Part shown: one piece after another, positions 1 to 41,834 of the stretch
How the letters are laid out: each line of letters starts with the position of its first letter
How positions within the stretch are numbered: position 1 is the stretch's first letter
IMG/VR virus record: IMGVR_UViG_3300010392_000035
Coordinates: 1 to 41,834 of that record
Direction: 5' to 3' (one strand)
Length of the DNA stretch: 41,834 nt
DNA from: a virus
The notes under the pieces: generated by a model
The model's database searches: none
Told to the model about the DNA's origin: nothing
The model's input: the letters and a program-made list of their open reading frames with translations, nothing else
Position numbers and translations under genes: made by a program

Positions 1-48
1 GTCTGTGTGTTTGGTCGAAAGTTTGGCCTCCCCCCTCCCACCTCCCAG

Positions 49-106
49 AGTGGGACATGGGTGTCCCACTGAGACGGTCGTGTCACAGTGTGACAGAGGT
101 GTCTCA
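49..106. repeat. Nested inverted repeats at left end
   Basis: A perfect 8-bp stem lies at 49-56/63-70 (AGTGGGAC and GTCCCACT, 6-base loop). Directly next to it, TGAGAC (70-75) and GTCTCA (101-106) enclose a 15-base near-perfect palindrome TGTCACAGTGTGACA (81-95). No T-run follows on either strand, so this is not an ordinary terminator. It lies beyond the end of the leftward early operon, near the contig end. It could be a protein-binding site, part of a genome-end region, or an RNA structure at the end of the early transcript. Nothing else is recognised in 1-205. Confidence 0.6.
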
Positions 107-205
107 CATGGCAGGCATGCCCCTTTGAATTCTAACGGGTCTATTTTGTGAGGTAATAGCATGGTACACACCTACATAGTAGGCATCTTAGAGAGCGTGT
201 ATCAT

Positions 206-685
206 TTAGGGCTGATGACCTTCAAGCTCCCATAGTATAGCGCTGTATACACTGGCCACTGAGCCGCCCGCATAGGTGACGCTGTAAGGCACTCGCTTAA
301 CCTTAGAGTTAACAGCCATTACGTCAGCCACTATGGTGCTGTGTGTGCGTGTATGTGTGTGTGTACCCCTGATGCTATAGCGCTCTATACATAAGGCCGT
401 ATCACATAGCACTAGTACTGTGTAATCTATCATATGGGCTATAGCCTCATAAGCACGGCTATATGGGCAACACTCTATGAAGCAGTAAGGCGTGTCCTCT
501 ACAGCCCGCTTATAGCGCATACGTGCCAGCTCCTCGCCCTCTGGTGTACCATCGCTATATAGGCCCCTCATGTGATCTATGCCTATATGGGGCACATGTA
601 TATCGGCCTCATATAAGCGCCTTATAAGGGCCTGTATTAGGGTTGTTTTGCCGCTTGCTATATTGCCTGTTATGAGTATGCGCAT
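206..685 (-). CDS. P-loop kinase-like NTPase
   Basis: Small protein of about 159 residues with an N-terminal Walker A loop GNIASGKT (residues 7-14) after a beta strand MRILIT, as in adenylate-kinase/dNMP-kinase-like P-loop proteins; the substrate cannot be named. The start at 685 is preferred because the methionine begins the first beta strand; an alternative start exists ten codons upstream (715). It overlaps the end of the upstream gene by 16 bases and is the last gene of the leftward early operon. Its DNA looks different from the rest of the window: richer in G+C, full of CTATA/TATAG words, and with a GT-rich microsatellite that encodes a Thr-His-Thr-His stretch. Recent acquisition is possible. 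Confidence 0.6.
   Translation of the reverse strand: MRILITGNIASGKTTLIQALIRRLYEADIHVPHIGIDHMRGLYSDGTPEGEELARMRYKRAVEDTPYCFIECCPYSRAYEAIAHMIDYTVLVLCDTALCIERYSIRGTHTHTRTHSTIVADVMAVNSKVKRVPYSVTYAGGSVASVYSAILWELEGHQP
338..365. repeat. GT-rich microsatellite
   Basis: Alternating GT tract interrupted by GCGT and GTAT, inside the P-loop gene, encoding alternating Thr-His on the minus strand. It is the only such tract seen and adds to the foreign look of the first 700 bases. Confidence 0.7.
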
Positions 686-1002
686 ATAAGCCCCGCTGTA
701 ATACGGCTTAAGCATATGCCCATATCACTTAATAAAGGATCTTGGTCACAGTTATAGTATCTTACATCATTTATGTAGATATGGGGATTTATGATTTCTA
801 GAGGTTTGCTGAAAATAATGAGTTCGCCGACAATATCCGCAAATATCAATTGATTAGGTCTTTCTAAGATTAAATGAAAATTTGGAAAATGCTTAATTGT
901 TTCCTCTTTTAAACACTTAATTTCACTTTCACTAATCTCTAAAATTTTTCCGTCGTCATCTTCTATGAACTTTAGAAAAAACGCCTCAATAATTTGTATC
1001 AT
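670..1002 (-). CDS. Hypothetical early protein
   Basis: About 110 residues, not recognised. Rich in Ile, Glu and Asp, with no clear motif or membrane segment. The ATG at 1002 is preferred over the TTG one codon upstream; AAGGA lies about nine bases ahead. It overlaps the HNH gene by 17 bases, which implies translational coupling in the early leftward operon. The last 15 or so codons run into DNA of different composition, so the natural C-terminus may have been altered by whatever brought in the left-end segment. Confidence 0.55.
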   Translation of the reverse strand: MIQIIEAFFLKFIEDDDGKILEISESEIKCLKEETIKHFPNFHLILERPNQLIFADIVGELIIFSKPLEIINPHIYINDVRYYNCDQDPLLSDMGICLSRITAGLICAYS

Positions 1003-1363
1003 CAAAACTGTCCTTAATTTCCGTTCCCTGAGCTTCTGAAATATCCCTTTTGCCTGTATTCTCTAAAGTCGTAAAATGCGTATGACATCTAGGGCATAAG
1101 CTTAATAGGTTTTCTTCATGGTCATTTAATTCAAAATTCGCCCTTACAGCTTCTATATGGTGTACCTGTAAACCTCTAACGCTGTACATGTCAACAACCT
1201 TCAAGAAAATGCATCTTTGGCATACTCCAAATTTAGCCCGATAAGCTAAGCTTATATTTGTCCATTTCTGGCTTGAGTGAAATTTCTTTATTCTGGTTCG
1301 CTTTTCGGTCTGTTTAGCTTTTGGCGATTTTCTGGCTTTTGCTTTAGGTGGAAGTTTTGGCAT
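986..1363 (-). CDS. HNH endonuclease
   Basis: 125-residue protein. A basic Lys/Arg-rich N-terminus (residues 1-30) is followed by a compact HNH domain: a zinc-binding CQRC pair near residue 48, VHHIEA with the central histidines, an N in EENLLSLC, and a second CPRCH cluster. This is the beta-beta-alpha-metal fold that cuts DNA with one metal ion. Many HK97-like phages keep an HNH gene next to the terminase where it assists packaging; here it is in the early operon, close to the contig end and therefore close to packaging genes if the ends join. Start overlaps the upstream stop (TAATG), a coupling arrangement. Confidence 0.85.
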   Translation of the reverse strand: MPKLPPKAKARKSPKAKQTEKRTRIKKFHSSQKWTNISLAYRAKFGVCQRCIFLKVVDMYSVRGLQVHHIEAVRANFELNDHEENLLSLCPRCHTHFTTLENTGKRDISEAQGTEIKDSFDDTNY

Positions 1364-1608
1364 TATTCTTCCTCTTCAATTTCGTCTACTTCCTCCAGCA
1401 TTCCCATAATGACCTCATTTGATTGAAAAATGTCATATATTTCTTTAAAGGTCGGTTCTTTAATTACGAATTTACCGCCATTAGTCAACTCAATTTCTGT
1501 ATGAGTAGTGCTATTTATTTGTCTAATAATTGAAATATCACTGACGTTAATTAAAACAGTGCAGTAGTCCGAATTTAAACACTCTAGAAAATCTTTAAAC
1601 ATGCTCAT
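1363..1608 (-). CDS. Hypothetical acidic protein
   Basis: 81 residues, not recognised. Alternating hydrophobic and polar residues suggest a small alpha/beta fold; the C-terminus is strongly acidic (EEVDEIEEEE). A good ribosome site (AAGGA) precedes ATG 1608. It is the first gene after the repeat-rich control region at 1617-1700, so it may start a separate transcription unit (this gene, HNH, hypothetical, P-loop gene). Confidence 0.65.
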   Translation of the reverse strand: MSMFKDFLECLNSDYCTVLINVSDISIIRQINSTTHTEIELTNGGKFVIKEPTFKEIYDIFQSNEVIMGMLEEVDEIEEEE

Positions 1609-1616
1609 TTTCCTTT

Positions 1617-1700
1617 TTTACGTACTTCATTATGTCAATATTTGACTCTTTTACGTACTTCATTATGTCTTTTTAAATTTCTGCATGGCACTTTATTGCA
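1617..1700. repeat. Three spaced direct repeats, likely control region
   Basis: The 20-mer TTTACGTACTTCATTATGTC occurs twice, at 1617-1636 and 1650-1669 (33 bp apart). A third element, CTGCATGGCACTTTATTGCA at 1681-1700, follows 31 bp later. Read on the minus strand the two kinds resemble each other (TTGNNATAATG then GTA). The third element is identical to 41683-41702 at the other end of the window. The spacing of about three helical turns and the place ahead of gene 1363-1608 suggest a regulator-binding array. No convincing promoter hexamer pair was found within it. Confidence 0.6.
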
Positions 1701-1710
1701 ATTTTTAGCA

Positions 1711-2142
1711 CTAAAATTTAAGATCCTTTAGTTTTTGAATATCGTTATAAAATCCTTTCAAGAGACTTGCACAGAAAGCAGCGCCATCTTTGCCACAAAA
1801 GCAAAAGGGCACATTGTAACGTTGTTGGAAGGCTCCAAGAGTCGCCACGGCTGCAACGACTGACATCTTAGATTTATATTGACCTGTCACAATTTGGCTG
1901 TATTCAGCTTCAATAATTACGGCCCGCTTTTTATATGCTTGTAATCGGTGCAACTCCTTTTCAAAGCGTTCACGGTCGCGGCTAATTGATTGCATCAAAT
2001 CAGGTAAGCTTTTTCTCTCAATGCTTATAAATCGTTCAAGCCCTTTAATCGTATAATCGCCAGTAGTTAAAGTGGCTGGCCCTGTTTCAATGTCTTGAAA
2101 TTTAAAAGGGGTTTGTTCTCTGGTATCAATTAGGATTATCAT
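1711..2142 (-). CDS. ERCC4-type nuclease
   Basis: 143-residue protein with the core of the ERCC4/XPF/Mus81 nuclease fold. DTREQ near residue 6 and the catalytic IERKSLPDL (the ERK motif) near residues 42-50 correspond to the D...ERKxxxD signature of structure-specific nucleases that cut branched DNA. A likely role is trimming recombination or replication intermediates, since it sits in the replication and recombination operon. The start at 2142 is chosen because AGAGGA lies just ahead; a TTG six codons earlier is possible. It overlaps the upstream small gene by 17 bases. Confidence 0.85.
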   Translation of the reverse strand: MIILIDTREQTPFKFQDIETGPATLTTGDYTIKGLERFISIERKSLPDLMQSISRDRERFEKELHRLQAYKKRAVIIEAEYSQIVTGQYKSKMSVVAAVATLGAFQQRYNVPFCFCGKDGAAFCASLLKGFYNDIQKLKDLKF

Positions 2143-2323
2143 TTTTATCCTCTTGTTCAATTACAAAATCCACCAACCATTTTGGTTCACATTTGTAGTT
2201 CCAGCGCTTTCTTGATTTAAAGTAATATTTATAGACAATCATGGTATATTCACCATCTATGATTTCCTTTACAAAATGCATCTTAAATTTGCCTTCATGC
2301 CACGCCTTAGGACTGACATTCAT
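2126..2323 (-). CDS. Hypothetical small basic protein
   Basis: 65 residues, rich in Lys, Tyr and Trp, not recognised. ATGA overlap with the end of the upstream zinc-finger-like gene and a 17-base overlap with the ERCC4 nuclease gene place it in a tightly coupled operon. No motif can be assigned. Confidence 0.55.
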   Translation of the reverse strand: MNVSPKAWHEGKFKMHFVKEIIDGEYTMIVYKYYFKSRKRWNYKCEPKWLVDFVIEQEDKNDNPN

Positions 2324-2883
2324 TCTGGCACCTCAACTGCTTCATGTTGGCTATTTATTTTGTCTGATAATACCCTTAAAACTCCATTGGCTTGAACTCT
2401 ATCTAAACCCTTTGGCGTGTATTCTCCCGCCATTTTTCGCACCCTTGCGCTGCACCATTCTTCACCGTGTTTATGGTTGTGTTTATCTCCATTTGAACAA
2501 ATGCAGGGAACGCATGTTACATCTGTCTTGGCCCGTGGCACTTTTAAGCAGTAATTAAAAGCTCTTCTAGGGTCTTCATAATTGACCAACCACCTATTTT
2601 CTCTGTGATCTAAAACAATTACTAGCGCCCAGCCACTAGAATCACACAAACCGCAGGAAGCGCCCTTAGAGGCAATTAGTTTATCCTTGTACGATCTAAT
2701 AAGGCTTTCTACCGTAAAGCGCGAGAAATCAGTCTTTCTGCCCTCTAGGGAGCGAATTGACAAGTCAAGTGCCGCCTCATTTATCCCGTCATTGGTCATT
2801 AAGGCATTTTCGAGCTCTTTAATGTCTTTTTTGCTGGTTGGCAATTTTAAGTCAACCAATCGATTAATAAATTCTGCTTTCAT
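2320..2883 (-). CDS. Cys/His-rich protein beside the replication initiator
   Basis: 187 residues. The first 80 residues look helical. The middle has a CGLC pair (about residue 77) and a later cluster CVPCIC with nearby HNHKH and a further Cys, consistent with a zinc ribbon. Its place directly downstream of the initiator-like gene matches where phages often encode a helicase loader or primosome accessory protein, but no ATPase motif is present, so that role is only an inference from position. Confidence 0.6.
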   Translation of the reverse strand: MKAEFINRLVDLKLPTSKKDIKELENALMTNDGINEAALDLSIRSLEGRKTDFSRFTVESLIRSYKDKLIASKGASCGLCDSSGWALVIVLDHRENRWLVNYEDPRRAFNYCLKVPRAKTDVTCVPCICSNGDKHNHKHGEEWCSARVRKMAGEYTPKGLDRVQANGVLRVLSDKINSQHEAVEVPE

Positions 2884-2886
2884 TGT

Positions 2887-3708
2887 TTAATTTTCCCAAA
2901 TCATTTCTGGATATTTTGCGTCTCTGGCGTTAAAAACTTCCCAGTCTTGAGAATTGTTTTTGCCCTTGTTGCTGGCGTCTACCATTTGGAGCCAATCAGT
3001 TTTGAATTGACAATCCTCTAACCACTTCACTGGTGACTTGCAATACTCCCGCTGATTGCATCGATTTGCGTAGTAAACGTAATCATCTAGCGATTGCATA
3101 ATTTTGTCTTCGCCAGACATCGCCACGGCCTCAAATAAGGCGTGTTGAATGTTTTTAAATTCGGCCCGTGGATTGAAGGATTTTATTTTTTGATAGGTCT
3201 CCATGAAAAGCAAAATACACTTTCCCGCCGTGGGCTTTATTGTATCGTTCGCATCTGCACACATCTGCACTGGCGCAATATTTATATTATCTTGATTCTT
3301 TTCATTCTTATCATTCTTGTTTGTGGTTAACTGTTGGTTAACTGTTGGTTGATTGCTGGTTAACTGCTGGTTAACTGGCTGGTTAATTTCACTTTCTGAA
3401 CTTTGGTAAATCTCATAATTGCACACAGTTATAGCAGTAAATCTGTTGGTTGATTTGGTGGTTAGTTCGTTGGTTGATTTTAAACGGTTTAATGATGACC
3501 TTATTTTTTGCCTTGAAATTTGAAGCTCTTTCGAAAGCATTAAAGAAGAGCTAATAAAAGAGCCTCTTTCTATGGTGTGCCCCCGCCATTTTGCAGACTC
3601 ATGATTTGCCTTTAAAAGGCAGTGGAAAAACAAACGAACAGTGTCCGCGTGTTGATACCACTCCCACTCTAAAAGCTGGCGGTGTGCTTTTATCCAGCCG
3701 TCAGCCAT
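2887..3708 (-). CDS. Replication initiator-like protein (lambda O/DnaD-like)
   Basis: About 273 residues from ATG 3708; this start follows the upstream stop by one base and begins the conserved-looking MADGWIKAHRQLLEWEW. Residues 1-100 fit the winged-helix DNA-binding domain common in phage replisome-organiser proteins (RLFFHCLLKANH, KWRG, then LSISRQ-like helix and NRFTAITVCNYEIY). A low-complexity Asn/Gln/Thr linker follows (about residues 105-145), and a helical C-terminal domain ends in a Trp/Asp-rich tail. The linker DNA is an iteron array, the same arrangement as ori inside gene O of lambda. It should bind those repeats and recruit host helicase machinery. Confidence 0.75.
   Translation of the reverse strand: MADGWIKAHRQLLEWEWYQHADTVRLFFHCLLKANHESAKWRGHTIERGSFISSSLMLSKELQISRQKIRSSLNRLKSTNELTTKSTNRFTAITVCNYEIYQSSESEINQPVNQQLTSNQPTVNQQLTTNKNDKNEKNQDNINIAPVQMCADANDTIKPTAGKCILLFMETYQKIKSFNPRAEFKNIQHALFEAVAMSGEDKIMQSLDDYVYYANRCNQREYCKSPVKWLEDCQFKTDWLQMVDASNKGKNNSQDWEVFNARDAKYPEMIWEN
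3324..3475. other. Iteron array, candidate replication origin
   Basis: TGGTT(A/G)A repeats begin at 3324, 3335, 3346, 3357, 3368 and 3380 (steps of 11, 11, 11, 11 and 12 bp), with three more at 3447, 3459 and 3471 (steps of 12). Steps of 11 bp are not a multiple of three, so selection acts on DNA spacing and not on a repeated peptide, and the spacing keeps the sites near one face of the helix. They lie inside the initiator gene, whose product would be the natural binder. AT-rich DNA follows at 3270-3320. Confidence 0.7.
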
Positions 3709-3709
3709 T

Positions 3710-4021
3710 TCAAAAGTCCAAATCTTCAAGGCCACTAATCGGGGGCATTGGTGGCGGCTCAAATGCTGGTTTTATGGTTTTGTTTTCCATGTATTGCGGT
3801 GGTGTCATGTCAGTGGATTGCGTTGGCTTCCAGTCATCTACAGCCGCGTATAGTTTGCCCGACTGAGCCCGCTTTATATCAATAGATACATAGCCATTTT
3901 CATTTTTATTTTGATTACACCATTCAACAAATCTGTCAGCCTGAATATTTAGCTTGCACAATATGAAATCTGGCGTTGCCTCTTTTATATAAAGCCCGTC
4001 AACAAATTTAACCTCACTCAT
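3710..4021 (-). CDS. SSB-like phage protein
   Basis: 103 residues. A short beta-rich domain (FVDGLYIKEATPDFILCKLNI..., ending KLYAAVDDWKP) is followed by a Pro-rich linker and an acidic, aromatic end GLEDLDF. This tail resembles the DDxIPF-like tip of single-strand binding proteins that contact partner enzymes. It lies between the recombination genes and the initiator. The fold is not certain to be an OB fold. A strong ribosome site (GGAGG) precedes the start and the stop is one base from the initiator ATG. Confidence 0.6.
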   Translation of the reverse strand: MSEVKFVDGLYIKEATPDFILCKLNIQADRFVEWCNQNKNENGYVSIDIKRAQSGKLYAAVDDWKPTQSTDMTPPQYMENKTIKPAFEPPPMPPISGLEDLDF

Positions 4022-4735
4022 TTACGCGCCCTCCGTGTAAGCATCTAAGTCAAAAAGTGTTGGATGATTTCTTAATTCGAGTTCCCTTTTTCTGATAATC
4101 TCCTTTTCCTTTTCAATCTCGAAAAATTCAGACAGGAAAGCAAGCCCGTTTTTATCCGTCCATTTCAAATGAGTTTTTAGGTCATCGCAAGCCTGATCAA
4201 TATTACAGAACGTTTTGCCAAGATAATTGGCCGTTAATCTATAAATTAATTGATTGCCGTTTTTAATCCGCTTGAGTACTTTTCTGTCACATAAGACTTT
4301 ATTGGCCTGTTGTGGCGTTAGATCAAAGCGCCCGCATATACTAGAAAGGTTTGAACAATCGCCCGTATCGGTTAACCTGTAGCGCTCTACAAGTTCTTTT
4401 GCTTCTTTGTCTTTTTCACTCAAAGCCTTTCTAAGGTGGTTAACGCATTCAAAAACTTTATGCATTACAATCATGGAAGTGGTTTTGGTAAAAGTTGCAA
4501 GGAATTTTAAAGCTGTATCACTATCCATTATGACCATTGGATTTTCTTTGCCTTGTGAATCTACCCATTGAGAGGTCTGCAAAAAAATTTGCAGACCTAA
4601 TTTTTCGCAGTCTTCAGTAAATTGTTTAAATTTAGTCAATACACTTCTATGAGGTCTTTTTGTCATTTTGGAAATGTGCAAAGTATCCACCATTACATTT
4701 TCCCCGATAATACTTAATCCTGTTAAATCCATCAT
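4022..4735 (-). CDS. Rha/KilAC-like phage regulator
   Basis: 237 residues. The N-terminal half resembles the Rha family: VDTLHISKMTKRPHRSVLTKFK, then GKENPMVIMDSDTALKFLATFT. The C-terminal half (about residues 125-175, SSICGRFDLTPQQANKVL...GNQLIYRLT) resembles the KilAC DNA-binding domain of phage antirepressors. Such Rha-KilAC proteins usually modulate lysogeny or antagonise a repressor. It shares an ATGA overlap with the YqaJ nuclease gene, so it is made with the early recombination proteins, a plausible time for an antirepressor. Confidence 0.65.
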   Translation of the reverse strand: MMDLTGLSIIGENVMVDTLHISKMTKRPHRSVLTKFKQFTEDCEKLGLQIFLQTSQWVDSQGKENPMVIMDSDTALKFLATFTKTTSMIVMHKVFECVNHLRKALSEKDKEAKELVERYRLTDTGDCSNLSSICGRFDLTPQQANKVLCDRKVLKRIKNGNQLIYRLTANYLGKTFCNIDQACDDLKTHLKWTDKNGLAFLSEFFEIEKEKEIIRKRELELRNHPTLFDLDAYTEGA

Positions 4736-5544
4736 TTTTCCAACCCTTCAATTAATGTTTTTACATAGTTCCTGCAATGCCGTGTACGCTCTTCAATTTC
4801 CTCTATAACTTTTGGATCATATTTGATTTCGAATTGCTTCAATCTCAGCTCTGGTTTTACATCGCCATAAAACATTTGGCGCTGAACATCTTCAATGGTT
4901 TTTTCAATTGGTAAGTTTTTCTTGTAAGCCATTCTTGAAGCTTCTTTTTTCACCAACTCCCACGGAGCAGAAACCAACACATAGACAAGCTTGGCATTAG
5001 TGCAGCCTGTTAAATGCATGTAGCCTTGCAGCTGATAGAAATAAGCTTTTTCCTTCACCCCAAAATCAAAAAGCGGAAAAGTGAAGGCGTCCCATGAGCA
5101 TTTAATATCGATGACTAAACCGTTATCAATTATGTCGGGAGTTCCTGTTAAAAAGTCATTACTAAAATGCTCTTCATTTTTGACATAATCCGTTAACATC
5201 TGGGAGTTTAAAAAGTCAATGGCGGTCTGTTCGCATACATTCCCTTTTTCTAAATACTTCGACTCTATTTGTTTGCGTTTTCCATAGAGCTTTTCTTTTA
5301 GCCAGCCCCCACAAGCAGACATAGCGCCCGCTGGTAGTTCTGGCCAATCTCTCAAGGTTTGCAACCGCTGAAATTCATCCTCCATTTTTGCAGTAAGTGG
5401 CTTGCTGCCAGTCACATGAAAATCATTCTCTCTTTGCTGGAGCTCAAAAAGCTTTTTCTCCTGAACAGCCGAAAGGCCCATTTTGCCCGCTGTAAAAGAA
5501 CCAATTCCAGAACATCTCATTTTAAAATCTTCAGCCTTGATCAT
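4732..5544 (-). CDS. YqaJ-type viral recombinase exonuclease
   Basis: 270-residue PD-(D/E)XK exonuclease of the lambda-Exo/YqaJ type. Visible core: GNVCEQTAIDFL (conserved Glu on the second helix), LTGTPDIID (the PD acid), LVIDIKCSWDAF (D-x-K), then QLQGYMHLTG with the conserved Gln and Tyr. It degrades one strand of duplex ends to expose single strands for the annealing protein encoded just upstream. ATGA overlaps at both ends show coupled translation with the Erf and regulator genes. Family assignment is strong; polarity is inferred from relatives. Confidence 0.88.
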   Translation of the reverse strand: MIKAEDFKMRCSGIGSFTAGKMGLSAVQEKKLFELQQRENDFHVTGSKPLTAKMEDEFQRLQTLRDWPELPAGAMSACGGWLKEKLYGKRKQIESKYLEKGNVCEQTAIDFLNSQMLTDYVKNEEHFSNDFLTGTPDIIDNGLVIDIKCSWDAFTFPLFDFGVKEKAYFYQLQGYMHLTGCTNAKLVYVLVSAPWELVKKEASRMAYKKNLPIEKTIEDVQRQMFYGDVKPELRLKQFEIKYDPKVIEEIEERTRHCRNYVKTLIEGLEK

Positions 5545-6113
5545 GTTAAGCGCGCCCTGTTTTCCTGATAGGAACTAGCTATTTTCTGATTGCTGGTATA
5601 GCCATAATTAAGAGCCTTTTGGTATTTACTTGCTAATAATTCCAAAGTGTCACAAGCATTCAAAACAGAGATTATTTTTTCTTCTGATGGGATAGGCTTG
5701 GGCTCCATAATTTCAGGTTCGCCGCCGTCAATTTCCTTCGTGTCATCGATGCAAAATAAACCATTAAGCGCCAGCTTTCTGGCATAGCTGGAAGTCATAG
5801 CCGTCACTTGTGGTGCTGACATACCTTTTTGCTGCTCTGGTTCTCTAGCCCATCCATAAACACTGGTGTAATGGTCTGGGGCTTCTTCTGAACCCTCGTT
5901 TTTCTTGTATATTGCCGCTGTACTCTTAACATAAAAGCGCCCGTCAATATTTTGAATATCGTCGCTTAAAGTCAGCAAACAAGAGTGCTCTTTTAATAGA
6001 GGTTTTACCGCCTCCAGAATGTCCTCTGTGCTTCTATATTCGTAGTTGCCAAACTTGTTTACTTGGCCCTTTGGAGCCTTCAATTTTAGCTGTATATCAA
6101 GTAATTCGTGCAT
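5541..6113 (-). CDS. erf: ERF-family single-strand annealing protein
   Basis: 190-residue homolog of P22 Erf. Family signatures are KGQVNKFGNYEYRSTEDIL near the N-terminus and SAPQVTAMTSSYARKLALNGLFCIDDTKE in the middle. It anneals complementary single strands in recombination-dependent replication and repair and pairs with the YqaJ exonuclease just downstream (ATGA overlap). The C-terminal 50 residues are less conserved. AAAGG precedes the start. About 130 bp separate it from the upstream small gene; that stretch holds possible promoter elements and a terminator pointing the other way. Confidence 0.88.
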   Translation of the reverse strand: MHELLDIQLKLKAPKGQVNKFGNYEYRSTEDILEAVKPLLKEHSCLLTLSDDIQNIDGRFYVKSTAAIYKKNEGSEEAPDHYTSVYGWAREPEQQKGMSAPQVTAMTSSYARKLALNGLFCIDDTKEIDGGEPEIMEPKPIPSEEKIISVLNACDTLELLASKYQKALNYGYTSNQKIASSYQENRARLT

Positions 6114-6237
6114 AATTCGACCTTTGAGTATTATCTATAAATTTGGAATTTGACTTGAATAAAATCAGGGGGCACAATACGTTATTGCATTGTTATTGAC
6201 TTTTGGTTGAAAAACCCTTGGTTGATTTTATTGTTTG

Positions 6238-6265
6238 CGCCACTTCTTACGGAGTGGCGTTTTTT
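6238..6265 (+). terminator. Rightward intrinsic terminator without an upstream gene
   Basis: A 9-bp stem (CGCCACTTC/GGAGTGGCG, one G-U pair, loop TTAC) is followed by six T on the plus strand. No rightward coding gene precedes it, while the stem codes for the C-terminus of the leftward gene 6247-6432. It may end a small rightward antisense RNA or block readthrough toward the control region. Confidence 0.6.
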
Positions 6266-6432
6266 ATGTCCTCTATACTTGGAGCAATCCCGCCCGCCCT
6301 GAAAAATTCGCGGAGCTCACCAAAATTCAGCCCGTCTAAATCATTTGCTAATTGTGTATATTCAGCACGGTTTTTATTGGGCTTGTCAGAAAGCGGAATT
6401 AATTGCTCAAGACTCTTTTTGCGTCTATCCAT
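6247..6432 (-). CDS. Hypothetical early protein
   Basis: 61 residues, basic N-terminus (MDRRKKSLEQL), then a predicted helical body; not recognised. AAGGA precedes ATG 6432, which overlaps the end of the excisionase-like gene by 34 bases. Its last codons lie in the terminator stem of the opposite strand. A regulatory or recombination-accessory role would fit its place but is not shown. Confidence 0.55.
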   Translation of the reverse strand: MDRRKKSLEQLIPLSDKPNKNRAEYTQLANDLDGLNFGELREFFRAGGIAPSIEDIKNATP

Positions 6433-6581
6433 TTCATAATTTCCTTTCTGTCAAATTTGTATAAGCTGCCGAATCTATAACAAGGGATTTTCCCATCTCT
6501 GGCCCATAATTTTATTGTGGCCTCTTTTATGCCGATAAGCTCCGCAATTTCATCGGACAAAATCATTTCAAAATCAGACAT
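6399..6581 (-). CDS. Excisionase/MerR-like helix-turn-helix protein
   Basis: 60 residues forming one winged HTH of the excisionase (HTH_17) type: LSDEIAELIGIKEATIKLWARDGKIPCYRFGSLYKFDRKEIMKWI, with the conserved turn and the FGSxYKF wing. It is the first gene of the leftward early operon, immediately behind two family-1 operators, and faces the regulator and integrase genes across the control region. It may act as excisionase for the nearby integrase or as an early DNA-binding regulator. Confidence 0.75.
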   Translation of the reverse strand: MSDFEMILSDEIAELIGIKEATIKLWARDGKIPCYRFGSLYKFDRKEIMKWIDAKRVLSN

Positions 6582-6604
6582 TTTCTACTCTTTTTTATTA
6601 TTTA

Positions 6605-6643
6605 CTGAATTAGTTCTATCGCCTTCTGAATTAGTTCAGAAGG
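6605..6643. promoter_or_regulatory. Family-1 operators at the early promoter
   Basis: CCTTCTGAA-TTAG-TTCAGAAGG at 6622-6643 is a perfect inverted repeat with 9-bp arms. A second partial copy, CTGAATTAGTTCT, is at 6605-6617, 17 bp away. Both lie just downstream of the predicted leftward -10, where a bound repressor would block the early operon. The same motif recurs at 24737, 30169 and 41615, with weaker forms at 11728, 34333 and 39085. The interval 6582-6895 has no gene and holds only these control elements. Confidence 0.75.
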
Positions 6644-6650
6644 TCTAAAC

Positions 6651-6679
6651 AGAATAAAACATGTTCTAGACTTATTCAA
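6651..6679 (-). promoter_or_regulatory. Leftward early promoter
   Basis: TTGAAT (minus strand, 6679-6674), 17-bp spacer, TATTCT (6656-6651). It would start RNA near 6644, inside the family-1 operator, and drive the excisionase-Erf-YqaJ-replication operon. Confidence 0.65.
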
Positions 6680-6836
6680 TGCCATATTTATGTGTTTTTT
6701 GACTTTTTATTGGTTTTGTGACTGAATTAATACTGACATATTTCAGCACTATTTCGCTATACAAGCAATTATTATGTAGGTTTTAGGCGTATTTATACAC
6801 GCTTTGAGCTATTTATGTGAGTTTTTGCACATATAC

Positions 6837-6867
6837 TTGTATACATTGACATGTATTAGTATATAAT
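6837..6867 (+). promoter_or_regulatory. Promoter of the HTH regulator with family-2-like palindrome
   Basis: TTGTAT at 6837-6842 and TATAAT at 6862-6867 are separated by 19 bp. The spacer carries ATACAT-TGAC-ATGTAT (6841-6856), a perfect inverted repeat sharing TACATTG with the operators in the downstream promoter copies. This suggests that the regulator encoded at 6896 controls itself. Confidence 0.6.
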
Positions 6868-6895
6868 AACAAAATAACAAACAAGCGGACAACAA

Positions 6896-7318
6896 ATGAC
6901 ATTAACAAAACCACAGAAAGTAACACCGAAAATCATGGCTGCTTTGAATAAATTCAAAATTGCAGAAAGTCTTCCAAGTAATTACGCGCTGGCAAAACAA
7001 TTGAATGTTTCAGCCGCAACTATTTCTACATGGTATAACAAAAGAAATGCCTCTATTTCTGGCCCTACATGGGACAAAATAAAGGAGCGTATTAAGCCAC
7101 ATATTGACAACACAGTCAGAGAAAATGACGCGGCGCTTGGAATTCTCGAAAAATACGAAGGAAGTGAAAGCCAAGAATTTATCATTTTCGAACTGGCAAA
7201 AACAATTGCCAATCTTCGTGAAATTGTGCCACCTCATATAGAAGACCTAAGCGGAAGACGCAGAGACTTAATTATTCTTGCATTCAAAAACATCTCTGAG
7301 GCTATTGAAGTTAACTAA
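6896..7318 (+). CDS. HTH regulator, candidate repressor
   Basis: 140 residues. A Cro/CI-like helix-turn-helix lies at about residues 28-50 (NYALAKQLNVSAATISTWYNKR), followed by a helical C-terminal part with no protease-type dyad, so it is not a LexA-like self-cleaving repressor. It opens the rightward unit, divergent from the early operon, the usual place of a lysogeny regulator. The next sequence (7321) is a family-2 promoter for the integrase, and a related palindrome lies in its own promoter, so it is the best candidate binder of family 2. Confidence 0.75.
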   Translation: MTLTKPQKVTPKIMAALNKFKIAESLPSNYALAKQLNVSAATISTWYNKRNASISGPTWDKIKERIKPHIDNTVRENDAALGILEKYEGSESQEFIIFELAKTIANLREIVPPHIEDLSGRRRDLIILAFKNISEAIEVN

Positions 7319-7320
7319 TA

Positions 7321-7367
7321 TGTCATAAAACTTGCAATGTCTACATTGTAGGTAGTATATTAGAGTA
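7321..7367 (+). promoter_or_regulatory. Family-2 promoter/operator copy A (integrase)
   Basis: Starts TGTCATAAAACTTGC. -35 TTGCAA at 7332-7337, 18-bp spacer, -10 TATATT at 7356-7361, with the palindrome CTACATTGTAG (7341-7351) between them. First of five closely similar copies (others at 30204, 30950, 31774 and 32258). A bound protein here would exclude RNA polymerase. It begins three bases after the regulator stop and drives the integrase genes. Confidence 0.75.
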
Positions 7368-7394
7368 ACACCAAACAATAAAAGGAGTAACAAT

Positions 7395-7706
7395 ATGGGA
7401 AAGCCCAACAAAGGAGGACGCCCGACAAAGGTAGTAGTTGAGAAAATAGGCAAAACTTGGAACATTCGTTATAACCACAACGGCAAAAGAAAAAGATATA
7501 GCTTAAAGACAAAGTGTGAAATTGAAGCCCAATCTCTGGCCCTTCATATTGAAAACCTTTTAATCGATCCAAAAGCCGAAGTTTCAAATAAAGCTTTTAG
7601 CCTGTTTTTTGGGAACCTGCCAAAACAGAAAAGCACTAAGCAGACCTTGGAGAAATTGAAGATTTTGATCCAAAGCAAAAAACCCCTAAAGCCATCCAAA
7701 TCCTAA
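7395..7706 (+). CDS. Integrase N-terminal arm-binding part (split gene)
   Basis: 103 residues. The first 55 (GGRPTKVVVEKIGKTWNIRYNHNGKRKRYSL, then a helix EIEAQSLALHIENLL) match the arm-type DNA-binding domain at the N-terminus of phage tyrosine integrases. AAAGGAG precedes the start. It ends in TAATG, whose ATG begins the next gene in another frame. The downstream frame stays open upstream of that ATG back to 7640 and reads like coding sequence (ADLGEIEDFDPKQKTPKA), so the two genes are probably one integrase broken by a frameshift, possibly at the A6 run 7677-7682. A natural two-chain arrangement is the alternative. Confidence 0.7.
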   Translation: MGKPNKGGRPTKVVVEKIGKTWNIRYNHNGKRKRYSLKTKCEIEAQSLALHIENLLIDPKAEVSNKAFSLFFGNLPKQKSTKQTLEKLKILIQSKKPLKPSKS

Positions 7707-8653
7707 TGAGAGAAATGTCCAGCCTTCGCGCTCAATTAGCAGAAGCCCTGCCATACCAGAAAATGTATAAAGCATTACAGAGCACCCGTGAAGGCAAGCT
7801 GTTACTTCAGGCAGAAACATTGCCAACAGTAAAAGTGGCACTTGAAGAATATTCAACTCTAATTCAACATCTAAAACGGCCCAATGCTTCACTGAATTAT
7901 ATTGTTAAATTCTTTGAAATAAACGGAATGGGCAAAAAGCTTGATGAAACGAAATCAGTAGACATTCAAAAATACTTAGCCGATGACTGCAAAGACAAGT
8001 CAGCCCGCTGGCATCGTCAGCGCCAAATCTTCACACAATTCTATAACAGAATGGAGACAATTTACGCCTTTGAAAATCCAATGATTAATGTCATGGATAA
8101 AAAGCCAGAACATAAAGCTGATATTCATTGGCATAAACTAACAGAAGTAAACAAATTCCTTAAAGGGCTTAAAACCGATTATAGTAAAGCGCTCTTTTCG
8201 ACTCTGTTTTTCTCTGGTGTCACCGCTTCAGAATTTAGAGGCTTAAGAGTTTGTGACTACTTTGAAATTAATGGTCAATGGGTCTTGAGAGTTACCCCAA
8301 ATGAATGCCGCTCAATAAAGCGCGCTAAGAGACGCCGTAACATCAATGTCGGTACAAGACTCAAGAAAGCTCTTGATAAGCACCTGAAGAGCCACAAAGG
8401 TGGTCCAGCGTTATTTCCGCCAGTTACTGGATTTGGTGAATATTGGACCTCAAGTACTTTTACCTCATGGACTAGAAAATACTTTCCTGCTGATATGAAT
8501 TGTTTAAGCACCCGCCGAACCTTTGGAAGTTTATTAATTAGACAAGGTGTTTCAGGGACTGAAGTTGCCGCCACAATGGGAAACAGTCTTTTAATGGTCG
8601 ACCTTCACTACGGCCGAATCAAATCACAAGAAGTAAAAGCACTGGACATTTAA
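7706..8653 (+). CDS. int: Tyrosine recombinase core and catalytic part, atypical active site
   Basis: 315 residues. A core-binding domain (about 40-130) is followed by a catalytic domain (about 140-315). The usual residues are only partly present: GVTASE (171-176) has Thr where family members have the first catalytic Arg (GxRxxE); STRRTF (268-273) keeps the second Arg (270) but has Leu at the HxxR histidine; GNS (292-294) has Asn for the third His; Tyr302 in LHYGR is kept. The fold is clear, the activity doubtful. Translation is coupled to the arm-domain gene by TAATG. Confidence 0.8.
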   Translation: MREMSSLRAQLAEALPYQKMYKALQSTREGKLLLQAETLPTVKVALEEYSTLIQHLKRPNASLNYIVKFFEINGMGKKLDETKSVDIQKYLADDCKDKSARWHRQRQIFTQFYNRMETIYAFENPMINVMDKKPEHKADIHWHKLTEVNKFLKGLKTDYSKALFSTLFFSGVTASEFRGLRVCDYFEINGQWVLRVTPNECRSIKRAKRRRNINVGTRLKKALDKHLKSHKGGPALFPPVTGFGEYWTSSTFTSWTRKYFPADMNCLSTRRTFGSLLIRQGVSGTEVAATMGNSLLMVDLHYGRIKSQEVKALDI

Positions 8654-8655
8654 AC

Positions 8656-8841
8656 TTGAATGAATCGACAATAAAAATGATTGAAATGATGGCCCGAACT
8701 CACGAAGTTCGGGCCGATTTATTAGAAGAGGTTATAATAAATATGGGACTTTACGAACTTTTTAAAGCTGCTGAAATTTATAATACACCTGCGGATTTTG
8801 ACGCCTATGTTCAAAAGTGTGTTGAGCTTCTGCCATGCTAA
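8656..8841 (+). CDS. Hypothetical small protein
   Basis: About 61 residues from a TTG start at 8656, or 54 from ATG 8677; not recognised. Predicted mostly helical. Its stop overlaps the next gene's ATG by 7 bases. The codons for MARTHEVRA lie in a 10-bp perfect hairpin (8691-8715), so this stretch may serve as RNA structure after the integrase as well as coding. Ribosome site weak. Confidence 0.45.
   Translation: MNESTIKMIEMMARTHEVRADLLEEVIINMGLYELFKAAEIYNTPADFDAYVQKCVELLPC
8691..8715. repeat. Strong GC-rich hairpin behind integrase
   Basis: GGCCCGAACT and AGTTCGGGCC form a perfect 10-bp stem with loop CACGA, 38 bases after the integrase stop. No T-run follows (GATTTATTAG), so termination is doubtful; it could protect the integrase RNA 3' end or be a protein site. 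Confidence 0.6.
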
Positions 8842-9497
8842 AACTACTACTACCAGACAAAGACGGCTTTCCCATTTTTCGCTGCATCTTAATGTCAGAA
8901 ATCGCCTTTAATCACACATCTTTGATAAACTATATTTTTGACCATGATTTGGAACAGGTTAGAAAGGCTTTACTTGATAATGGTTGGTGGCATTTGGGGG
9001 CGGTTATTACTGGCCTAGGTATTTGTTTTCTATACGTTGGATTGTTGGCTCTTTTACGTCAATGGGGATTATTTACAGAAAAAGGTTATGAAAATTTGAA
9101 GAAAGCCTCTATACATCAGGAGAATATAGATGCAACAGAGCACATTGAAACATTAAGGGTCAGAGTAAAATCACTAGATGATGAAATATCCAGCAAAGCG
9201 CATAATCGTGATGAACTTAAACAAGAATTAAAAGGACTTAACGCTGAAAAAGAGAGCATAGAACGTCAAATATTAGAATTGAAAAACAAGGCTTTACCAT
9301 ATATCAGTCAAGGTTTACCAGCTCTTACAAAAAGTCAATTGGACAAACTTTTGTCGTCTAATATTCTTACAGAAAGTCAATTGAACTCTCTTAAAGCGGC
9401 TGATAAAAGTAGAGACCTTCCTGAATTAGAGGAGGCTGTCAAATTAGAGTACCAAAGAGGTCGAGAAAAGGCCTATTACAATCCTAAGGAAATATAA
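8835..9497 (+). CDS. Membrane-anchored coiled-coil protein
   Basis: About 220 residues; ATG 8892 would give a 201-residue version. One transmembrane segment (about residues 53-76, HLGAVITGLGICFLYVGLLALL) is followed by a long charged coiled coil (about 95-155) and a Gln/Ser/Leu-rich helical tail. No homolog recognised. The position after the integrase in the lysogeny-side unit suggests a gene expressed in the lysogen, for example acting on superinfecting phage or on the envelope, but that is speculation. A terminator follows at 9535. Confidence 0.6.
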   Translation: MLKLLLPDKDGFPIFRCILMSEIAFNHTSLINYIFDHDLEQVRKALLDNGWWHLGAVITGLGICFLYVGLLALLRQWGLFTEKGYENLKKASIHQENIDATEHIETLRVRVKSLDDEISSKAHNRDELKQELKGLNAEKESIERQILELKNKALPYISQGLPALTKSQLDKLLSSNILTESQLNSLKAADKSRDLPELEEAVKLEYQRGREKAYYNPKEI

Positions 9498-9534
9498 TTA
9501 GACGTAGGTTCAAAAACTAGTTAGTAATACCTTG

Positions 9535-9563
9535 AAGCTCCTGTTATGCAGGGGCTTTTTTTT
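9535..9563 (+). terminator. Rightward intrinsic terminator
   Basis: AAGCTCCTG/CAGGGGCTT forms a 9-bp stem with one G-U pair and loop TTATG, followed by eight T. It ends the regulator-integrase-membrane protein unit. Confidence 0.85.
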
Positions 9564-9568
9564 ATGCC

Positions 9569-9597
9569 TTGAAAATTGCGCAAACACATGATAAAAT
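9569..9597 (+). promoter_or_regulatory. Promoter for the membrane-protein gene at 9607
   Basis: TTGAAA at 9569-9574, 17-bp spacer, TAAAAT at 9592-9597. The spacer holds the short palindrome TTGCGCAA. It lies directly after the terminator, so the next genes are a separate unit. Confidence 0.55.
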
Positions 9598-9606
9598 AAT
9601 CAAACA

Positions 9607-9984
9607 ATGAGGGCAATAACAATTAACAAGCAATATCCAGAACATCTTGAAAGCCTGTTTAAAGACCAGCGCCAAAAGATAGAAAATTTTCGTCAACTGT
9701 CATCAACACATATTCGACTTTCTAAAGCAGAAAGAAATTCAGGAATAATAACACTTATACTTTTTATCCTGTCTTATAGTATTTGTTTTGCGTTGTTTGA
9801 CGGTAATGATTTTACAATAGTTTCTATGATACTTAATGTAACCATATGGTATGATATAATTCGCCAATTTAGGGCATTTAAAGGACGCTCTAGGGCTCTT
9901 AAGTCACTGGGTCATGAAGTTAACCGCCAGACTGAAATTATCGTCTTACAGCTAGCCCTATTAAAGCTGGGCGTAAAAAAATGA
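9607..9984 (+). CDS. Small membrane protein, two predicted segments
   Basis: 125 residues. A helical N-terminus rich in Gln and Arg is followed by two hydrophobic segments (about residues 47-65, GIITLILFILSYSICFALF, and 70-85, FTIVSMILNVTIWYDII) and a basic C-terminal helix. No homolog recognised. It has its own promoter between the terminator at 9535 and the gene. A holin-like or signalling role cannot be told from the sequence; the position on the lysogeny side makes a lysogen-expressed function likely. Confidence 0.6.
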   Translation: MRAITINKQYPEHLESLFKDQRQKIENFRQLSSTHIRLSKAERNSGIITLILFILSYSICFALFDGNDFTIVSMILNVTIWYDIIRQFRAFKGRSRALKSLGHEVNRQTEIIVLQLALLKLGVKK

Positions 9985-10064
9985 ATATTCCGATAATAGA
10001 CCTTAACGGGCATCAATTAACCAACGGGCAAAGTTTGACTTATGAACTTAAAAGATGTGGATGA
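9981..10064 (+). CDS. Possible 27-residue peptide
   Basis: ATG at 9981 overlaps the upstream stop (ATGA) and reads MNIPIIDLNGHQLTNGQ... to TGA at 10062-10064. The stop overlaps the start region of the next small gene. Coupling supports translation, but the length is too small for confidence. Confidence 0.3.
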   Translation: MNIPIIDLNGHQLTNGQSLTYELKRCG

Positions 10065-10218
10065 ATGTTTAGACGTTTGCTCTGAAGATTTAATAATAGA
10101 GCTGGATGAATTAAACGAAGAAATTGACCAAATGCATGAGGAATTATCAATACTCAAAAAATCACGTTTAAGACTAAAAACAAGAATACGACATGCGGAA
10201 AAAAAAGAAGCCTTTTAA
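10042..10218 (+). CDS. Small acidic coiled-coil protein
   Basis: 58 residues from ATG 10042 to TAA 10216-10218. The sequence (LDELNEEIDQMHEELSILKKSRLRLKTRIR) is a clear amphipathic coiled coil with an acidic first half and a basic second half. It lies downstream of the two-segment membrane protein, in the same direction. The ribosome site is weak, so translation may depend on the upstream peptide. Confidence 0.5.
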   Translation: MNLKDVDECLDVCSEDLIIELDELNEEIDQMHEELSILKKSRLRLKTRIRHAEKKEAF

Positions 10219-10329
10219 GGCCCAAAAAGTATGACAAAACCCCAATAAACTCTGACACTTTCCCCTATGGAGCCCCGATTTGTAATCGGCAATATCTAGA
10301 TTTTCGTAATCAGTCCTTAAAACACGAAA

Positions 10330-10356
10330 CCCCCTAAGTCTCAATGACTTAGAGGG
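10330..10356 (-). terminator. Terminator of the leftward small-gene operon
   Basis: On the minus strand CCCTCTAAGTC pairs with GACTTAGGGGG (11 bp, one G-U pair, loop ATTGA), followed by TTTCGTGTTTT. It lies downstream of the leftward genes 11575-10423, and opposes the rightward unit ending at 10218. Confidence 0.65.
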
Positions 10357-10422
10357 CATCTATAAATTCTGTTTTTCTGTTTTATTTTTGATAGGTGTCA
10401 AAAATCATATGACAAAACCCAC

Positions 10423-10581
10423 CTATTTAATGACAAAACCCTTATTGATAAAATGCTCTTCTGTTATCGTCTCTGTTTTATGTCTAGTCACTATACGTCT
10501 AATGTTATCAAGCATTTTATCAACTTCAGTTTTCTTTTTGCGCCTTGTGTTTGTCCTTACTCTTTCTATTACTGCCTCCAT
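10423..10581 (-). CDS. Hypothetical 52-residue basic protein
   Basis: Starts ATG 10581 with AGGG about 8 bases ahead and reads MEAVIERVRTNTRRKKKTEV..., ending FVIK. Strongly basic in the first third, then helical; not recognised. It is the last gene of the leftward operon that starts with the HTH protein at 11575, and the terminator at 10330-10356 follows. An opposite-strand hydrophobic reading frame here is a shadow. Confidence 0.5.
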   Translation of the reverse strand: MEAVIERVRTNTRRKKKTEVDKMLDNIRRIVTRHKTETITEEHFINKGFVIK

Positions 10582-10612
10582 ATAATTGCCCTCATTTTGA
10601 TTTACAGTAATT

Positions 10613-10756
10613 CTAAGTAGGGGTCATTTTATGTCCCTCACTTTTTTCTTCTTTGGTGATTGTTGTTTTTACTCTTTCCAAATCCTGTTCACGCTTTGTA
10701 AATTTAGGTTTTTCTAATGCCCATTTTAAGCCAAGTTCATACAAGTCTTTATTCAA
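10613..10756 (-). CDS. Hypothetical 47-residue protein, TTG start
   Basis: Starts at TTG 10756, which overlaps the stop of the upstream gene (TTGA), and reads MNKDLYELGLKWALEKPKFT.... Lys/Glu-rich and helical, not recognised. The overlap and shared direction support coupled translation; the unusual start codon lowers confidence. Confidence 0.4.
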   Translation of the reverse strand: MNKDLYELGLKWALEKPKFTKREQDLERVKTTITKEEKSEGHKMTPT

Positions 10757-10980
10757 TTGTTTTCTCGATTAAGTTCATAGAGTCCGATCTCTCTCTCTAA
10801 AGATTTCATCCTCTCTTCTATTACCTTGATCTCTTCTGGTGTAGGTCTTACGGCTAGTGGTGAAAGATTGTTTTTCTCTAAAGCATCATTTAAAGTTTTG
10901 AACTTATCCCTAATAGCATACAGACTGCCTAAAAGCTGCGCTGTCTGGTTGGCGAAATCCGCCTCATTAACATTATTCAT
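10753..10980 (-). CDS. Hypothetical helical protein
   Basis: 75 residues, predicted all-helical (ADFANQTAQLLGSLYAIRDKF..., then PTPEEIKVIEERMKSLEREIGLYEL). Not recognised. ATGA overlap with the upstream 90-residue gene. Lacking motifs, it can only be described as a helical, probably oligomeric, small phage protein. Confidence 0.55.
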   Translation of the reverse strand: MNNVNEADFANQTAQLLGSLYAIRDKFKTLNDALEKNNLSPLAVRPTPEEIKVIEERMKSLEREIGLYELNRENN

Positions 10981-11249
10981 GCATTATCCATAATATCGTT
11001 TAAAGATTTCAGTGCGCCATTAATATCTTTGAGATTGTTCATAAACCAAGCGGCTCTTTTCAGAGAAAGAATCTTTTCCTGTGAGTAACTCCCGTCTATT
11101 GTATAAAGCGCCGCCTTAAGTCCACTTTCTTGCTTACTCATAGTAATTTCATCAAACCTCATAAGCTGCTCTGCAAGGTTCATTAAATCGAACCTGTCAA
11201 CATCAAGCTTTTCGGATTTCATGTTTGGCTCTGGATCGGCATGTCGCAT
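10977..11249 (-). CDS. Hypothetical protein, paralog of the gene at 38642
   Basis: 90 residues. The core (DLMNLAEQLMRFDEITMSK..., then KILSLKRAAWFMNNLKDINGALKSLNDIM) aligns by eye with the protein at 38642-38935 (QLMHLGQQIIRLDEILTKE..., then KIEAIKAAIMFLNDVEEIATCIGILNDAL). Both are small, helical and last or near-last in their operons. Function unknown. The start ATG 11249 overlaps the stop of the HTH gene. Confidence 0.6.
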   Translation of the reverse strand: MRHADPEPNMKSEKLDVDRFDLMNLAEQLMRFDEITMSKQESGLKAALYTIDGSYSQEKILSLKRAAWFMNNLKDINGALKSLNDIMDNA

Positions 11250-11575
11250 TAAAAGGTCTCCATCATCTTATTAAGGAAATCTAATGTTTCATCCCGATTT
11301 TTTAGGCGGTCAATTTGCATGCAAAGTGATTTGATTTCTGAGGAGAAATATTCGCTTGGAGTTGACTTATATTTATTTAAATCAAACTCTAGTTCATTGG
11401 CCCATTTGAGTATTTTAGGCTTCATTTTTTTAGAAGGAATTCGCCTACCTTTCATAATGCATGAAATATACTGTTGAGTCACTTCAAATTTAGCCGCTAT
11501 AAGTAATTGTGATAAGCCCTCACTTTCTTGAAGATCCGACATGAGCCGTTGCCAATTAAGGCTTTCTATATACAT
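11249..11575 (-). CDS. XRE-like HTH protein
   Basis: 108 residues. The N-terminal half has a helix-turn-helix (LSQLLIAAKFEVTQQYISCIMKGRRIPSKKMKPKILKWA) typical of XRE/Cro regulators; the C-terminal half is a charged helix. The start at 11575 overlaps the stop of a 17-residue leader peptide in another frame, so translation is probably coupled to the leader. It heads a leftward operon of small proteins preceded by palindromes at 11715-11741. It is one candidate binder of the family-1 operator. Confidence 0.7.
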   Translation of the reverse strand: MYIESLNWQRLMSDLQESEGLSQLLIAAKFEVTQQYISCIMKGRRIPSKKMKPKILKWANELEFDLNKYKSTPSEYFSSEIKSLCMQIDRLKNRDETLDFLNKMMETF

Positions 11576-11619
11576 TCTTTAACCCAAAGAACAGAGAATA
11601 CGGTTAATATGTATTTCAT
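11566..11619 (-). CDS. 17-residue hydrophobic leader peptide
   Basis: A strong ribosome site (AGGGGGG, six bases away) precedes ATG 11619. The frame reads MKYILTVFSVLWVKECI and ends at TAG 11568-11566, overlapping the HTH gene start. The HTH gene has no good ribosome site of its own, so the leader probably supplies it with ribosomes. Confidence 0.5.
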   Translation of the reverse strand: MKYILTVFSVLWVKECI

Positions 11620-11714
11620 TTTTGTCCCCCCTGTTTAATTTTAAAAATTGCGTCTTTATAAACTGCCCTATATTGACATATTTTGATATATGAAGGCGTT
11701 TCTAAGTATATGAT

Positions 11715-11741
11715 AGTACGCGGCGTACTGAATTAGTACAG
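11715..11741. promoter_or_regulatory. Overlapping palindromes upstream of the HTH operon
   Basis: AGTACG-CGG-CGTACT (11715-11729) is a perfect inverted repeat and runs into CTGAATTAGTACAG (11728-11741), a family-1 operator with one arm mismatch. They lie about 100 bp upstream of the leader peptide. Between here and 11918 no gene is seen; the DNA is AT-rich with an A7-GGTA-T7 element near 11840-11857. Confidence 0.6.
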
Positions 11742-11918
11742 CATATTTATTACACAATTTTACTGAGCCAAAAAACTAAATACTATAAACAGCTTGTCTA
11801 ATGTGTTATGATGCCAGTTAAGAAGGTTTTTAAGCATAAAAAAAGGTATTTTTTTCCTAAATAGTATAGTATTTACAACTTAACTTAACTCTGTCATAAG
11901 GATTTTAAAAACCTTTAA

Positions 11919-12131
11919 TCACTGAAAAAAATAGCTGTAGAGATTTATAGCTGTGTCCCAAAATGGGGGTTTTGCAGTAAGGCTTAAGCCGTCCTCGTTT
12001 ATTTCTCCTTTATATGTCACACCTGTTAAAGGGCTATTAACAGAGGTTGTGCAACCAAGGAAAAATAAAACAAGGGCAGAGAGGACGGCCAGCCGTATTC
12101 TATTTATCTTGTTTTGTATCGAGCTTTTCAT
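11919..12131 (-). CDS. Lipoprotein, probable o-spanin (Rz1-like)
   Basis: 70 residues. A basic start (MKSSIQNKINRIRL) and a hydrophobic stretch lead to a lipobox LFFLGC with Cys at about residue 27; the mature part is about 44 residues. The gene overlaps the end of the coiled-coil membrane gene by 32 bases in another frame, the classic Rz/Rz1 arrangement. It should be lipidated in the outer membrane and join the i-spanin across the periplasm for the last lysis step. It is the last gene of the structural/lysis block. Confidence 0.7.
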   Translation of the reverse strand: MKSSIQNKINRIRLAVLSALVLFFLGCTTSVNSPLTGVTYKGEINEDGLSLTAKPPFWDTAINLYSYFFQ

Positions 12132-12462
12132 AAATTCGGTTAAAGTTGTCGGTATTTTTGCTGTCTTTTTCTTTTATCAAATCCTTAATTTCGTCTAATC
12201 CTTTGCCAATACCTTTAAGGCTGTTTGCTGTTATGGTTTGGTCTGTGCTGATCTTGGAAACCTTTTCTTTTAAAGGTTCAATTGTATCTTTTTTCAGCCC
12301 TTCAAAATCCATATCTATTTTTGTGGCTCGCTTGTCAACTCTGTCGTCAATTTCCTGTATCATATCCGCGCGCTCCGATTTCTGTTTAAATCTCATAAAT
12401 GCCGTCATTAAGGCTACCAAAATTACTGTACCTATTGAAACCCAACTTCCCTCACTCAACAT
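12100..12462 (-). CDS. Probable i-spanin (Rz-like)
   Basis: 120 residues. One N-terminal transmembrane segment (about residues 6-23, WVSIGTVILVALMTAF) is followed by a long periplasmic coiled coil (about 35-115) ending EKLDTKQDK, the layout of inner-membrane spanin subunits. Overlap with the lipoprotein gene supports the pairing. GGGGG precedes the start. A holin with a single segment is a weaker alternative because the cytoplasmic N-terminus is very short and the coiled coil long. Confidence 0.65.
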   Translation of the reverse strand: MLSEGSWVSIGTVILVALMTAFMRFKQKSERADMIQEIDDRVDKRATKIDMDFEGLKKDTIEPLKEKVSKISTDQTITANSLKGIGKGLDEIKDLIKEKDSKNTDNFNRIYEKLDTKQDK

Positions 12463-12925
12463 CTTTGGCCCCCTTTACATAAAAGTTTGATTTGTTTATG
12501 TGCTCTATGACTTTGGGGTCAACCCTAGAAAATTCATTTTCACCAACTCGACAAATCCAGCCAAAAGAGCGTAAAGCATAATAGACTTTATTGGACGTAT
12601 ACCAGCTTTCACCCAATAGGCGCGAAAACTCATATAAAGCCCTGTCAGCGTCTTTAGTTGACATTTCCTGCTGGATATCGTTTCTCAGCCAGTCGTGGAT
12701 TACATAGCCTATACAGGCCCTTCCAATGCGATTTATGGTGATGCGCGCCAGTGCAGGAATGCTGGCGAAGTCTGTAACAAAGCCAGCAGGTATTTTGAAC
12801 TTCTGTAAATCAATGGAAAATTCAATTTCTGTAAGTGTAATCCAATTAACGCCATCCCATTTGCCGTCGCGCCAACATTGCTCAACGACAAAATATTTTG
12901 GGGGCGTTAAAAGTTCAACAATCAT
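12452..12925 (-). CDS. DUF1353-family phage protein
   Basis: 157 residues. Signatures of the family are visible: IPAGFVTDFASIPALA and YVIHDWLRND, then a helix with DADRALYEF. DUF1353 proteins are common near phage lysis or tail genes; their biochemical role is not established. The start is inside the upstream stop (TAATG), so it is coupled to the fibre gene, and its end overlaps the spanin start. The His-Asp and Asp clusters would suit a metal or hydrolase site, but this is not shown. Confidence 0.8.
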   Translation of the reverse strand: MIVELLTPPKYFVVEQCWRDGKWDGVNWITLTEIEFSIDLQKFKIPAGFVTDFASIPALARITINRIGRACIGYVIHDWLRNDIQQEMSTKDADRALYEFSRLLGESWYTSNKVYYALRSFGWICRVGENEFSRVDPKVIEHINKSNFYVKGAKDVE

Positions 12926-14178
12926 TATGTAAAAGTCTCAACTGACATTTGCGAATATGAAACTGTAAAGTTGGCGTTTGTCTGACCTAAAAATTCTATA
13001 AAAATGTCGCCATTTGCACTTATTGCCAAAGGAACATAAATAACAAAAGAAATAGGCTGGCCAACTCCTAGACCATCCACCGAAATCGGGGCAACTATAA
13101 CGCCCGCAGTACTGTGACTTATACGCATGGATAGGGATTGATTATTACTAAAAGTGCCTACAATTGTGGCTGAAATTCTCAAGCCTTCTGCGGGGTTTGC
13201 CCTGACATTTGACAAAGTGATTTGATTGTTCAAGACGTCTGGCACTAATTTTGCTGGGGACGTAAAGCCATTTACACCACCAACGGCAAAGCCTGTAAAT
13301 TTTGTCCAACCTGTAGTAACTGCGAAAACAGTGGAAACCTCATTGCTCATTGTGGCCGCTGCTGTTAAAGCCGCTGTTACGACTTCCCATGTGTTATTAT
13401 TTATATTTGCTAAAAGTGAAATCCTGCTATTATTCAGGGGTAATGGCAAATCCCCAATTAATCCATTAATATTTGCGCTTGCAATAATACATGTGTTATT
13501 ACCAGCAAAACAACGCTTTATAAAAAGCGTACCGCCATTGGCTATGGCTGGCAAATTTATTGTTTGATTGTTCAAACTTGGATCTGCGCAAACAAAGTCC
13601 CCAATTGCTGGATTTATAACCGCGTCTGTGTTATTTGGTTGGGGTATAAAATCGGTGTTGGCTTCTGCTACAATTTGCCATTTTGTATTTGCTGAATCGT
13701 ATATCATTGGGTATACGGTATTATATAACATTTTGACGTCTGCATTATAAGGCAAATTAATATTTCCTACGCCGTGTGTAATCGTTACGGCGCGCCCTAC
13801 ATCAACCCGCGTTAAATAAACGAGGTTTGAGCCGTTATAAACAATTGTGTCAAGGTCATCTTGAGGCGCTAAAGCTTGAGTGTCTATTCTGGTCAATGCC
13901 TGAGTAGGTGTAATTACTCCCGCGTTTATGGCTTGCGTTGCCATAGCGGTATAGTCAATGCCGTTTAGGTTTATAGCTTTCCAAACGCCTTGAAAATCTA
14001 TATCCTCTGTGACGCCTAACTCACTTATATTTGTTGGGGTCATTACCCAATCAGCCGCGCTTGAAATACCGCCCGCAATATAGACGTTTCCCGCTGTGGT
14101 ATCTACATAAATAGAGCCCTCAAATTCAGCCGTAATTGTTGGTATTCCAGCATCTTTAAAAAAGTATGTTCTAGCCAT
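12925..14178 (-). CDS. Tail fibre or receptor-binding protein
   Basis: 417 residues, beta-rich with no charged helices. The N-terminus (ARTYFFKDAGIPTITAEFEGSIYVDTTAGNVYIAGG) resembles the short head domain of phage fibres. Residues 90-250 look like repeated beta units with many Asn and Thr, and the last 140 residues form a beta-sandwich-like domain that could bind the receptor. AAGGAG precedes the start. Position between the large tail protein/sulfotransferase and the DUF1353 gene suits a host-recognition protein. Confidence 0.6.
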   Translation of the reverse strand: MARTYFFKDAGIPTITAEFEGSIYVDTTAGNVYIAGGISSAADWVMTPTNISELGVTEDIDFQGVWKAINLNGIDYTAMATQAINAGVITPTQALTRIDTQALAPQDDLDTIVYNGSNLVYLTRVDVGRAVTITHGVGNINLPYNADVKMLYNTVYPMIYDSANTKWQIVAEANTDFIPQPNNTDAVINPAIGDFVCADPSLNNQTINLPAIANGGTLFIKRCFAGNNTCIIASANINGLIGDLPLPLNNSRISLLANINNNTWEVVTAALTAAATMSNEVSTVFAVTTGWTKFTGFAVGGVNGFTSPAKLVPDVLNNQITLSNVRANPAEGLRISATIVGTFSNNQSLSMRISHSTAGVIVAPISVDGLGVGQPISFVIYVPLAISANGDIFIEFLGQTNANFTVSYSQMSVETFT

Positions 14179-14220
14179 TTTATTTTCTCCTTAAGCCCCT
14201 AACTAAGAGCAATTCTTTTT

Positions 14221-15357
14221 TCAAGGTTTTTTGATCCACTGCGGCTTTTGCTTTGTACTTCTTTCGCCATCAATCCAAAAATTTTGCTTTATGCTTTCTT
14301 CAATTGTCAGTAAGTCTTTTTCGTCCCTTGAAGAGTCAAAACCACACTCAAATAAACACGGTTCAAGATGCCAGCTTACGCGCCTTGCCGTTGCGGTTTT
14401 CTTGAAATTATTCATGGTGTTATTGTCAGTAGCGCAATTGGTGCACATCTCTTTATTAACTATTGAATTAAAGCGTGGACACATCCACTGTTTAGCCTCT
14501 TGCTGCATTGCTTCGTTGCCTGTAGATTTCATATAATCCAAGACGCCTTGAAAGTCTTTTGCATTGAATAACTCAAAAACTTTTTCTGCTGTTTTCCAAA
14601 GTTCATTTTCAATATCTTGTGGCGCGCTTCTATGCAGCTTTTGTTCAATGACGTCTTTGGCTTTTTCCCATGCATCTTTTTGAGGCACTCCAAGAAATTT
14701 GGCAACGGCTTTTATATGCTTTTGCGGATCTTTTAACATGTCCGAATGTTGGCAAAATAGCACTGGGATTTCTGGATTTTCCACAAAAAACAAAGCTGCT
14801 TGAGTTGTCACATTTATATACATTCTTGGCGAGTGCTGTTTTTGTTCGACGCCCTCTAGTTCGGGGTTTCCTAAAAGTCCCTCTAAATTTTCTTGACTTT
14901 TTGCGACTTCTCTAGGGTTTCGAATCATGTATATTATCTTTGAAAAAAAGCGTGGGTCTGAAGGCAGTAAACCTTGTGAAACGATTTTCATACATTTTGA
15001 AATTTTATCGTTTAAAAAACCGTCAAGCTCTTCGCGCCATAGGCGATTCCATTGGATACCGCGAACGGCAAAACGACCATCTTCATAGAAGCCTTTTGGA
15101 TTCATGATTTTTGCTTTTGCTTTACGCTTTTCTATTTCGGCTTTACGCTCTGTCCTTTTCTTTATATTGTCTTCTGTATTGTATAGATATTTCATACACG
15201 CGCCCGCCTTAGTTTCTTCAAACTCTGGCTCTTTTTCTGGCTCTGGCTTCTTTGCATAAACCATGCGCTTTTCGCCAATCAATTTGTGCAAAATATCTGA
15301 CATGGCACTTGTGCCGCTGCGAGGACAACCGCTTATAATTATTAACCCTTTTCTCAT
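14221..15357 (-). CDS. Sulfotransferase-like protein
   Basis: About 378 residues from ATG 15357 (good spacing to AAGGG). The 5'-phosphosulfate loop SGCPRSGTSAM lies at residues 9-19 and the 3'-phosphate-binding strand IYMIRNPREVAKS at about 140-152, both hallmarks of PAPS-dependent sulfotransferases. The C-terminal third has Cys pairs (MCPRF, CTNC, CLFECGF) that may bind metal. Such enzymes move sulfate from PAPS to sugars or other acceptors. It sits between tail and fibre genes, so it might modify host surface glycans or a virion protein. Confidence 0.75.
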   Translation of the reverse strand: MRKGLIIISGCPRSGTSAMSDILHKLIGEKRMVYAKKPEPEKEPEFEETKAGACMKYLYNTEDNIKKRTERKAEIEKRKAKAKIMNPKGFYEDGRFAVRGIQWNRLWREELDGFLNDKISKCMKIVSQGLLPSDPRFFSKIIYMIRNPREVAKSQENLEGLLGNPELEGVEQKQHSPRMYINVTTQAALFFVENPEIPVLFCQHSDMLKDPQKHIKAVAKFLGVPQKDAWEKAKDVIEQKLHRSAPQDIENELWKTAEKVFELFNAKDFQGVLDYMKSTGNEAMQQEAKQWMCPRFNSIVNKEMCTNCATDNNTMNNFKKTATARRVSWHLEPCLFECGFDSSRDEKDLLTIEESIKQNFWIDGERSTKQKPQWIKKP

Positions 15358-15381
15358 GATTTCCCTTTTCATTCCTTTAAA

Positions 15382-17892
15382 TTATACAGGCCAATCGGTG
15401 CCTTTTGCCCATGTATAAGTGATTCCGCTTATAGTGTGACTACTAAAGAATGCGCCTGTAATTAAATAATCTGAATATGTAGGCGCGGGCTGGCCAATTA
15501 TTAAACCTAAACCAGAATAAACAACGCCCCCTTGCCCTTCCCAGTCATAGTTTGGCCCGCCTACTACTCTTAAAATATTAGACCAGCCGTTGAGAGGAGA
15601 ACCACCAAAATACCTATGCAAATTTAAGGTTTGATAAGATACAGTATTGAAAATCCATTCATGAATAGCATGGGAGTTACCAACTACTCCACCAGTGGAA
15701 GCTTTTTGCTGCATATATGTCGTAGGACAAACGCATTTTTCGACTCCAGAATCTACTGGCAAATTCCAAGTTTCGCCAAGCCAATTAATGGTTCCAGAAG
15801 CCCCAACAACACTAACAGCCATTGAAGGGTCGCCACCGCAAAAATTTGGTGTGCATACGTTGGCTGGTGGTACGTCGCCGCTTTCAATACAATCGTCATC
15901 ACCATCAGACACTTTGTCACTGCCATCGTCAATACAATCGTCATCCGATTGCACGTTGAAATTATGCGAATTTTTTACATTGGCATCATAGTCTTCAATG
16001 GATGCGTCAAAGCCAGTATTTTTTGTTAATAGACAAGTACGCATAACTATTAAAGAACCTTCCTCAATATTTGCATTACTTGTTAAATCAAAGAAAATTG
16101 GCGGTGGATCTGCGATACCTGCATTATCAATTTCAATATCTAATTCGGTAATAAAAGACGCACCATTATCAATGGAAAAATCTACAAAAGTATTGCCAGC
16201 AAATTCAAAACATATACGGCATTTATAGCTGCCAGAAAGTGCTGGTAAATCATATTCTACATCTATATCCAAAGGCTCAGATAATGGGTCTTCTATATCC
16301 CTTATAAGTGATTCATTTGCGAATATCGAGTCACTTACTGAAAGCGTCCCATGTTCCAGCGTTACTGGAAAGCCTTTTGCAATAATGTGCCCAGTTATTG
16401 TGAACACATCATTAAAGCGGAATTTGTTTGTAGAAAAATGATAGCCGTCACCAATAATATCAAAAGTCCAGCCAGCCGTGGCTTGTGGCTGAACGAGTAG
16501 GGCCAGGTCTTGAAAAGCTCCCTGCATTAGATTATTTGTTCGGCGGGATATCATTGTTTCATTCAAGCTATTCGTCATTATAAATTGAACAAATTTGCCC
16601 GCTGCAATTGGCTTAAGTTGTGGCGTACCATCTGCTTTTAACAGGTAATACTTTGAGTCAATGGCGCTATCAGGATCAACAGAAAAGGGCACCAAAAATT
16701 CGGCTGGTACATGCGCTAAAAGTGCTGGCGCAAACAACTCATTTGATTCCATAAATGCCTGTGCATTTCCATAATCTTCGTCATCATTTTCGTCTTCGTC
16801 GTCTTCATCTTCATCGCAATAAATTTTTGATCCATCACAATTATCTTTGCCGTAAATATGGCCGCGTTCATCCCACTTTAAATTTTGTGCAATGCGTATT
16901 AAATTGGCGTTTATCCACTCTATGACATCTGGCAAAGTGGTGCCACCGCTTAACTCATCACAACTAAATTCATTCGGGTCAAAACCCATGTGGCCCTCAT
17001 AAGAATGAGGACAGGAAGCGAACGGGCCCACGTGCTTTATAGTGTAATTGTTTCCAGTCTTAAAACAGAATATCCACTTTTCACATTTAATAGTAATTTG
17101 CTCTGACGGGCCACTCGCGAAAATTTCTAGATGAACGTCGCCAGCGTGGTGCTGTTCAAGCCGTGCAAAACCTTTGACCTCGCTCAACGTGGCAATTGGA
17201 TGATTTATTATAATTTTTCGATAATCAGGATCAGCCGACCAGTAAGCAGTTTTTGTATTTGTATAAGCTACTTCATCAAGTACATAAGATTTGTTTATTG
17301 CCCCCGTACCCTGTCCAAGACTGCCCGTAAATTCTTCTTTCTCTACTATGGTAACTTGTACCCCTAAATAGCCATCTTTGACGCTGAGATTTTCTGGCCC
17401 TAGTTTTGCTTCACCAATATTCGTTAAAATATCGCCGCCTTTTATCATGTGCCAGTCAGCTACTTTAGAGCCAGCGCTTTGACCTTCTGGCCCGTAAAGT
17501 ACAAAGGCTTCAGGATTTGTTATTTCGCGTAATATCACCCATTCTTCAAGCTTTGTTTCATGATTGAAAATTATCTCTAATTGTACAATCATACCCGCTT
17601 GTAAATCGTCAAAATCTTTATGTCTTACAAGGTCATTTTCTTCATCGTCAAAAATTCTTAGAGGTTCGGCATCGGCCCACTCGTCATCTTTCCAGATAAC
17701 CTCTTTTGCAGTCCACCAGCCAGCTTCTGGGTCATCCTTTGCCATCAAGCGCGCAAAAACCAGCTGTGTTTGTGCAATATCGACCTCTGAAGCAATAAAA
17801 TTTGCACTCCGATGTTTAACGTTCTCGCCCCAACGAGTATTTGCTGCTATTCTTTCAGCGTCATTTTGCCCAAAAAATGGAATGTCTGGCAT
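15382..17892 (-). CDS. Large tail/baseplate protein
   Basis: 836 residues, not recognised by family. Trp- and Asp-rich N-terminal region, a very acidic run of Asp and Glu near residues 362-380, and two DDDCI-type Asp/Cys motifs near residues 649-668 that could bind calcium, like thrombospondin type-3 repeats. Several Cys clusters suggest disulfides or metal sites, which fits an exposed virion protein. It follows the tape measure and the 315-residue gene, the place for distal tail proteins. Adhesion or baseplate roles are inferred from position. Confidence 0.6.
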   Translation of the reverse strand: MPDIPFFGQNDAERIAANTRWGENVKHRSANFIASEVDIAQTQLVFARLMAKDDPEAGWWTAKEVIWKDDEWADAEPLRIFDDEENDLVRHKDFDDLQAGMIVQLEIIFNHETKLEEWVILREITNPEAFVLYGPEGQSAGSKVADWHMIKGGDILTNIGEAKLGPENLSVKDGYLGVQVTIVEKEEFTGSLGQGTGAINKSYVLDEVAYTNTKTAYWSADPDYRKIIINHPIATLSEVKGFARLEQHHAGDVHLEIFASGPSEQITIKCEKWIFCFKTGNNYTIKHVGPFASCPHSYEGHMGFDPNEFSCDELSGGTTLPDVIEWINANLIRIAQNLKWDERGHIYGKDNCDGSKIYCDEDEDDEDENDDEDYGNAQAFMESNELFAPALLAHVPAEFLVPFSVDPDSAIDSKYYLLKADGTPQLKPIAAGKFVQFIMTNSLNETMISRRTNNLMQGAFQDLALLVQPQATAGWTFDIIGDGYHFSTNKFRFNDVFTITGHIIAKGFPVTLEHGTLSVSDSIFANESLIRDIEDPLSEPLDIDVEYDLPALSGSYKCRICFEFAGNTFVDFSIDNGASFITELDIEIDNAGIADPPPIFFDLTSNANIEEGSLIVMRTCLLTKNTGFDASIEDYDANVKNSHNFNVQSDDDCIDDGSDKVSDGDDDCIESGDVPPANVCTPNFCGGDPSMAVSVVGASGTINWLGETWNLPVDSGVEKCVCPTTYMQQKASTGGVVGNSHAIHEWIFNTVSYQTLNLHRYFGGSPLNGWSNILRVVGGPNYDWEGQGGVVYSGLGLIIGQPAPTYSDYLITGAFFSSHTISGITYTWAKGTDWPV

Positions 17893-17904
17893 TTTTAAAT
17901 CTCT

Positions 17905-18852
17905 TTAATTATTAGGGTTTGGAGCGAATAACGGGCCAAAATTGAAGTTAAAACCAAAGCCAAATGATTTATAAGTTTTAAAAGGTAAAAATACTCTACC
18001 TTCTTTAATGTCTTCAAATTCTAGCGCTTTGCCTCCACCATCCAAAGGCCACGCCTGAGAGCGTGGAGATTTTGCGGGCTTGCCTCCAGCAACTGGATAA
18101 ATTGGCGTCAAAACATCGTCTACTAGTTCCCATCTATCAGCATCTAAGAGCTGCGCTTGCCATCCCTTATCTAAGGGGCCGCCGCCTGAAGACTCAAAAT
18201 CTGGCACTTTCTTAAGTTGAAAGATGTGTGTTTGTTCCCATGTTGCGTTGCCAATAGAATGAACCTCATAGCTTGAAAATAAGATTTGATCTGCGTCACC
18301 CTTAAAACCAAATTCATTAAAACCAGCACCGCCAGCGTTAACCTTGCCGACATCGTCAACATCTGAAAATGTCGGATTTTTAGTAATAGTGCTTATCATT
18401 ATCTGTGGAAAAAATCGAGTAATGCCAACTTTTATTGGATTTCCAGCACTGGAAACAATTGGCTTTCCATCATAATCGGCTTCAAGAATTATTTCTTCTG
18501 ACCAGTTTGTCAGTGTTACGCTTATGACTTCAGTTGCACCACCACCGCCGCCGCCGCCGCCTATGCCTGAAGCGTCAGACACATTGTCATATACAGCCGT
18601 CATCATCCATTTTTTGCGGTTTGGTTGCTTGGAATTTAAGCGCTGGACATCACGAGATTTACAGATAACGAGTTGGTCTTTTGGATGTGGGTCACCAATC
18701 TTTGGAATTGCGCCAAAATTGCTATTTAATATTGTCGAGACGTCATCTATTTCAGCGCTTGTTTCTATTAATATTTCGTCAGTTAAATTGCGCGAAGCTT
18801 GATTATCTCCACCGTTTTTATTATCTCTTATCTGTGCATAAATTACGCTCAT
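17905..18852 (-). CDS. Distal-tail-like protein
   Basis: 315 residues with an eight-residue poly-Gly hinge near residue 98 (GGC codons at 18537-18560). The N-terminal third looks like a small alpha/beta domain, the rest beta-rich, ending in a Phe/Asn-rich tail (FGFGFNFNFGPLF). ATGA overlap with the tape measure gene shows tight coupling. In siphophages the gene after the tape measure usually encodes the distal tail protein, but the sequence does not show that fold clearly. Confidence 0.5.
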   Translation of the reverse strand: MSVIYAQIRDNKNGGDNQASRNLTDEILIETSAEIDDVSTILNSNFGAIPKIGDPHPKDQLVICKSRDVQRLNSKQPNRKKWMMTAVYDNVSDASGIGGGGGGGGATEVISVTLTNWSEEIILEADYDGKPIVSSAGNPIKVGITRFFPQIMISTITKNPTFSDVDDVGKVNAGGAGFNEFGFKGDADQILFSSYEVHSIGNATWEQTHIFQLKKVPDFESSGGGPLDKGWQAQLLDADRWELVDDVLTPIYPVAGGKPAKSPRSQAWPLDGGGKALEFEDIKEGRVFLPFKTYKSFGFGFNFNFGPLFAPNPNN

Positions 18853-19955
18853 ATTGACACCTGTACATGGTTTGCACTACTGGAGTTTGCGGCGATCTTT
18901 GCAACGCCTTCATTAATGCCTTTCAGCTCGGCTAATTGTTCCGCTTGAATCTCAACTGTCTTTGCTGGGTTAAGTAGGTCAAAAGCCCTTGAGCCTTGCG
19001 CCTGAGCCGCTTCTGTAAACGTCTTTATGGCTTGTTCTCTTGGTTCACGTATTTTTTTGGCTTTCTTTTCTTTTGCTGCTGGGGTTTTTAAGTCAATAGC
19101 TGCGTTTTCTTTGGTTTCATCTGTAAATCTTACATCTATTCCTTTGCCACCAAATACTTCGAAAGTAAGAAAGTTTTCTACAGATTTTTGAAGCTCATTC
19201 CATTCCTTTGCAAAAGCCTTGATTGCACCTGATAAGTTTTTTTCTATGAAGTCCGCCACTTCTTGTAAAGCTGGCACAAGTTCAACGACTATTTTGTCGA
19301 TAATTTTCCCAAACTTTCGCTGAATTCGGGCAACTGAATCATTGAATTTTTCTACTGCTTGAAGTTGCTCACCAGATATAACAAGGCCCAATTCTTTTGC
19401 CTCTTCTTTGGCCGCTGCAACCGCGTCCCTCGCACCCTTGAAACTGTTAATTAACTCTTTACCTTTCTCACCAAAAAACTGAGTAGCAAGCGCCGCTTGT
19501 CTTGTCGGGTCTTCAATTTTTCCGATGGCGTCAGCAATTTGTAAATACATTCCCTCAAAGTTTTTGCCGCCCAAATCTTCAAGCGTCAAGCCTAATTCTT
19601 CAAGCCCTTTTTTACCCGTACCAAAACCCTGCTGAGCTTCGCCAATTGTTTTGGCAAACTTTTCTAAACCTTGTGTTGCAACTCCAAAAGCTGCGCCCGC
19701 GTCCATAGATGACTCTTCAAGAGCTGTTAAAAACTCTGGCGACACTTTTAATTGGCTGGCTTTTTTGGCCTTTTTATCCATTCTATCAAGAGAGGCGCTT
19801 ACTGTGTCAATAGCCTTTTTGATAACCAGAAAAACACTAGCCGCTTTGGCTGCTGTAGCTGCAAAGACTGAGATAGATTTACTAGCGCCTTTTGTCTTCT
19901 TATTGAACTTGCTGGTGAAGGCTTGAAAAACTACACTGATTGATCTTTTAGCCAT
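18849..19955 (-). CDS. Short tail tape measure protein
   Basis: 368 residues, mostly helical and rich in Ala, Lys and Glu, with a hydrophobic stretch near 25-45 (SVFAATAAKAASVFLVIKKAID) and phage tape-measure-like phrases (DPTRQAALATQFFGEKGKELINSFKGA). A perfect AGGAGGT precedes the start, and it lies directly after the frameshifted chaperone genes. Tape measures set tail length at about 0.15 nm per residue, so this predicts a tail of only about 55 nm, short for a siphovirus. No peptidase domain is seen. Confidence 0.75.
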   Translation of the reverse strand: MAKRSISVVFQAFTSKFNKKTKGASKSISVFAATAAKAASVFLVIKKAIDTVSASLDRMDKKAKKASQLKVSPEFLTALEESSMDAGAAFGVATQGLEKFAKTIGEAQQGFGTGKKGLEELGLTLEDLGGKNFEGMYLQIADAIGKIEDPTRQAALATQFFGEKGKELINSFKGARDAVAAAKEEAKELGLVISGEQLQAVEKFNDSVARIQRKFGKIIDKIVVELVPALQEVADFIEKNLSGAIKAFAKEWNELQKSVENFLTFEVFGGKGIDVRFTDETKENAAIDLKTPAAKEKKAKKIREPREQAIKTFTEAAQAQGSRAFDLLNPAKTVEIQAEQLAELKGINEGVAKIAANSSSANHVQVSI

Positions 19956-20600
19956 TGCGGTGACCTCCTAATATGCCCTTGCATTTATGAACTAAATCTG
20001 TGCCTGTTGGGTAAATTGGATCATCTGGAAAAACCATATAATCCATAACGCTATTCTGTTTATTTTTATTAATCCAAGGCAACAAAAAGTTTCTATTACT
20101 GACGGCATGGCGCAGGTCATCTTTGAAGTCTAAAAAGTATGTTTCACCGTAATATTTTGCCCACATATAAAACTCTTTTGTTGTCATGCTTTCTGTTAAT
20201 TCTTTAATCGATTTACCAAGTTCTTTGGCCAGAATAAAATAAAATTCACAGTCTATGCCTGTTCCTTTAATGTTTTTTTTTCATCTGTTTTTTGATCAAT
20301 CATAAAGAGCTCTTCAAGCTTTTCGATTAGTGGCACAGAATGCTTGTCTGGCATCATTGAAACAAGCTTTATATCGTCTTCATTTTTAAAGTCGAAAAGG
20401 TGGTTTCCTTCAGCATCACAAAGGATCATACAAAGCACCGTGCAAAGCCTTTGGTGCATGTCTACATCTTTGTTTTGCATAACCGCGATAAAGTTAGTGT
20501 CGAGCTGTCCCGACACCCTCATAAAGCATTTGTGTCCATCGCCTGCCACGACTTCCACAACACCTTCTTTTATGACTTTTTTTAAAAAATCCCTGTCCAT
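19948..20600 (-). CDS. Tail assembly chaperone gpGT-type frameshift fusion
   Basis: The 115-residue frame and the frame ending at 19948 join by a -1 shift on the A9 run (minus strand, 20281-20273). After the slip the reading continues ...KKNIKGTGIDCEFYFILAK, then an EFYMWAKYYGE motif, as expected of a gpT-like extension. The fusion would be about 217 residues. The apparent separate ATG frame from 20187 is the extension only. This G/GT arrangement just before the tape measure is conserved in long-tailed phages, where both products chaperone the tape measure. Confidence 0.8.
20253..20600 (-). CDS. Tail assembly chaperone gpG-type (unshifted product)
   Basis: 115 residues, acidic and helical, with several Cys and Met (LCTVLCMILCDAEGN). 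It lies between tail tube and tape measure genes and ends 20 bases or so after the slippery A9 run, as gpG products do. Together with the longer GT product it should coat the tape measure and recruit tail tube subunits. Assignment rests mainly on order and on the frameshift. Confidence 0.75.
   Translation of the reverse strand: MDRDFLKKVIKEGVVEVVAGDGHKCFMRVSGQLDTNFIAVMQNKDVDMHQRLCTVLCMILCDAEGNHLFDFKNEDDIKLVSMMPDKHSVPLIEKLEELFMIDQKTDEKKTLKEQA
20273..20281 (-). other. -1 frameshift site, A9 run
   Basis: Zero-frame codons GAA-AAA-AAA-ACA on the minus strand offer A-AAA-AAA, a classic slippery heptamer. The zero-frame stop comes six codons later, and the -1 frame is open from before the slip to 19948. 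Confidence 0.8.
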
Positions 20601-20642
20601 TATTCAGCCCTTGCAATTATGTGCCATGCACTTTTTTAGTAT

Positions 20643-21074
20643 TTATGGTGCGTCAGTTTCATCTATGAATGTGATATCTTTAGCGACTTTAAAAACAACC
20701 GTTCCCTGAATCAGATTGTCTTTCTGTGCAATCTTGGAAATGCTGTTTATATAGCCTTCAAAAGAATCACTAGCTGGTGTAACTGCCGCAGTTTCATTTT
20801 TTGGATATGTAAACGTGATTGTGTCAACCACTCCAAGGCCCGCATATAGCGCCACTTGGTCTTTCAAATTCCAGTTAACAAGACAGGTATAAGTTCCACC
20901 CTCTGCCAGTGTCGAAGGCACATACTCTTCATAACCAGTTGTGCTTTGGTCTGAACAGTTTATGTCTGCAATTGTAACGCCGTCTTGATTGATATCTACC
21001 AAGTTTAATATTATGGTTAAAGAGCCAAATGTGATTGTGACTCCTTGCCCTTCTTTTACGCCTGTTCCTGACAT
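20643..21074 (-). CDS. Major tail tube protein
   Basis: 143 residues, beta-rich with few charged helices (GTGVKEGQGVTITFGSLTIIL..., TCLVNWNLKDQVALYAGLG...). It is preceded by GGAGG and sits between the DUF3168-like tail completion gene and the chaperones, the standard place of the tube protein in HK97-like siphophages. Small for the family; assignment from order and composition. Confidence 0.7.
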   Translation of the reverse strand: MSGTGVKEGQGVTITFGSLTIILNLVDINQDGVTIADINCSDQSTTGYEEYVPSTLAEGGTYTCLVNWNLKDQVALYAGLGVVDTITFTYPKNETAAVTPASDSFEGYINSISKIAQKDNLIQGTVVFKVAKDITFIDETDAP

Positions 21075-21076
21075 TT

Positions 21077-21487
21077 TTATGCCTCCAGATAGCTAATTAT
21101 GTATGTTTGAGAAATGACACGTACCCCGTCTTCTGAGCCGTCAAAAAGTGCAAAATTATCTAGTTCATCTTCAAGTGTTGTGCTGCATAATTCTTCTTGA
21201 TTTCCAACTTCACCAAAGAGCACATTTTGAATATTTAAGGAGCCAAAAACAGCCTTCGCTAAAATGACAGATTCGCCCAAAGTGGCCGCGTTGCATTCGA
21301 CATCTACGCGAACTTTGCTGTAATTGTCATAGCCGTCTTGGTCATAAGAAAGCTCACGGTCGATAAATGAAAATTCTAGATAGGGCAATGGCTGGCCAGT
21401 GGGGACGCGTTGCGGGTAAATTCGAGTTCCGACAATTGCCGTGACTCCCGCGTCATTTGCTAAATGATAGTAAAGTTGTTCTCTCAT
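21077..21487 (-). CDS. Tail completion protein, DUF3168-like
   Basis: 136 residues with the family opening MREQLYYHLANDAGVTAIVGTRIYPQRVPTGQ and a later PYLEFSFIDRE, typical of DUF3168/gp17-like tail terminators that cap the tail tube and join it to the head. The start lies inside the upstream stop (TAATG), which implies coupling to the gp10-like gene. Confidence 0.8.
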   Translation of the reverse strand: MREQLYYHLANDAGVTAIVGTRIYPQRVPTGQPLPYLEFSFIDRELSYDQDGYDNYSKVRVDVECNAATLGESVILAKAVFGSLNIQNVLFGEVGNQEELCSTTLEDELDNFALFDGSEDGVRVISQTYIISYLEA

Positions 21488-21921
21488 TATCTGCCCTTTG
21501 AATGAAACTTTTTTAGCTCTATATCGGTTCTATGAATGAGGATTTGAATAGCCGCTTTTTCCCTTGCATTAAGTGCCCTTTCCAAGTACTGAAATTTTTC
21601 AACTTGCTTGCCCGCATACATAAAAACTCTGGTGCCTTTTTGTTCCGTGGATTTGTTGCCGCTGGCTGCCAGCGTTCCGATTTTGGCAAAGATTTGTTTG
21701 CCGCCCCGTCCTTTTCTGGTGTAGGTTTTCCACTTGATTGAACGCTTCAAAAAACCGTCTTTTACTGGCACAATGCCTTTCATATATTGGCCGATTAATC
21801 GAGCGCCTTGTGTTAGCGCTGGCCTGACAATTTTGCGTACCGTACCGTCTGCCAATGCGTTTAAATCACGGGCTATTTCTTTGGCTCCGTGTACTTTAAA
21901 AAAGTTGTTTGCGTCAGCCAT
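21487..21921 (-). CDS. HK97 gp10-like head-tail protein
   Basis: 144 residues. VHGAKEIARDLNAL, the helix LTQGARLIGQYMKGIVPVKDGFLKRSIKW and the following RKGRGG match the HK97 gp10 family of neck or tail-completion proteins. Very basic. It overlaps the head-closure gene by 8 bases and its stop overlaps the start of the DUF3168-like gene. Confidence 0.8.
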   Translation of the reverse strand: MADANNFFKVHGAKEIARDLNALADGTVRKIVRPALTQGARLIGQYMKGIVPVKDGFLKRSIKWKTYTRKGRGGKQIFAKIGTLAASGNKSTEQKGTRVFMYAGKQVEKFQYLERALNAREKAAIQILIHRTDIELKKFHSKGR

Positions 21922-22252
21922 TTGCTTTTGACTCCTGACGTGTACAAGAAAGAATCATCTTTTTGTCACGTTCATCGACATTATTTATGTCATCGATATT
22001 GTAAAAACGGCCCTTGTAAACAATCCGCATAGTTGACCTCATGCCGCCATCAAAACGAATAGTTATTTCACTTGTTAAAAGGCTGTTTACTTGGTCTTGG
22101 ATCATGGTTTCAGAACCAGACAGAAAATTGATCTCACAGTATTTAAAAGAGTAGGTAACCCAATTGGCCACACTTTCGCCTATACCGTTTATAGTTTGGT
22201 CTCTTTCCTGTACCTCTATTTCCTGCCAAAGTTTCCCCGATTGCATTCCCAT
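21914..22252 (-). CDS. Head closure protein (SPP1 gp16-like)
   Basis: 112 residues, beta-barrel-like: GKLWQEIEVQERDQTINGIGE, then NWVTYSFKYCEI, TIRFDGGMRSTMRIVYKGRFYNI. This pattern of diagonal strands with a conserved RI.Y.GR.Y.I is typical of phage head-tail joining proteins of the gp16 type. It follows the gp6-like adaptor by six bases. Confidence 0.8.
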   Translation of the reverse strand: MGMQSGKLWQEIEVQERDQTINGIGESVANWVTYSFKYCEINFLSGSETMIQDQVNSLLTSEITIRFDGGMRSTMRIVYKGRFYNIDDINNVDERDKKMILSCTRQESKANG

Positions 22253-22258
22253 AAGTCA

Positions 22259-22825
22259 TTAGCTCCCATAGTCAGAAGAAGGGGACAATAATGCCCACGT
22301 CATTTTGTTTGGTTGCCGTGGCGCGCTGGTGTTTGTTTCACGATATTCGTAAAGCTCCGCCAGTCGCATTAATAAGCCATATCTGAGGTTTTCGGGAACG
22401 TCAGTTTTGACTAAACCAAAGCCAGCCGTAAAGGTAATTTTTACCGCGTTTGGCTGAACTTGGACTGAAGGAAAAGACATTTCAGGAAGTAAATAAACCT
22501 TGTTTCGAATGCTGATATTATCGAGCCCGTATATAGTCGGGTCAAGTGTTTGCTCTGTTCCGTTCGCGTCTAAATATGTAATGCTAGAAACGCTATTTAC
22601 TGTGCTGGTTGGAATCTGCATTTCAGCACAAAAATTGGGCAAATAAAACTCATACTCTGTTTGAATAAGTGTTCTATTTGTCCACGTTTCAACATCGATT
22701 CTGGCCGCTGTTATGAGGGCAGTAATGACTGGATTTTGTAAACTCTGGTCATAGCGAATCCATAGAGCCGCGTCAGCAAGATCTACAGGTTCCACCGCTG
22801 GCGGAGTTATAACTTTTAAGCCCAT
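22259..22825 (-). CDS. Head-tail adaptor (gp6-like)
   Basis: 188 residues. VEPVDLADAALWIRYD, ITALITAARIDVETWTNRTL and LRYGLLMRLAELYEYRE fit the helical gp6/gp15-type connector that forms a ring under the portal. The middle, from about 60 to 140, is beta-rich, a larger insertion than in HK97 gp6 but common in the phiE125 gp8-like branch. Confidence 0.8.
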   Translation of the reverse strand: MGLKVITPPAVEPVDLADAALWIRYDQSLQNPVITALITAARIDVETWTNRTLIQTEYEFYLPNFCAEMQIPTSTVNSVSSITYLDANGTEQTLDPTIYGLDNISIRNKVYLLPEMSFPSVQVQPNAVKITFTAGFGLVKTDVPENLRYGLLMRLAELYEYRETNTSAPRQPNKMTWALLSPSSDYGS

Positions 22826-22840
22826 TACTGCCCGCCAACT

Positions 22841-23266
22841 TTACAGAATTACTTCGTCAATTAGTGCGCTTTGTGCTAGTGGCTCATAAACAGCATTGAA
22901 AGCCATTAATTCGGCCCCTGCAACTGTAGTTGTGCCCACTGTGATCAATTCCAGACCAACAAAAGCGAAGCCGTTTGTTACATCCATATCACCTTGATTA
23001 AAGTTGATAAGTGCGCTTCCTGCGGCTGTTAACTGAGTGATAGCTTTTAGTGTTTTTGCACCACTTCCCGCAGAGTCTGTCGCCTGTAAAACTTGGAAGT
23101 CAACAGACGTTTCCACGGTTCCAGCTCCAACGTGTGCCAACCAATTACAAGCCTGATTAACAGGGACGAAAACGGTGGTTGTTTGCGTAGAGGCTCCCGC
23201 TATAGCTTCAAAGCCCTCTAAATATGCAGCCTGTTGGCTTGCTCTAACTTTTACATATGAACTCAT
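22841..23266 (-). CDS. Hypothetical head protein, possible decoration protein
   Basis: 141 residues, mostly small and beta-prone amino acids (Ala, Thr, Val), few charges, no membrane segment. It lies directly after the major capsid gene with a strong AAGGGG site, where many phages keep a decoration or head-completion protein. Not recognised by family. Confidence 0.55.
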   Translation of the reverse strand: MSSYVKVRASQQAAYLEGFEAIAGASTQTTTVFVPVNQACNWLAHVGAGTVETSVDFQVLQATDSAGSGAKTLKAITQLTAAGSALINFNQGDMDVTNGFAFVGLELITVGTTTVAGAELMAFNAVYEPLAQSALIDEVIL

Positions 23267-23287
23267 TTTTTTGCCCCTTAATTTGGA

Positions 23288-24577
23288 TTAGGCATCGCCA
23301 AGAATTACGAAATTTGACAGAGGTTGCTTTGTAGTTCCGCCGTTGTTTTGTCTTGGGATATAAGGACTGTTATAAATGCTTGTGCCCCCGAAACGAGTTG
23401 TCCAACGGAAGGCGTGCTCATCGAAGTCAAAACGAAGGTGCATAGAAGTCGCAAACTTATCACCACCAACTTTTTGCAGAGCATAGTAAGCGGAAGGATT
23501 GACAAGATATACATCGCCAACATCGCCCAAAGCTTCACAATCTTCAGTGTTAAAAATCGGCTTGCCGAAAAGCATACCATTTGCGTTAACTGTGAAGTCA
23601 TTTTGCCAAACTGGCTGAGTACCTACAACGAATTGCTGAACCTTGCTTCTGACTTGCTGATTCATCATCCAGAAACCGCCTGAAGGATTAAGAAAAGCCG
23701 CGTTCATTTGTGCTACGTCATCCGCGTCCACATCATCGGCTGTGCCGCGTGAAATAGTTGAAGTGTCGCCGCCATTGCTGAAACCTAGAGGTTTTGCAAC
23801 ACCGTCACCAAACAAAACAGCTTCCTGCTTTTTGATTCTCATAAGCTCTGGAGCTTTAGTTCTCAAGTCGCCTTCAAGCCCTGCAAAATCCGACAAATCT
23901 TCGTCAGTGACTTCTGTGTAAACATAGAGCTTGTCAACTTTTACAGTTGTCTTTTCATAGACTTCACGGCTCTTTGTAAGCTGTGCACCTTCAGCGCCCC
24001 AATAGGAGATTAAACCAACACCACCACCGCCGCGAGTTGTGGCCGCTGTTCTACGGATCTCTTTTGCGTTAAGAGACGTATTATTAACACTAATCATAGA
24101 GAACCAATCCGCTGACGCTTCACGGCCCAAAGTGTGGATTTCTGGGAGCAATTCTGCTGGTATCATTAAGCCATCATTTACAGTGGTGTGTGTGCCACCA
24201 GTCTGCATAATGTCGGCAATGTGCGCCAGTCGTGGGTCTGCTTGTAGATTCAAAGAACGGCCATTTGTATTCATGGCGATTGCTGCCATAAGTTCACCAG
24301 CGCAAGAAAAACCTTTTTTCGGGTCTTGTGTGAATGGATCTTTTACAATCGCAGCACCGCTTGAAATATTGCTTTGGGTCGACTTTGGTGCAGAAAATGA
24401 ACTAAGTGATTTTTGCAAAGTTGCATGTCTTTTGTCATCGGCTTCAAGCTGTGTGAGCTTGGCCTGTTCGGCTTCAATAGAATCGAGCTTAGTGCTATAA
24501 TCTGCCGATCCTTGTTCAATGCCTTCTAATTCACTCATTAAAGTTTTAATAAGTGCTTGTTGTGCTTGGATATTCAT
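23288..24577 (-). CDS. HK97-type major capsid protein
   Basis: 429 residues. A helical, coiled-coil N-terminal delta domain (about 1-60: ALIKTLMSELEGIEQ..., then AEQAKLTQLEADDKR) serves as scaffold and is normally removed by the protease. The HK97 fold follows, with VDKLYVYTEVTDEDLSDFA, then FLNPSGGFWMMNQQ and PIFNTEDCEALG as family phrases. It has its own promoter and a terminator-like leader hairpin, which suggests separate control of capsid synthesis. GGAG lies seven bases ahead of the start. Confidence 0.92.
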   Translation of the reverse strand: MNIQAQQALIKTLMSELEGIEQGSADYSTKLDSIEAEQAKLTQLEADDKRHATLQKSLSSFSAPKSTQSNISSGAAIVKDPFTQDPKKGFSCAGELMAAIAMNTNGRSLNLQADPRLAHIADIMQTGGTHTTVNDGLMIPAELLPEIHTLGREASADWFSMISVNNTSLNAKEIRRTAATTRGGGGVGLISYWGAEGAQLTKSREVYEKTTVKVDKLYVYTEVTDEDLSDFAGLEGDLRTKAPELMRIKKQEAVLFGDGVAKPLGFSNGGDTSTISRGTADDVDADDVAQMNAAFLNPSGGFWMMNQQVRSKVQQFVVGTQPVWQNDFTVNANGMLFGKPIFNTEDCEALGDVGDVYLVNPSAYYALQKVGGDKFATSMHLRFDFDEHAFRWTTRFGGTSIYNSPYIPRQNNGGTTKQPLSNFVILGDA

Positions 24578-24590
24578 GGTTTAACTCCAT

Positions 24591-24636
24591 AAAAAAAGGC
24601 CATCCAGACACGTGAAGACGCGACTTGAATAGCCTT
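24591..24636 (-). terminator. Attenuator-like hairpin in the capsid leader
   Basis: On the minus strand AAGGCTATTC pairs with GGATGGCCTT (10 bp, two G-U pairs) around a 21-base loop, followed by a run of six or more T. It lies between the capsid promoter (24708-24736) and the capsid start, with the ribosome site right after the T-run. It could end readthrough from the protease gene, attenuate the capsid transcript, or stabilise its 5' end. Confidence 0.6.
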
Positions 24637-24707
24637 AAATTTTTAAGTGATATGTAATAGAGGAATTATTCGAGGACAAGCCGCAATTTAACAGCTGTCG
24701 TTTCTAC

Positions 24708-24750
24708 AGTATAAGCGCCCTTTTTATTGATTGCAACTGAATTAGTTCAG
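24708..24750 (-). promoter_or_regulatory. Capsid promoter with family-1 operator
   Basis: Minus strand: -35 TTGCAA (24736-24731), 17-bp spacer, -10 TATACT (24713-24708). The operator CTGAATTAGTTCAG (24737-24750) abuts the -35 on its upstream side, a position more typical of an activator than of a repressor. It gives the capsid and downstream tail genes a start point inside the structural block. Confidence 0.7.
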
Positions 24751-24755
24751 AACTA

Positions 24756-25619
24756 TTAAATACTTTGCTTGATTTTGCTGGCCCTGTTTCCCTGTTCAAG
24801 GAATTTAAAAGCGCCGTTAATATCTTTCACTTGATCAACTAAACCAAGCTTTTTGGCATCTTTGAAAAAGAAGCTGGCCCCGCTTCGCGCCTTGCTTCCG
24901 TCTTTCATGTCGGCTTCTGGTCTGGCCCGCTCAACAGCTTCAGAAAAGCCCTCTTGAATTTCGTCAACTTTTTCCTGAACCATTTCAACAATGGCTGGAG
25001 TAATTGGCGTGCCCATCATACCCGCGCCTTTTAATGGCCCTGTAGCAATCTTAGTGACGTTTATACCTGCCATTTTCATGGCTTCAGTAAAGTCGCTTAA
25101 AACCGTGACTGTTCCAATACTGCCCGTTTCGTTTAGCTTATCCTCTACAAAAACATTGCCTGTTTGAGAACCAACAAAAAAAGCAGCGCTGGCCATCATT
25201 CCAGTATTAACCGCCGCCGTGGCCTTTTCGCTTGAAAGGGCTTGAACCATCTCAGCCAGAACATGTATTTTCATGGCTTCGCCGCCGCCGCTGTTTACGT
25301 TAAAGACAACACTTTCAATTTTCTTATCTCTTCGTACATCGTCAACAGCTGCCATTAATTCTTGAGTACTTACAGCGCCAAAAATTATTCTGTCTATTAA
25401 GTCTGGATTAAACACCATAGGGCCGTCAATTGAAATCATGGCACGGCTGCCCGACTTTTGCAAAACGGGCTCAAAGTTCAAGCTCATTTCACGTTCATCA
25501 CTGGCCATTTTCACAATTATCTTGTCAATTTTTATATCTATTCCCTTAATGGATTCAGATTTTTGAACCATCATAGCAAGGCTTAATTCATCAATCATTA
25601 AATATGGGCTTTTAAACAT
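24756..25619 (-). CDS. S49/SppA-like prohead protease
   Basis: 287 residues of the SppA/ClpP-fold peptidase family. GGGEA (111-115) is the oxyanion-side glycine strip, Ser144 in MMASAAFF is the likely nucleophile, and Lys197 in TGPLKGAG the likely base, with GSIG at 166-169. It should cleave the capsid delta domain and itself during head maturation. The first 50 residues are an unusual extension without motif. AGGAG precedes the start. The gene ends just before the capsid operator. Confidence 0.85.
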   Translation of the reverse strand: MFKSPYLMIDELSLAMMVQKSESIKGIDIKIDKIIVKMASDEREMSLNFEPVLQKSGSRAMISIDGPMVFNPDLIDRIIFGAVSTQELMAAVDDVRRDKKIESVVFNVNSGGGEAMKIHVLAEMVQALSSEKATAAVNTGMMASAAFFVGSQTGNVFVEDKLNETGSIGTVTVLSDFTEAMKMAGINVTKIATGPLKGAGMMGTPITPAIVEMVQEKVDEIQEGFSEAVERARPEADMKDGSKARSGASFFFKDAKKLGLVDQVKDINGAFKFLEQGNRASKIKQSI

Positions 25620-25629
25620 TTTTTAACTC

Positions 25630-26511
25630 CTAAGTTATAGATACGGAAAATTGGCCTGATGAAGGCAGTTTTATGTCGCTTGTAATAGTTTGAACGGCTG
25701 AGTCAGTTATCAAAGTTGCGCCCACGTCAATAGTTAAAGTCGTTACGGTTTTTGGGAGCTGGGTTTTGGTAAGGTCAGTGACTCCGCCAGTTAATAGCAA
25801 AGCTGATATTGTGCCACTAGCAAAACTGTTATAGATGCCACCGCTTATTTCTCCTGAATTGAGAGTACTTACAACTAAGCCGTCATAGTGATTTAATGAG
25901 CCGTTTTTAACAAATGCGGTGCCTGTTATACTGGAGCTTAATGTCATTACTCCACCATTTACCGTAACATTTGAAATTGTGACATTATTGCCAATATTCA
26001 ATGATCCAAAATCACTAATTATTGCAGTGTCCAAAGTAGACGCGTTTTCTGTATCGTCAGAAATAGTAGCTGAACCATTAAACATGTCAACAGTCGTGCC
26101 AGCGTTCAACATTCTTAAGCGCATGGCTTGCCTGTTTGGATCTCTGGCAATTGAGCCAGAATTGAAAATACTAATGGCGCACGCTGTAGTACTGCCAAAG
26201 TCTAAATTTAGCCGCTGCGAACCTGTCTGCGTGCCGATATTTGAGCGCCTTTGTCCAAGTTGTGCCGTGGCCGCTGCAACCTGCAAAAATGCGGCTTGGT
26301 TTGAACCAATAACACCTGTATAACTCTGATCAAAAGTTATGCTATTTAAGATAACTAATGATTGATCAAAACCCGCCAAAATATCCTGAGAATTATCCGC
26401 AAAAATTACATCATCACCGTTAACGGGTACGCCTGACGGTTCCCAGTTATCCGCTTCACCATAGTCACCGACAAAGCCGCTGGCTGTTCCTATCCATTTT
26501 TTTGACGCCAT
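25630..26511 (-). CDS. Beta-solenoid virion protein
   Basis: 293 residues, almost all beta-prone with many Gly, Asn, Thr and Ser and no helices. The start (ASKKWIGTASGFVGDYGEADNWEPSGVPVNGDDVIFADN) has the NW..GVP..GDDV motif found at the start of repetitive extracellular beta-helix proteins. It lies between the collagen-like protein and the protease, in the head module, so it may be an outer capsid decoration. AAAGGAG precedes the start. No enzyme motif. Confidence 0.55.
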   Translation of the reverse strand: MASKKWIGTASGFVGDYGEADNWEPSGVPVNGDDVIFADNSQDILAGFDQSLVILNSITFDQSYTGVIGSNQAAFLQVAAATAQLGQRRSNIGTQTGSQRLNLDFGSTTACAISIFNSGSIARDPNRQAMRLRMLNAGTTVDMFNGSATISDDTENASTLDTAIISDFGSLNIGNNVTISNVTVNGGVMTLSSSITGTAFVKNGSLNHYDGLVVSTLNSGEISGGIYNSFASGTISALLLTGGVTDLTKTQLPKTVTTLTIDVGATLITDSAVQTITSDIKLPSSGQFSVSIT

Positions 26512-26522
26512 TTTTTGCTCCT

Positions 26523-28277
26523 TTAATCGCTGATTCTTACTAAGGTGTATTTATACTCATAAATTGTGACCGTCCCGCCCGTGGCTACTTCTGCCACATA
26601 TGCCAAACTTATGGTGTGTGCTGCGGCTGTCAGTACTAGGTTATTAACCCTATAAGAAAATGGGTTATTTGAAGTGCCCGCTGGAAACTCAACGGCAATA
26701 TTTGAAATAGCACCTGTCAAAATGCTGGAGCCGTCAACCTTTGGAATAAAAAGGGCGCTTTTTGGCGAACCCGTAATATTTGCAGTCCATAAAACTTCAA
26801 GTCTGTAAGTGCCTGCAAGTAAAGTAGGCGTTGTAAAAGTGGGGCTCGTTCCGTCTCCCGAATATTCAACAAAACTGGGGTTTGCATTTGTTGTGGATCT
26901 TGTCGTCTCGTCAACGTCATTAAATTCAACGGGGAATTTATATGTACCGTCATTGGCTAAAAATTTGTCGCCTTGACTACTGTTATCCAGAACAACCGCA
27001 TTTATGCCCTGTTGAGTACCCCAGCTTGTTAAAAAAGTAGAGTTAAAAGAAGGCGCTATATTTTGATAGAAAAATTGACCAGGAGCATTAGTTGGGAAAA
27101 TTAAAGGGCCGCCCGTTGATAGCTGTGTGCTTGTAATAACAATAGCCGAAGCAAAGGTGTCAAAATTAATACACGCAGCGCCACCACTCATTTCGATTGC
27201 GCCGCCATGATAAGTAATGAGACTTGAACCGCTAAACCTAGCTTGACCTTTTAGAAAAGTATTCTTAAAAAATCCACTAGCCGTGCCAGTCATTTGAAGT
27301 ACAGTGGCGTTTGCACCTCCATTACCATTTCGCCTAAATTCACCATTATAAATATCAAGGCTCATTGAATCTGTAATGACAGCTGGCCCCGAATTATCCA
27401 GCATTGTAATTCTTACGTGTACGCGTGAAGCAAATGTGCTGTCGCCATGAGTATTAGTTAATAAAAGAGGCGTTACACCACCTGAGCTATTTATAGTTGT
27501 TGCGTTTGCCCATAAGATTGTCGATTGATCCCCAGTAACAGAAACTTGCCCGTTAATTTCCATTCCTTGTAAAGCAAAAACGCTTTCAACAGTGGGCGAA
27601 TAGGTCAAGTTTCCGAATAGCTGTGTACAGCTAGAGTTTCCAGTAAAACCGATAAGAGAAATACAGTCGTTAACTATTAAAACATTTTCAGTATATACCC
27701 CAGCTAAAACAATAATGTTTGCTCTTATTCCTGCCAATTCTGCGGCATCTACAGCCGCCTGAATTGAAGTAAAAGTGGAATTAGTAGCAGAAGATCCCAC
27801 GACATAAGGATAAGGCGAAGCTCCGCCGCCGCCACCGCCGCCGCCGCCGCCAATAACTGAGCCCGACAAACCGCGTAAACCGCGCTGCCCTTGAGGGCCT
27901 TGAACATGGCCTGAATTTTCCTGTGTGCCGTCTGTGTAATCTATTATTAAATCACCTTTTCTATTTACAAAGGTGTTAACGATCCCGCGCCCGTCTTCCC
28001 CGTCATCGCCGTCTTCCCCTTTTTCGCCCTTGTCGCCCTTGTCGCCCTTTGGCCCTTGTTTACCGATTTGACCAGCTTCGCCCTGCATACCTGCCAAACC
28101 CCGCTTTCCTTCAAGGCCAATTTCACCCCGTTCGCCAGCTTCGCCAGTTTCGCCAGCTTCACCATCTCTGCCCAAAAACATATCAAGAAAAGTTTCTTTT
28201 TTCGCTTCATACTTTTCGGCTTGTTTTATTTGACGCAGTTCACTTTCAGAGAGTAGTTTATTTTTTGAATACTTCAT
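26523..28277 (-). CDS. Collagen-like fibre protein in the head module
   Basis: About 584 residues; ATG 28277 overlaps the portal stop (ATGA). A charged helical N-terminus (1-35) is followed by about 20 Gly-X-Y triplets (near 37-100, GETGEAGERGEIG style), a short non-collagen insert, more triplets, a poly-Gly hinge (near 143-152, GGC codons at 27825-27850), a beta-helix-like middle and a C-terminal beta sandwich (about 440-584) such as trimer caps of fibres. It would form a trimeric fibre. Its place between portal and protease suggests it decorates the head and not the tail. Confidence 0.65.
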   Translation of the reverse strand: MKYSKNKLLSESELRQIKQAEKYEAKKETFLDMFLGRDGEAGETGEAGERGEIGLEGKRGLAGMQGEAGQIGKQGPKGDKGDKGEKGEDGDDGEDGRGIVNTFVNRKGDLIIDYTDGTQENSGHVQGPQGQRGLRGLSGSVIGGGGGGGGGGASPYPYVVGSSATNSTFTSIQAAVDAAELAGIRANIIVLAGVYTENVLIVNDCISLIGFTGNSSCTQLFGNLTYSPTVESVFALQGMEINGQVSVTGDQSTILWANATTINSSGGVTPLLLTNTHGDSTFASRVHVRITMLDNSGPAVITDSMSLDIYNGEFRRNGNGGANATVLQMTGTASGFFKNTFLKGQARFSGSSLITYHGGAIEMSGGAACINFDTFASAIVITSTQLSTGGPLIFPTNAPGQFFYQNIAPSFNSTFLTSWGTQQGINAVVLDNSSQGDKFLANDGTYKFPVEFNDVDETTRSTTNANPSFVEYSGDGTSPTFTTPTLLAGTYRLEVLWTANITGSPKSALFIPKVDGSSILTGAISNIAVEFPAGTSNNPFSYRVNNLVLTAAAHTISLAYVAEVATGGTVTIYEYKYTLVRISD

Positions 28278-30109
28278 GAAATTTTCTTCCACCCCATAAT
28301 TGTAAGTTGATATTGGCCGTCGTCACCATTGCGAATTTCGCCAATTGTTGGCGCGTCTTCAATCCCTGTAATATCTGACATAAGGACTTCAATTATTTTA
28401 TTTGTTTGTCCTTGGTAAGTTGGCTCTTTGTCGCCTGATGAAAATTCTTTTGACATCAATAAAAATTCATTATCTTCAAGATGTTCTTTTTTCAAAATGT
28501 TACATAAATAAGTGGAGTGAATCTTTAGACATTCGGCCAGCTCGTTTTCAAACTTACAATAAAAGCCTTGCATTATTTCAAGCTGTCTTTCTGGAGTCTT
28601 TTTGCTGGCGTCCTGATGTGTGTAAAATTCTTTCTTGGTAAGGCGGTCAATGCTGTTCGACATACTTGGTAGATAAGCGCTTATAACGGCTGTCTGTGCC
28701 ACTTGGCTAGGGTCATCCTCGTTAGTACCTTCTGGCGCTGGCGCTTCACCTTGTGGGGGCTCCTCTGTGCTTTCTGGGGCATTTTGTTCCCCTGCTTGAG
28801 GCTCCGCAGGTTCTTCAAGGGCCTTTTCTTTGATTTCGTTGTCTAATTCTGCTGACGTTTGGCCTTCTAAAAGTGGTGTAAGATTTAAAGGAATATAACG
28901 AACGTCACCACCTTCGTACTCTGGTAGACCTTCAGCCAATGCAATTTGATTTCCTGACATTGAACCAGTCGCAAACAATTCCTTAAACAATTGGCCACGG
29001 GCTTTTGAATCGCCACGCAATAAAGCTTTTTCATCAAAGTCTATAACTGTGTTGTCTGTTCTATGAAATTTGAATTTTAATTGAACTTCAAGGCGTCTAA
29101 TCCAAGGGGTCAAAGTGTCAGTTGAATAATTAATGTTTTGCTGTTCCACATTATTAAATGTGCTTTTGGTCATGTCCATTAATTTGTGTGGTGGAATTCT
29201 GAAAATGCGCGCAATCTCTTCAACCTGAAATTTTCGAGTTTCTAAAAGTTCCGCGTCAGTACTGGACATTTGCAAACGATTGAATTTAAATCCTCTGTCT
29301 AAGATACCCATTTTATGAGCTTTAGAAGGGCCGCTGAATTTACTTTCCCAGTCTTCGCGAATGTGTTCTTTTTGTTCTTTATTAAGTGCTTTGTCTGTTT
29401 CTAGTACAGCGCCGATACTCAAATTATTTCCAAAAAATGCCCCTGTGAAATCCTGAGCCGCAATACTAATTCCCAGACTTTCAGCGAAAATTTCCCCGAC
29501 AGAATAACCGACAACCCCGTTGCCCATACCTTTTAAATGTAAAATCTCATTTTCCATTAAAGATATTGTTCTATTTTTCTGCTTTCCTCGTTGGTCGACT
29601 TCGGTGTTTGTCGTTATCGTATAAACTAAAATGCCGCGTTCATCCCGTGAAATTGTTACCCGTGTCGGATGAATCAAAATTAACTGAATATCACCCAAAC
29701 TATTTTTTATGATTTCCGCGTATCCATTGCCAAAAGTCAACATCCATTGTACAAGCGTTTGAATGCCCGTCATTGAATCCGTTTCGTCATTGAATCCAAA
29801 ACGCAAGGTTTCTAAAAGTGGAGTATTTAAAACAGGCTTCTTTTTGCCTTCGCTGTCGATCTTGAAAAAGTTAATTGGTAGTTTTGCAATGTCTTCAGAT
29901 ATGGCGCGAACTGCACACCAATAAGCCGCCAATTGGAAAGCGCTTTCTGAAGTTACGGTAATATTTGCTTTTGTGGGGTTTATGAATCTTTGATATAAGG
30001 TCTGGAGAAATCCGCCATTCCATAAAAGGCCGTTGCTGCTGGAATCATAAAAACCATCGCCTGATTGCATGGGTTTTTTCTTGCGCTTAAAGATCTCAAA
30101 AAAGTTCAT
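28274..30109 (-). CDS. HK97-type portal protein
   Basis: About 611 residues from ATG 30109. Family signatures: FQLAAYWCAVRAISEDIAKLP, FGNGYAEII, HLKGMGNGVVGYSVGE, IARIFRIPPHKLMDMTKSTFNNVEQQN. It forms the dodecameric DNA channel and packaging dock. Residues from about 426 to 465 are a Pro/Glu-rich linker, and the last 140 residues form an extra domain that most HK97 portals (about 400-450 residues) lack. The ribosome site is weak. It heads the leftward structural block. Confidence 0.9.
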   Translation of the reverse strand: MNFFEIFKRKKKPMQSGDGFYDSSSNGLLWNGGFLQTLYQRFINPTKANITVTSESAFQLAAYWCAVRAISEDIAKLPINFFKIDSEGKKKPVLNTPLLETLRFGFNDETDSMTGIQTLVQWMLTFGNGYAEIIKNSLGDIQLILIHPTRVTISRDERGILVYTITTNTEVDQRGKQKNRTISLMENEILHLKGMGNGVVGYSVGEIFAESLGISIAAQDFTGAFFGNNLSIGAVLETDKALNKEQKEHIREDWESKFSGPSKAHKMGILDRGFKFNRLQMSSTDAELLETRKFQVEEIARIFRIPPHKLMDMTKSTFNNVEQQNINYSTDTLTPWIRRLEVQLKFKFHRTDNTVIDFDEKALLRGDSKARGQLFKELFATGSMSGNQIALAEGLPEYEGGDVRYIPLNLTPLLEGQTSAELDNEIKEKALEEPAEPQAGEQNAPESTEEPPQGEAPAPEGTNEDDPSQVAQTAVISAYLPSMSNSIDRLTKKEFYTHQDASKKTPERQLEIMQGFYCKFENELAECLKIHSTYLCNILKKEHLEDNEFLLMSKEFSSGDKEPTYQGQTNKIIEVLMSDITGIEDAPTIGEIRNGDDGQYQLTIMGWKKIS

Positions 30110-30124
30110 AGACAACCCATTATA

Positions 30125-30184
30125 AAATTATTTGCTTACTTATATATACACATAAAAACAAACTTTTACAGAACTAATTCAGAA
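30125..30184 (-). promoter_or_regulatory. Probable portal promoter with family-1 operator
   Basis: CAGAACTAATTCAG at 30169-30182 (minus strand CTGAATTAGTTCTG) is a family-1 site with one mismatched position. Downstream on the minus strand comes AT-rich DNA with TATATATAAG near 30137-30146 as a -10 candidate; no strong -35 is seen, so a protein bound next to it could activate. The layout resembles the capsid promoter. Confidence 0.5.
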
Positions 30185-30203
30185 TGATTCATAAATACTT
30201 CAG

Positions 30204-30250
30204 TGTCATAAAACTTGCAATACCTACATTGTAGGTACTATATTAGAGTA
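30204..30250 (+). promoter_or_regulatory. Family-2 promoter/operator copy B
   Basis: TGTCATAAAAC, then -35 TTGCAA (30215-30220), 18-bp spacer, -10 TATATT (30239-30244). The spacer contains the perfect 15-bp palindrome ACCTACATTGTAGGT (30222-30236). It drives the 26-residue peptide and the RadC-like gene. Confidence 0.75.
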
Positions 30251-30275
30251 GAGACAAACAATAAAAGGACAAAAA

Positions 30276-30356
30276 ATGATCTTCTCACTCTTAACAATCG
30301 TAGCCCTCGCAACTTACAAATTCATACTTTCAGTTCCAGTTTTTCCACCGCGATAA
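30276..30356 (+). CDS. 26-residue membrane peptide
   Basis: Preceded by AAAAGGAC at good spacing. Reads MIFSLLTIVALATYKFIL, then SVPVFPPR. One hydrophobic segment. It resembles the 29-residue peptide at 31024 (ALATYKFIL against ALTYRQIL), which occupies the same place in the next unit. Function unknown; a leader or a small membrane effector is possible. Confidence 0.5.
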   Translation: MIFSLLTIVALATYKFILSVPVFPPR

Positions 30357-30405
30357 TAACAATTCAATAACAATGAAAACAACAATAATAACAACAAGGA
30401 AAATT

Positions 30406-30870
30406 ATGACTAACATGTACAAATACTCAGTAAAGAGAGAATTCGCGGGAAAGGTCGGAGACGAATCAGCAAGCTACCAAATAAGTAAACCTGAAACAGT
30501 GGCCCAATATTTAAAGCTAATGGGACTCCACGAAGACGAACAAGAAAATTTTGTAGTCCTTTTTCTGGATACCAGAAACAAGGTTAAAGGTTTTGACAAA
30601 GTAACAAGGGGGCTGGTTGACAGGAGCCACGTACACCCAAGGGAAGTTTTCAGAGCCGCCATTATCGCGGGAGCTTCAAAAGTAATACTCTGCCATAATC
30701 ACCCCTCTGGGGACTGTTCGCCATCCAAACAAGACTTGACATCTACAAAGAACCTCTGCGAAGCTGGCGAAATCATCGGCATCAAAGTTTTAGATCATGT
30801 GATAGTAGGCGAAAAGCTGGGAGAATTCAACTGGCTTTCAATGAGAAATTCTGGTCAATTCCCCTCATAA
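30406..30870 (+). CDS. RadC-like JAB/MPN-domain protein
   Basis: About 154 residues from ATG 30406 (AAGGA ahead). The metal-binding motif HNHPSGD with the preceding Glu (PREVFRAAI) and the following Asp and Ser (PSKQDLTSTKNL) matches the C-terminal domain of RadC, a JAB/MPN metalloprotease-like fold. The N-terminal helix-hairpin-helix part of full RadC is absent. RadC-like proteins are frequent on mobile elements; their biochemical role is unsettled. It forms a one-promoter, one-terminator unit with the upstream peptide. Confidence 0.85.
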   Translation: MTNMYKYSVKREFAGKVGDESASYQISKPETVAQYLKLMGLHEDEQENFVVLFLDTRNKVKGFDKVTRGLVDRSHVHPREVFRAAIIAGASKVILCHNHPSGDCSPSKQDLTSTKNLCEAGEIIGIKVLDHVIVGEKLGEFNWLSMRNSGQFPS

Positions 30871-30888
30871 TCAACACCTTACGACATT

Positions 30889-30925
30889 TACCTAAAGTGA
30901 GGCGGTTCACTTTAGGTACTCTTTT
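30889..30925 (+). terminator. Terminator after the RadC-like gene
   Basis: TACCTAAAGTGA/TCACTTTAGGTA forms a perfect 12-bp stem with loop GGCGGT, followed by CTCTTTT. Confidence 0.8.
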
Positions 30926-30949
30926 GCTTGACTTTCAAAAATAGTGGTG

Positions 30950-30990
30950 TGTCATAAAACTTGTAATACCTACATTGTAGGTATTATATT
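30950..30990 (+). promoter_or_regulatory. Family-2 promoter/operator copy C
   Basis: -35 TTGTAA (30961-30966), 18-bp spacer with ACCTACATTGTAGGT (30968-30982), -10 TATATT (30985-30990), preceded by TGTCATAAAAC. It drives the 29-residue peptide and the two small genes after it. Confidence 0.75.
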
Positions 30991-31023
30991 AAGGTATAGA
31001 AAGAAACAATAAAAGGACAAAAA

Positions 31024-31113
31024 ATGAGCTACTTAACTTTCACAATCTTAATAAGCATTGCCGCCCTGACCTACAGACAAATTCTAAAAGTTAAAATTTA
31101 CAACTTTAAATAA
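31024..31113 (+). CDS. 29-residue membrane peptide
   Basis: AAAAGGAC precedes the start. Reads MSYLTFTILISIAALTY, then RQILKVKIYNFK: one hydrophobic segment and a basic tail. Similar to the peptide at 30276, both being first in their family-2 units. Function unknown. Confidence 0.5.
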   Translation: MSYLTFTILISIAALTYRQILKVKIYNFK

Positions 31114-31128
31114 AACAAGGAAAAGAAA

Positions 31129-31311
31129 ATGGAAAAACTACTCTACGCAGCACACAGAAAAACAGAAATAAAATTGTACCTAACATCAATGGCCGCTTAC
31201 GCCTCTAACCCTTCCACAACTCCAGTAAATATGCTGACTCTGGAAGAGGCCAAAGAAGCCGCCAGAGACGAAAGCAAAAAGCTAACTTTCAGACAAAAGG
31301 AGATTAAATAA
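31129..31311 (+). CDS. Hypothetical small protein
   Basis: 60 residues with AAGGAAA ahead of the start. Helical, with a basic start (MEKLLYAAHRKTEIKLYL) and a charged end (EEAKEAARDESKKLTFRQKEIK). Not recognised. It lies between the membrane peptide and the 98-residue gene in unit C. Confidence 0.55.
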   Translation: MEKLLYAAHRKTEIKLYLTSMAAYASNPSTTPVNMLTLEEAKEAARDESKKLTFRQKEIK

Positions 31312-31312
31312 T

Positions 31313-31609
31313 ATGAATAAGCAACTGACAATAAAACAGGCAATAAAAGATTTTTCTTATGAGTCTCCAATGGCTCTGGCCCTGTACCATATGAATGTAA
31401 TTTACTGGGATCTTTTAAAGTACTTTCCAGAGAAAGACGTAAAGAAGATAACAAGCCTTAAAACAAGGTTCATTGCAAGAGGTGCGGGAGCCTTCGCCTA
31501 CTTAAAGGGATTCATTGACAGAAGATACCCCGAAACAGCTCACTTTTTCAGACTTAAGCAAGAAACCATTTGCGGCCTGACAGTAATTGAAATCACACAT
31601 AAATCTTAG
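31313..31609 (+). CDS. Hypothetical protein
   Basis: 98 residues, ATG two bases after the upstream stop and AAGGAG ahead. Mixed helical, with several aromatic residues (YHMNVIYWDLLKYFPEKD) and a basic centre (KTRFIARGAGAFAYLKGFIDRRYPE). No known domain recognised. Last gene of unit C; a hairpin follows at once. Confidence 0.55.
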   Translation: MNKQLTIKQAIKDFSYESPMALALYHMNVIYWDLLKYFPEKDVKKITSLKTRFIARGAGAFAYLKGFIDRRYPETAHFFRLKQETICGLTVIEITHKS

Positions 31610-31632
31610 AGCTTTAGAAAGCCCTATCTAAG
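31605..31632 (+). terminator. Hairpin at the end of unit C
   Basis: CTTAGA/TCTAAG (6 bp) encloses GCTTT/AAAGC (5 bp, 2-base loop), with a 4-base bulge. It overlaps the stop of the 98-residue gene. A mixed CTATTTT run follows, so termination is plausible but weaker than at the other units. Confidence 0.45.
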
Positions 31633-31635
31633 CGC

Positions 31636-31746
31636 GCTATTTTCCCCCAACTTCATAGCACTCTCTGGCCCTCACTGTTTACCTTGTAGGGCCGTCGCTG
31701 TGCCCTGTGCTTCATTTTATTGCCCCGCTTGCGGCTATTTTCCCCC
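31636..31746. repeat. Pyrimidine-rich spacer with a 13-bp direct repeat
   Basis: GCTATTTTCCCCC occurs at 31636-31648 and again at 31734-31746, bracketing a C/T-rich stretch without a credible gene. Its composition is unlike its A-rich neighbours; it may be a remnant of an inserted segment between units C and D. Confidence 0.5.
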
Positions 31747-31773
31747 TACAGTCCAGCCCTAATTCAATACGTG

Positions 31774-31814
31774 TGTCATAAAACTTGTAATACCTACATT
31801 GTAGGTGTTATATT
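31774..31814 (+). promoter_or_regulatory. Family-2 promoter/operator copy D
   Basis: -35 TTGTAA (31785-31790), 18-bp spacer with ACCTACATTGTAGGT (31792-31806), -10 TATATT (31809-31814), preceded by TGTCATAAAAC. It drives the 95-residue acidic gene. Confidence 0.75.
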
Positions 31815-31848
31815 AGTATTAGAAAGAAACCAACCAAAAGGACAAAAA

Positions 31849-32136
31849 ATGACTAAACTAGACCTAATCAAAATGAGCATTAAAGAAATCTTTTTCTTCT
31901 GGAGTGAATCACAAGTAATGGTAGACGCTTTTGAAGAAAGCCAGCCAGCCGATTTAGACCTTTTCATTGAAGCCTGCACTCAAGGAGCCATTGAAGCCGA
32001 CGGATGCGACTGCTACCTGAAAACTAAATTTAGAGTCACATTTCAGAACGGTATCGAGAAAGTTTTAAGAATAGATCTTGAGCAAGACGAAAGTTGCCCC
32101 TTAGAACTCATAAGTCACTACATACCAAACAGCTAG
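31849..32136 (+). CDS. Hypothetical acidic protein
   Basis: 95 residues from ATG 31849 with AAAAGGAC ahead; an upstream in-frame extension would run through the promoter and is rejected. Acidic, with a helical N-terminus (KMSIKEIFFFWSESQ) and a CDCY motif near residue 58. No family recognised. Sole gene of unit D, with its own promoter and terminator. Confidence 0.65.
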   Translation: MTKLDLIKMSIKEIFFFWSESQVMVDAFEESQPADLDLFIEACTQGAIEADGCDCYLKTKFRVTFQNGIEKVLRIDLEQDESCPLELISHYIPNS

Positions 32137-32142
32137 AAAAAA

Positions 32143-32177
32143 CACCTGTAATAGATTCTATTACAGGTGATTCTTTT
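32143..32177 (+). terminator. Terminator of unit D
   Basis: CACCTGTAATAG/CTATTACAGGTG forms a perfect 12-bp stem with loop ATT, followed by ATTCTTTT. Confidence 0.8.
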
Positions 32178-32257
32178 AAGTCCCTTTAAATCAAGCAGTT
32201 GCATTCATTCCTAAGCTAAGGGGTGTTACTTTAGGAACCGCACTCATTCAGAACGTG

Positions 32258-32297
32258 TGTCATAAAACTTGCATTACCTACATTGTAGGCATATATT
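32258..32297 (+). promoter_or_regulatory. Family-2 promoter/operator copy E
   Basis: -35 TTGCAT (32269-32274), 17-bp spacer, -10 TATATT (32292-32297), with ACCTACATTGTAGG (32276-32289) between, one base short of the full palindrome. A partial TTCCTAAG...CTTTAGGAA hairpin lies just upstream near 32207. Confidence 0.7.
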
Positions 32298-32337
32298 ATA
32301 GTATAGAAAGAAACAGAAACTCAAAAGGAAAACCAAG

Positions 32338-32469
32338 ATGAAAAACCTAAAAAAACTTCTAAACCTCGCTCAAAACATACTAACAGTAATCACAGATTCA
32401 GAATGGAAAAAAGAAGTCGGAAACCAAAACTTCGAGTTCGGCCGCAAAACAGAAATGGAGACAAAATAA
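32338..32469 (+). CDS. Hypothetical 43-residue protein
   Basis: First gene of unit E, AAAAGGA ahead. Basic, helical (MKNLKKLLNLAQNILTVI) with a charged tail. Not recognised. The next ATG is two bases after its stop, so translation is coupled. Confidence 0.5.
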   Translation: MKNLKKLLNLAQNILTVITDSEWKKEVGNQNFEFGRKTEMETK

Positions 32470-32470
32470 T

Positions 32471-32626
32471 ATGAACATCTTCGACCTAAACAAACTAATC
32501 AGCGCCATCGAAAATGGCGACGGAACCATGAAAAACATGCTCCCGTTTTACCGCAACATGAAAAAGGATCTTATGAAAAAGCTTTCAACTGGGATTCAAG
32601 AAATAATCAACCAAGGGAAAAAATAA
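32471..32626 (+). CDS. Hypothetical 51-residue protein
   Basis: Starts two bases after the upstream stop and ends two bases before the next ATG. Helical and basic (MNIFDLNKLISAIENGDGT..., ending EIINQGKK). Not recognised; its reality is supported by the tight spacing on both sides. Confidence 0.5.
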   Translation: MNIFDLNKLISAIENGDGTMKNMLPFYRNMKKDLMKKLSTGIQEIINQGKK

Positions 32627-32627
32627 T

Positions 32628-32876
32628 ATGAAAAAATTTACCGAAATCACATTCACAGTTCCAAGCTCTTTTTTAAGCCTCTTGCTGGGGGGCGATTATA
32701 ATTGGTCTCTTAATGATCAAGATATTGAAGATACCAACAGTTTTATAAATCACGTAAAAGAGACATACGGACACGCTCTTTTTAGCGGTTCCAAGCCCGC
32801 TGGAATGAAACCCAGAAACGACATTAACAGCATGTTTGCCGACTGCTCAACAATAACATTATTAATAACTGATTGA
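32628..32876 (+). CDS. Hypothetical protein
   Basis: 82 residues, AAGGGA ahead of the start. Mixed alpha/beta with several Ser, Asn and Asp and a hydrophobic end (STITLLITD). No family recognised. Its stop lies inside the -35 of the next promoter, so it closes the first part of unit E. Confidence 0.55.
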   Translation: MKKFTEITFTVPSSFLSLLLGGDYNWSLNDQDIEDTNSFINHVKETYGHALFSGSKPAGMKPRNDINSMFADCSTITLLITD

Positions 32877-32901
32877 AAAGCTCTACAAAGTAGGCTATCA
32901 T
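32873..32901 (+). promoter_or_regulatory. Promoter of the secreted-protein pair, degenerate family-2 site
   Basis: TTGAAA (32873-32878), 17-bp spacer, TATCAT (32896-32901). The spacer carries CTACAAAGTAG (32883-32893), the family-2 palindrome with a changed centre. The TGTCATAAAAC upstream part is absent. Confidence 0.6.
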
Positions 32902-32931
32902 TATCAAACAATAAAACAGGAAAATAACAAT

Positions 32932-33366
32932 ATGAAATACTTACTAATACTTTTAATATTCACGCTGTCAGCCAGCGCCCGTGTAGGTGAAACAAAAGCG
33001 CAATGTGACAAACGCTATGGTAAACCTATAAATGAACCAAGAAAAGCAACTGAAAACCACCCTCCAGTTTACGCATACAAAACAAAGGACTGGAAAATCT
33101 ATATAGCTTTTGAAAAAGGTAAAGCAATCATGCTGACTTATTATAAAGCTGACGGCAAAAAAAATATAACAAAAGCAATTGGTGAAACTATAGCAAAAAT
33201 CAACCTGCCTAATGTAAAATGGGGCCGTGGCATTTTTGGCAAAACTATCTCAGTAGATAAAAGGTATTTCAAAACTATAGAGTCTGATGCTATTTCAATC
33301 ACTGACTGGAACGGGGTTGCTACATATAGAAAACGCGTAAGCTCTAATTATACAAAGGGGCTATAA
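32932..33366 (+). CDS. Secreted protein, tandem paralog 1
   Basis: 144 residues. A signal peptide (MKYLLILLIFTLSASA) is probably cleaved after ASA, followed by RVGETKAQCDKRYGKP and a beta-rich body with many Tyr and Lys. The GET...C..RYGK phrase is repeated in the next gene, and the first 21 codons of the two are nearly identical in DNA, so they arose by duplication. Probably periplasmic or exported. No enzyme motif seen; function unknown. I recall similar short exported proteins in PVC-group bacteria, which is only suggestive of host. Confidence 0.7.
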   Translation: MKYLLILLIFTLSASARVGETKAQCDKRYGKPINEPRKATENHPPVYAYKTKDWKIYIAFEKGKAIMLTYYKADGKKNITKAIGETIAKINLPNVKWGRGIFGKTISVDKRYFKTIESDAISITDWNGVATYRKRVSSNYTKGL

Positions 33367-33367
33367 T

Positions 33368-33904
33368 ATGAAATACTTACTAATACTTTTAATCTTCACG
33401 CTGTCAGTCAGCGCCCGCATTGGCGAAACAATAGAAGAGTGCAAAAAGCGCTATGGTAAAACAACCATAAAAACCAATAAGCATCAAATGAAGTATGCGC
33501 AGTTTTATAAAAACAACTTCCATATTTTATGTCTTTTTGATGATGATAAATGTGCCTATATAATTTATTTAACCAAAAGACGAAATTTCAAAAAAGGAGA
33601 GGAAGAAAAAGCTCTTGATGAATTGGAGAAAGTAAACGCTCCTGACAGCAAAATAGTCAGTTATGGCTGGTGTTCCTTTACTAATTTATGGGGCTTGAAA
33701 TACTTAGAGTTCTTTGATAAAAAGCTGGTTGAAATAAAAACAAGAAACACCTTTGGGCACTCCGTTAAAGTAAAAGCCGTCTATGGCCTGACGCGTGAAG
33801 AAATCGCATTCAGCTTCATAAATAAAAAATTCAAATCCAAGCTATATAAAATCCAACAAGAAAATATAGAAACGCCAAAATCTGGAAAAACAGGAGGTCT
33901 ATAA
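33368..33904 (+). CDS. Secreted protein, tandem paralog 2
   Basis: 178 residues. The signal peptide (MKYLLILLIFTLSVSA) and the GETIEECKKRYGK phrase match paralog 1; the rest has diverged and the C-terminus is longer, basic and helical. Starts two bases after the upstream stop. The strong conservation of the leader DNA compared with the mature part suggests either a recent duplication with fast divergence of the body or recombination at the leader. Confidence 0.7.
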   Translation: MKYLLILLIFTLSVSARIGETIEECKKRYGKTTIKTNKHQMKYAQFYKNNFHILCLFDDDKCAYIIYLTKRRNFKKGEEEKALDELEKVNAPDSKIVSYGWCSFTNLWGLKYLEFFDKKLVEIKTRNTFGHSVKVKAVYGLTREEIAFSFINKKFKSKLYKIQQENIETPKSGKTGGL

Positions 33905-33905
33905 A

Positions 33906-34106
33906 ATGAAAGAAGAAACAGAAGAAACAAGCAACGCAGCACTTATAAAAGAATCGCGTAAAGAATTAGGATTAACACAAACCGCATTAGGCGAAAAATT
34001 AGGCGTAGGTTTAAAGGCCGTCCAAAGCTGGGAATATGGCGAACGCAATCCCTCAAAAACTGTTTTGATGATGCTGAAAATGTTACTAGGTAAAAATAAA
34101 AAATAA
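33906..34106 (+). CDS. XRE-family HTH protein
   Basis: 66 residues, nearly all one helix-turn-helix domain: IKESRKELGLTQTALGEKLGVGLKAVQSWEYGERNPS. Cro-like size, with no C-terminal domain. GGAGG precedes the start by about eight bases. It closes the secreted-protein unit, and a terminator follows. It is a candidate binder for either operator family or for the repeat region just downstream (34162-34199). Confidence 0.8.
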   Translation: MKEETEETSNAALIKESRKELGLTQTALGEKLGVGLKAVQSWEYGERNPSKTVLMMLKMLLGKNKK

Positions 34107-34131
34107 AAAAAAAGAAATATTATTAAATCTC

Positions 34132-34159
34132 AAAGCCGCCTTTTATGGCGGCTTTTTTT
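34132..34159 (+). terminator. Terminator after the XRE gene
   Basis: AAAGCCGCC/GGCGGCTTT forms a 9-bp stem with loop TTTTAT, followed by further T (to 34159). Confidence 0.88.
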
Positions 34160-34161
34160 AT

Positions 34162-34199
34162 TGTCTGATTTATAAAACTGTCTCATTTATAAGACAGTT
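34162..34199. repeat. Direct and inverted repeats behind the XRE gene
   Basis: TGTCTGATTTATAA (34162-34175) and TGTCTCATTTATAA (34179-34192) differ at one base and are 17 bp apart; AACTGTCT/AGACAGTT (34176-34183/34192-34199) also form an 8-bp inverted repeat. Probably an operator. The rest of 34107-34438 holds the promoter at 34333-34384 and no gene. Confidence 0.55.
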
Positions 34200-34332
34200 A
34201 ACAGCATAAACGTCCTAAAAATGATACACTTATTGGCCAAAATACATAATACAACCTAAAAAACCTGTACAAAATCAAACTTATATGATTGTTGCTTTTT
34301 GTTGTGTCATTATTAAGCACAAAATCATAGTT

Positions 34333-34384
34333 CTGAATTAGGTTAGTAAAGAGGCTTGTAAAATAATGTATCTTCATATAGATT
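34333..34384 (+). promoter_or_regulatory. Promoter of the DGQHR-protein unit, degenerate family-1 site
   Basis: CTGAATTAGGTTAG (34333-34346) is a family-1 site with an imperfect right arm. Downstream lie TTGTAA (34356-34361), a 17-bp spacer and TAGATT (34379-34384). It would drive genes 34439-35997. Confidence 0.5.
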
Positions 34385-34438
34385 CATAACCCTTAACACA
34401 GAAGAACACAGAAAAAACAATAAATACTAGGGTTAACA

Positions 34439-35221
34439 ATGACAAAAGCGCCGACTATGATTAAGCGCACCAAATCCGATGGTGTGATTTATAAAACCAA
34501 AAAATACGACATCTTCAAAAAGCAGAAAGGCAATAGACCAGTCAAGCCGTGTGACTTCGAAAGCCTACAGGCAAAAGTAGAAGCTCGAAACCTTTTAAAA
34601 TATTTCCCTGTTTTGATCAATGAATTATATGAAGTAATTGACGGACAGCATAGAGTCGATGTAGCCAAGGCCCTTGGTTTGACGGTCTTTTATATGATGA
34701 TACCTGAAGCCGATCTAGTAACCACCAAAGATATTAATGTGACTGGCAAAAAATGGACGCGTGAAGACTTTTTAAATTCTTTCATTGAACTTGGTAACAA
34801 ACATTATATTGAAATCGATAAATTCATAAAAGAAACAGGCAAGCGCTACAGCATCGCCACGGCTGTATATTTGTTTACTGGATATAATGACAGCAATGCA
34901 AATAAAAGATTCATCGAAGGTCTTTTTGAAATCACTAAAGAAAAGAGAATACAGGCAAAAGAGATAAACGAAATAGTTGATATGTTTGAAGATGTTGGGG
35001 AAAAACTGGTAGGCTTCACGCATTTCATTCGCTGCGTTCGATATATGCATTTAAGGAATGTTGCTGTCCGCTGGGATAGATTAGTTGAAAAATGTTGCTG
35101 CAATATCAACGTCATCAAAAGCCTTCCAAATGACTCAAGAAAAGTACGTGACATATTAGAAGAAATCTATTCTCAAGGAATGAGAAAACGCGCTAACTTT
35201 TCAAAAGAATTATCAATATGA
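34439..35221 (+). CDS. DGQHR-type ParB-like protein
   Basis: 260 residues. The ParB/sulfiredoxin-like core is seen in YFPVLINELYEVIDGQHRVDVAKALGLTVFYMMI (about 55-90) with the DGQHR motif, which in this superfamily binds nucleotide. The rest is helical with several charged repeats and a CCC cluster near residue 220. Such proteins occur as phage regulators or DNA-partition-like factors. No CTP-binding C-terminal domain can be named. It overlaps the next gene by 4 bases. Confidence 0.75.
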   Translation: MTKAPTMIKRTKSDGVIYKTKKYDIFKKQKGNRPVKPCDFESLQAKVEARNLLKYFPVLINELYEVIDGQHRVDVAKALGLTVFYMMIPEADLVTTKDINVTGKKWTREDFLNSFIELGNKHYIEIDKFIKETGKRYSIATAVYLFTGYNDSNANKRFIEGLFEITKEKRIQAKEINEIVDMFEDVGEKLVGFTHFIRCVRYMHLRNVAVRWDRLVEKCCCNINVIKSLPNDSRKVRDILEEIYSQGMRKRANFSKELSI

Positions 35222-35997
35222 GTAGTCAACTTTCAAAAATAGAAATGGAAAAACTGGCTTTGGACGGTGTTACTTATGCTGACATTTGCCGCTTAGCGTT
35301 CCCTGACAAGAAATATAAAAATCCAGCTTCCACAATAAATAAAATTATAGGGCCAAAAGGCAAACTCAAAAGCGGGCCTCTGCTGGCTCCATTCAAGGCC
35401 ATCGACAAAGATGACGTAGAAGGGCAGGAAAGTAGCTTAGAGGGCGCTGAAACGGCTTCTGAGGATGAAATAAGGGATTATAACCGCACCAGTTGGGCCG
35501 AACATTATGACGTTATTGGCCCGCTCTTAAATAAAGGCAAAAGTTACCGCCATTGTTATGAGCAAATTACAGGCACTCAAAATACTGGTGTCAGCTCTGG
35601 AGCTGGCTTGAATACTCATATAAATAAAAAGTTTGGCGACAAAGAAAGATTCTTACTTTGGTTCAATAAAGAAGAAGAAAAACAATCTGATAAAATCAGG
35701 TACAAACTAGAGCAAGAAGCCAAAGAATTATTAGCTGAAAAAATGCAAAAAGAAGTTGAGAAAATCAATTATAAAATGGTTGATATGAAAAAGGAAAATC
35801 TGACTTTAAAAGTTGTCCTTGAATTATGCCGAACGAAAATGACAAGGAAGAAAGTAGACGAACTCGAAAAAATAGCGGGCTTGTTTGTCAATAATTTTAA
35901 AACTCATGATAATGCGTCTCTTGAAAGCATTAAGTCAATAGTTGCCGCTCTAGAATCTTATTTGACAGCGCCAATGGAAAAACCAGTAATAGTTTGA
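35218..35997 (+). CDS. Hypothetical coiled-coil protein coupled to the ParB-like gene
   Basis: 259 residues. ATGA overlap with the ParB-like gene implies partner proteins. The N-terminus has an HTH-like stretch (LALDGVTYADICRLAFPDKKYKNPASTINKII), the middle is charged, and residues 155-215 form a coiled coil (EEEKQSDKIRYKLEQEAKEL...). The combination of a possible DNA-binding start and a coiled coil next to a ParB-like gene hints at a two-component DNA-binding complex, but no family is recognised. Confidence 0.6.
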   Translation: MSSQLSKIEMEKLALDGVTYADICRLAFPDKKYKNPASTINKIIGPKGKLKSGPLLAPFKAIDKDDVEGQESSLEGAETASEDEIRDYNRTSWAEHYDVIGPLLNKGKSYRHCYEQITGTQNTGVSSGAGLNTHINKKFGDKERFLLWFNKEEEKQSDKIRYKLEQEAKELLAEKMQKEVEKINYKMVDMKKENLTLKVVLELCRTKMTRKKVDELEKIAGLFVNNFKTHDNASLESIKSIVAALESYLTAPMEKPVIV

Positions 35998-36009
35998 AGA
36001 CAGGGGATG

Positions 36010-36051
36010 CCGCCACGAGTGCAGAAATAGCATTCGTGGCGGTCTGCTTTT
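36010..36051 (+). terminator. Terminator after the ParB-like unit
   Basis: CCGCCACGAGTGC pairs with GCATTCGTGGCGG over 13 bp (one G-U pair) with loop AGAAATA, followed by TCTGCTTTT. Confidence 0.82.
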
Positions 36052-36072
36052 AATATAAAAATAGGGCAAAAA

Positions 36073-36279
36073 ATGGAAAATATTTTATGTAGTTACGGCG
36101 GCTGGCTGGAGTGTTGCCGCGAAAGATCAAAAATGGGCTTGCAGGAATGGGCTTTTTGCCTTGACCTTAAAACGGATGTTTACAATTCAATAATTACTGG
36201 CGATTTTTACCCTGATGAAGATTGGCGACAAAGCATATTTACATCAATCGCAAAAATATCACTTAACGGAATTCGATGA
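36073..36279 (+). CDS. Small HTH-like protein
   Basis: 68 residues. GGWLECCRERSKMGLQEWAFCLDLKTDVYNSIITGDFYPDEDWRQSIFTSIAKI resembles a truncated XRE-type domain (helix, turn, recognition helix, and a D..W..SI end). Several Cys and Trp. First gene of the last rightward operon; ATGA overlap with the next gene. Confidence 0.55.
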   Translation: MENILCSYGGWLECCRERSKMGLQEWAFCLDLKTDVYNSIITGDFYPDEDWRQSIFTSIAKISLNGIR

Positions 36280-36731
36280 CCGAAAATAAAACCATAGATT
36301 GTATCGTTTATGGCAATGGGAACAAGTTCAAAACAGAGCTCTTCCAGCCAATAAAAAACAGAGAGTATATTAAATCGCATGGCGGCTTATGGTCATCGCC
36401 AATAGTGAGCGCACACGGCTGGAAAGAAGCTGCCCCACAAATGGATTTAGGCGATTTTGAAACCAGCTTTAAAGTTCGAGTAAAAGGGAAAATATTTACC
36501 ATAGATGCACTCGAAGATCTTGAAAGATTTGAATATCAGGAAATGGATTATGGCCCGTTTATGGTCGATTTCTGGCCCGACTTTGAGGAGCTTTTAGAGC
36601 GTAAATATGTAGCCGTTCACCTGACTGAAAAAGGCCAACGGGAAACGCGCCTTTCTCACCCCAGAAATCTATACGGCTGGGATTGTGAAACGGTTTATAT
36701 AATGGATTCTAAAAGTGCAAAGCCAATATGA
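36276..36731 (+). CDS. Hypothetical phage protein
   Basis: 151 residues, not recognised. Contains IKSHGGLWSSPIVSAHGW and an acidic aromatic region (FEYQEMDYGPFMVDFWPDFEELLE), ending with NLYGWDCETVYIM. ATGA overlaps on both sides. Probably a soluble alpha/beta protein; its neighbour is a DUF7694-like gene, so a shared role in phage-host metabolism is possible. Confidence 0.6.
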   Translation: MTENKTIDCIVYGNGNKFKTELFQPIKNREYIKSHGGLWSSPIVSAHGWKEAAPQMDLGDFETSFKVRVKGKIFTIDALEDLERFEYQEMDYGPFMVDFWPDFEELLERKYVAVHLTEKGQRETRLSHPRNLYGWDCETVYIMDSKSAKPI

Positions 36732-37129
36732 TTAATATTCACGAGCATTTGAACCAATTCAGGCTTAAATCTGGCCCTATGGAATCAACAGATAATGAGG
36801 GCTTAATGGGCTGCTTTCTAATACCGACAGAAAAACCAAGCCGTAAATTATGGGTTATTTCAAGTGGTGTCTGTGAGCTTTCAGGCTGGGAACATGTGAG
36901 CGCCCATGTTAACGAAAGAACCAGCAAAAAACGCGTTCGCCTTTCTACTCCAACATGGGATGAAATGTGCTTTTTAAAGTCAATGTTTTGGGATGACAAA
37001 GAATGTGTAATACAGTTTCACCCGTCAAAATCAGAATACGTAAATTGCCATGAACATACACTACATTTGTGGAAACCAATAAACCAAGAATTTCCAATAC
37101 CGAATAAAATATTAGTTGGGCCGATATAG
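36728..37129 (+). CDS. DUF7694-like phage protein
   Basis: 133 residues. WEHVSAHV, then TPTWDEMCFLKSMFWDDKECVIQFHPSKSEYVN and HTLHLWKP resemble the DUF7694 family of small phage proteins, in which PTWEEMC...FW...V.QFHPP.SEYVN..HLW is conserved (from memory). Its function is not known. ATGA overlap with the upstream gene; AGGGG precedes the next. Confidence 0.7.
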   Translation: MINIHEHLNQFRLKSGPMESTDNEGLMGCFLIPTEKPSRKLWVISSGVCELSGWEHVSAHVNERTSKKRVRLSTPTWDEMCFLKSMFWDDKECVIQFHPSKSEYVNCHEHTLHLWKPINQEFPIPNKILVGPI

Positions 37130-37138
37130 GGGGAAAAT

Positions 37139-37612
37139 ATGTCTATTGAATTAAGTGCAGTTTCAGAAATTATACAACATGAAATAGTTGAGTTTTACAA
37201 AAAGTGGAAAGGTGAAGACTTGCCACCTGTCGCCGTTCTATATGGCGGAATAAATAAAATTGTAGTTCATCCCTTCATGTTTGACACTTCAGTATATCAA
37301 ATTTTAGAGAAATTAAGGAAAATTACGGATGCTGAAAAAGACGTTATAGTTGCTGGGATTTCGTCTGAAGTTTACATGAAAGAAATAAAAGATTCTACAC
37401 AAAAAAAAGCCCTTGAACAGTATAATGAATTAGGCGGATTAAATAAAGATAATGCCAAAGATAGCCTAATGATAATGTTATGGAAACGCGACTCCAAAGA
37501 CCAATTTTTTGCTGTAGCCGAAATAGAAAAACCAAATAATAAAATCGGCCCGTGGATTGAAACACTAAAAAATACCATTGGCAAAATCCCAGAATTTAAG
37601 GTATTCGCATGA
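37139..37612 (+). CDS. Hypothetical protein
   Basis: 157 residues with AGGGGGA ahead of the start. Alpha/beta pattern with helices (ISEIIQHEIVEFYKKW, QILEKLRKI) and strands (VAVLYGGINKIVVHPFMF, SLMIMLWKRD). No family recognised. ATGA overlap with the next gene. Possibly an acetyltransferase-sized soluble protein, but no motif supports that. Confidence 0.6.
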   Translation: MSIELSAVSEIIQHEIVEFYKKWKGEDLPPVAVLYGGINKIVVHPFMFDTSVYQILEKLRKITDAEKDVIVAGISSEVYMKEIKDSTQKKALEQYNELGGLNKDNAKDSLMIMLWKRDSKDQFFAVAEIEKPNNKIGPWIETLKNTIGKIPEFKVFA

Positions 37613-38016
37613 ATAAAGAAAAAGCCATTTTCCAGCTGGGTTATTGCATCGGCATCATTTTCAAATATCGAACAATCATAAAAGATTTCTATAACAATAC
37701 AAAGCACTTAAAAGATGCCAAAACAATTACTGAAGACGAACAAAAAAAGATAAGCGAAACCTTAAATAATGCCGCTGCTGCGCTCCTTGATGAAGACAAA
37801 GAATTAACCATGAAGAAACCGACTGGAATGACCACAATTACATTTACCAAAAAAGAACAAAGAGACGCGGCTTTTTGCATACTGGCAGAAGGGCGTTTTA
37901 ATATCAATTTTAGAGTATTAGACTTAAGCTATGAAATGTTCGGTGATAGTGATGAAATTAGTATGTTTTTAAAACTTTTAAGTCACCTAAATCCAAGAGT
38001 AAAAGAAACATTATGA
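37609..38016 (+). CDS. Hypothetical protein
   Basis: 135 residues, mostly helical, with many Lys and Glu (NAAAALLDEDKELTMKKPTG) and a hydrophobic start (IFQLGYCIGIIFKY). Not recognised. It overlaps both neighbours by ATGA, a sign of one coupled operon from 36073 to 38935. Confidence 0.55.
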   Translation: MNKEKAIFQLGYCIGIIFKYRTIIKDFYNNTKHLKDAKTITEDEQKKISETLNNAAAALLDEDKELTMKKPTGMTTITFTKKEQRDAAFCILAEGRFNINFRVLDLSYEMFGDSDEISMFLKLLSHLNPRVKETL

Positions 38017-38645
38017 GCGAGCACAGTAATGAGCTTTTTTCCTTTAGCGATAGCTTTAAATTATTAGTAGAATCTAGTCCGCAGGATACTAAAAAACTAT
38101 TAAAAGATATGCTGTTATATTATAAGAAATTATACGGCGATTTAATTCAATCGCAAAAAGATGACAACTCGGTTACGTATAGTTTTTTAATGGCCATCGA
38201 TGAGCAAGTTCAAAAGCTACTTAAGGCAGAAGATACGCCGCCCACATGTAAAAAGGGCTGCCACTTTTGTTGTTATCAACGGGTCGCAGTATCAAAAACG
38301 GAAATGGGACTAATAATAAAAGCCTTAGAAGAGTCAAAGGTGAATATAGATATCGGAAACCTGATGGCCTATGATACCAACCACGACCGTAATCCTTATG
38401 AGTTAAAACGGTGTCCACTTTTAGGCGCTGATAACTCTTGTATTGTTTATGAATATAGGCCAGCCGTTTGCAGGATATTAAACGTAAAAACAGAATCCAG
38501 CTTATGTGATATAAGGCAAAGTAATGAAGTCCAGCGCATGATAGCCGCCGAGGCTGAGGCTATTTTGGCTGGTATGTGGTCTGCTCAAAATATAGAAGAT
38601 GTTTCCAGTATACAAGAATTATTATTAAAGGGGCTAAAACCATGA
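38013..38645 (+). CDS. YkgJ-like Cys-cluster protein
   Basis: 210 residues. An N-terminal helical part (1-65) precedes a zinc- or iron-cluster domain: CKKGCHFCCYQRVAVSKTE (near residue 73), then KRCPLLGADNSCIVYEYRPAVCRI and a final SSLCD. This is the CxxxCxxCC...C...C...RP..C pattern of the UPF0153/YkgJ family, thought to bind a metal cluster. Role in phage unknown. ATGA overlap with the upstream gene. Confidence 0.8.
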   Translation: MSEHSNELFSFSDSFKLLVESSPQDTKKLLKDMLLYYKKLYGDLIQSQKDDNSVTYSFLMAIDEQVQKLLKAEDTPPTCKKGCHFCCYQRVAVSKTEMGLIIKALEESKVNIDIGNLMAYDTNHDRNPYELKRCPLLGADNSCIVYEYRPAVCRILNVKTESSLCDIRQSNEVQRMIAAEAEAILAGMWSAQNIEDVSSIQELLLKGLKP

Positions 38646-38935
38646 TGCATAGTGATAGACAAGAAGATCCAAATACTAAAGAAGAGCCAGATATTGAATC
38701 GGGCCACCTCAAAATTAACAGAGCACAATTAATGCATTTAGGACAGCAGATCATACGCCTTGACGAGATACTAACAAAAGAAGAGAGGCCAAACTCCTTA
38801 CATTTCTTTAGTGGCGAACATTCGAGAATGAAAATCGAAGCTATAAAGGCGGCGATTATGTTCTTAAATGATGTTGAAGAAATTGCCACATGTATCGGGA
38901 TTTTAAATGATGCTTTAAGTGGACAAGATTCATAA
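38642..38935 (+). CDS. Hypothetical protein, paralog of the gene at 10977
   Basis: 97 residues from ATG 38642, overlapping the upstream stop by 4 bases. The QLMHLGQQIIRLDEIL helix and the second helix (KIEAIKAAIMFLNDVEEIATCIGILNDAL) align with the 90-residue protein of the leftward operon at 10977-11249. The acidic N-terminus (about residues 1-20) is different. Last gene of the rightward block. Function unknown. Confidence 0.6.
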   Translation: MMHSDRQEDPNTKEEPDIESGHLKINRAQLMHLGQQIIRLDEILTKEERPNSLHFFSGEHSRMKIEAIKAAIMFLNDVEEIATCIGILNDALSGQDS

Positions 38936-38943
38936 TGAAAAAA

Positions 38944-39016
38944 TAGCGGTTAAAGGAATCGAACCTTTCATTTCTTGGTTATGAGCCAAACGGCTTTCCC
39001 AGTAGCCTAAACCGCA
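38944..39016 (-). tRNA. tRNA with anticodon CAT (Met or modified Ile)
   Basis: A 73-nt cloverleaf on the minus strand: acceptor TGCGGTT/AACCGCT with a T-T mismatch at 1-72, T8-A9, D stem GGCT/AGCC with GG in the loop, anticodon stem TTTGG/CCAAG with loop CTCATAA, T stem AAAGG/CCTTT with loop TTCGATT. Not an initiator by the absence of three G-C pairs. No CCA is encoded. The unpaired 1-72 position is odd. It lies between the rightward block and the terminase. Confidence 0.85.
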
Positions 39017-39018
39017 TC

Positions 39019-39043
39019 AAAAAAAACGTCCTGACAAGGAACG
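39019..39043 (-). terminator. T8 hairpin directly upstream of the tRNA
   Basis: On the minus strand CGTTCCT-TGTC-AGGACG (one bulged T) is followed by eight T, ending only a few bases before the tRNA 5' end. It looks like the terminator of the terminase operon, so the tRNA would need readthrough or RNA processing. Confidence 0.5.
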
Positions 39044-39081
39044 CAAAAGTTATAATTTCATTTCAAGTGATGTAAACCTTT

Positions 39082-39130
39082 GCAGCATTCAGAACTAATA
39101 TTATCATACTGAGAATTTTCAGATATTCAA
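39082..39130 (-). promoter_or_regulatory. Promoter downstream of the terminase with family-1 half-site
   Basis: Minus strand TTGAAT (39130-39125), 16-bp spacer, TATGAT (39108-39103), then ATATTAGTTCTGAA, identical to part of the packaging-promoter operator. It would drive only the tRNA, through the T8 hairpin. Confidence 0.45.
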
Positions 39131-39135
39131 GCCGC

Positions 39136-39531
39136 TTAAAACATCGAATAATCGTCAGATTCTAGTAAGGCCGTCAAATCCTCTGACTCATTGAATAAAT
39201 AGCGGTTGTGAGCCATATTAAGGGCCGCTACAAAGTCGACCTTTGCCAAAGTGGAATCCTTGCCCTGTGGCTTAACTAATTTGATTAGGCCGCCGTCATA
39301 TTCCTTCTGTGTGGCGTTGCCTATTTGCCAGTCAGCACAGTCATTTCCTTCATGCCGAAACCGATCATCTAAAATACATACAGCGATATCCTTTAGAGCT
39401 TCAGATAAATTTTTAGGGCTTTGGTTAACCTCTACCATTGGTATGTCGTGATCACTGTAAAGACTCTGACAAAGTTCAGTAGCAAAACGCGGGTCATAGC
39501 CAATTTCTATTGGTGTAAATGGCTCCAACAT
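39136..39531 (-). CDS. Large terminase, C-terminal nuclease part (separate frame)
   Basis: 131 residues. EIGYDPRFATELCQ and the later LAKVDFVAALNMAHN carry the second and third acidic residues of the terminase nuclease domain (the first, Asp350, is in the upstream gene). It has no ribosome site of its own at ATG 39531; the open frame begins earlier, after a TAG, and continues the upstream sequence if one T is skipped at GAA-TGA (giving VEDIVEMLEP). So it is part of one gene cut by a frameshift or read by a +1 shift. Confidence 0.8.
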   Translation of the reverse strand: MLEPFTPIEIGYDPRFATELCQSLYSDHDIPMVEVNQSPKNLSEALKDIAVCILDDRFRHEGNDCADWQIGNATQKEYDGGLIKLVKPQGKDSTLAKVDFVAALNMAHNRYLFNESEDLTALLESDDYSMF

Positions 39532-39541
39532 TTCGACAATA

Positions 39542-40783
39542 TCATTCTACCGTTTTAAAATCAATGCCGTTTCCTGAAGTGGTTTTTATATAGCCATCTT
39601 CAATCCAATTTTTCGACCTGTAAAACCTGATTTGTGGATGCTCTTCAGGAATCCACATTTTGGTTAAAACATGGATCTTATCGCCAAAAGGAAACAGCAA
39701 AACGAAAGTACAAAGGTCGTATTTAAAAGCCAAATCCAGACCGCCATAACACTCAAGGCCAGTTAAATCAATGTCCTGGGTATTTTTGCACTTTTTCCAG
39801 CGTAAAAAGTCTAAAAACTTGCTCTCTGCCTGAGTTTGTATGTTTAAATAAAGCCGCTTAAAGCTGTTTGTATAAGTCGGGTCAAGTTGCGCCTTTTTGA
39901 CTTCACGCTTATAAAAATCAAGAGGAATACTTTTGCCACACATTGGATTACATTTGAACCATGATTTTTCTGCTGTCCAATCTTCTGTTTTATCCAGATA
40001 ATAAAGGACAGGTAAAAAGGTCGAATCATCGGTTAAATTTTGGGCAACATTCAAGCTATGGTTAAATTTGTCATTACATATAGAATCTCTATTATAATCA
40101 GCCGTGGTAATAATAATATTAAGCGGGCTTTGTCGCATACCCATCGATGTAACAATTGCTTCATATAAAGCCGCGCCTTGTTTTTGCTTCCAAGTGTGAA
40201 TTTCATCCATAACAGAAAACGAAACATTTAAACCGTGGTTTCTGTCACCATCGGCCGTCAAAGGTAAATATTCATTAAGTTCATTTTCAGATATTATCTT
40301 TCGTGGATTTGCCAGAACCTTAAAACGTCTATTTGGGTTTGTGTTGTCTGGATCTTTTAATGGGCTTTTGTCACTTAATAAAGAAATTCTAATTGGCTTA
40401 TAAATTAAACTGGCCTGATCACTGGAGCCCGCGACACTTACAACCTGTTTTCCTTTTTCAGAATCCAAAACCAGATAAGCCACGACAAGAGCAGAGCAAA
40501 ACATGGATTTACCGTTTTTCCGTGGGACATATATAAAAGCTTCTGTATATCTACGTTTTCCAGTTTCCTTATGAAGCAAACAAAACAAGGCCGCTAAAAT
40601 ATCACGTTGCCACTTTTCCAAAATTAACGGCGTTCCTGTCAGTTCACCTTTTACATGAAAAACGCATGATTGAATTACCGCCAGATATTTTTTGAATGTC
40701 TTTTCACAGAAATAGTACTGGTCTGCATCTTCACTAATATTTGGATCATAGCCCGATGGAAAATCAAAATCATAATCATACAT
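39542..40783 (-). CDS. terL: Large terminase, ATPase and start of nuclease part
   Basis: 413 residues. Walker A PRKNGKS (87-93), Walker B VMDEIH (191-196, catalytic Glu194) and an ITT coupling motif near 225-227 form the packaging motor; GGLDLA with Asp350 begins the RNase H-like nuclease. The frame ends at TGA just before the second nuclease acid, whereas family members run to about 500-560 residues. Together with 39136-39531 the total length and motifs fit one protein. It should cut and pump DNA into the head through the portal. Confidence 0.88.
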   Translation of the reverse strand: MYDYDFDFPSGYDPNISEDADQYYFCEKTFKKYLAVIQSCVFHVKGELTGTPLILEKWQRDILAALFCLLHKETGKRRYTEAFIYVPRKNGKSMFCSALVVAYLVLDSEKGKQVVSVAGSSDQASLIYKPIRISLLSDKSPLKDPDNTNPNRRFKVLANPRKIISENELNEYLPLTADGDRNHGLNVSFSVMDEIHTWKQKQGAALYEAIVTSMGMRQSPLNIIITTADYNRDSICNDKFNHSLNVAQNLTDDSTFLPVLYYLDKTEDWTAEKSWFKCNPMCGKSIPLDFYKREVKKAQLDPTYTNSFKRLYLNIQTQAESKFLDFLRWKKCKNTQDIDLTGLECYGGLDLAFKYDLCTFVLLFPFGDKIHVLTKMWIPEEHPQIRFYRSKNWIEDGYIKTTSGNGIDFKTVE

Positions 40784-40795
40784 AAATATTTGCCC

Positions 40796-41254
40796 TTATT
40801 CATCGTTCAAAATATCCAGAATAGTTGCGGCTTTACTGTTTCCGTGGGGAATTTTTGCCGCTCCGCCAATAAGCTTGTAAGTGCTTAGACTTTTTGAATG
40901 TCTTGACATTGGAGTGCCGCCAACTGCCGATAAAAATTTATGATATTTGCCCTGTTGAATTCCAAATTCAGTTAGTAGATAATGTGCATATTTGTAACCG
41001 CGTCTTTCAGTCACATAATTATCTTTTCTGATTATGGTTAACATTTCATTTTTCATACGGAATGACTCTGCTAATTGGTCAACCGCCAGAATGTCAATTT
41101 CGGCCATCATTGCCGCCGCCATCAACTGCTCTATAACTCGTTCTTTGAAAAGAGATTCTTTTTCCTTTGGTGTAAGATTCATTTCTTCAATCTGTTCACC
41201 TAAAAAAGTCATGTTATCTAAAACGCTGTCTTTATTTACCTTGCGTGTATGCAT
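40796..41254 (-). CDS. terS: Small terminase, P27-like
   Basis: About 152 residues from ATG 41254. ILAVDQLAESFRMKNEMLTIIRKDN, then LTEFGIQQGKYHKFLSAVGGTPMSRHSKS fits the P27-type small terminase (the TPxSR ending is typical). It selects the packaging site and passes DNA to the large subunit encoded 12 bases downstream. It overlaps the upstream Lys/Pro-repeat gene by 19 bases. A TTG start nine codons earlier is less likely. Confidence 0.8.
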   Translation of the reverse strand: MHTRKVNKDSVLDNMTFLGEQIEEMNLTPKEKESLFKERVIEQLMAAAMMAEIDILAVDQLAESFRMKNEMLTIIRKDNYVTERRGYKYAHYLLTEFGIQQGKYHKFLSAVGGTPMSRHSKSLSTYKLIGGAAKIPHGNSKAATILDILNDE

Positions 41255-41604
41255 CGGTTTGGGAATCCTGCTTTTGAACAAACAAAATCAACCGCCTCAT
41301 ATTCTCGCATAAAGCCGATAAAATCAGAGCCAAGTTTTAAGACTTTTTCCCTGTCGAATGTCACCATTTTTACAGTATAACCCTCTGCAAAAATCGTCTG
41401 AAGTTGATTGATAAGACTCAATTCTTTCTCTGACAAGTTTCGTTTTTTAATAGATATGGCCTGAACAGTTGGTTTTTCAGCCGTTATTTTTGGCGCTTTT
41501 ATTTTTGGCGCTTTTGTTTTTGGCGCTTTTGTTTTGGGAGCTGCCTTTTTTCTTTTAGCCCTTGATTTTCTTGGCTTTATTGCTTTTGGTTTTTCGTCTG
41601 GCAT
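41236..41604 (-). CDS. Lys/Pro-repeat protein at the head of the packaging operon
   Basis: About 122 residues from ATG 41604, with AAGGA at good spacing; codons upstream of it belong to the promoter. Residues 8-45 are a tandem KAPK(T/I) repeat, strongly basic and histone-tail-like, and should bind DNA without sequence preference. The C-terminal half is a small folded domain ending CSKAGFPNRCIHAR. It comes first in the operon, before both terminase subunits, so a role in presenting DNA to packaging is plausible. No family recognised. Confidence 0.6.
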   Translation of the reverse strand: MPDEKPKAIKPRKSRAKRKKAAPKTKAPKTKAPKIKAPKITAEKPTVQAISIKKRNLSEKELSLINQLQTIFAEGYTVKMVTFDREKVLKLGSDFIGFMREYEAVDFVCSKAGFPNRCIHAR

Positions 41605-41614
41605 TGTTATATCC

Positions 41615-41663
41615 TTCTGAATTAGTTCAGAACTAATATAAACTACATGGCACATTATTGCAA
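41615..41663 (-). promoter_or_regulatory. Packaging promoter with family-1 operator
   Basis: Minus strand -35 TTGCAA (41663-41658), 17-bp spacer, -10 TATATT (41640-41635). The operator TTCTGAATTAGTTCAGAA (41615-41632, perfect 7-bp arms) covers the start site, a repressing position. The -35 and spacer overlap one copy of the 20-bp CATGGCAC repeat. Confidence 0.75.
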
Positions 41664-41702
41664 TTTGCTAAACTTTAAAAAACTGCATGGCACTTTATTG
41701 CA
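41643..41702. repeat. Two copies of a 20-bp CATGGCAC...TTGCA repeat
   Basis: CTACATGGCACATTATTGCA (41643-41662) and CTGCATGGCACTTTATTGCA (41683-41702) match at 18 of 20 bases and start exactly 40 bp apart. The second copy is identical to 1681-1700. One copy lies over the packaging promoter, so it is probably a second operator there. Confidence 0.65.
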
Positions 41703-41727
41703 CTTTGGGGGGTTTATGCAAAACTCG

Positions 41728-41823
41728 AAAAAACCTAGAAATTTCTTTATAATGCCTAAAAACGCTTAAAAACTTCTAAAAAAGCTATACGGTAGTAATT
41801 AGGGTAAAAAAATGCCTTAAAAA
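41728..41823. other. Phased A-tracts upstream of the packaging operon
   Basis: A-runs begin at 41728, 41758, 41768 and 41778 (all on a 10-bp grid), with further runs at 41806 and 41819. Such phasing bends DNA. Near the packaging genes and the contig end, this could be an upstream promoter element, an IHF/HU-type region, or part of cos/pac. No gene is seen in 41664-41834. Confidence 0.5.
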
Positions 41824-41834
41824 GTTCTTCGATA

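Follow-up and report, generated by a model that had tools for sequence, protein, structure and literature searches.

What is the function of nine short repeats packed into a putative initiator gene of an unstudied virus, recorded as IMGVR_UViG_3300010392_000035, and which protein reads them? The whole stretch analysed (41,834 nucleotides, hereafter the window) belongs to a phage whose initiator family is large and mostly unstudied. The repeats are conserved as DNA across that family, adjoin an AT-rich stretch and covary in sequence with the recognition helix of the encoded protein. The segment is very probably a replication origin of a temperate phage that lies inside its own initiator gene, a reading that draws upon the 11-bp periodicity of the family, the covariation, the homology of the gene product to O of phage HK75 and gp18 of phage ST160, and the intragenic origins that have been published for other systems.

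The initiator gene (2887..3708, minus strand) encodes a protein of 273 amino acids, assigned according to its match to PHROG 2514, its homology to HK75 O and its AF2 model, and consisting of an N-terminal winged-helix DNA-binding domain, a disordered linker and a helical C-terminal domain. Residues 2-141 match PHROG 2514, named 'DnaD-like helicase loader' (E 4e-30), and weaker matches include other PHROGs of replication initiation, 'O-like' among them. The name of PHROG 2514 does not in itself demonstrate helicase loading by this protein, in which the DnaD C-terminal domain (TIGR01446 / Pfam) was not matched by any Pfam or NCBIfam model, whereas ORF13 of phage TP901-1 does match that domain. 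The AF2 model shows a winged helix-turn-helix (residues 21-100 at pLDDT 95-98), with helices at residues 21-33 and 55-62, the recognition helix at 66-78 and wing strands at 82-86 and 91-95, and has disorder at residues 113-122 and 124-162. According to the secondary structure of this model, the winged-helix domain comprises residues 1-102, encoded at 3403..3708 (minus strand). Sequence relatives of the protein in the PDB were limited to weak helix-turn-helix matches (E 0.09 and 0.43), and a fold search returned generic winged helices with E values no lower than 0.001, the weak matches including 4pt7 ('Structure of initiator'). The first-pass annotation, made from the sequence alone, had called the gene initiator-like, which agrees with a winged-helix initiator of PHROG 2514 homologous to HK75 O and to gp18 of P22-type phages.

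All nine repeats that the first-pass annotation had described, TGGTT(A/G) in groups of six and three with steps of 11-12 bp, are present at the positions given there; TGGTTR on the plus strand corresponds to YAACCA on the gene strand. Six iterons (minus strand, 3324..3385, starting at 3324, 3335, 3346, 3357, 3368 and 3380) occupy the start of the region encoding the disordered linker, and three upstream iterons (minus strand, 3447..3476, starting at 3447, 3459 and 3471) occupy codons 78-88, which in the AF2 model correspond to the last part of the recognition helix and to the wing, both within the folded domain. The earlier placement of the repeats in the low-complexity linker is therefore right for the six-site run and wrong for the three-site run, which lies in the coding region of the DNA-binding domain. 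From site to site the steps are 11, 11, 11, 11 and 12 bp, then 67 bp, then 12 and 12 bp.

The hexamer has no overall enrichment in the window (49 occurrences of TGGTTR, 46 expected), but its density in this cluster is 9 in 153 bp, where 300 dinucleotide shuffles never gave more than 4, and the lag-11 self-identity at 3321 (0.76) is the highest in the window, with a runner-up elsewhere of 0.545. Random back-translation of the window protein yields a mean of 2.5 sites and a maximum of 8 (n=5000), and shuffling of codons within the gene yields at least nine sites in 7 of 5000 trials. The six-site run also spans all three reading frames (INQ/VNQ, LTS/LTT/STN, QPT). The cluster thus exceeds both chance and the constraint imposed by the encoded protein. 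The argument put forward earlier, that the steps are not multiples of three, applies to the 11-bp steps and fails for the three 12-bp steps, among them both steps of the three-site run, which are in frame; the case for these as DNA rests on the codon-level and family-level controls. The conclusion that had been drawn from that argument, that the repeats are kept as DNA sites, is sustained by their excess over protein-preserving controls in the window gene and in the family.

Relatives were gathered from cultured phages, IMG/VR and prokaryote genomes, and periodicity was measured in 149 non-redundant genes against protein-preserving (synonymous) codon shuffles. In the linkers of these genes the identity at lag 11 is 0.545, versus 0.420 in the shuffles (z = 30.6), with a further signal at lag 22 (z = 22), and 131 of the 149 outdo all 12 of their own codon shuffles; the parts flanking the linker in the same genes, upstream or downstream, gave no signal of an 11-bp period. 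The repeat motif varies among phages, being AACCA or AACAA, CGACCA, GGGCAA, TGACAAAC or others. Upstream of the linker, the region that encodes the domain likewise contains copies of each gene's own motif, at 1.87 per gene versus 0.61 in codon shuffles and 0.68 for the motifs of other genes, mostly at 12-bp steps, the commonest distance to the linker array being 66-67 bp. Gaps that approximate multiples of 11 (55-56, 66-67 and 78-79 bp) were considered as a sign of a continuous filament and were not counted as such, because a decayed or extra site yields identical numbers. Some irregular loci were encountered in the collection. In G268 (L462 and L463) a short ORF that resembles an initiator and contains a single TAG stop is immediately followed by a more distantly related initiator-like ORF, apparently a decayed initiator copy beside another, and the neighbouring L488 and L491 in G563 are similar to that pair. 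PP511318.1 (Dulem virus 31, L008) is labelled Microviridae, a taxonomy line that looks wrong for a 35.8-kb circular sequence with exonuclease and replisome organizer genes.

Adjoining the iterons at 3276..3315 (minus strand) is a stretch of 82.5% AT, purine-rich on the gene strand, which encodes the N/K-rich linker, ranks in the top 0.25% of 40-bp windows by AT content and is a candidate DNA-unwinding element. Throughout the family the last iteron is directly followed by some 40-50 bp that are rich in AT and in purines: in the 40 bp that begin 10 bp past it, AT content is 0.77-0.78 versus about 0.65 elsewhere and purine content is 0.74-0.76 versus about 0.60 elsewhere. Inside the candidate stretch of the window, in-frame AT-rich repeats of 9 bp (3295-3318, 2.7 copies, ATTCTTATC) were observed, and short repeats with 15-bp spacing (AGATAAG, AGGATAG) come after the arrays in the known origin genes r1t orf11 and Tuc2009 orf16. 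A change of GC skew near 3.4 kb, which the first-pass annotation had offered as a check on the origin, is absent, the skew minimum being at 33.1 kb.

The initiator gene shares its early block with genes for an ERF-type annealing protein, an exonuclease, a Rha-like regulator and an ERCC4 nuclease, and no close relative of the first 20 kb of the window was found among sequenced phages. Directly after it stands an ORF of 187 amino acids (2320-2883) with CxxC pairs and no family match, at a place where relatives often carry a DnaB or DnaC gene. Neither of two Pfam models (DnaB_C, IstB/DnaC) found a match in the record, which may be incomplete, and no P-like loader was found in it. Other features of the window include a tRNA-Met (CAT) gene at 38944-39016 on the minus strand; a 15-bp tandem repeat at 41484-41551, encoding KAPKTKAPKIKAPK-like repeats of lysine, alanine and proline within an ORF (41236-41655) that stands upstream of terminase-like genes; and two adjacent ORFs (32932-33366 and 33368-33904) with nearly identical signal-peptide-like starts (MKYLLILLIFTLS.SAR), which are probably a tandem duplication.

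The variation of the motif among phages makes it possible to ask what determines it. A clear 11-bp array was found in 221 of 244 non-redundant genes, and arrays were registered on a seven-position core with the flank unused. Among 1122 pairs formed by 102 residues and 11 positions, corrected mutual information ranks residue 67 with base -2 first, residue 55 with base +1 second and residue 67 with base -1 third. From residue 67, base -2, which lies two positions ahead of the core, is predicted correctly in 193 of 201 genes: Q is found with A (92/95), as is M (6/6); R with G (41/44), as is K (40/40); and D with C (6/6), as is N (8/10), while S is mixed. K67 is also paired with G at -1 (37/41). 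At position +1, R55 occurs with C (70 versus 8) and other residues at 55 occur with A (132 versus 3). Some of the exceptions proved on visual check to be errors of register, and rotation-free calling on the training set gives 201 of 209, compared to no more than 90 with shuffled labels. The AF2 model places residue 67 at the N-terminal end of the recognition helix and residue 55 at that of the preceding helix, both of them usual sites of contact with bases in helix-turn-helix proteins; the pairings Q-A, R-G, K-G and D-C are ordinary contact preferences. In the window, Q67, the second residue of the recognition helix and, by the mutual-information scan and its position in the model, the main specificity residue, is encoded at 3508..3510 (minus strand), and residue 55, the first of the preceding helix and a serine in this phage, is encoded at 3544..3546 (minus strand), its role being suggested by covariation with iteron position +1.

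Relatedness does not account for this covariation, according to comparisons of pairs and of branches in which identity was measured without the recognition residues and the tree was built without those columns. Pairs of genes with different predictions from residue 67 share base -2 in 0-6% of cases and pairs with equal predictions in 92-97%, at all levels of identity; among disjoint pairs of at least 50% identity that differ in prediction, both bases are as predicted in 78 of 86, and base -2 tracks residue 67 even between pairs 85-88% identical outside the recognition residues. Branch-disjoint pairs on the tree agree with the prediction in 39 cases and disagree in 5 for residue 67, with corresponding counts of 18 and 7 for residue 55, and 17 and 3 for K versus others at -1. 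The tree is weakly supported, and the 5 independent pairs on supported branches, nearly all in the predicted direction, are too few for significance.

It is likely that these two residues constitute a code that sets origin specificity, residue 67 choosing the bases that precede a C(A/C)A core on its 5' side and residue 55 choosing C or A inside it. By residue 67, the bases specified would probably be AA for Q or M, GA for R, GG for K, CC for D and CA for N. Such a code would probably span phages of Bacteroidota, Bacillota, Pseudomonadota and others, and whole arrays of 5-9 sites probably shift together with one amino acid. No residue-base code in phage initiators was found in the open-access literature, the scope of a search outside which most subscription papers lie, and the code appears to be new.

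The code has limits and exceptions. When the rule was fixed beforehand and applied to new loci, base -2 was correct in 9 of 14 and base +1 in 13 of 18 by strict holdout, and rotation-free calling raised base -2 to 11 of 14, two of the three misses being near-ties. Among lambdoid O proteins, a branch that includes HK75, CobraSix/Chronis and PA-1, the D/N part of the rule for residue 67 breaks down, the failures comprising HK75 and O-like proteins of Enterobacter, Klebsiella and Pantoea. The window itself obeys the rule for residue 67 (Q67 with AA) and breaks that for residue 55, having S55 yet C at +1. R66 is present in the window and in three other loci (L302, L474 and L477), all with C at +1 and without R55, the base in L477 having been read by eye since its blind call was out of register; L484 has R66 but A at +1. 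Perhaps R66 replaces residue 55 in choosing C in the window and a few others, a lead that these sequences suggest.

The covariation constitutes strong indirect evidence, from sequence comparison, that the gene product reads the repeats, and other accounts of them may be judged accordingly against it. That they are a mere by-product of the Asn/Gln/Thr-rich linker is barely credible: the linker is indeed of low complexity and three of the steps are 12 bp and in frame, but the signal greatly exceeds that of protein-preserving controls, the sites fall in all three frames, and the sequence of the repeat tracks residue 67, whose codon lies in another part of the gene. Binding of the sites by a host protein or another phage protein (a nucleoid protein, for example) instead of the gene's own product is formally conceivable with nothing direct in its favour, but base -2 tracks residue 67 across phages of several bacterial phyla, which makes such binding highly improbable. 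The same covariation points to binding by the gene's own product in a manner also compatible with autoregulation, such that the repeats might be operators through which the protein represses its own gene, with the origin elsewhere. This is nonetheless unlikely, as a promoter-like excess near the array was not found, nine sites located 220-390 nt into the gene would be an unusual placement for operators, a conserved AT-rich, purine-rich stretch adjoins the array, and in systems of related architecture that have been studied experimentally (Tuc2009, TP901-1, SPP1) repeats of this type serve as origins (PMC8965321, PMC6316719). Operator and origin roles could coexist in one array.

As an origin, the segment would be bound at its YAACCA repeats by the winged-helix domain of the gene product, probably as single molecules spaced every 11-12 bp on the same face of the double helix. 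Upstream the array continues, with three further sites, into the region that encodes this domain. Once assembled, the complex would be expected to melt the AT-rich stretch beside it and, through the C-terminal domain of the protein, to recruit the replicative helicase, probably that of the host. For this locus the activity as an origin is inferred, as are the steps of protein binding, strand opening and helicase recruitment. The richness of the linker in Asn, Gln, Thr and Lys may exist because the stretch is read as DNA, in the form of iterons and AT-rich sequence, more than as protein.

The code makes recognition between initiator and origin visible without experiment, even between near-identical proteins; if it is true, the protein by itself suffices to read the specificity of the origin and perhaps to predict it. 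Its confirmation would allow the origins of many uncultured phages to be located and typed from sequence and the compatibility between prophages to be predicted, and a joint change of specificity in a multi-site origin and its initiator would become directly testable.

Intragenic origins of this sort are well established, in lambda and Stx phages (PMC7466680) as in the SPP1, TP901-1, Tuc2009 and RepA_N systems treated below. The window resembles lambda O and Stx O in having iterons and an AT-rich tract midway through the initiator gene, and in an initiator that pairs an N-terminal DNA-binding part with a C-terminal part which, in the window, is expected to recruit helicase. The origin had been classed by the first-pass annotation as lambda-O type, which is apt for mechanism and layout but not for the repeats, lambda having four annotated 18-bp iterons at 20-24-bp steps whereas the window has direct repeats at 11-12 bp, nor for the N-terminal domain, in which homology was not detectable: the N-termini of lambda O and of the TP901-1, Tuc2009 and r1t proteins gave no match to the profile of the window family. 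Closer relatives are O of Escherichia coli phage HK75, with a homologous winged-helix domain (30% identity, E 2e-15), and O of mEp506 and gp18 of the P22-type phage ST160, also homologous to the N-terminal domain of the window protein. The genes for O of HK75 and mEp506 and for gp18 of ST160 contain 11-bp TGTCCAAC repeats in two intragenic groups, but differ from the window in the sequence of the repeat, in the DnaB-like helicase gene directly downstream in most of them, and in the failure there of the D/N part of the residue-67 rule.

Among lactococcal phages, the replisome organizers compared were TP901-1 ORF13, Tuc2009 ORF16 and r1t ORF11; those of TP901-1 and Tuc2009 are reported to bind intragenic direct repeats that serve as origin (PMC8965321). 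Tuc2009 orf16 has 11-bp CAACCA repeats in its linker and is annotated in its record 'contains origin of replication', the r1t ORF11 gene likewise has 11-bp repeats in its linker, and TP901-1 showed no clear 11-bp array by the method used here. The oriL of SPP1 consists of direct repeats and an AT-rich unwinding element inside the gene for the initiator gp38 (PMC6316719), but SPP1 has a second origin, oriR, elsewhere, whereas no second repeat cluster of that kind occurs elsewhere in the window, and SPP1 encodes a loader (gp39) and a helicase (gp40). In RepA_N proteins (pSK41), which are structurally similar to DnaD, a winged-helix N-terminus binds Rep boxes within the rep gene, while the origin itself codes for the central domain, a linker that can be dispensed with (PMC5703833), although this is a plasmid system with its own domain family. 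Geminiviruses also have iteron sequences that differ among related viruses and are matched to the cognate Rep (PMC12548392), but theirs is a rolling-circle Rep of single-stranded DNA plant viruses, unrelated in protein and origin.

Pseudoalteromonas phage HS2 possesses a domain of the window type and YAACCA repeats together with a lambda-O-like C-terminal domain (46% identity over 71 residues). This combination suggests that domain and repeats travel as a cassette that appears to be joined to differing helicase-recruiting domains; the plasmid pPR9 has been described as an example of such joining (PMC5703833). The origin in the window is of an already known kind, to which the residue-base code adds a part that looks new.

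Follow-up and report, generated by a model that had tools for sequence, protein, structure and literature searches.

Aca repressors have their inverted repeats within the core promoter, and the aca gene may follow the acr genes in the operon (PMC9410906). The Bacillus plasmids p576 and pLS20 carry several operons, each with a similar promoter/regulatory region, and vary in gene content; on p576, the single plasmid-borne repressor Reg controls these operons, represses several establishment promoters until it has built up in the recipient, and so permits a burst when the plasmid enters (PMC8708921). In SIRV2, a conserved promoter region lies before many small early genes and has been used to predict anti-defence genes (PMC11065993). 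In Cluster A mycobacteriophages, an operator/stoperator site is repeated over the genome, and its specificity differs among relatives (PMC6550527).

The locus described here shares with acr-aca systems a core promoter with an inverted repeat, small genes, and a small HTH gene in the operon, but several separate units share the promoter, the integrase included, and no anti-CRISPR was recognisable; it is not classed as an acr-aca system. The p576/pLS20 plasmids are matched in the several operons behind a repeated promoter/operator, while a conjugative plasmid, a ribbon-helix-helix Reg, and ardC were not found (no ArdC match occurred among the cargo proteins scanned, which were those other than the two leader ORFs). 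The element belongs to a phage rather than a plasmid, with an operator inside the spacer and an HTH_3 candidate repressor, whereas the operators of Reg are described as flanking the promoter. While the SIRV2 promoter is archaeal (TATA/BRE), the present one is of bacterial sigma-70 type with a palindrome in the spacer. The stoperators of Cluster A are described as lying mostly outside promoters and serving immunity, whereas here all copies lie in the predicted promoters of cargo units or integrase.

The window, i.e., the whole stretch of 41,834 nt analysed from IMG/VR record IMGVR_UViG_3300010392_000035, encodes terminase, portal, and capsid and represents a phage genome; the promoter copies, the cargo units with their stem-loops, the integrase, and the 6896 gene described below lie on its + strand. 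Exact matches to TGTCATAAAACTTG were found by pattern scan at 7321, 30204, 30950, 31774, and 32258, all on the + strand. The corresponding copies, termed family 2, are near-identical promoter cassettes of 41-42 bp (n = 5) and far above chance. As the 14-mer TGTCATAAAACTTG with up to three mismatches occurred 9 times against 8.84 expected, it is the exact copies that carry weight. The 15-mer ACCTACATTGTAGGT occurred without mismatch at 30222, 30968, and 31792, with one mismatch at 32276 and two at 7339, and 12 matches with up to three mismatches were counted on both strands against 0.79 expected. In a matrix scan the five copies scored 61.6-66.2 and the next window site, the same 7321 copy on the other strand, -1.0; the matrix was built from these five copies and two copies of the related phage G001, so that the high scores arise by construction.

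In all five copies the palindrome lies between a TTGYAA or TTGCAT -35 hexamer and a TATATT -10 hexamer, as the sequence-only reading had stated. Its five copies also stood, each with the exact TGTCATAAAACTTG, while its common TTGNAA -35 failed at 32258 (TTGCAT). The spacer is 18 bp at four copies and 17 bp at 32258. At the four copies with the 18-bp spacer the two hexamers agree with the consensus at 9 of 12 positions, and such hexamers are common in the AT-rich DNA of this phage. The -10 hexamer ends 31-40 nt before the ATG in sense orientation at all five copies. With all copies in one orientation at this distance from start codons, a role of the repeats as integrase arm sites was rejected; an RNA hairpin was also rejected, as the palindrome sits upstream of any start following TATATT. 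The inverted repeat falls within the core promoter in 5/5 window copies and in both copies of G001, with imperfect arms at 7321, 32258, and the G001 copies. Since G001 retains the promoter and the outer arms around a different 5-nt centre (CAGAA or TCCTG), the palindrome is better read as a putative dimer operator, ACCTA-N5-TAGGT, within the spacer of a predicted sigma-70-type promoter cassette (TTGYAA, spacer 17-18, TATATT).

Two further sites, at 6837 and 32873, had been proposed as degenerate versions, and neither exceeded chance in the matrix scan. Among both-strand positions, 6837 ranked 345th in the core scan and 184th in the full scan and contains a different inverted repeat, while 32873 ranked 37th and 248th, respectively; both were rejected as family-2 sites. 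The latter is a promoter-like TTGAAA-17-TATCAT around CTCTACAAAGTAGGC (32873-32901) inside unit D and could be a decayed copy, which its sequence alone is insufficient to show. A sixth site at 170-184 was also rejected, its palindrome match being within chance (0.72 expected at no more than one mismatch).

Four of the five strong copies head units of a cargo island, antisense in the gap between terminase and portal. Unit A follows the copy at 30204-30245 (pattern and matrix scans, alignment) and comprises, within 30276-30870, a 26-aa hydrophobic leader ORF (30276-30356) and a RadC-like JAB protein (30406-30870), followed by a terminator-like stem-loop at 30889-30918. The RadC-like ORF is open from an ATG at 30373. 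The copy of unit B (30950-30991) contains TAATACCTACATTGTAGGTATTA, palindromic over 23 bp, and precedes a 29-aa leader ORF (31024-31113) and 60-aa and 98-aa ORFs without known identity (unit 31024-31609); the stem-loop scan found no terminator-like hairpin on the unit's own strand. Unit C consists of a copy at 31774-31815 (pattern and matrix scans, alignment), a 95-aa protein (31849-32136) whose LPD25 match is weak (22.7 bits, where Pfam requires 27), and a terminator-like stem-loop at 32143-32169. Unit D follows the copy with the spacer one base shorter (32258-32298) and holds closely packed ORFs of 43, 51, 82, 144, 178, and 66 aa (32338-34106), the last an HTH_3 gene, which probably form a single transcript; a terminator-like stem-loop at 34132-34155 closes the island. 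Terminator-like hits numbered 14 against 3.8 expected, several of them being the promoter palindromes themselves. Scans of the cargo with Pfam, PHROGs, and PADLOC, and of three proteins with NCBIfam, named no Acr or Aca, these being general rather than Aca-dedicated models. An anti-defence role for the cargo is plausible but unproven.

The fifth copy (7321-7362) lies 33 nt before the ATG of the integrase at 7395. In its operator, the left arm reads GTCTA instead of ACCTA, and the right arm TAGGT is intact. Over 74 nt, 5' leader included, it is 86% alike to the copy at 30204. The integrase (7395-8653) was read as two ORFs (7395-7706 and 7706-8653), and in the relative L001 it is one ORF of 421 aa. 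The proposal of one cassette repeated before integrase and accessory units is thus borne out by the five strong copies, and a common regulon is its natural reading. It is no phage-wide switch as had been suggested, since strong copies precede only the one cargo island and the integrase and not the replication or virion genes.

The portal of G001 is 77% identical to that of the window phage. The element occurs in G001 in two copies, one of them before the RadC orthologue (86% identical to the RadC of unit A), but not at HTH-integrase, where the two genes are 5 bp apart; membership of the integrase in family 2 is therefore lineage-specific. Outside the 5-nt centre, the copy at 30204 agrees with the G001 RadC copy at 32 of 37 positions and with the other G001 copy at 36 of 37. 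In the orthology comparison this second copy scored 25 with 31774 against a shuffle 95% value of 23, and either 30950 or 31774 may be its counterpart. The G001 sequence ends inside the cargo and does not cover the place where a homologue of 33906 would be expected.

Control of the regulon had been assigned, as probable, to the 140-aa HTH protein encoded at 6896-7318. Its best HTH match in Pfam reached 20.4 bits, below the cut-off of 22, a PHROGs HTH family was matched with an E-value of 3.6e-6, and its AlphaFold model was poor (mean pLDDT 47). The G001 homologue (73% identical) has no family-2 site upstream or before the integrase, though one is present at RadC, and the positional argument for 6896 is thereby gone, even if the protein itself remains a candidate. 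The most likely repressor is instead the 66-aa HTH_3 protein encoded at 33906-34106, rated above 6896 because it is the last gene of the presumed operon starting at the 32258 copy, before the terminator-like hairpin; no family-2 copy lies directly before it. It scored 43.6 bits against PF01381 (HTH_3, Cro/CI type, cut-off 23), 29.3 bits against the MqsA HTH domain (cut-off 30), and 42.1 bits against the NCBIfam MqsA-family model (cut-off 61.8). It thus resembles the DNA-binding half of MqsA, which is described as binding AACCT-N3-AGGTT (PMC4894380), but the arms here are spaced ACCT-N7-AGGT, its MqsA matches are below the cut-offs, the protein has only 66 aa, and no toxin partner was recognised for it.

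More distant relatives also carry antisense cargo between TerL and portal. The palindromes of L059, TACCCAAGTTGGGTA, and L065, TACGCTAACTGCGTA, differ from those of the window, yet in both, as in the window copies, the centre falls on base nine behind the -35 hexamer. Among 719 promoter-like sites in eight sequences, seven have all five outer pairs of a spacer palindrome, namely three family-2 copies of the window, L059, L065, and two others, while 7321, 32258, and both G001 copies fall outside these seven; the test was designed after the palindromes of L059 and L065 had been seen. In whole-region shuffles neither palindrome was significant: arms as long as the 7 bp of L059 were obtained in 20% of the shuffled regions and arms of 5 bp, as in L065, in 93%, and the L065 region contains a longer inverted repeat at another position. 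What is unusual about the two palindromes is solely their exact position within the promoter. An HTH_3 gene in the L059 cargo is 46% identical to 33906 over 50 aa and weakly matches a PDB Aca3 chain (E 0.055). In the L065 cargo the palindrome is accompanied by no HTH gene, within a sequence of only 4988 bp. L060 has antisense cargo without a complete spacer palindrome; its upstream promoter-like site at 3624 has 4/5 outer pairs, as do 48 of the 719 sites, and no HTH protein was recognised in its four cargo ORFs. The gap between TerL and portal was inspected in 9 of 79 loci, with TerL called by position and reading of ORFs, and L059 and L060 came from another search. Antisense cargo was present in L065; in L062, L063, L064, L070, and L071 a TerL-like ORF is followed by the portal, and an antisense cargo gene is absent. 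The gap of L069 is about 150 nt with one antisense ORF of 47 aa overlapping the portal start, not counted as cargo, and L067 and L072 were left without judgement.

The reading favoured here is a repressible cassette for the cargo units and integrase, fired on entry and silenced by the product of 33906; jointly for promoter activity, repression, repressor identity, and timing, its probability is put at roughly 0.5. In a newly infected cell without repressor, cargo units and integrase would fire at once. As the regulator builds up, a repressor dimer bound to the operator in the spacer would exclude RNA polymerase, turning all copies off and keeping them off in the lysogen, and the position of 33906 at the end of the operon started at 32258 would provide negative feedback. 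The integrase would be under the cassette in the window phage and not in G001. More tentatively, the system may be an "establishment regulon" of temperate phages, in which anti-defence cargo and integrase fire only on entry and are then shut off by an HTH protein from the cargo; the cassette would itself be copied to capture new genes, as with the integrase in this lineage, and relatives would have evolved their own operators at the same spacer position.

The same regulon with the 6896 protein as its repressor is considered unlikely: although the gene immediately precedes the integrase copy and matches the PHROGs family, neither its G001 homologue nor the G001 integrase has a family-2 site, 6837 is no such site, and the Pfam match is under its cut-off. 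The HTH of the homologue is nearly unchanged and the operator arms are retained in G001, so that conservation of regulator and operator could go together. It is likewise doubtful that a host regulator or another phage HTH protein, e.g., that of 11249 or the one binding family 1, recognises the operator, with the cargo answering to host state or the immunity repressor. Further HTH genes do lie at 11249-11575 and 6399-6581, and half-sites of family 1 (CTARTTCAG, no more than one mismatch) occur within 45 nt upstream of 5/7 copies, a criterion satisfied by 1.7% of the 45-mers from a Markov model and 2.9% of those from the window; the five occurrences are not five independent events. The two families had been called distinct, which holds for their sequences, but with these half-sites the regulation of both may be linked. 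Against a host factor, the palindrome differs among related phages, and a specificity that is carried by the phage and changes fast would account for this better than a single host factor.

MerR regulators bind between -35 and -10, and their promoters need a spacer of 19-20 bp. The palindrome has this position, and the 60-aa protein encoded at 6399-6581 is of the HTH_17 type and matches MerR weakly, but the spacers of 17-18 bp vary between copies and are too short, and the protein, judged from its size and HTH_17, looks excisionase-type; units switched on rather than off are thus highly improbable. Very little weight is also given to constitutive promoters that were dispersed through copying or recombination, with the palindrome a shared accident of one ancestral promoter. 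The likeness of 7321 and 30204 reaching into the 5' leader and the missing integrase copy in G001 indicate that copies come and go, but in G001 the centre has changed between conserved arms, and different palindromes occupy the same place in L059 and L065.

For archaeal viruses, anti-defence genes have already been predicted from shared promoters. If true, the favoured reading would provide a case in a bacterial phage with integration under the same entry-timed control as the cargo. It names about ten small genes of unknown role as test candidates and presents a series of naturally occurring palindromes that share one fixed place in the promoter. Under the more tentative establishment reading, the cassette would serve as bait for unknown anti-defence genes.

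In IMG/VR, exact patterns for most of the element gave no record in one scan and only G001 in another, and very near records may be absent from these results. Relaxing the pattern to TTG and the palindrome core yielded 55 matches in 54 stretches, five with a -10-like hexamer at the right distance; none had more than 6/11 bases of the upstream box, and they were rejected as family 2. In the genome collection, no element pattern matched, and the 531 stretches with short portal patterns included no portal relative and indicated no host. Rfam returned tRNA only, and no integrase match was found in the phage collection at an E-value of 1e-5. RadC had distant phage matches only (45 records, all below 60% identity), and portal matches in the phage collection showed 31-36% identity in the best 20 of 1525.

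The five family-2 copies were found at the starts claimed for them in the sequence-only reading (7321, 30204, 30950, 31774 and 32258), and each element measured 41-42 bp. They share the consensus TGTCATAAAACTTGYAAT-ACCTACATTGTAGGT-NN-TATATTA, are all oriented along the + strand, and lie 31-40 nt (from -10 end to ATG) ahead of start codons that are preceded by an AAGGA-type ribosome site. With a matrix derived from these copies and the two copies of the relative G001, they scored 61.6-66.2 and were set apart from the rest of the window, where the next-best site (-1.0) was copy 7321 on the opposite strand. The two degenerate sites also proposed, at 6837 and 32873, ranked with the background.

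A search of related phages recovered the element twice in G001 (IMGVR_UViG_3300009136_000025; 30,724 bp), whose portal, homologue of the HTH protein at 6896, and integrase are 77, 73, and 64% identical to those of the window, respectively. One copy precedes a RadC gene whose product is 86% identical, and the second lies beyond RadC at the contig end. Excluding the 5-nt centre, 32/37 and 36/37 positions respectively agree with the 30204 copy, while the centre reads CAGAA or TCCTG in G001 and CATTG in 30204. Since the positions outside the centre are kept and the centre differs, constraint on the cassette, as judged from this alignment, falls on the promoter and on the ACCTA/TAGGT arms. Short tandem repeats (CTGACTCTCTC, AAAGAG) occupy the stretch between G001 RadC and the next copy (L056, 48-309).

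At the integrase locus of G001 (L001), the integrase starts at 7128, following an HTH gene that ends at 7122, and no family-2 site was detected allowing up to 3 mismatches. At the same threshold the whole record yielded the contig-end copy only, as the RadC copy has more mismatches. Copies 7321 and 30204 are 86% alike across 74 nt including the ribosome site. Copying within the window's lineage would fit the origin of the integrase copy because 7321 is nearer to 30204 (39/42 in the core) than 30204 is to its positional counterpart in G001 (34/42), a comparison with one relative that does not prove the direction of change. The copies may also have been homogenised among themselves, since 30204 is similarly close or closer to others (40/42 to 30950, 38/42 to G001's other copy).

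Copies 30204, 30950, 31774, and 32258 precede cargo units A-D, which lie between portal and terminase on the + strand, antisense to the virion genes. Hairpin terminators are predicted after units A and C, with an island-closing one at 34132-34155. The island encodes a RadC-like protein (136 bits), a weakly LPD25-like protein, two short hydrophobic leader ORFs, small proteins without assigned function, and, as its last gene, the HTH_3 protein 33906. Two adjacent related genes (32932-33904) have near-identical signal-like starts (96 nt at 84%). An anti-defence role of the cargo is plausible; a PADLOC scan gave weak JAB and HTH matches only.

The regulator of family 2 is, with a probability of about 0.5 in our judgement, the 33906 product, a 66-aa protein (33906-34106) that resembles the DNA-binding half of MqsA at scores below the family cut-offs. 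Its gene closes a putative operon headed by a family-2 copy, and an HTH_3 gene in the cargo of the relative L059 encodes a 46% identical protein; the four cargo ORFs of L060 gave no recognisable HTH. Against it counts L065, another relative, whose one-gene cargo lacks an HTH gene although the palindrome is present. The protein at 6896 (6896-7318), to which control had tentatively been attributed, adjoins the integrase copy and is kept in G001 along with the operator arms, but its G001 homologue has no family-2 sites at its own locus, and we consider it a less likely regulator. Other regulators take the remaining weight. An inverted repeat unlike family 2, ATACATTGACATGTAT followed by TATTAGTATATAATA, lies upstream of the 6896 gene (6837-6875) and is possibly the operator of 6896 itself; the corresponding G001 stretch is not conserved.

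Antisense genes between TerL and portal were also found in L059 (TerL 70%) and L060 (TerL 62%), with a single one in L065 (portal 50%). The gap was free of them in L062, L063, L064, L070, and L071, and held only a doubtful 47-aa antisense ORF in L069. The cargo promoters hold the palindromes TACCCAAGTTGGGTA in L059 and TACGCTAACTGCGTA in L065, both with their midpoint at the ninth base downstream of the -35 hexamer, as in the window copies, while that of L060 reached a 4-of-5 match at best. Full spacer-palindrome matches were rare (7 of 719 promoter-like sites), comprising three window family-2 copies, the L059 and L065 sites, and two others, one of which is window 6846, upstream of the 6896 gene. 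Because neither palindrome was remarkable under plain region shuffling, and the position test was devised after both had been seen, their shared position is taken as suggestive. The last L059 cargo gene (3013-3531, - strand) encodes an HNH endonuclease (PF13392, 43.1 bits) and may represent a homing element within the cargo site.

The family-1 palindrome CTGAANTAGTTCNGAA occurred 25 times versus 4.8 expected (up to 3 mismatches), exactly at 6626-6641, 24737-24752, and 41617-41632, and with 2-3 mismatches at 30169-30184, 11728-11743, and 34333-34348. Several virion, regulatory, and ParB-like genes have such sites near their starts, and G001 keeps them ahead of its 6896 homologue. Five of the seven family-2 copies have the half-palindrome CTARTTCAG (up to 1 mismatch) in the 45 nt upstream, the exceptions being 7321 and 30950. 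The five are not independent events, as those at 30204 and the G001 RadC copy belong to family-1 sites also facing the portal gene and the remaining three have an ACGTG context in common. Upstream of the L060 portal, a 44-nt repeat (3617-3660 and 11224-11267, 75% alike) with palindrome ATTTTCAATTGATATTGAAAAT is a possible counterpart of the window family-1 site, at the same place with a different sequence.

The design proposed for family 2 matches systems in which establishment or anti-defence genes are expressed in a burst upon entry, namely the Aca repressors (PMC9410906), the p576 repressor Reg (PMC8708921), and an archaeal shared early promoter (PMC11065993). No description of the element itself was found among the open-licence papers listed, and what seems new is the combination of many units, an in-spacer operator, inclusion of the integrase, and the occurrence of different palindromes at this position in relatives.

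The 41,834-base window, a single IMG/VR record, has the gene content of a tailed temperate phage, with a portal (28274-30115, - strand), head protease, major capsid, terminase, tail-fibre-like protein, exonuclease, helicase loader, and integrase. The integrase (7395-8653) is split into two overlapping ORFs, versus a single 421-aa ORF in L001, by sequence error, real mutation, or programmed frameshifting. The terminase large subunit (39136-40783) likewise forms two ORFs (39542-40783 and 39136-39531), and a single one in L059 and L060; the splitting of two conserved genes within the same record suggests assembly indels or decay. A tRNA-Met (CAT) gene (38944-39016, - strand) lies between the + strand block and the terminase. 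The ParB-like protein at 34439-35221 has a 49% identical homologue in L060 (9524-10270), on the portal's far side.
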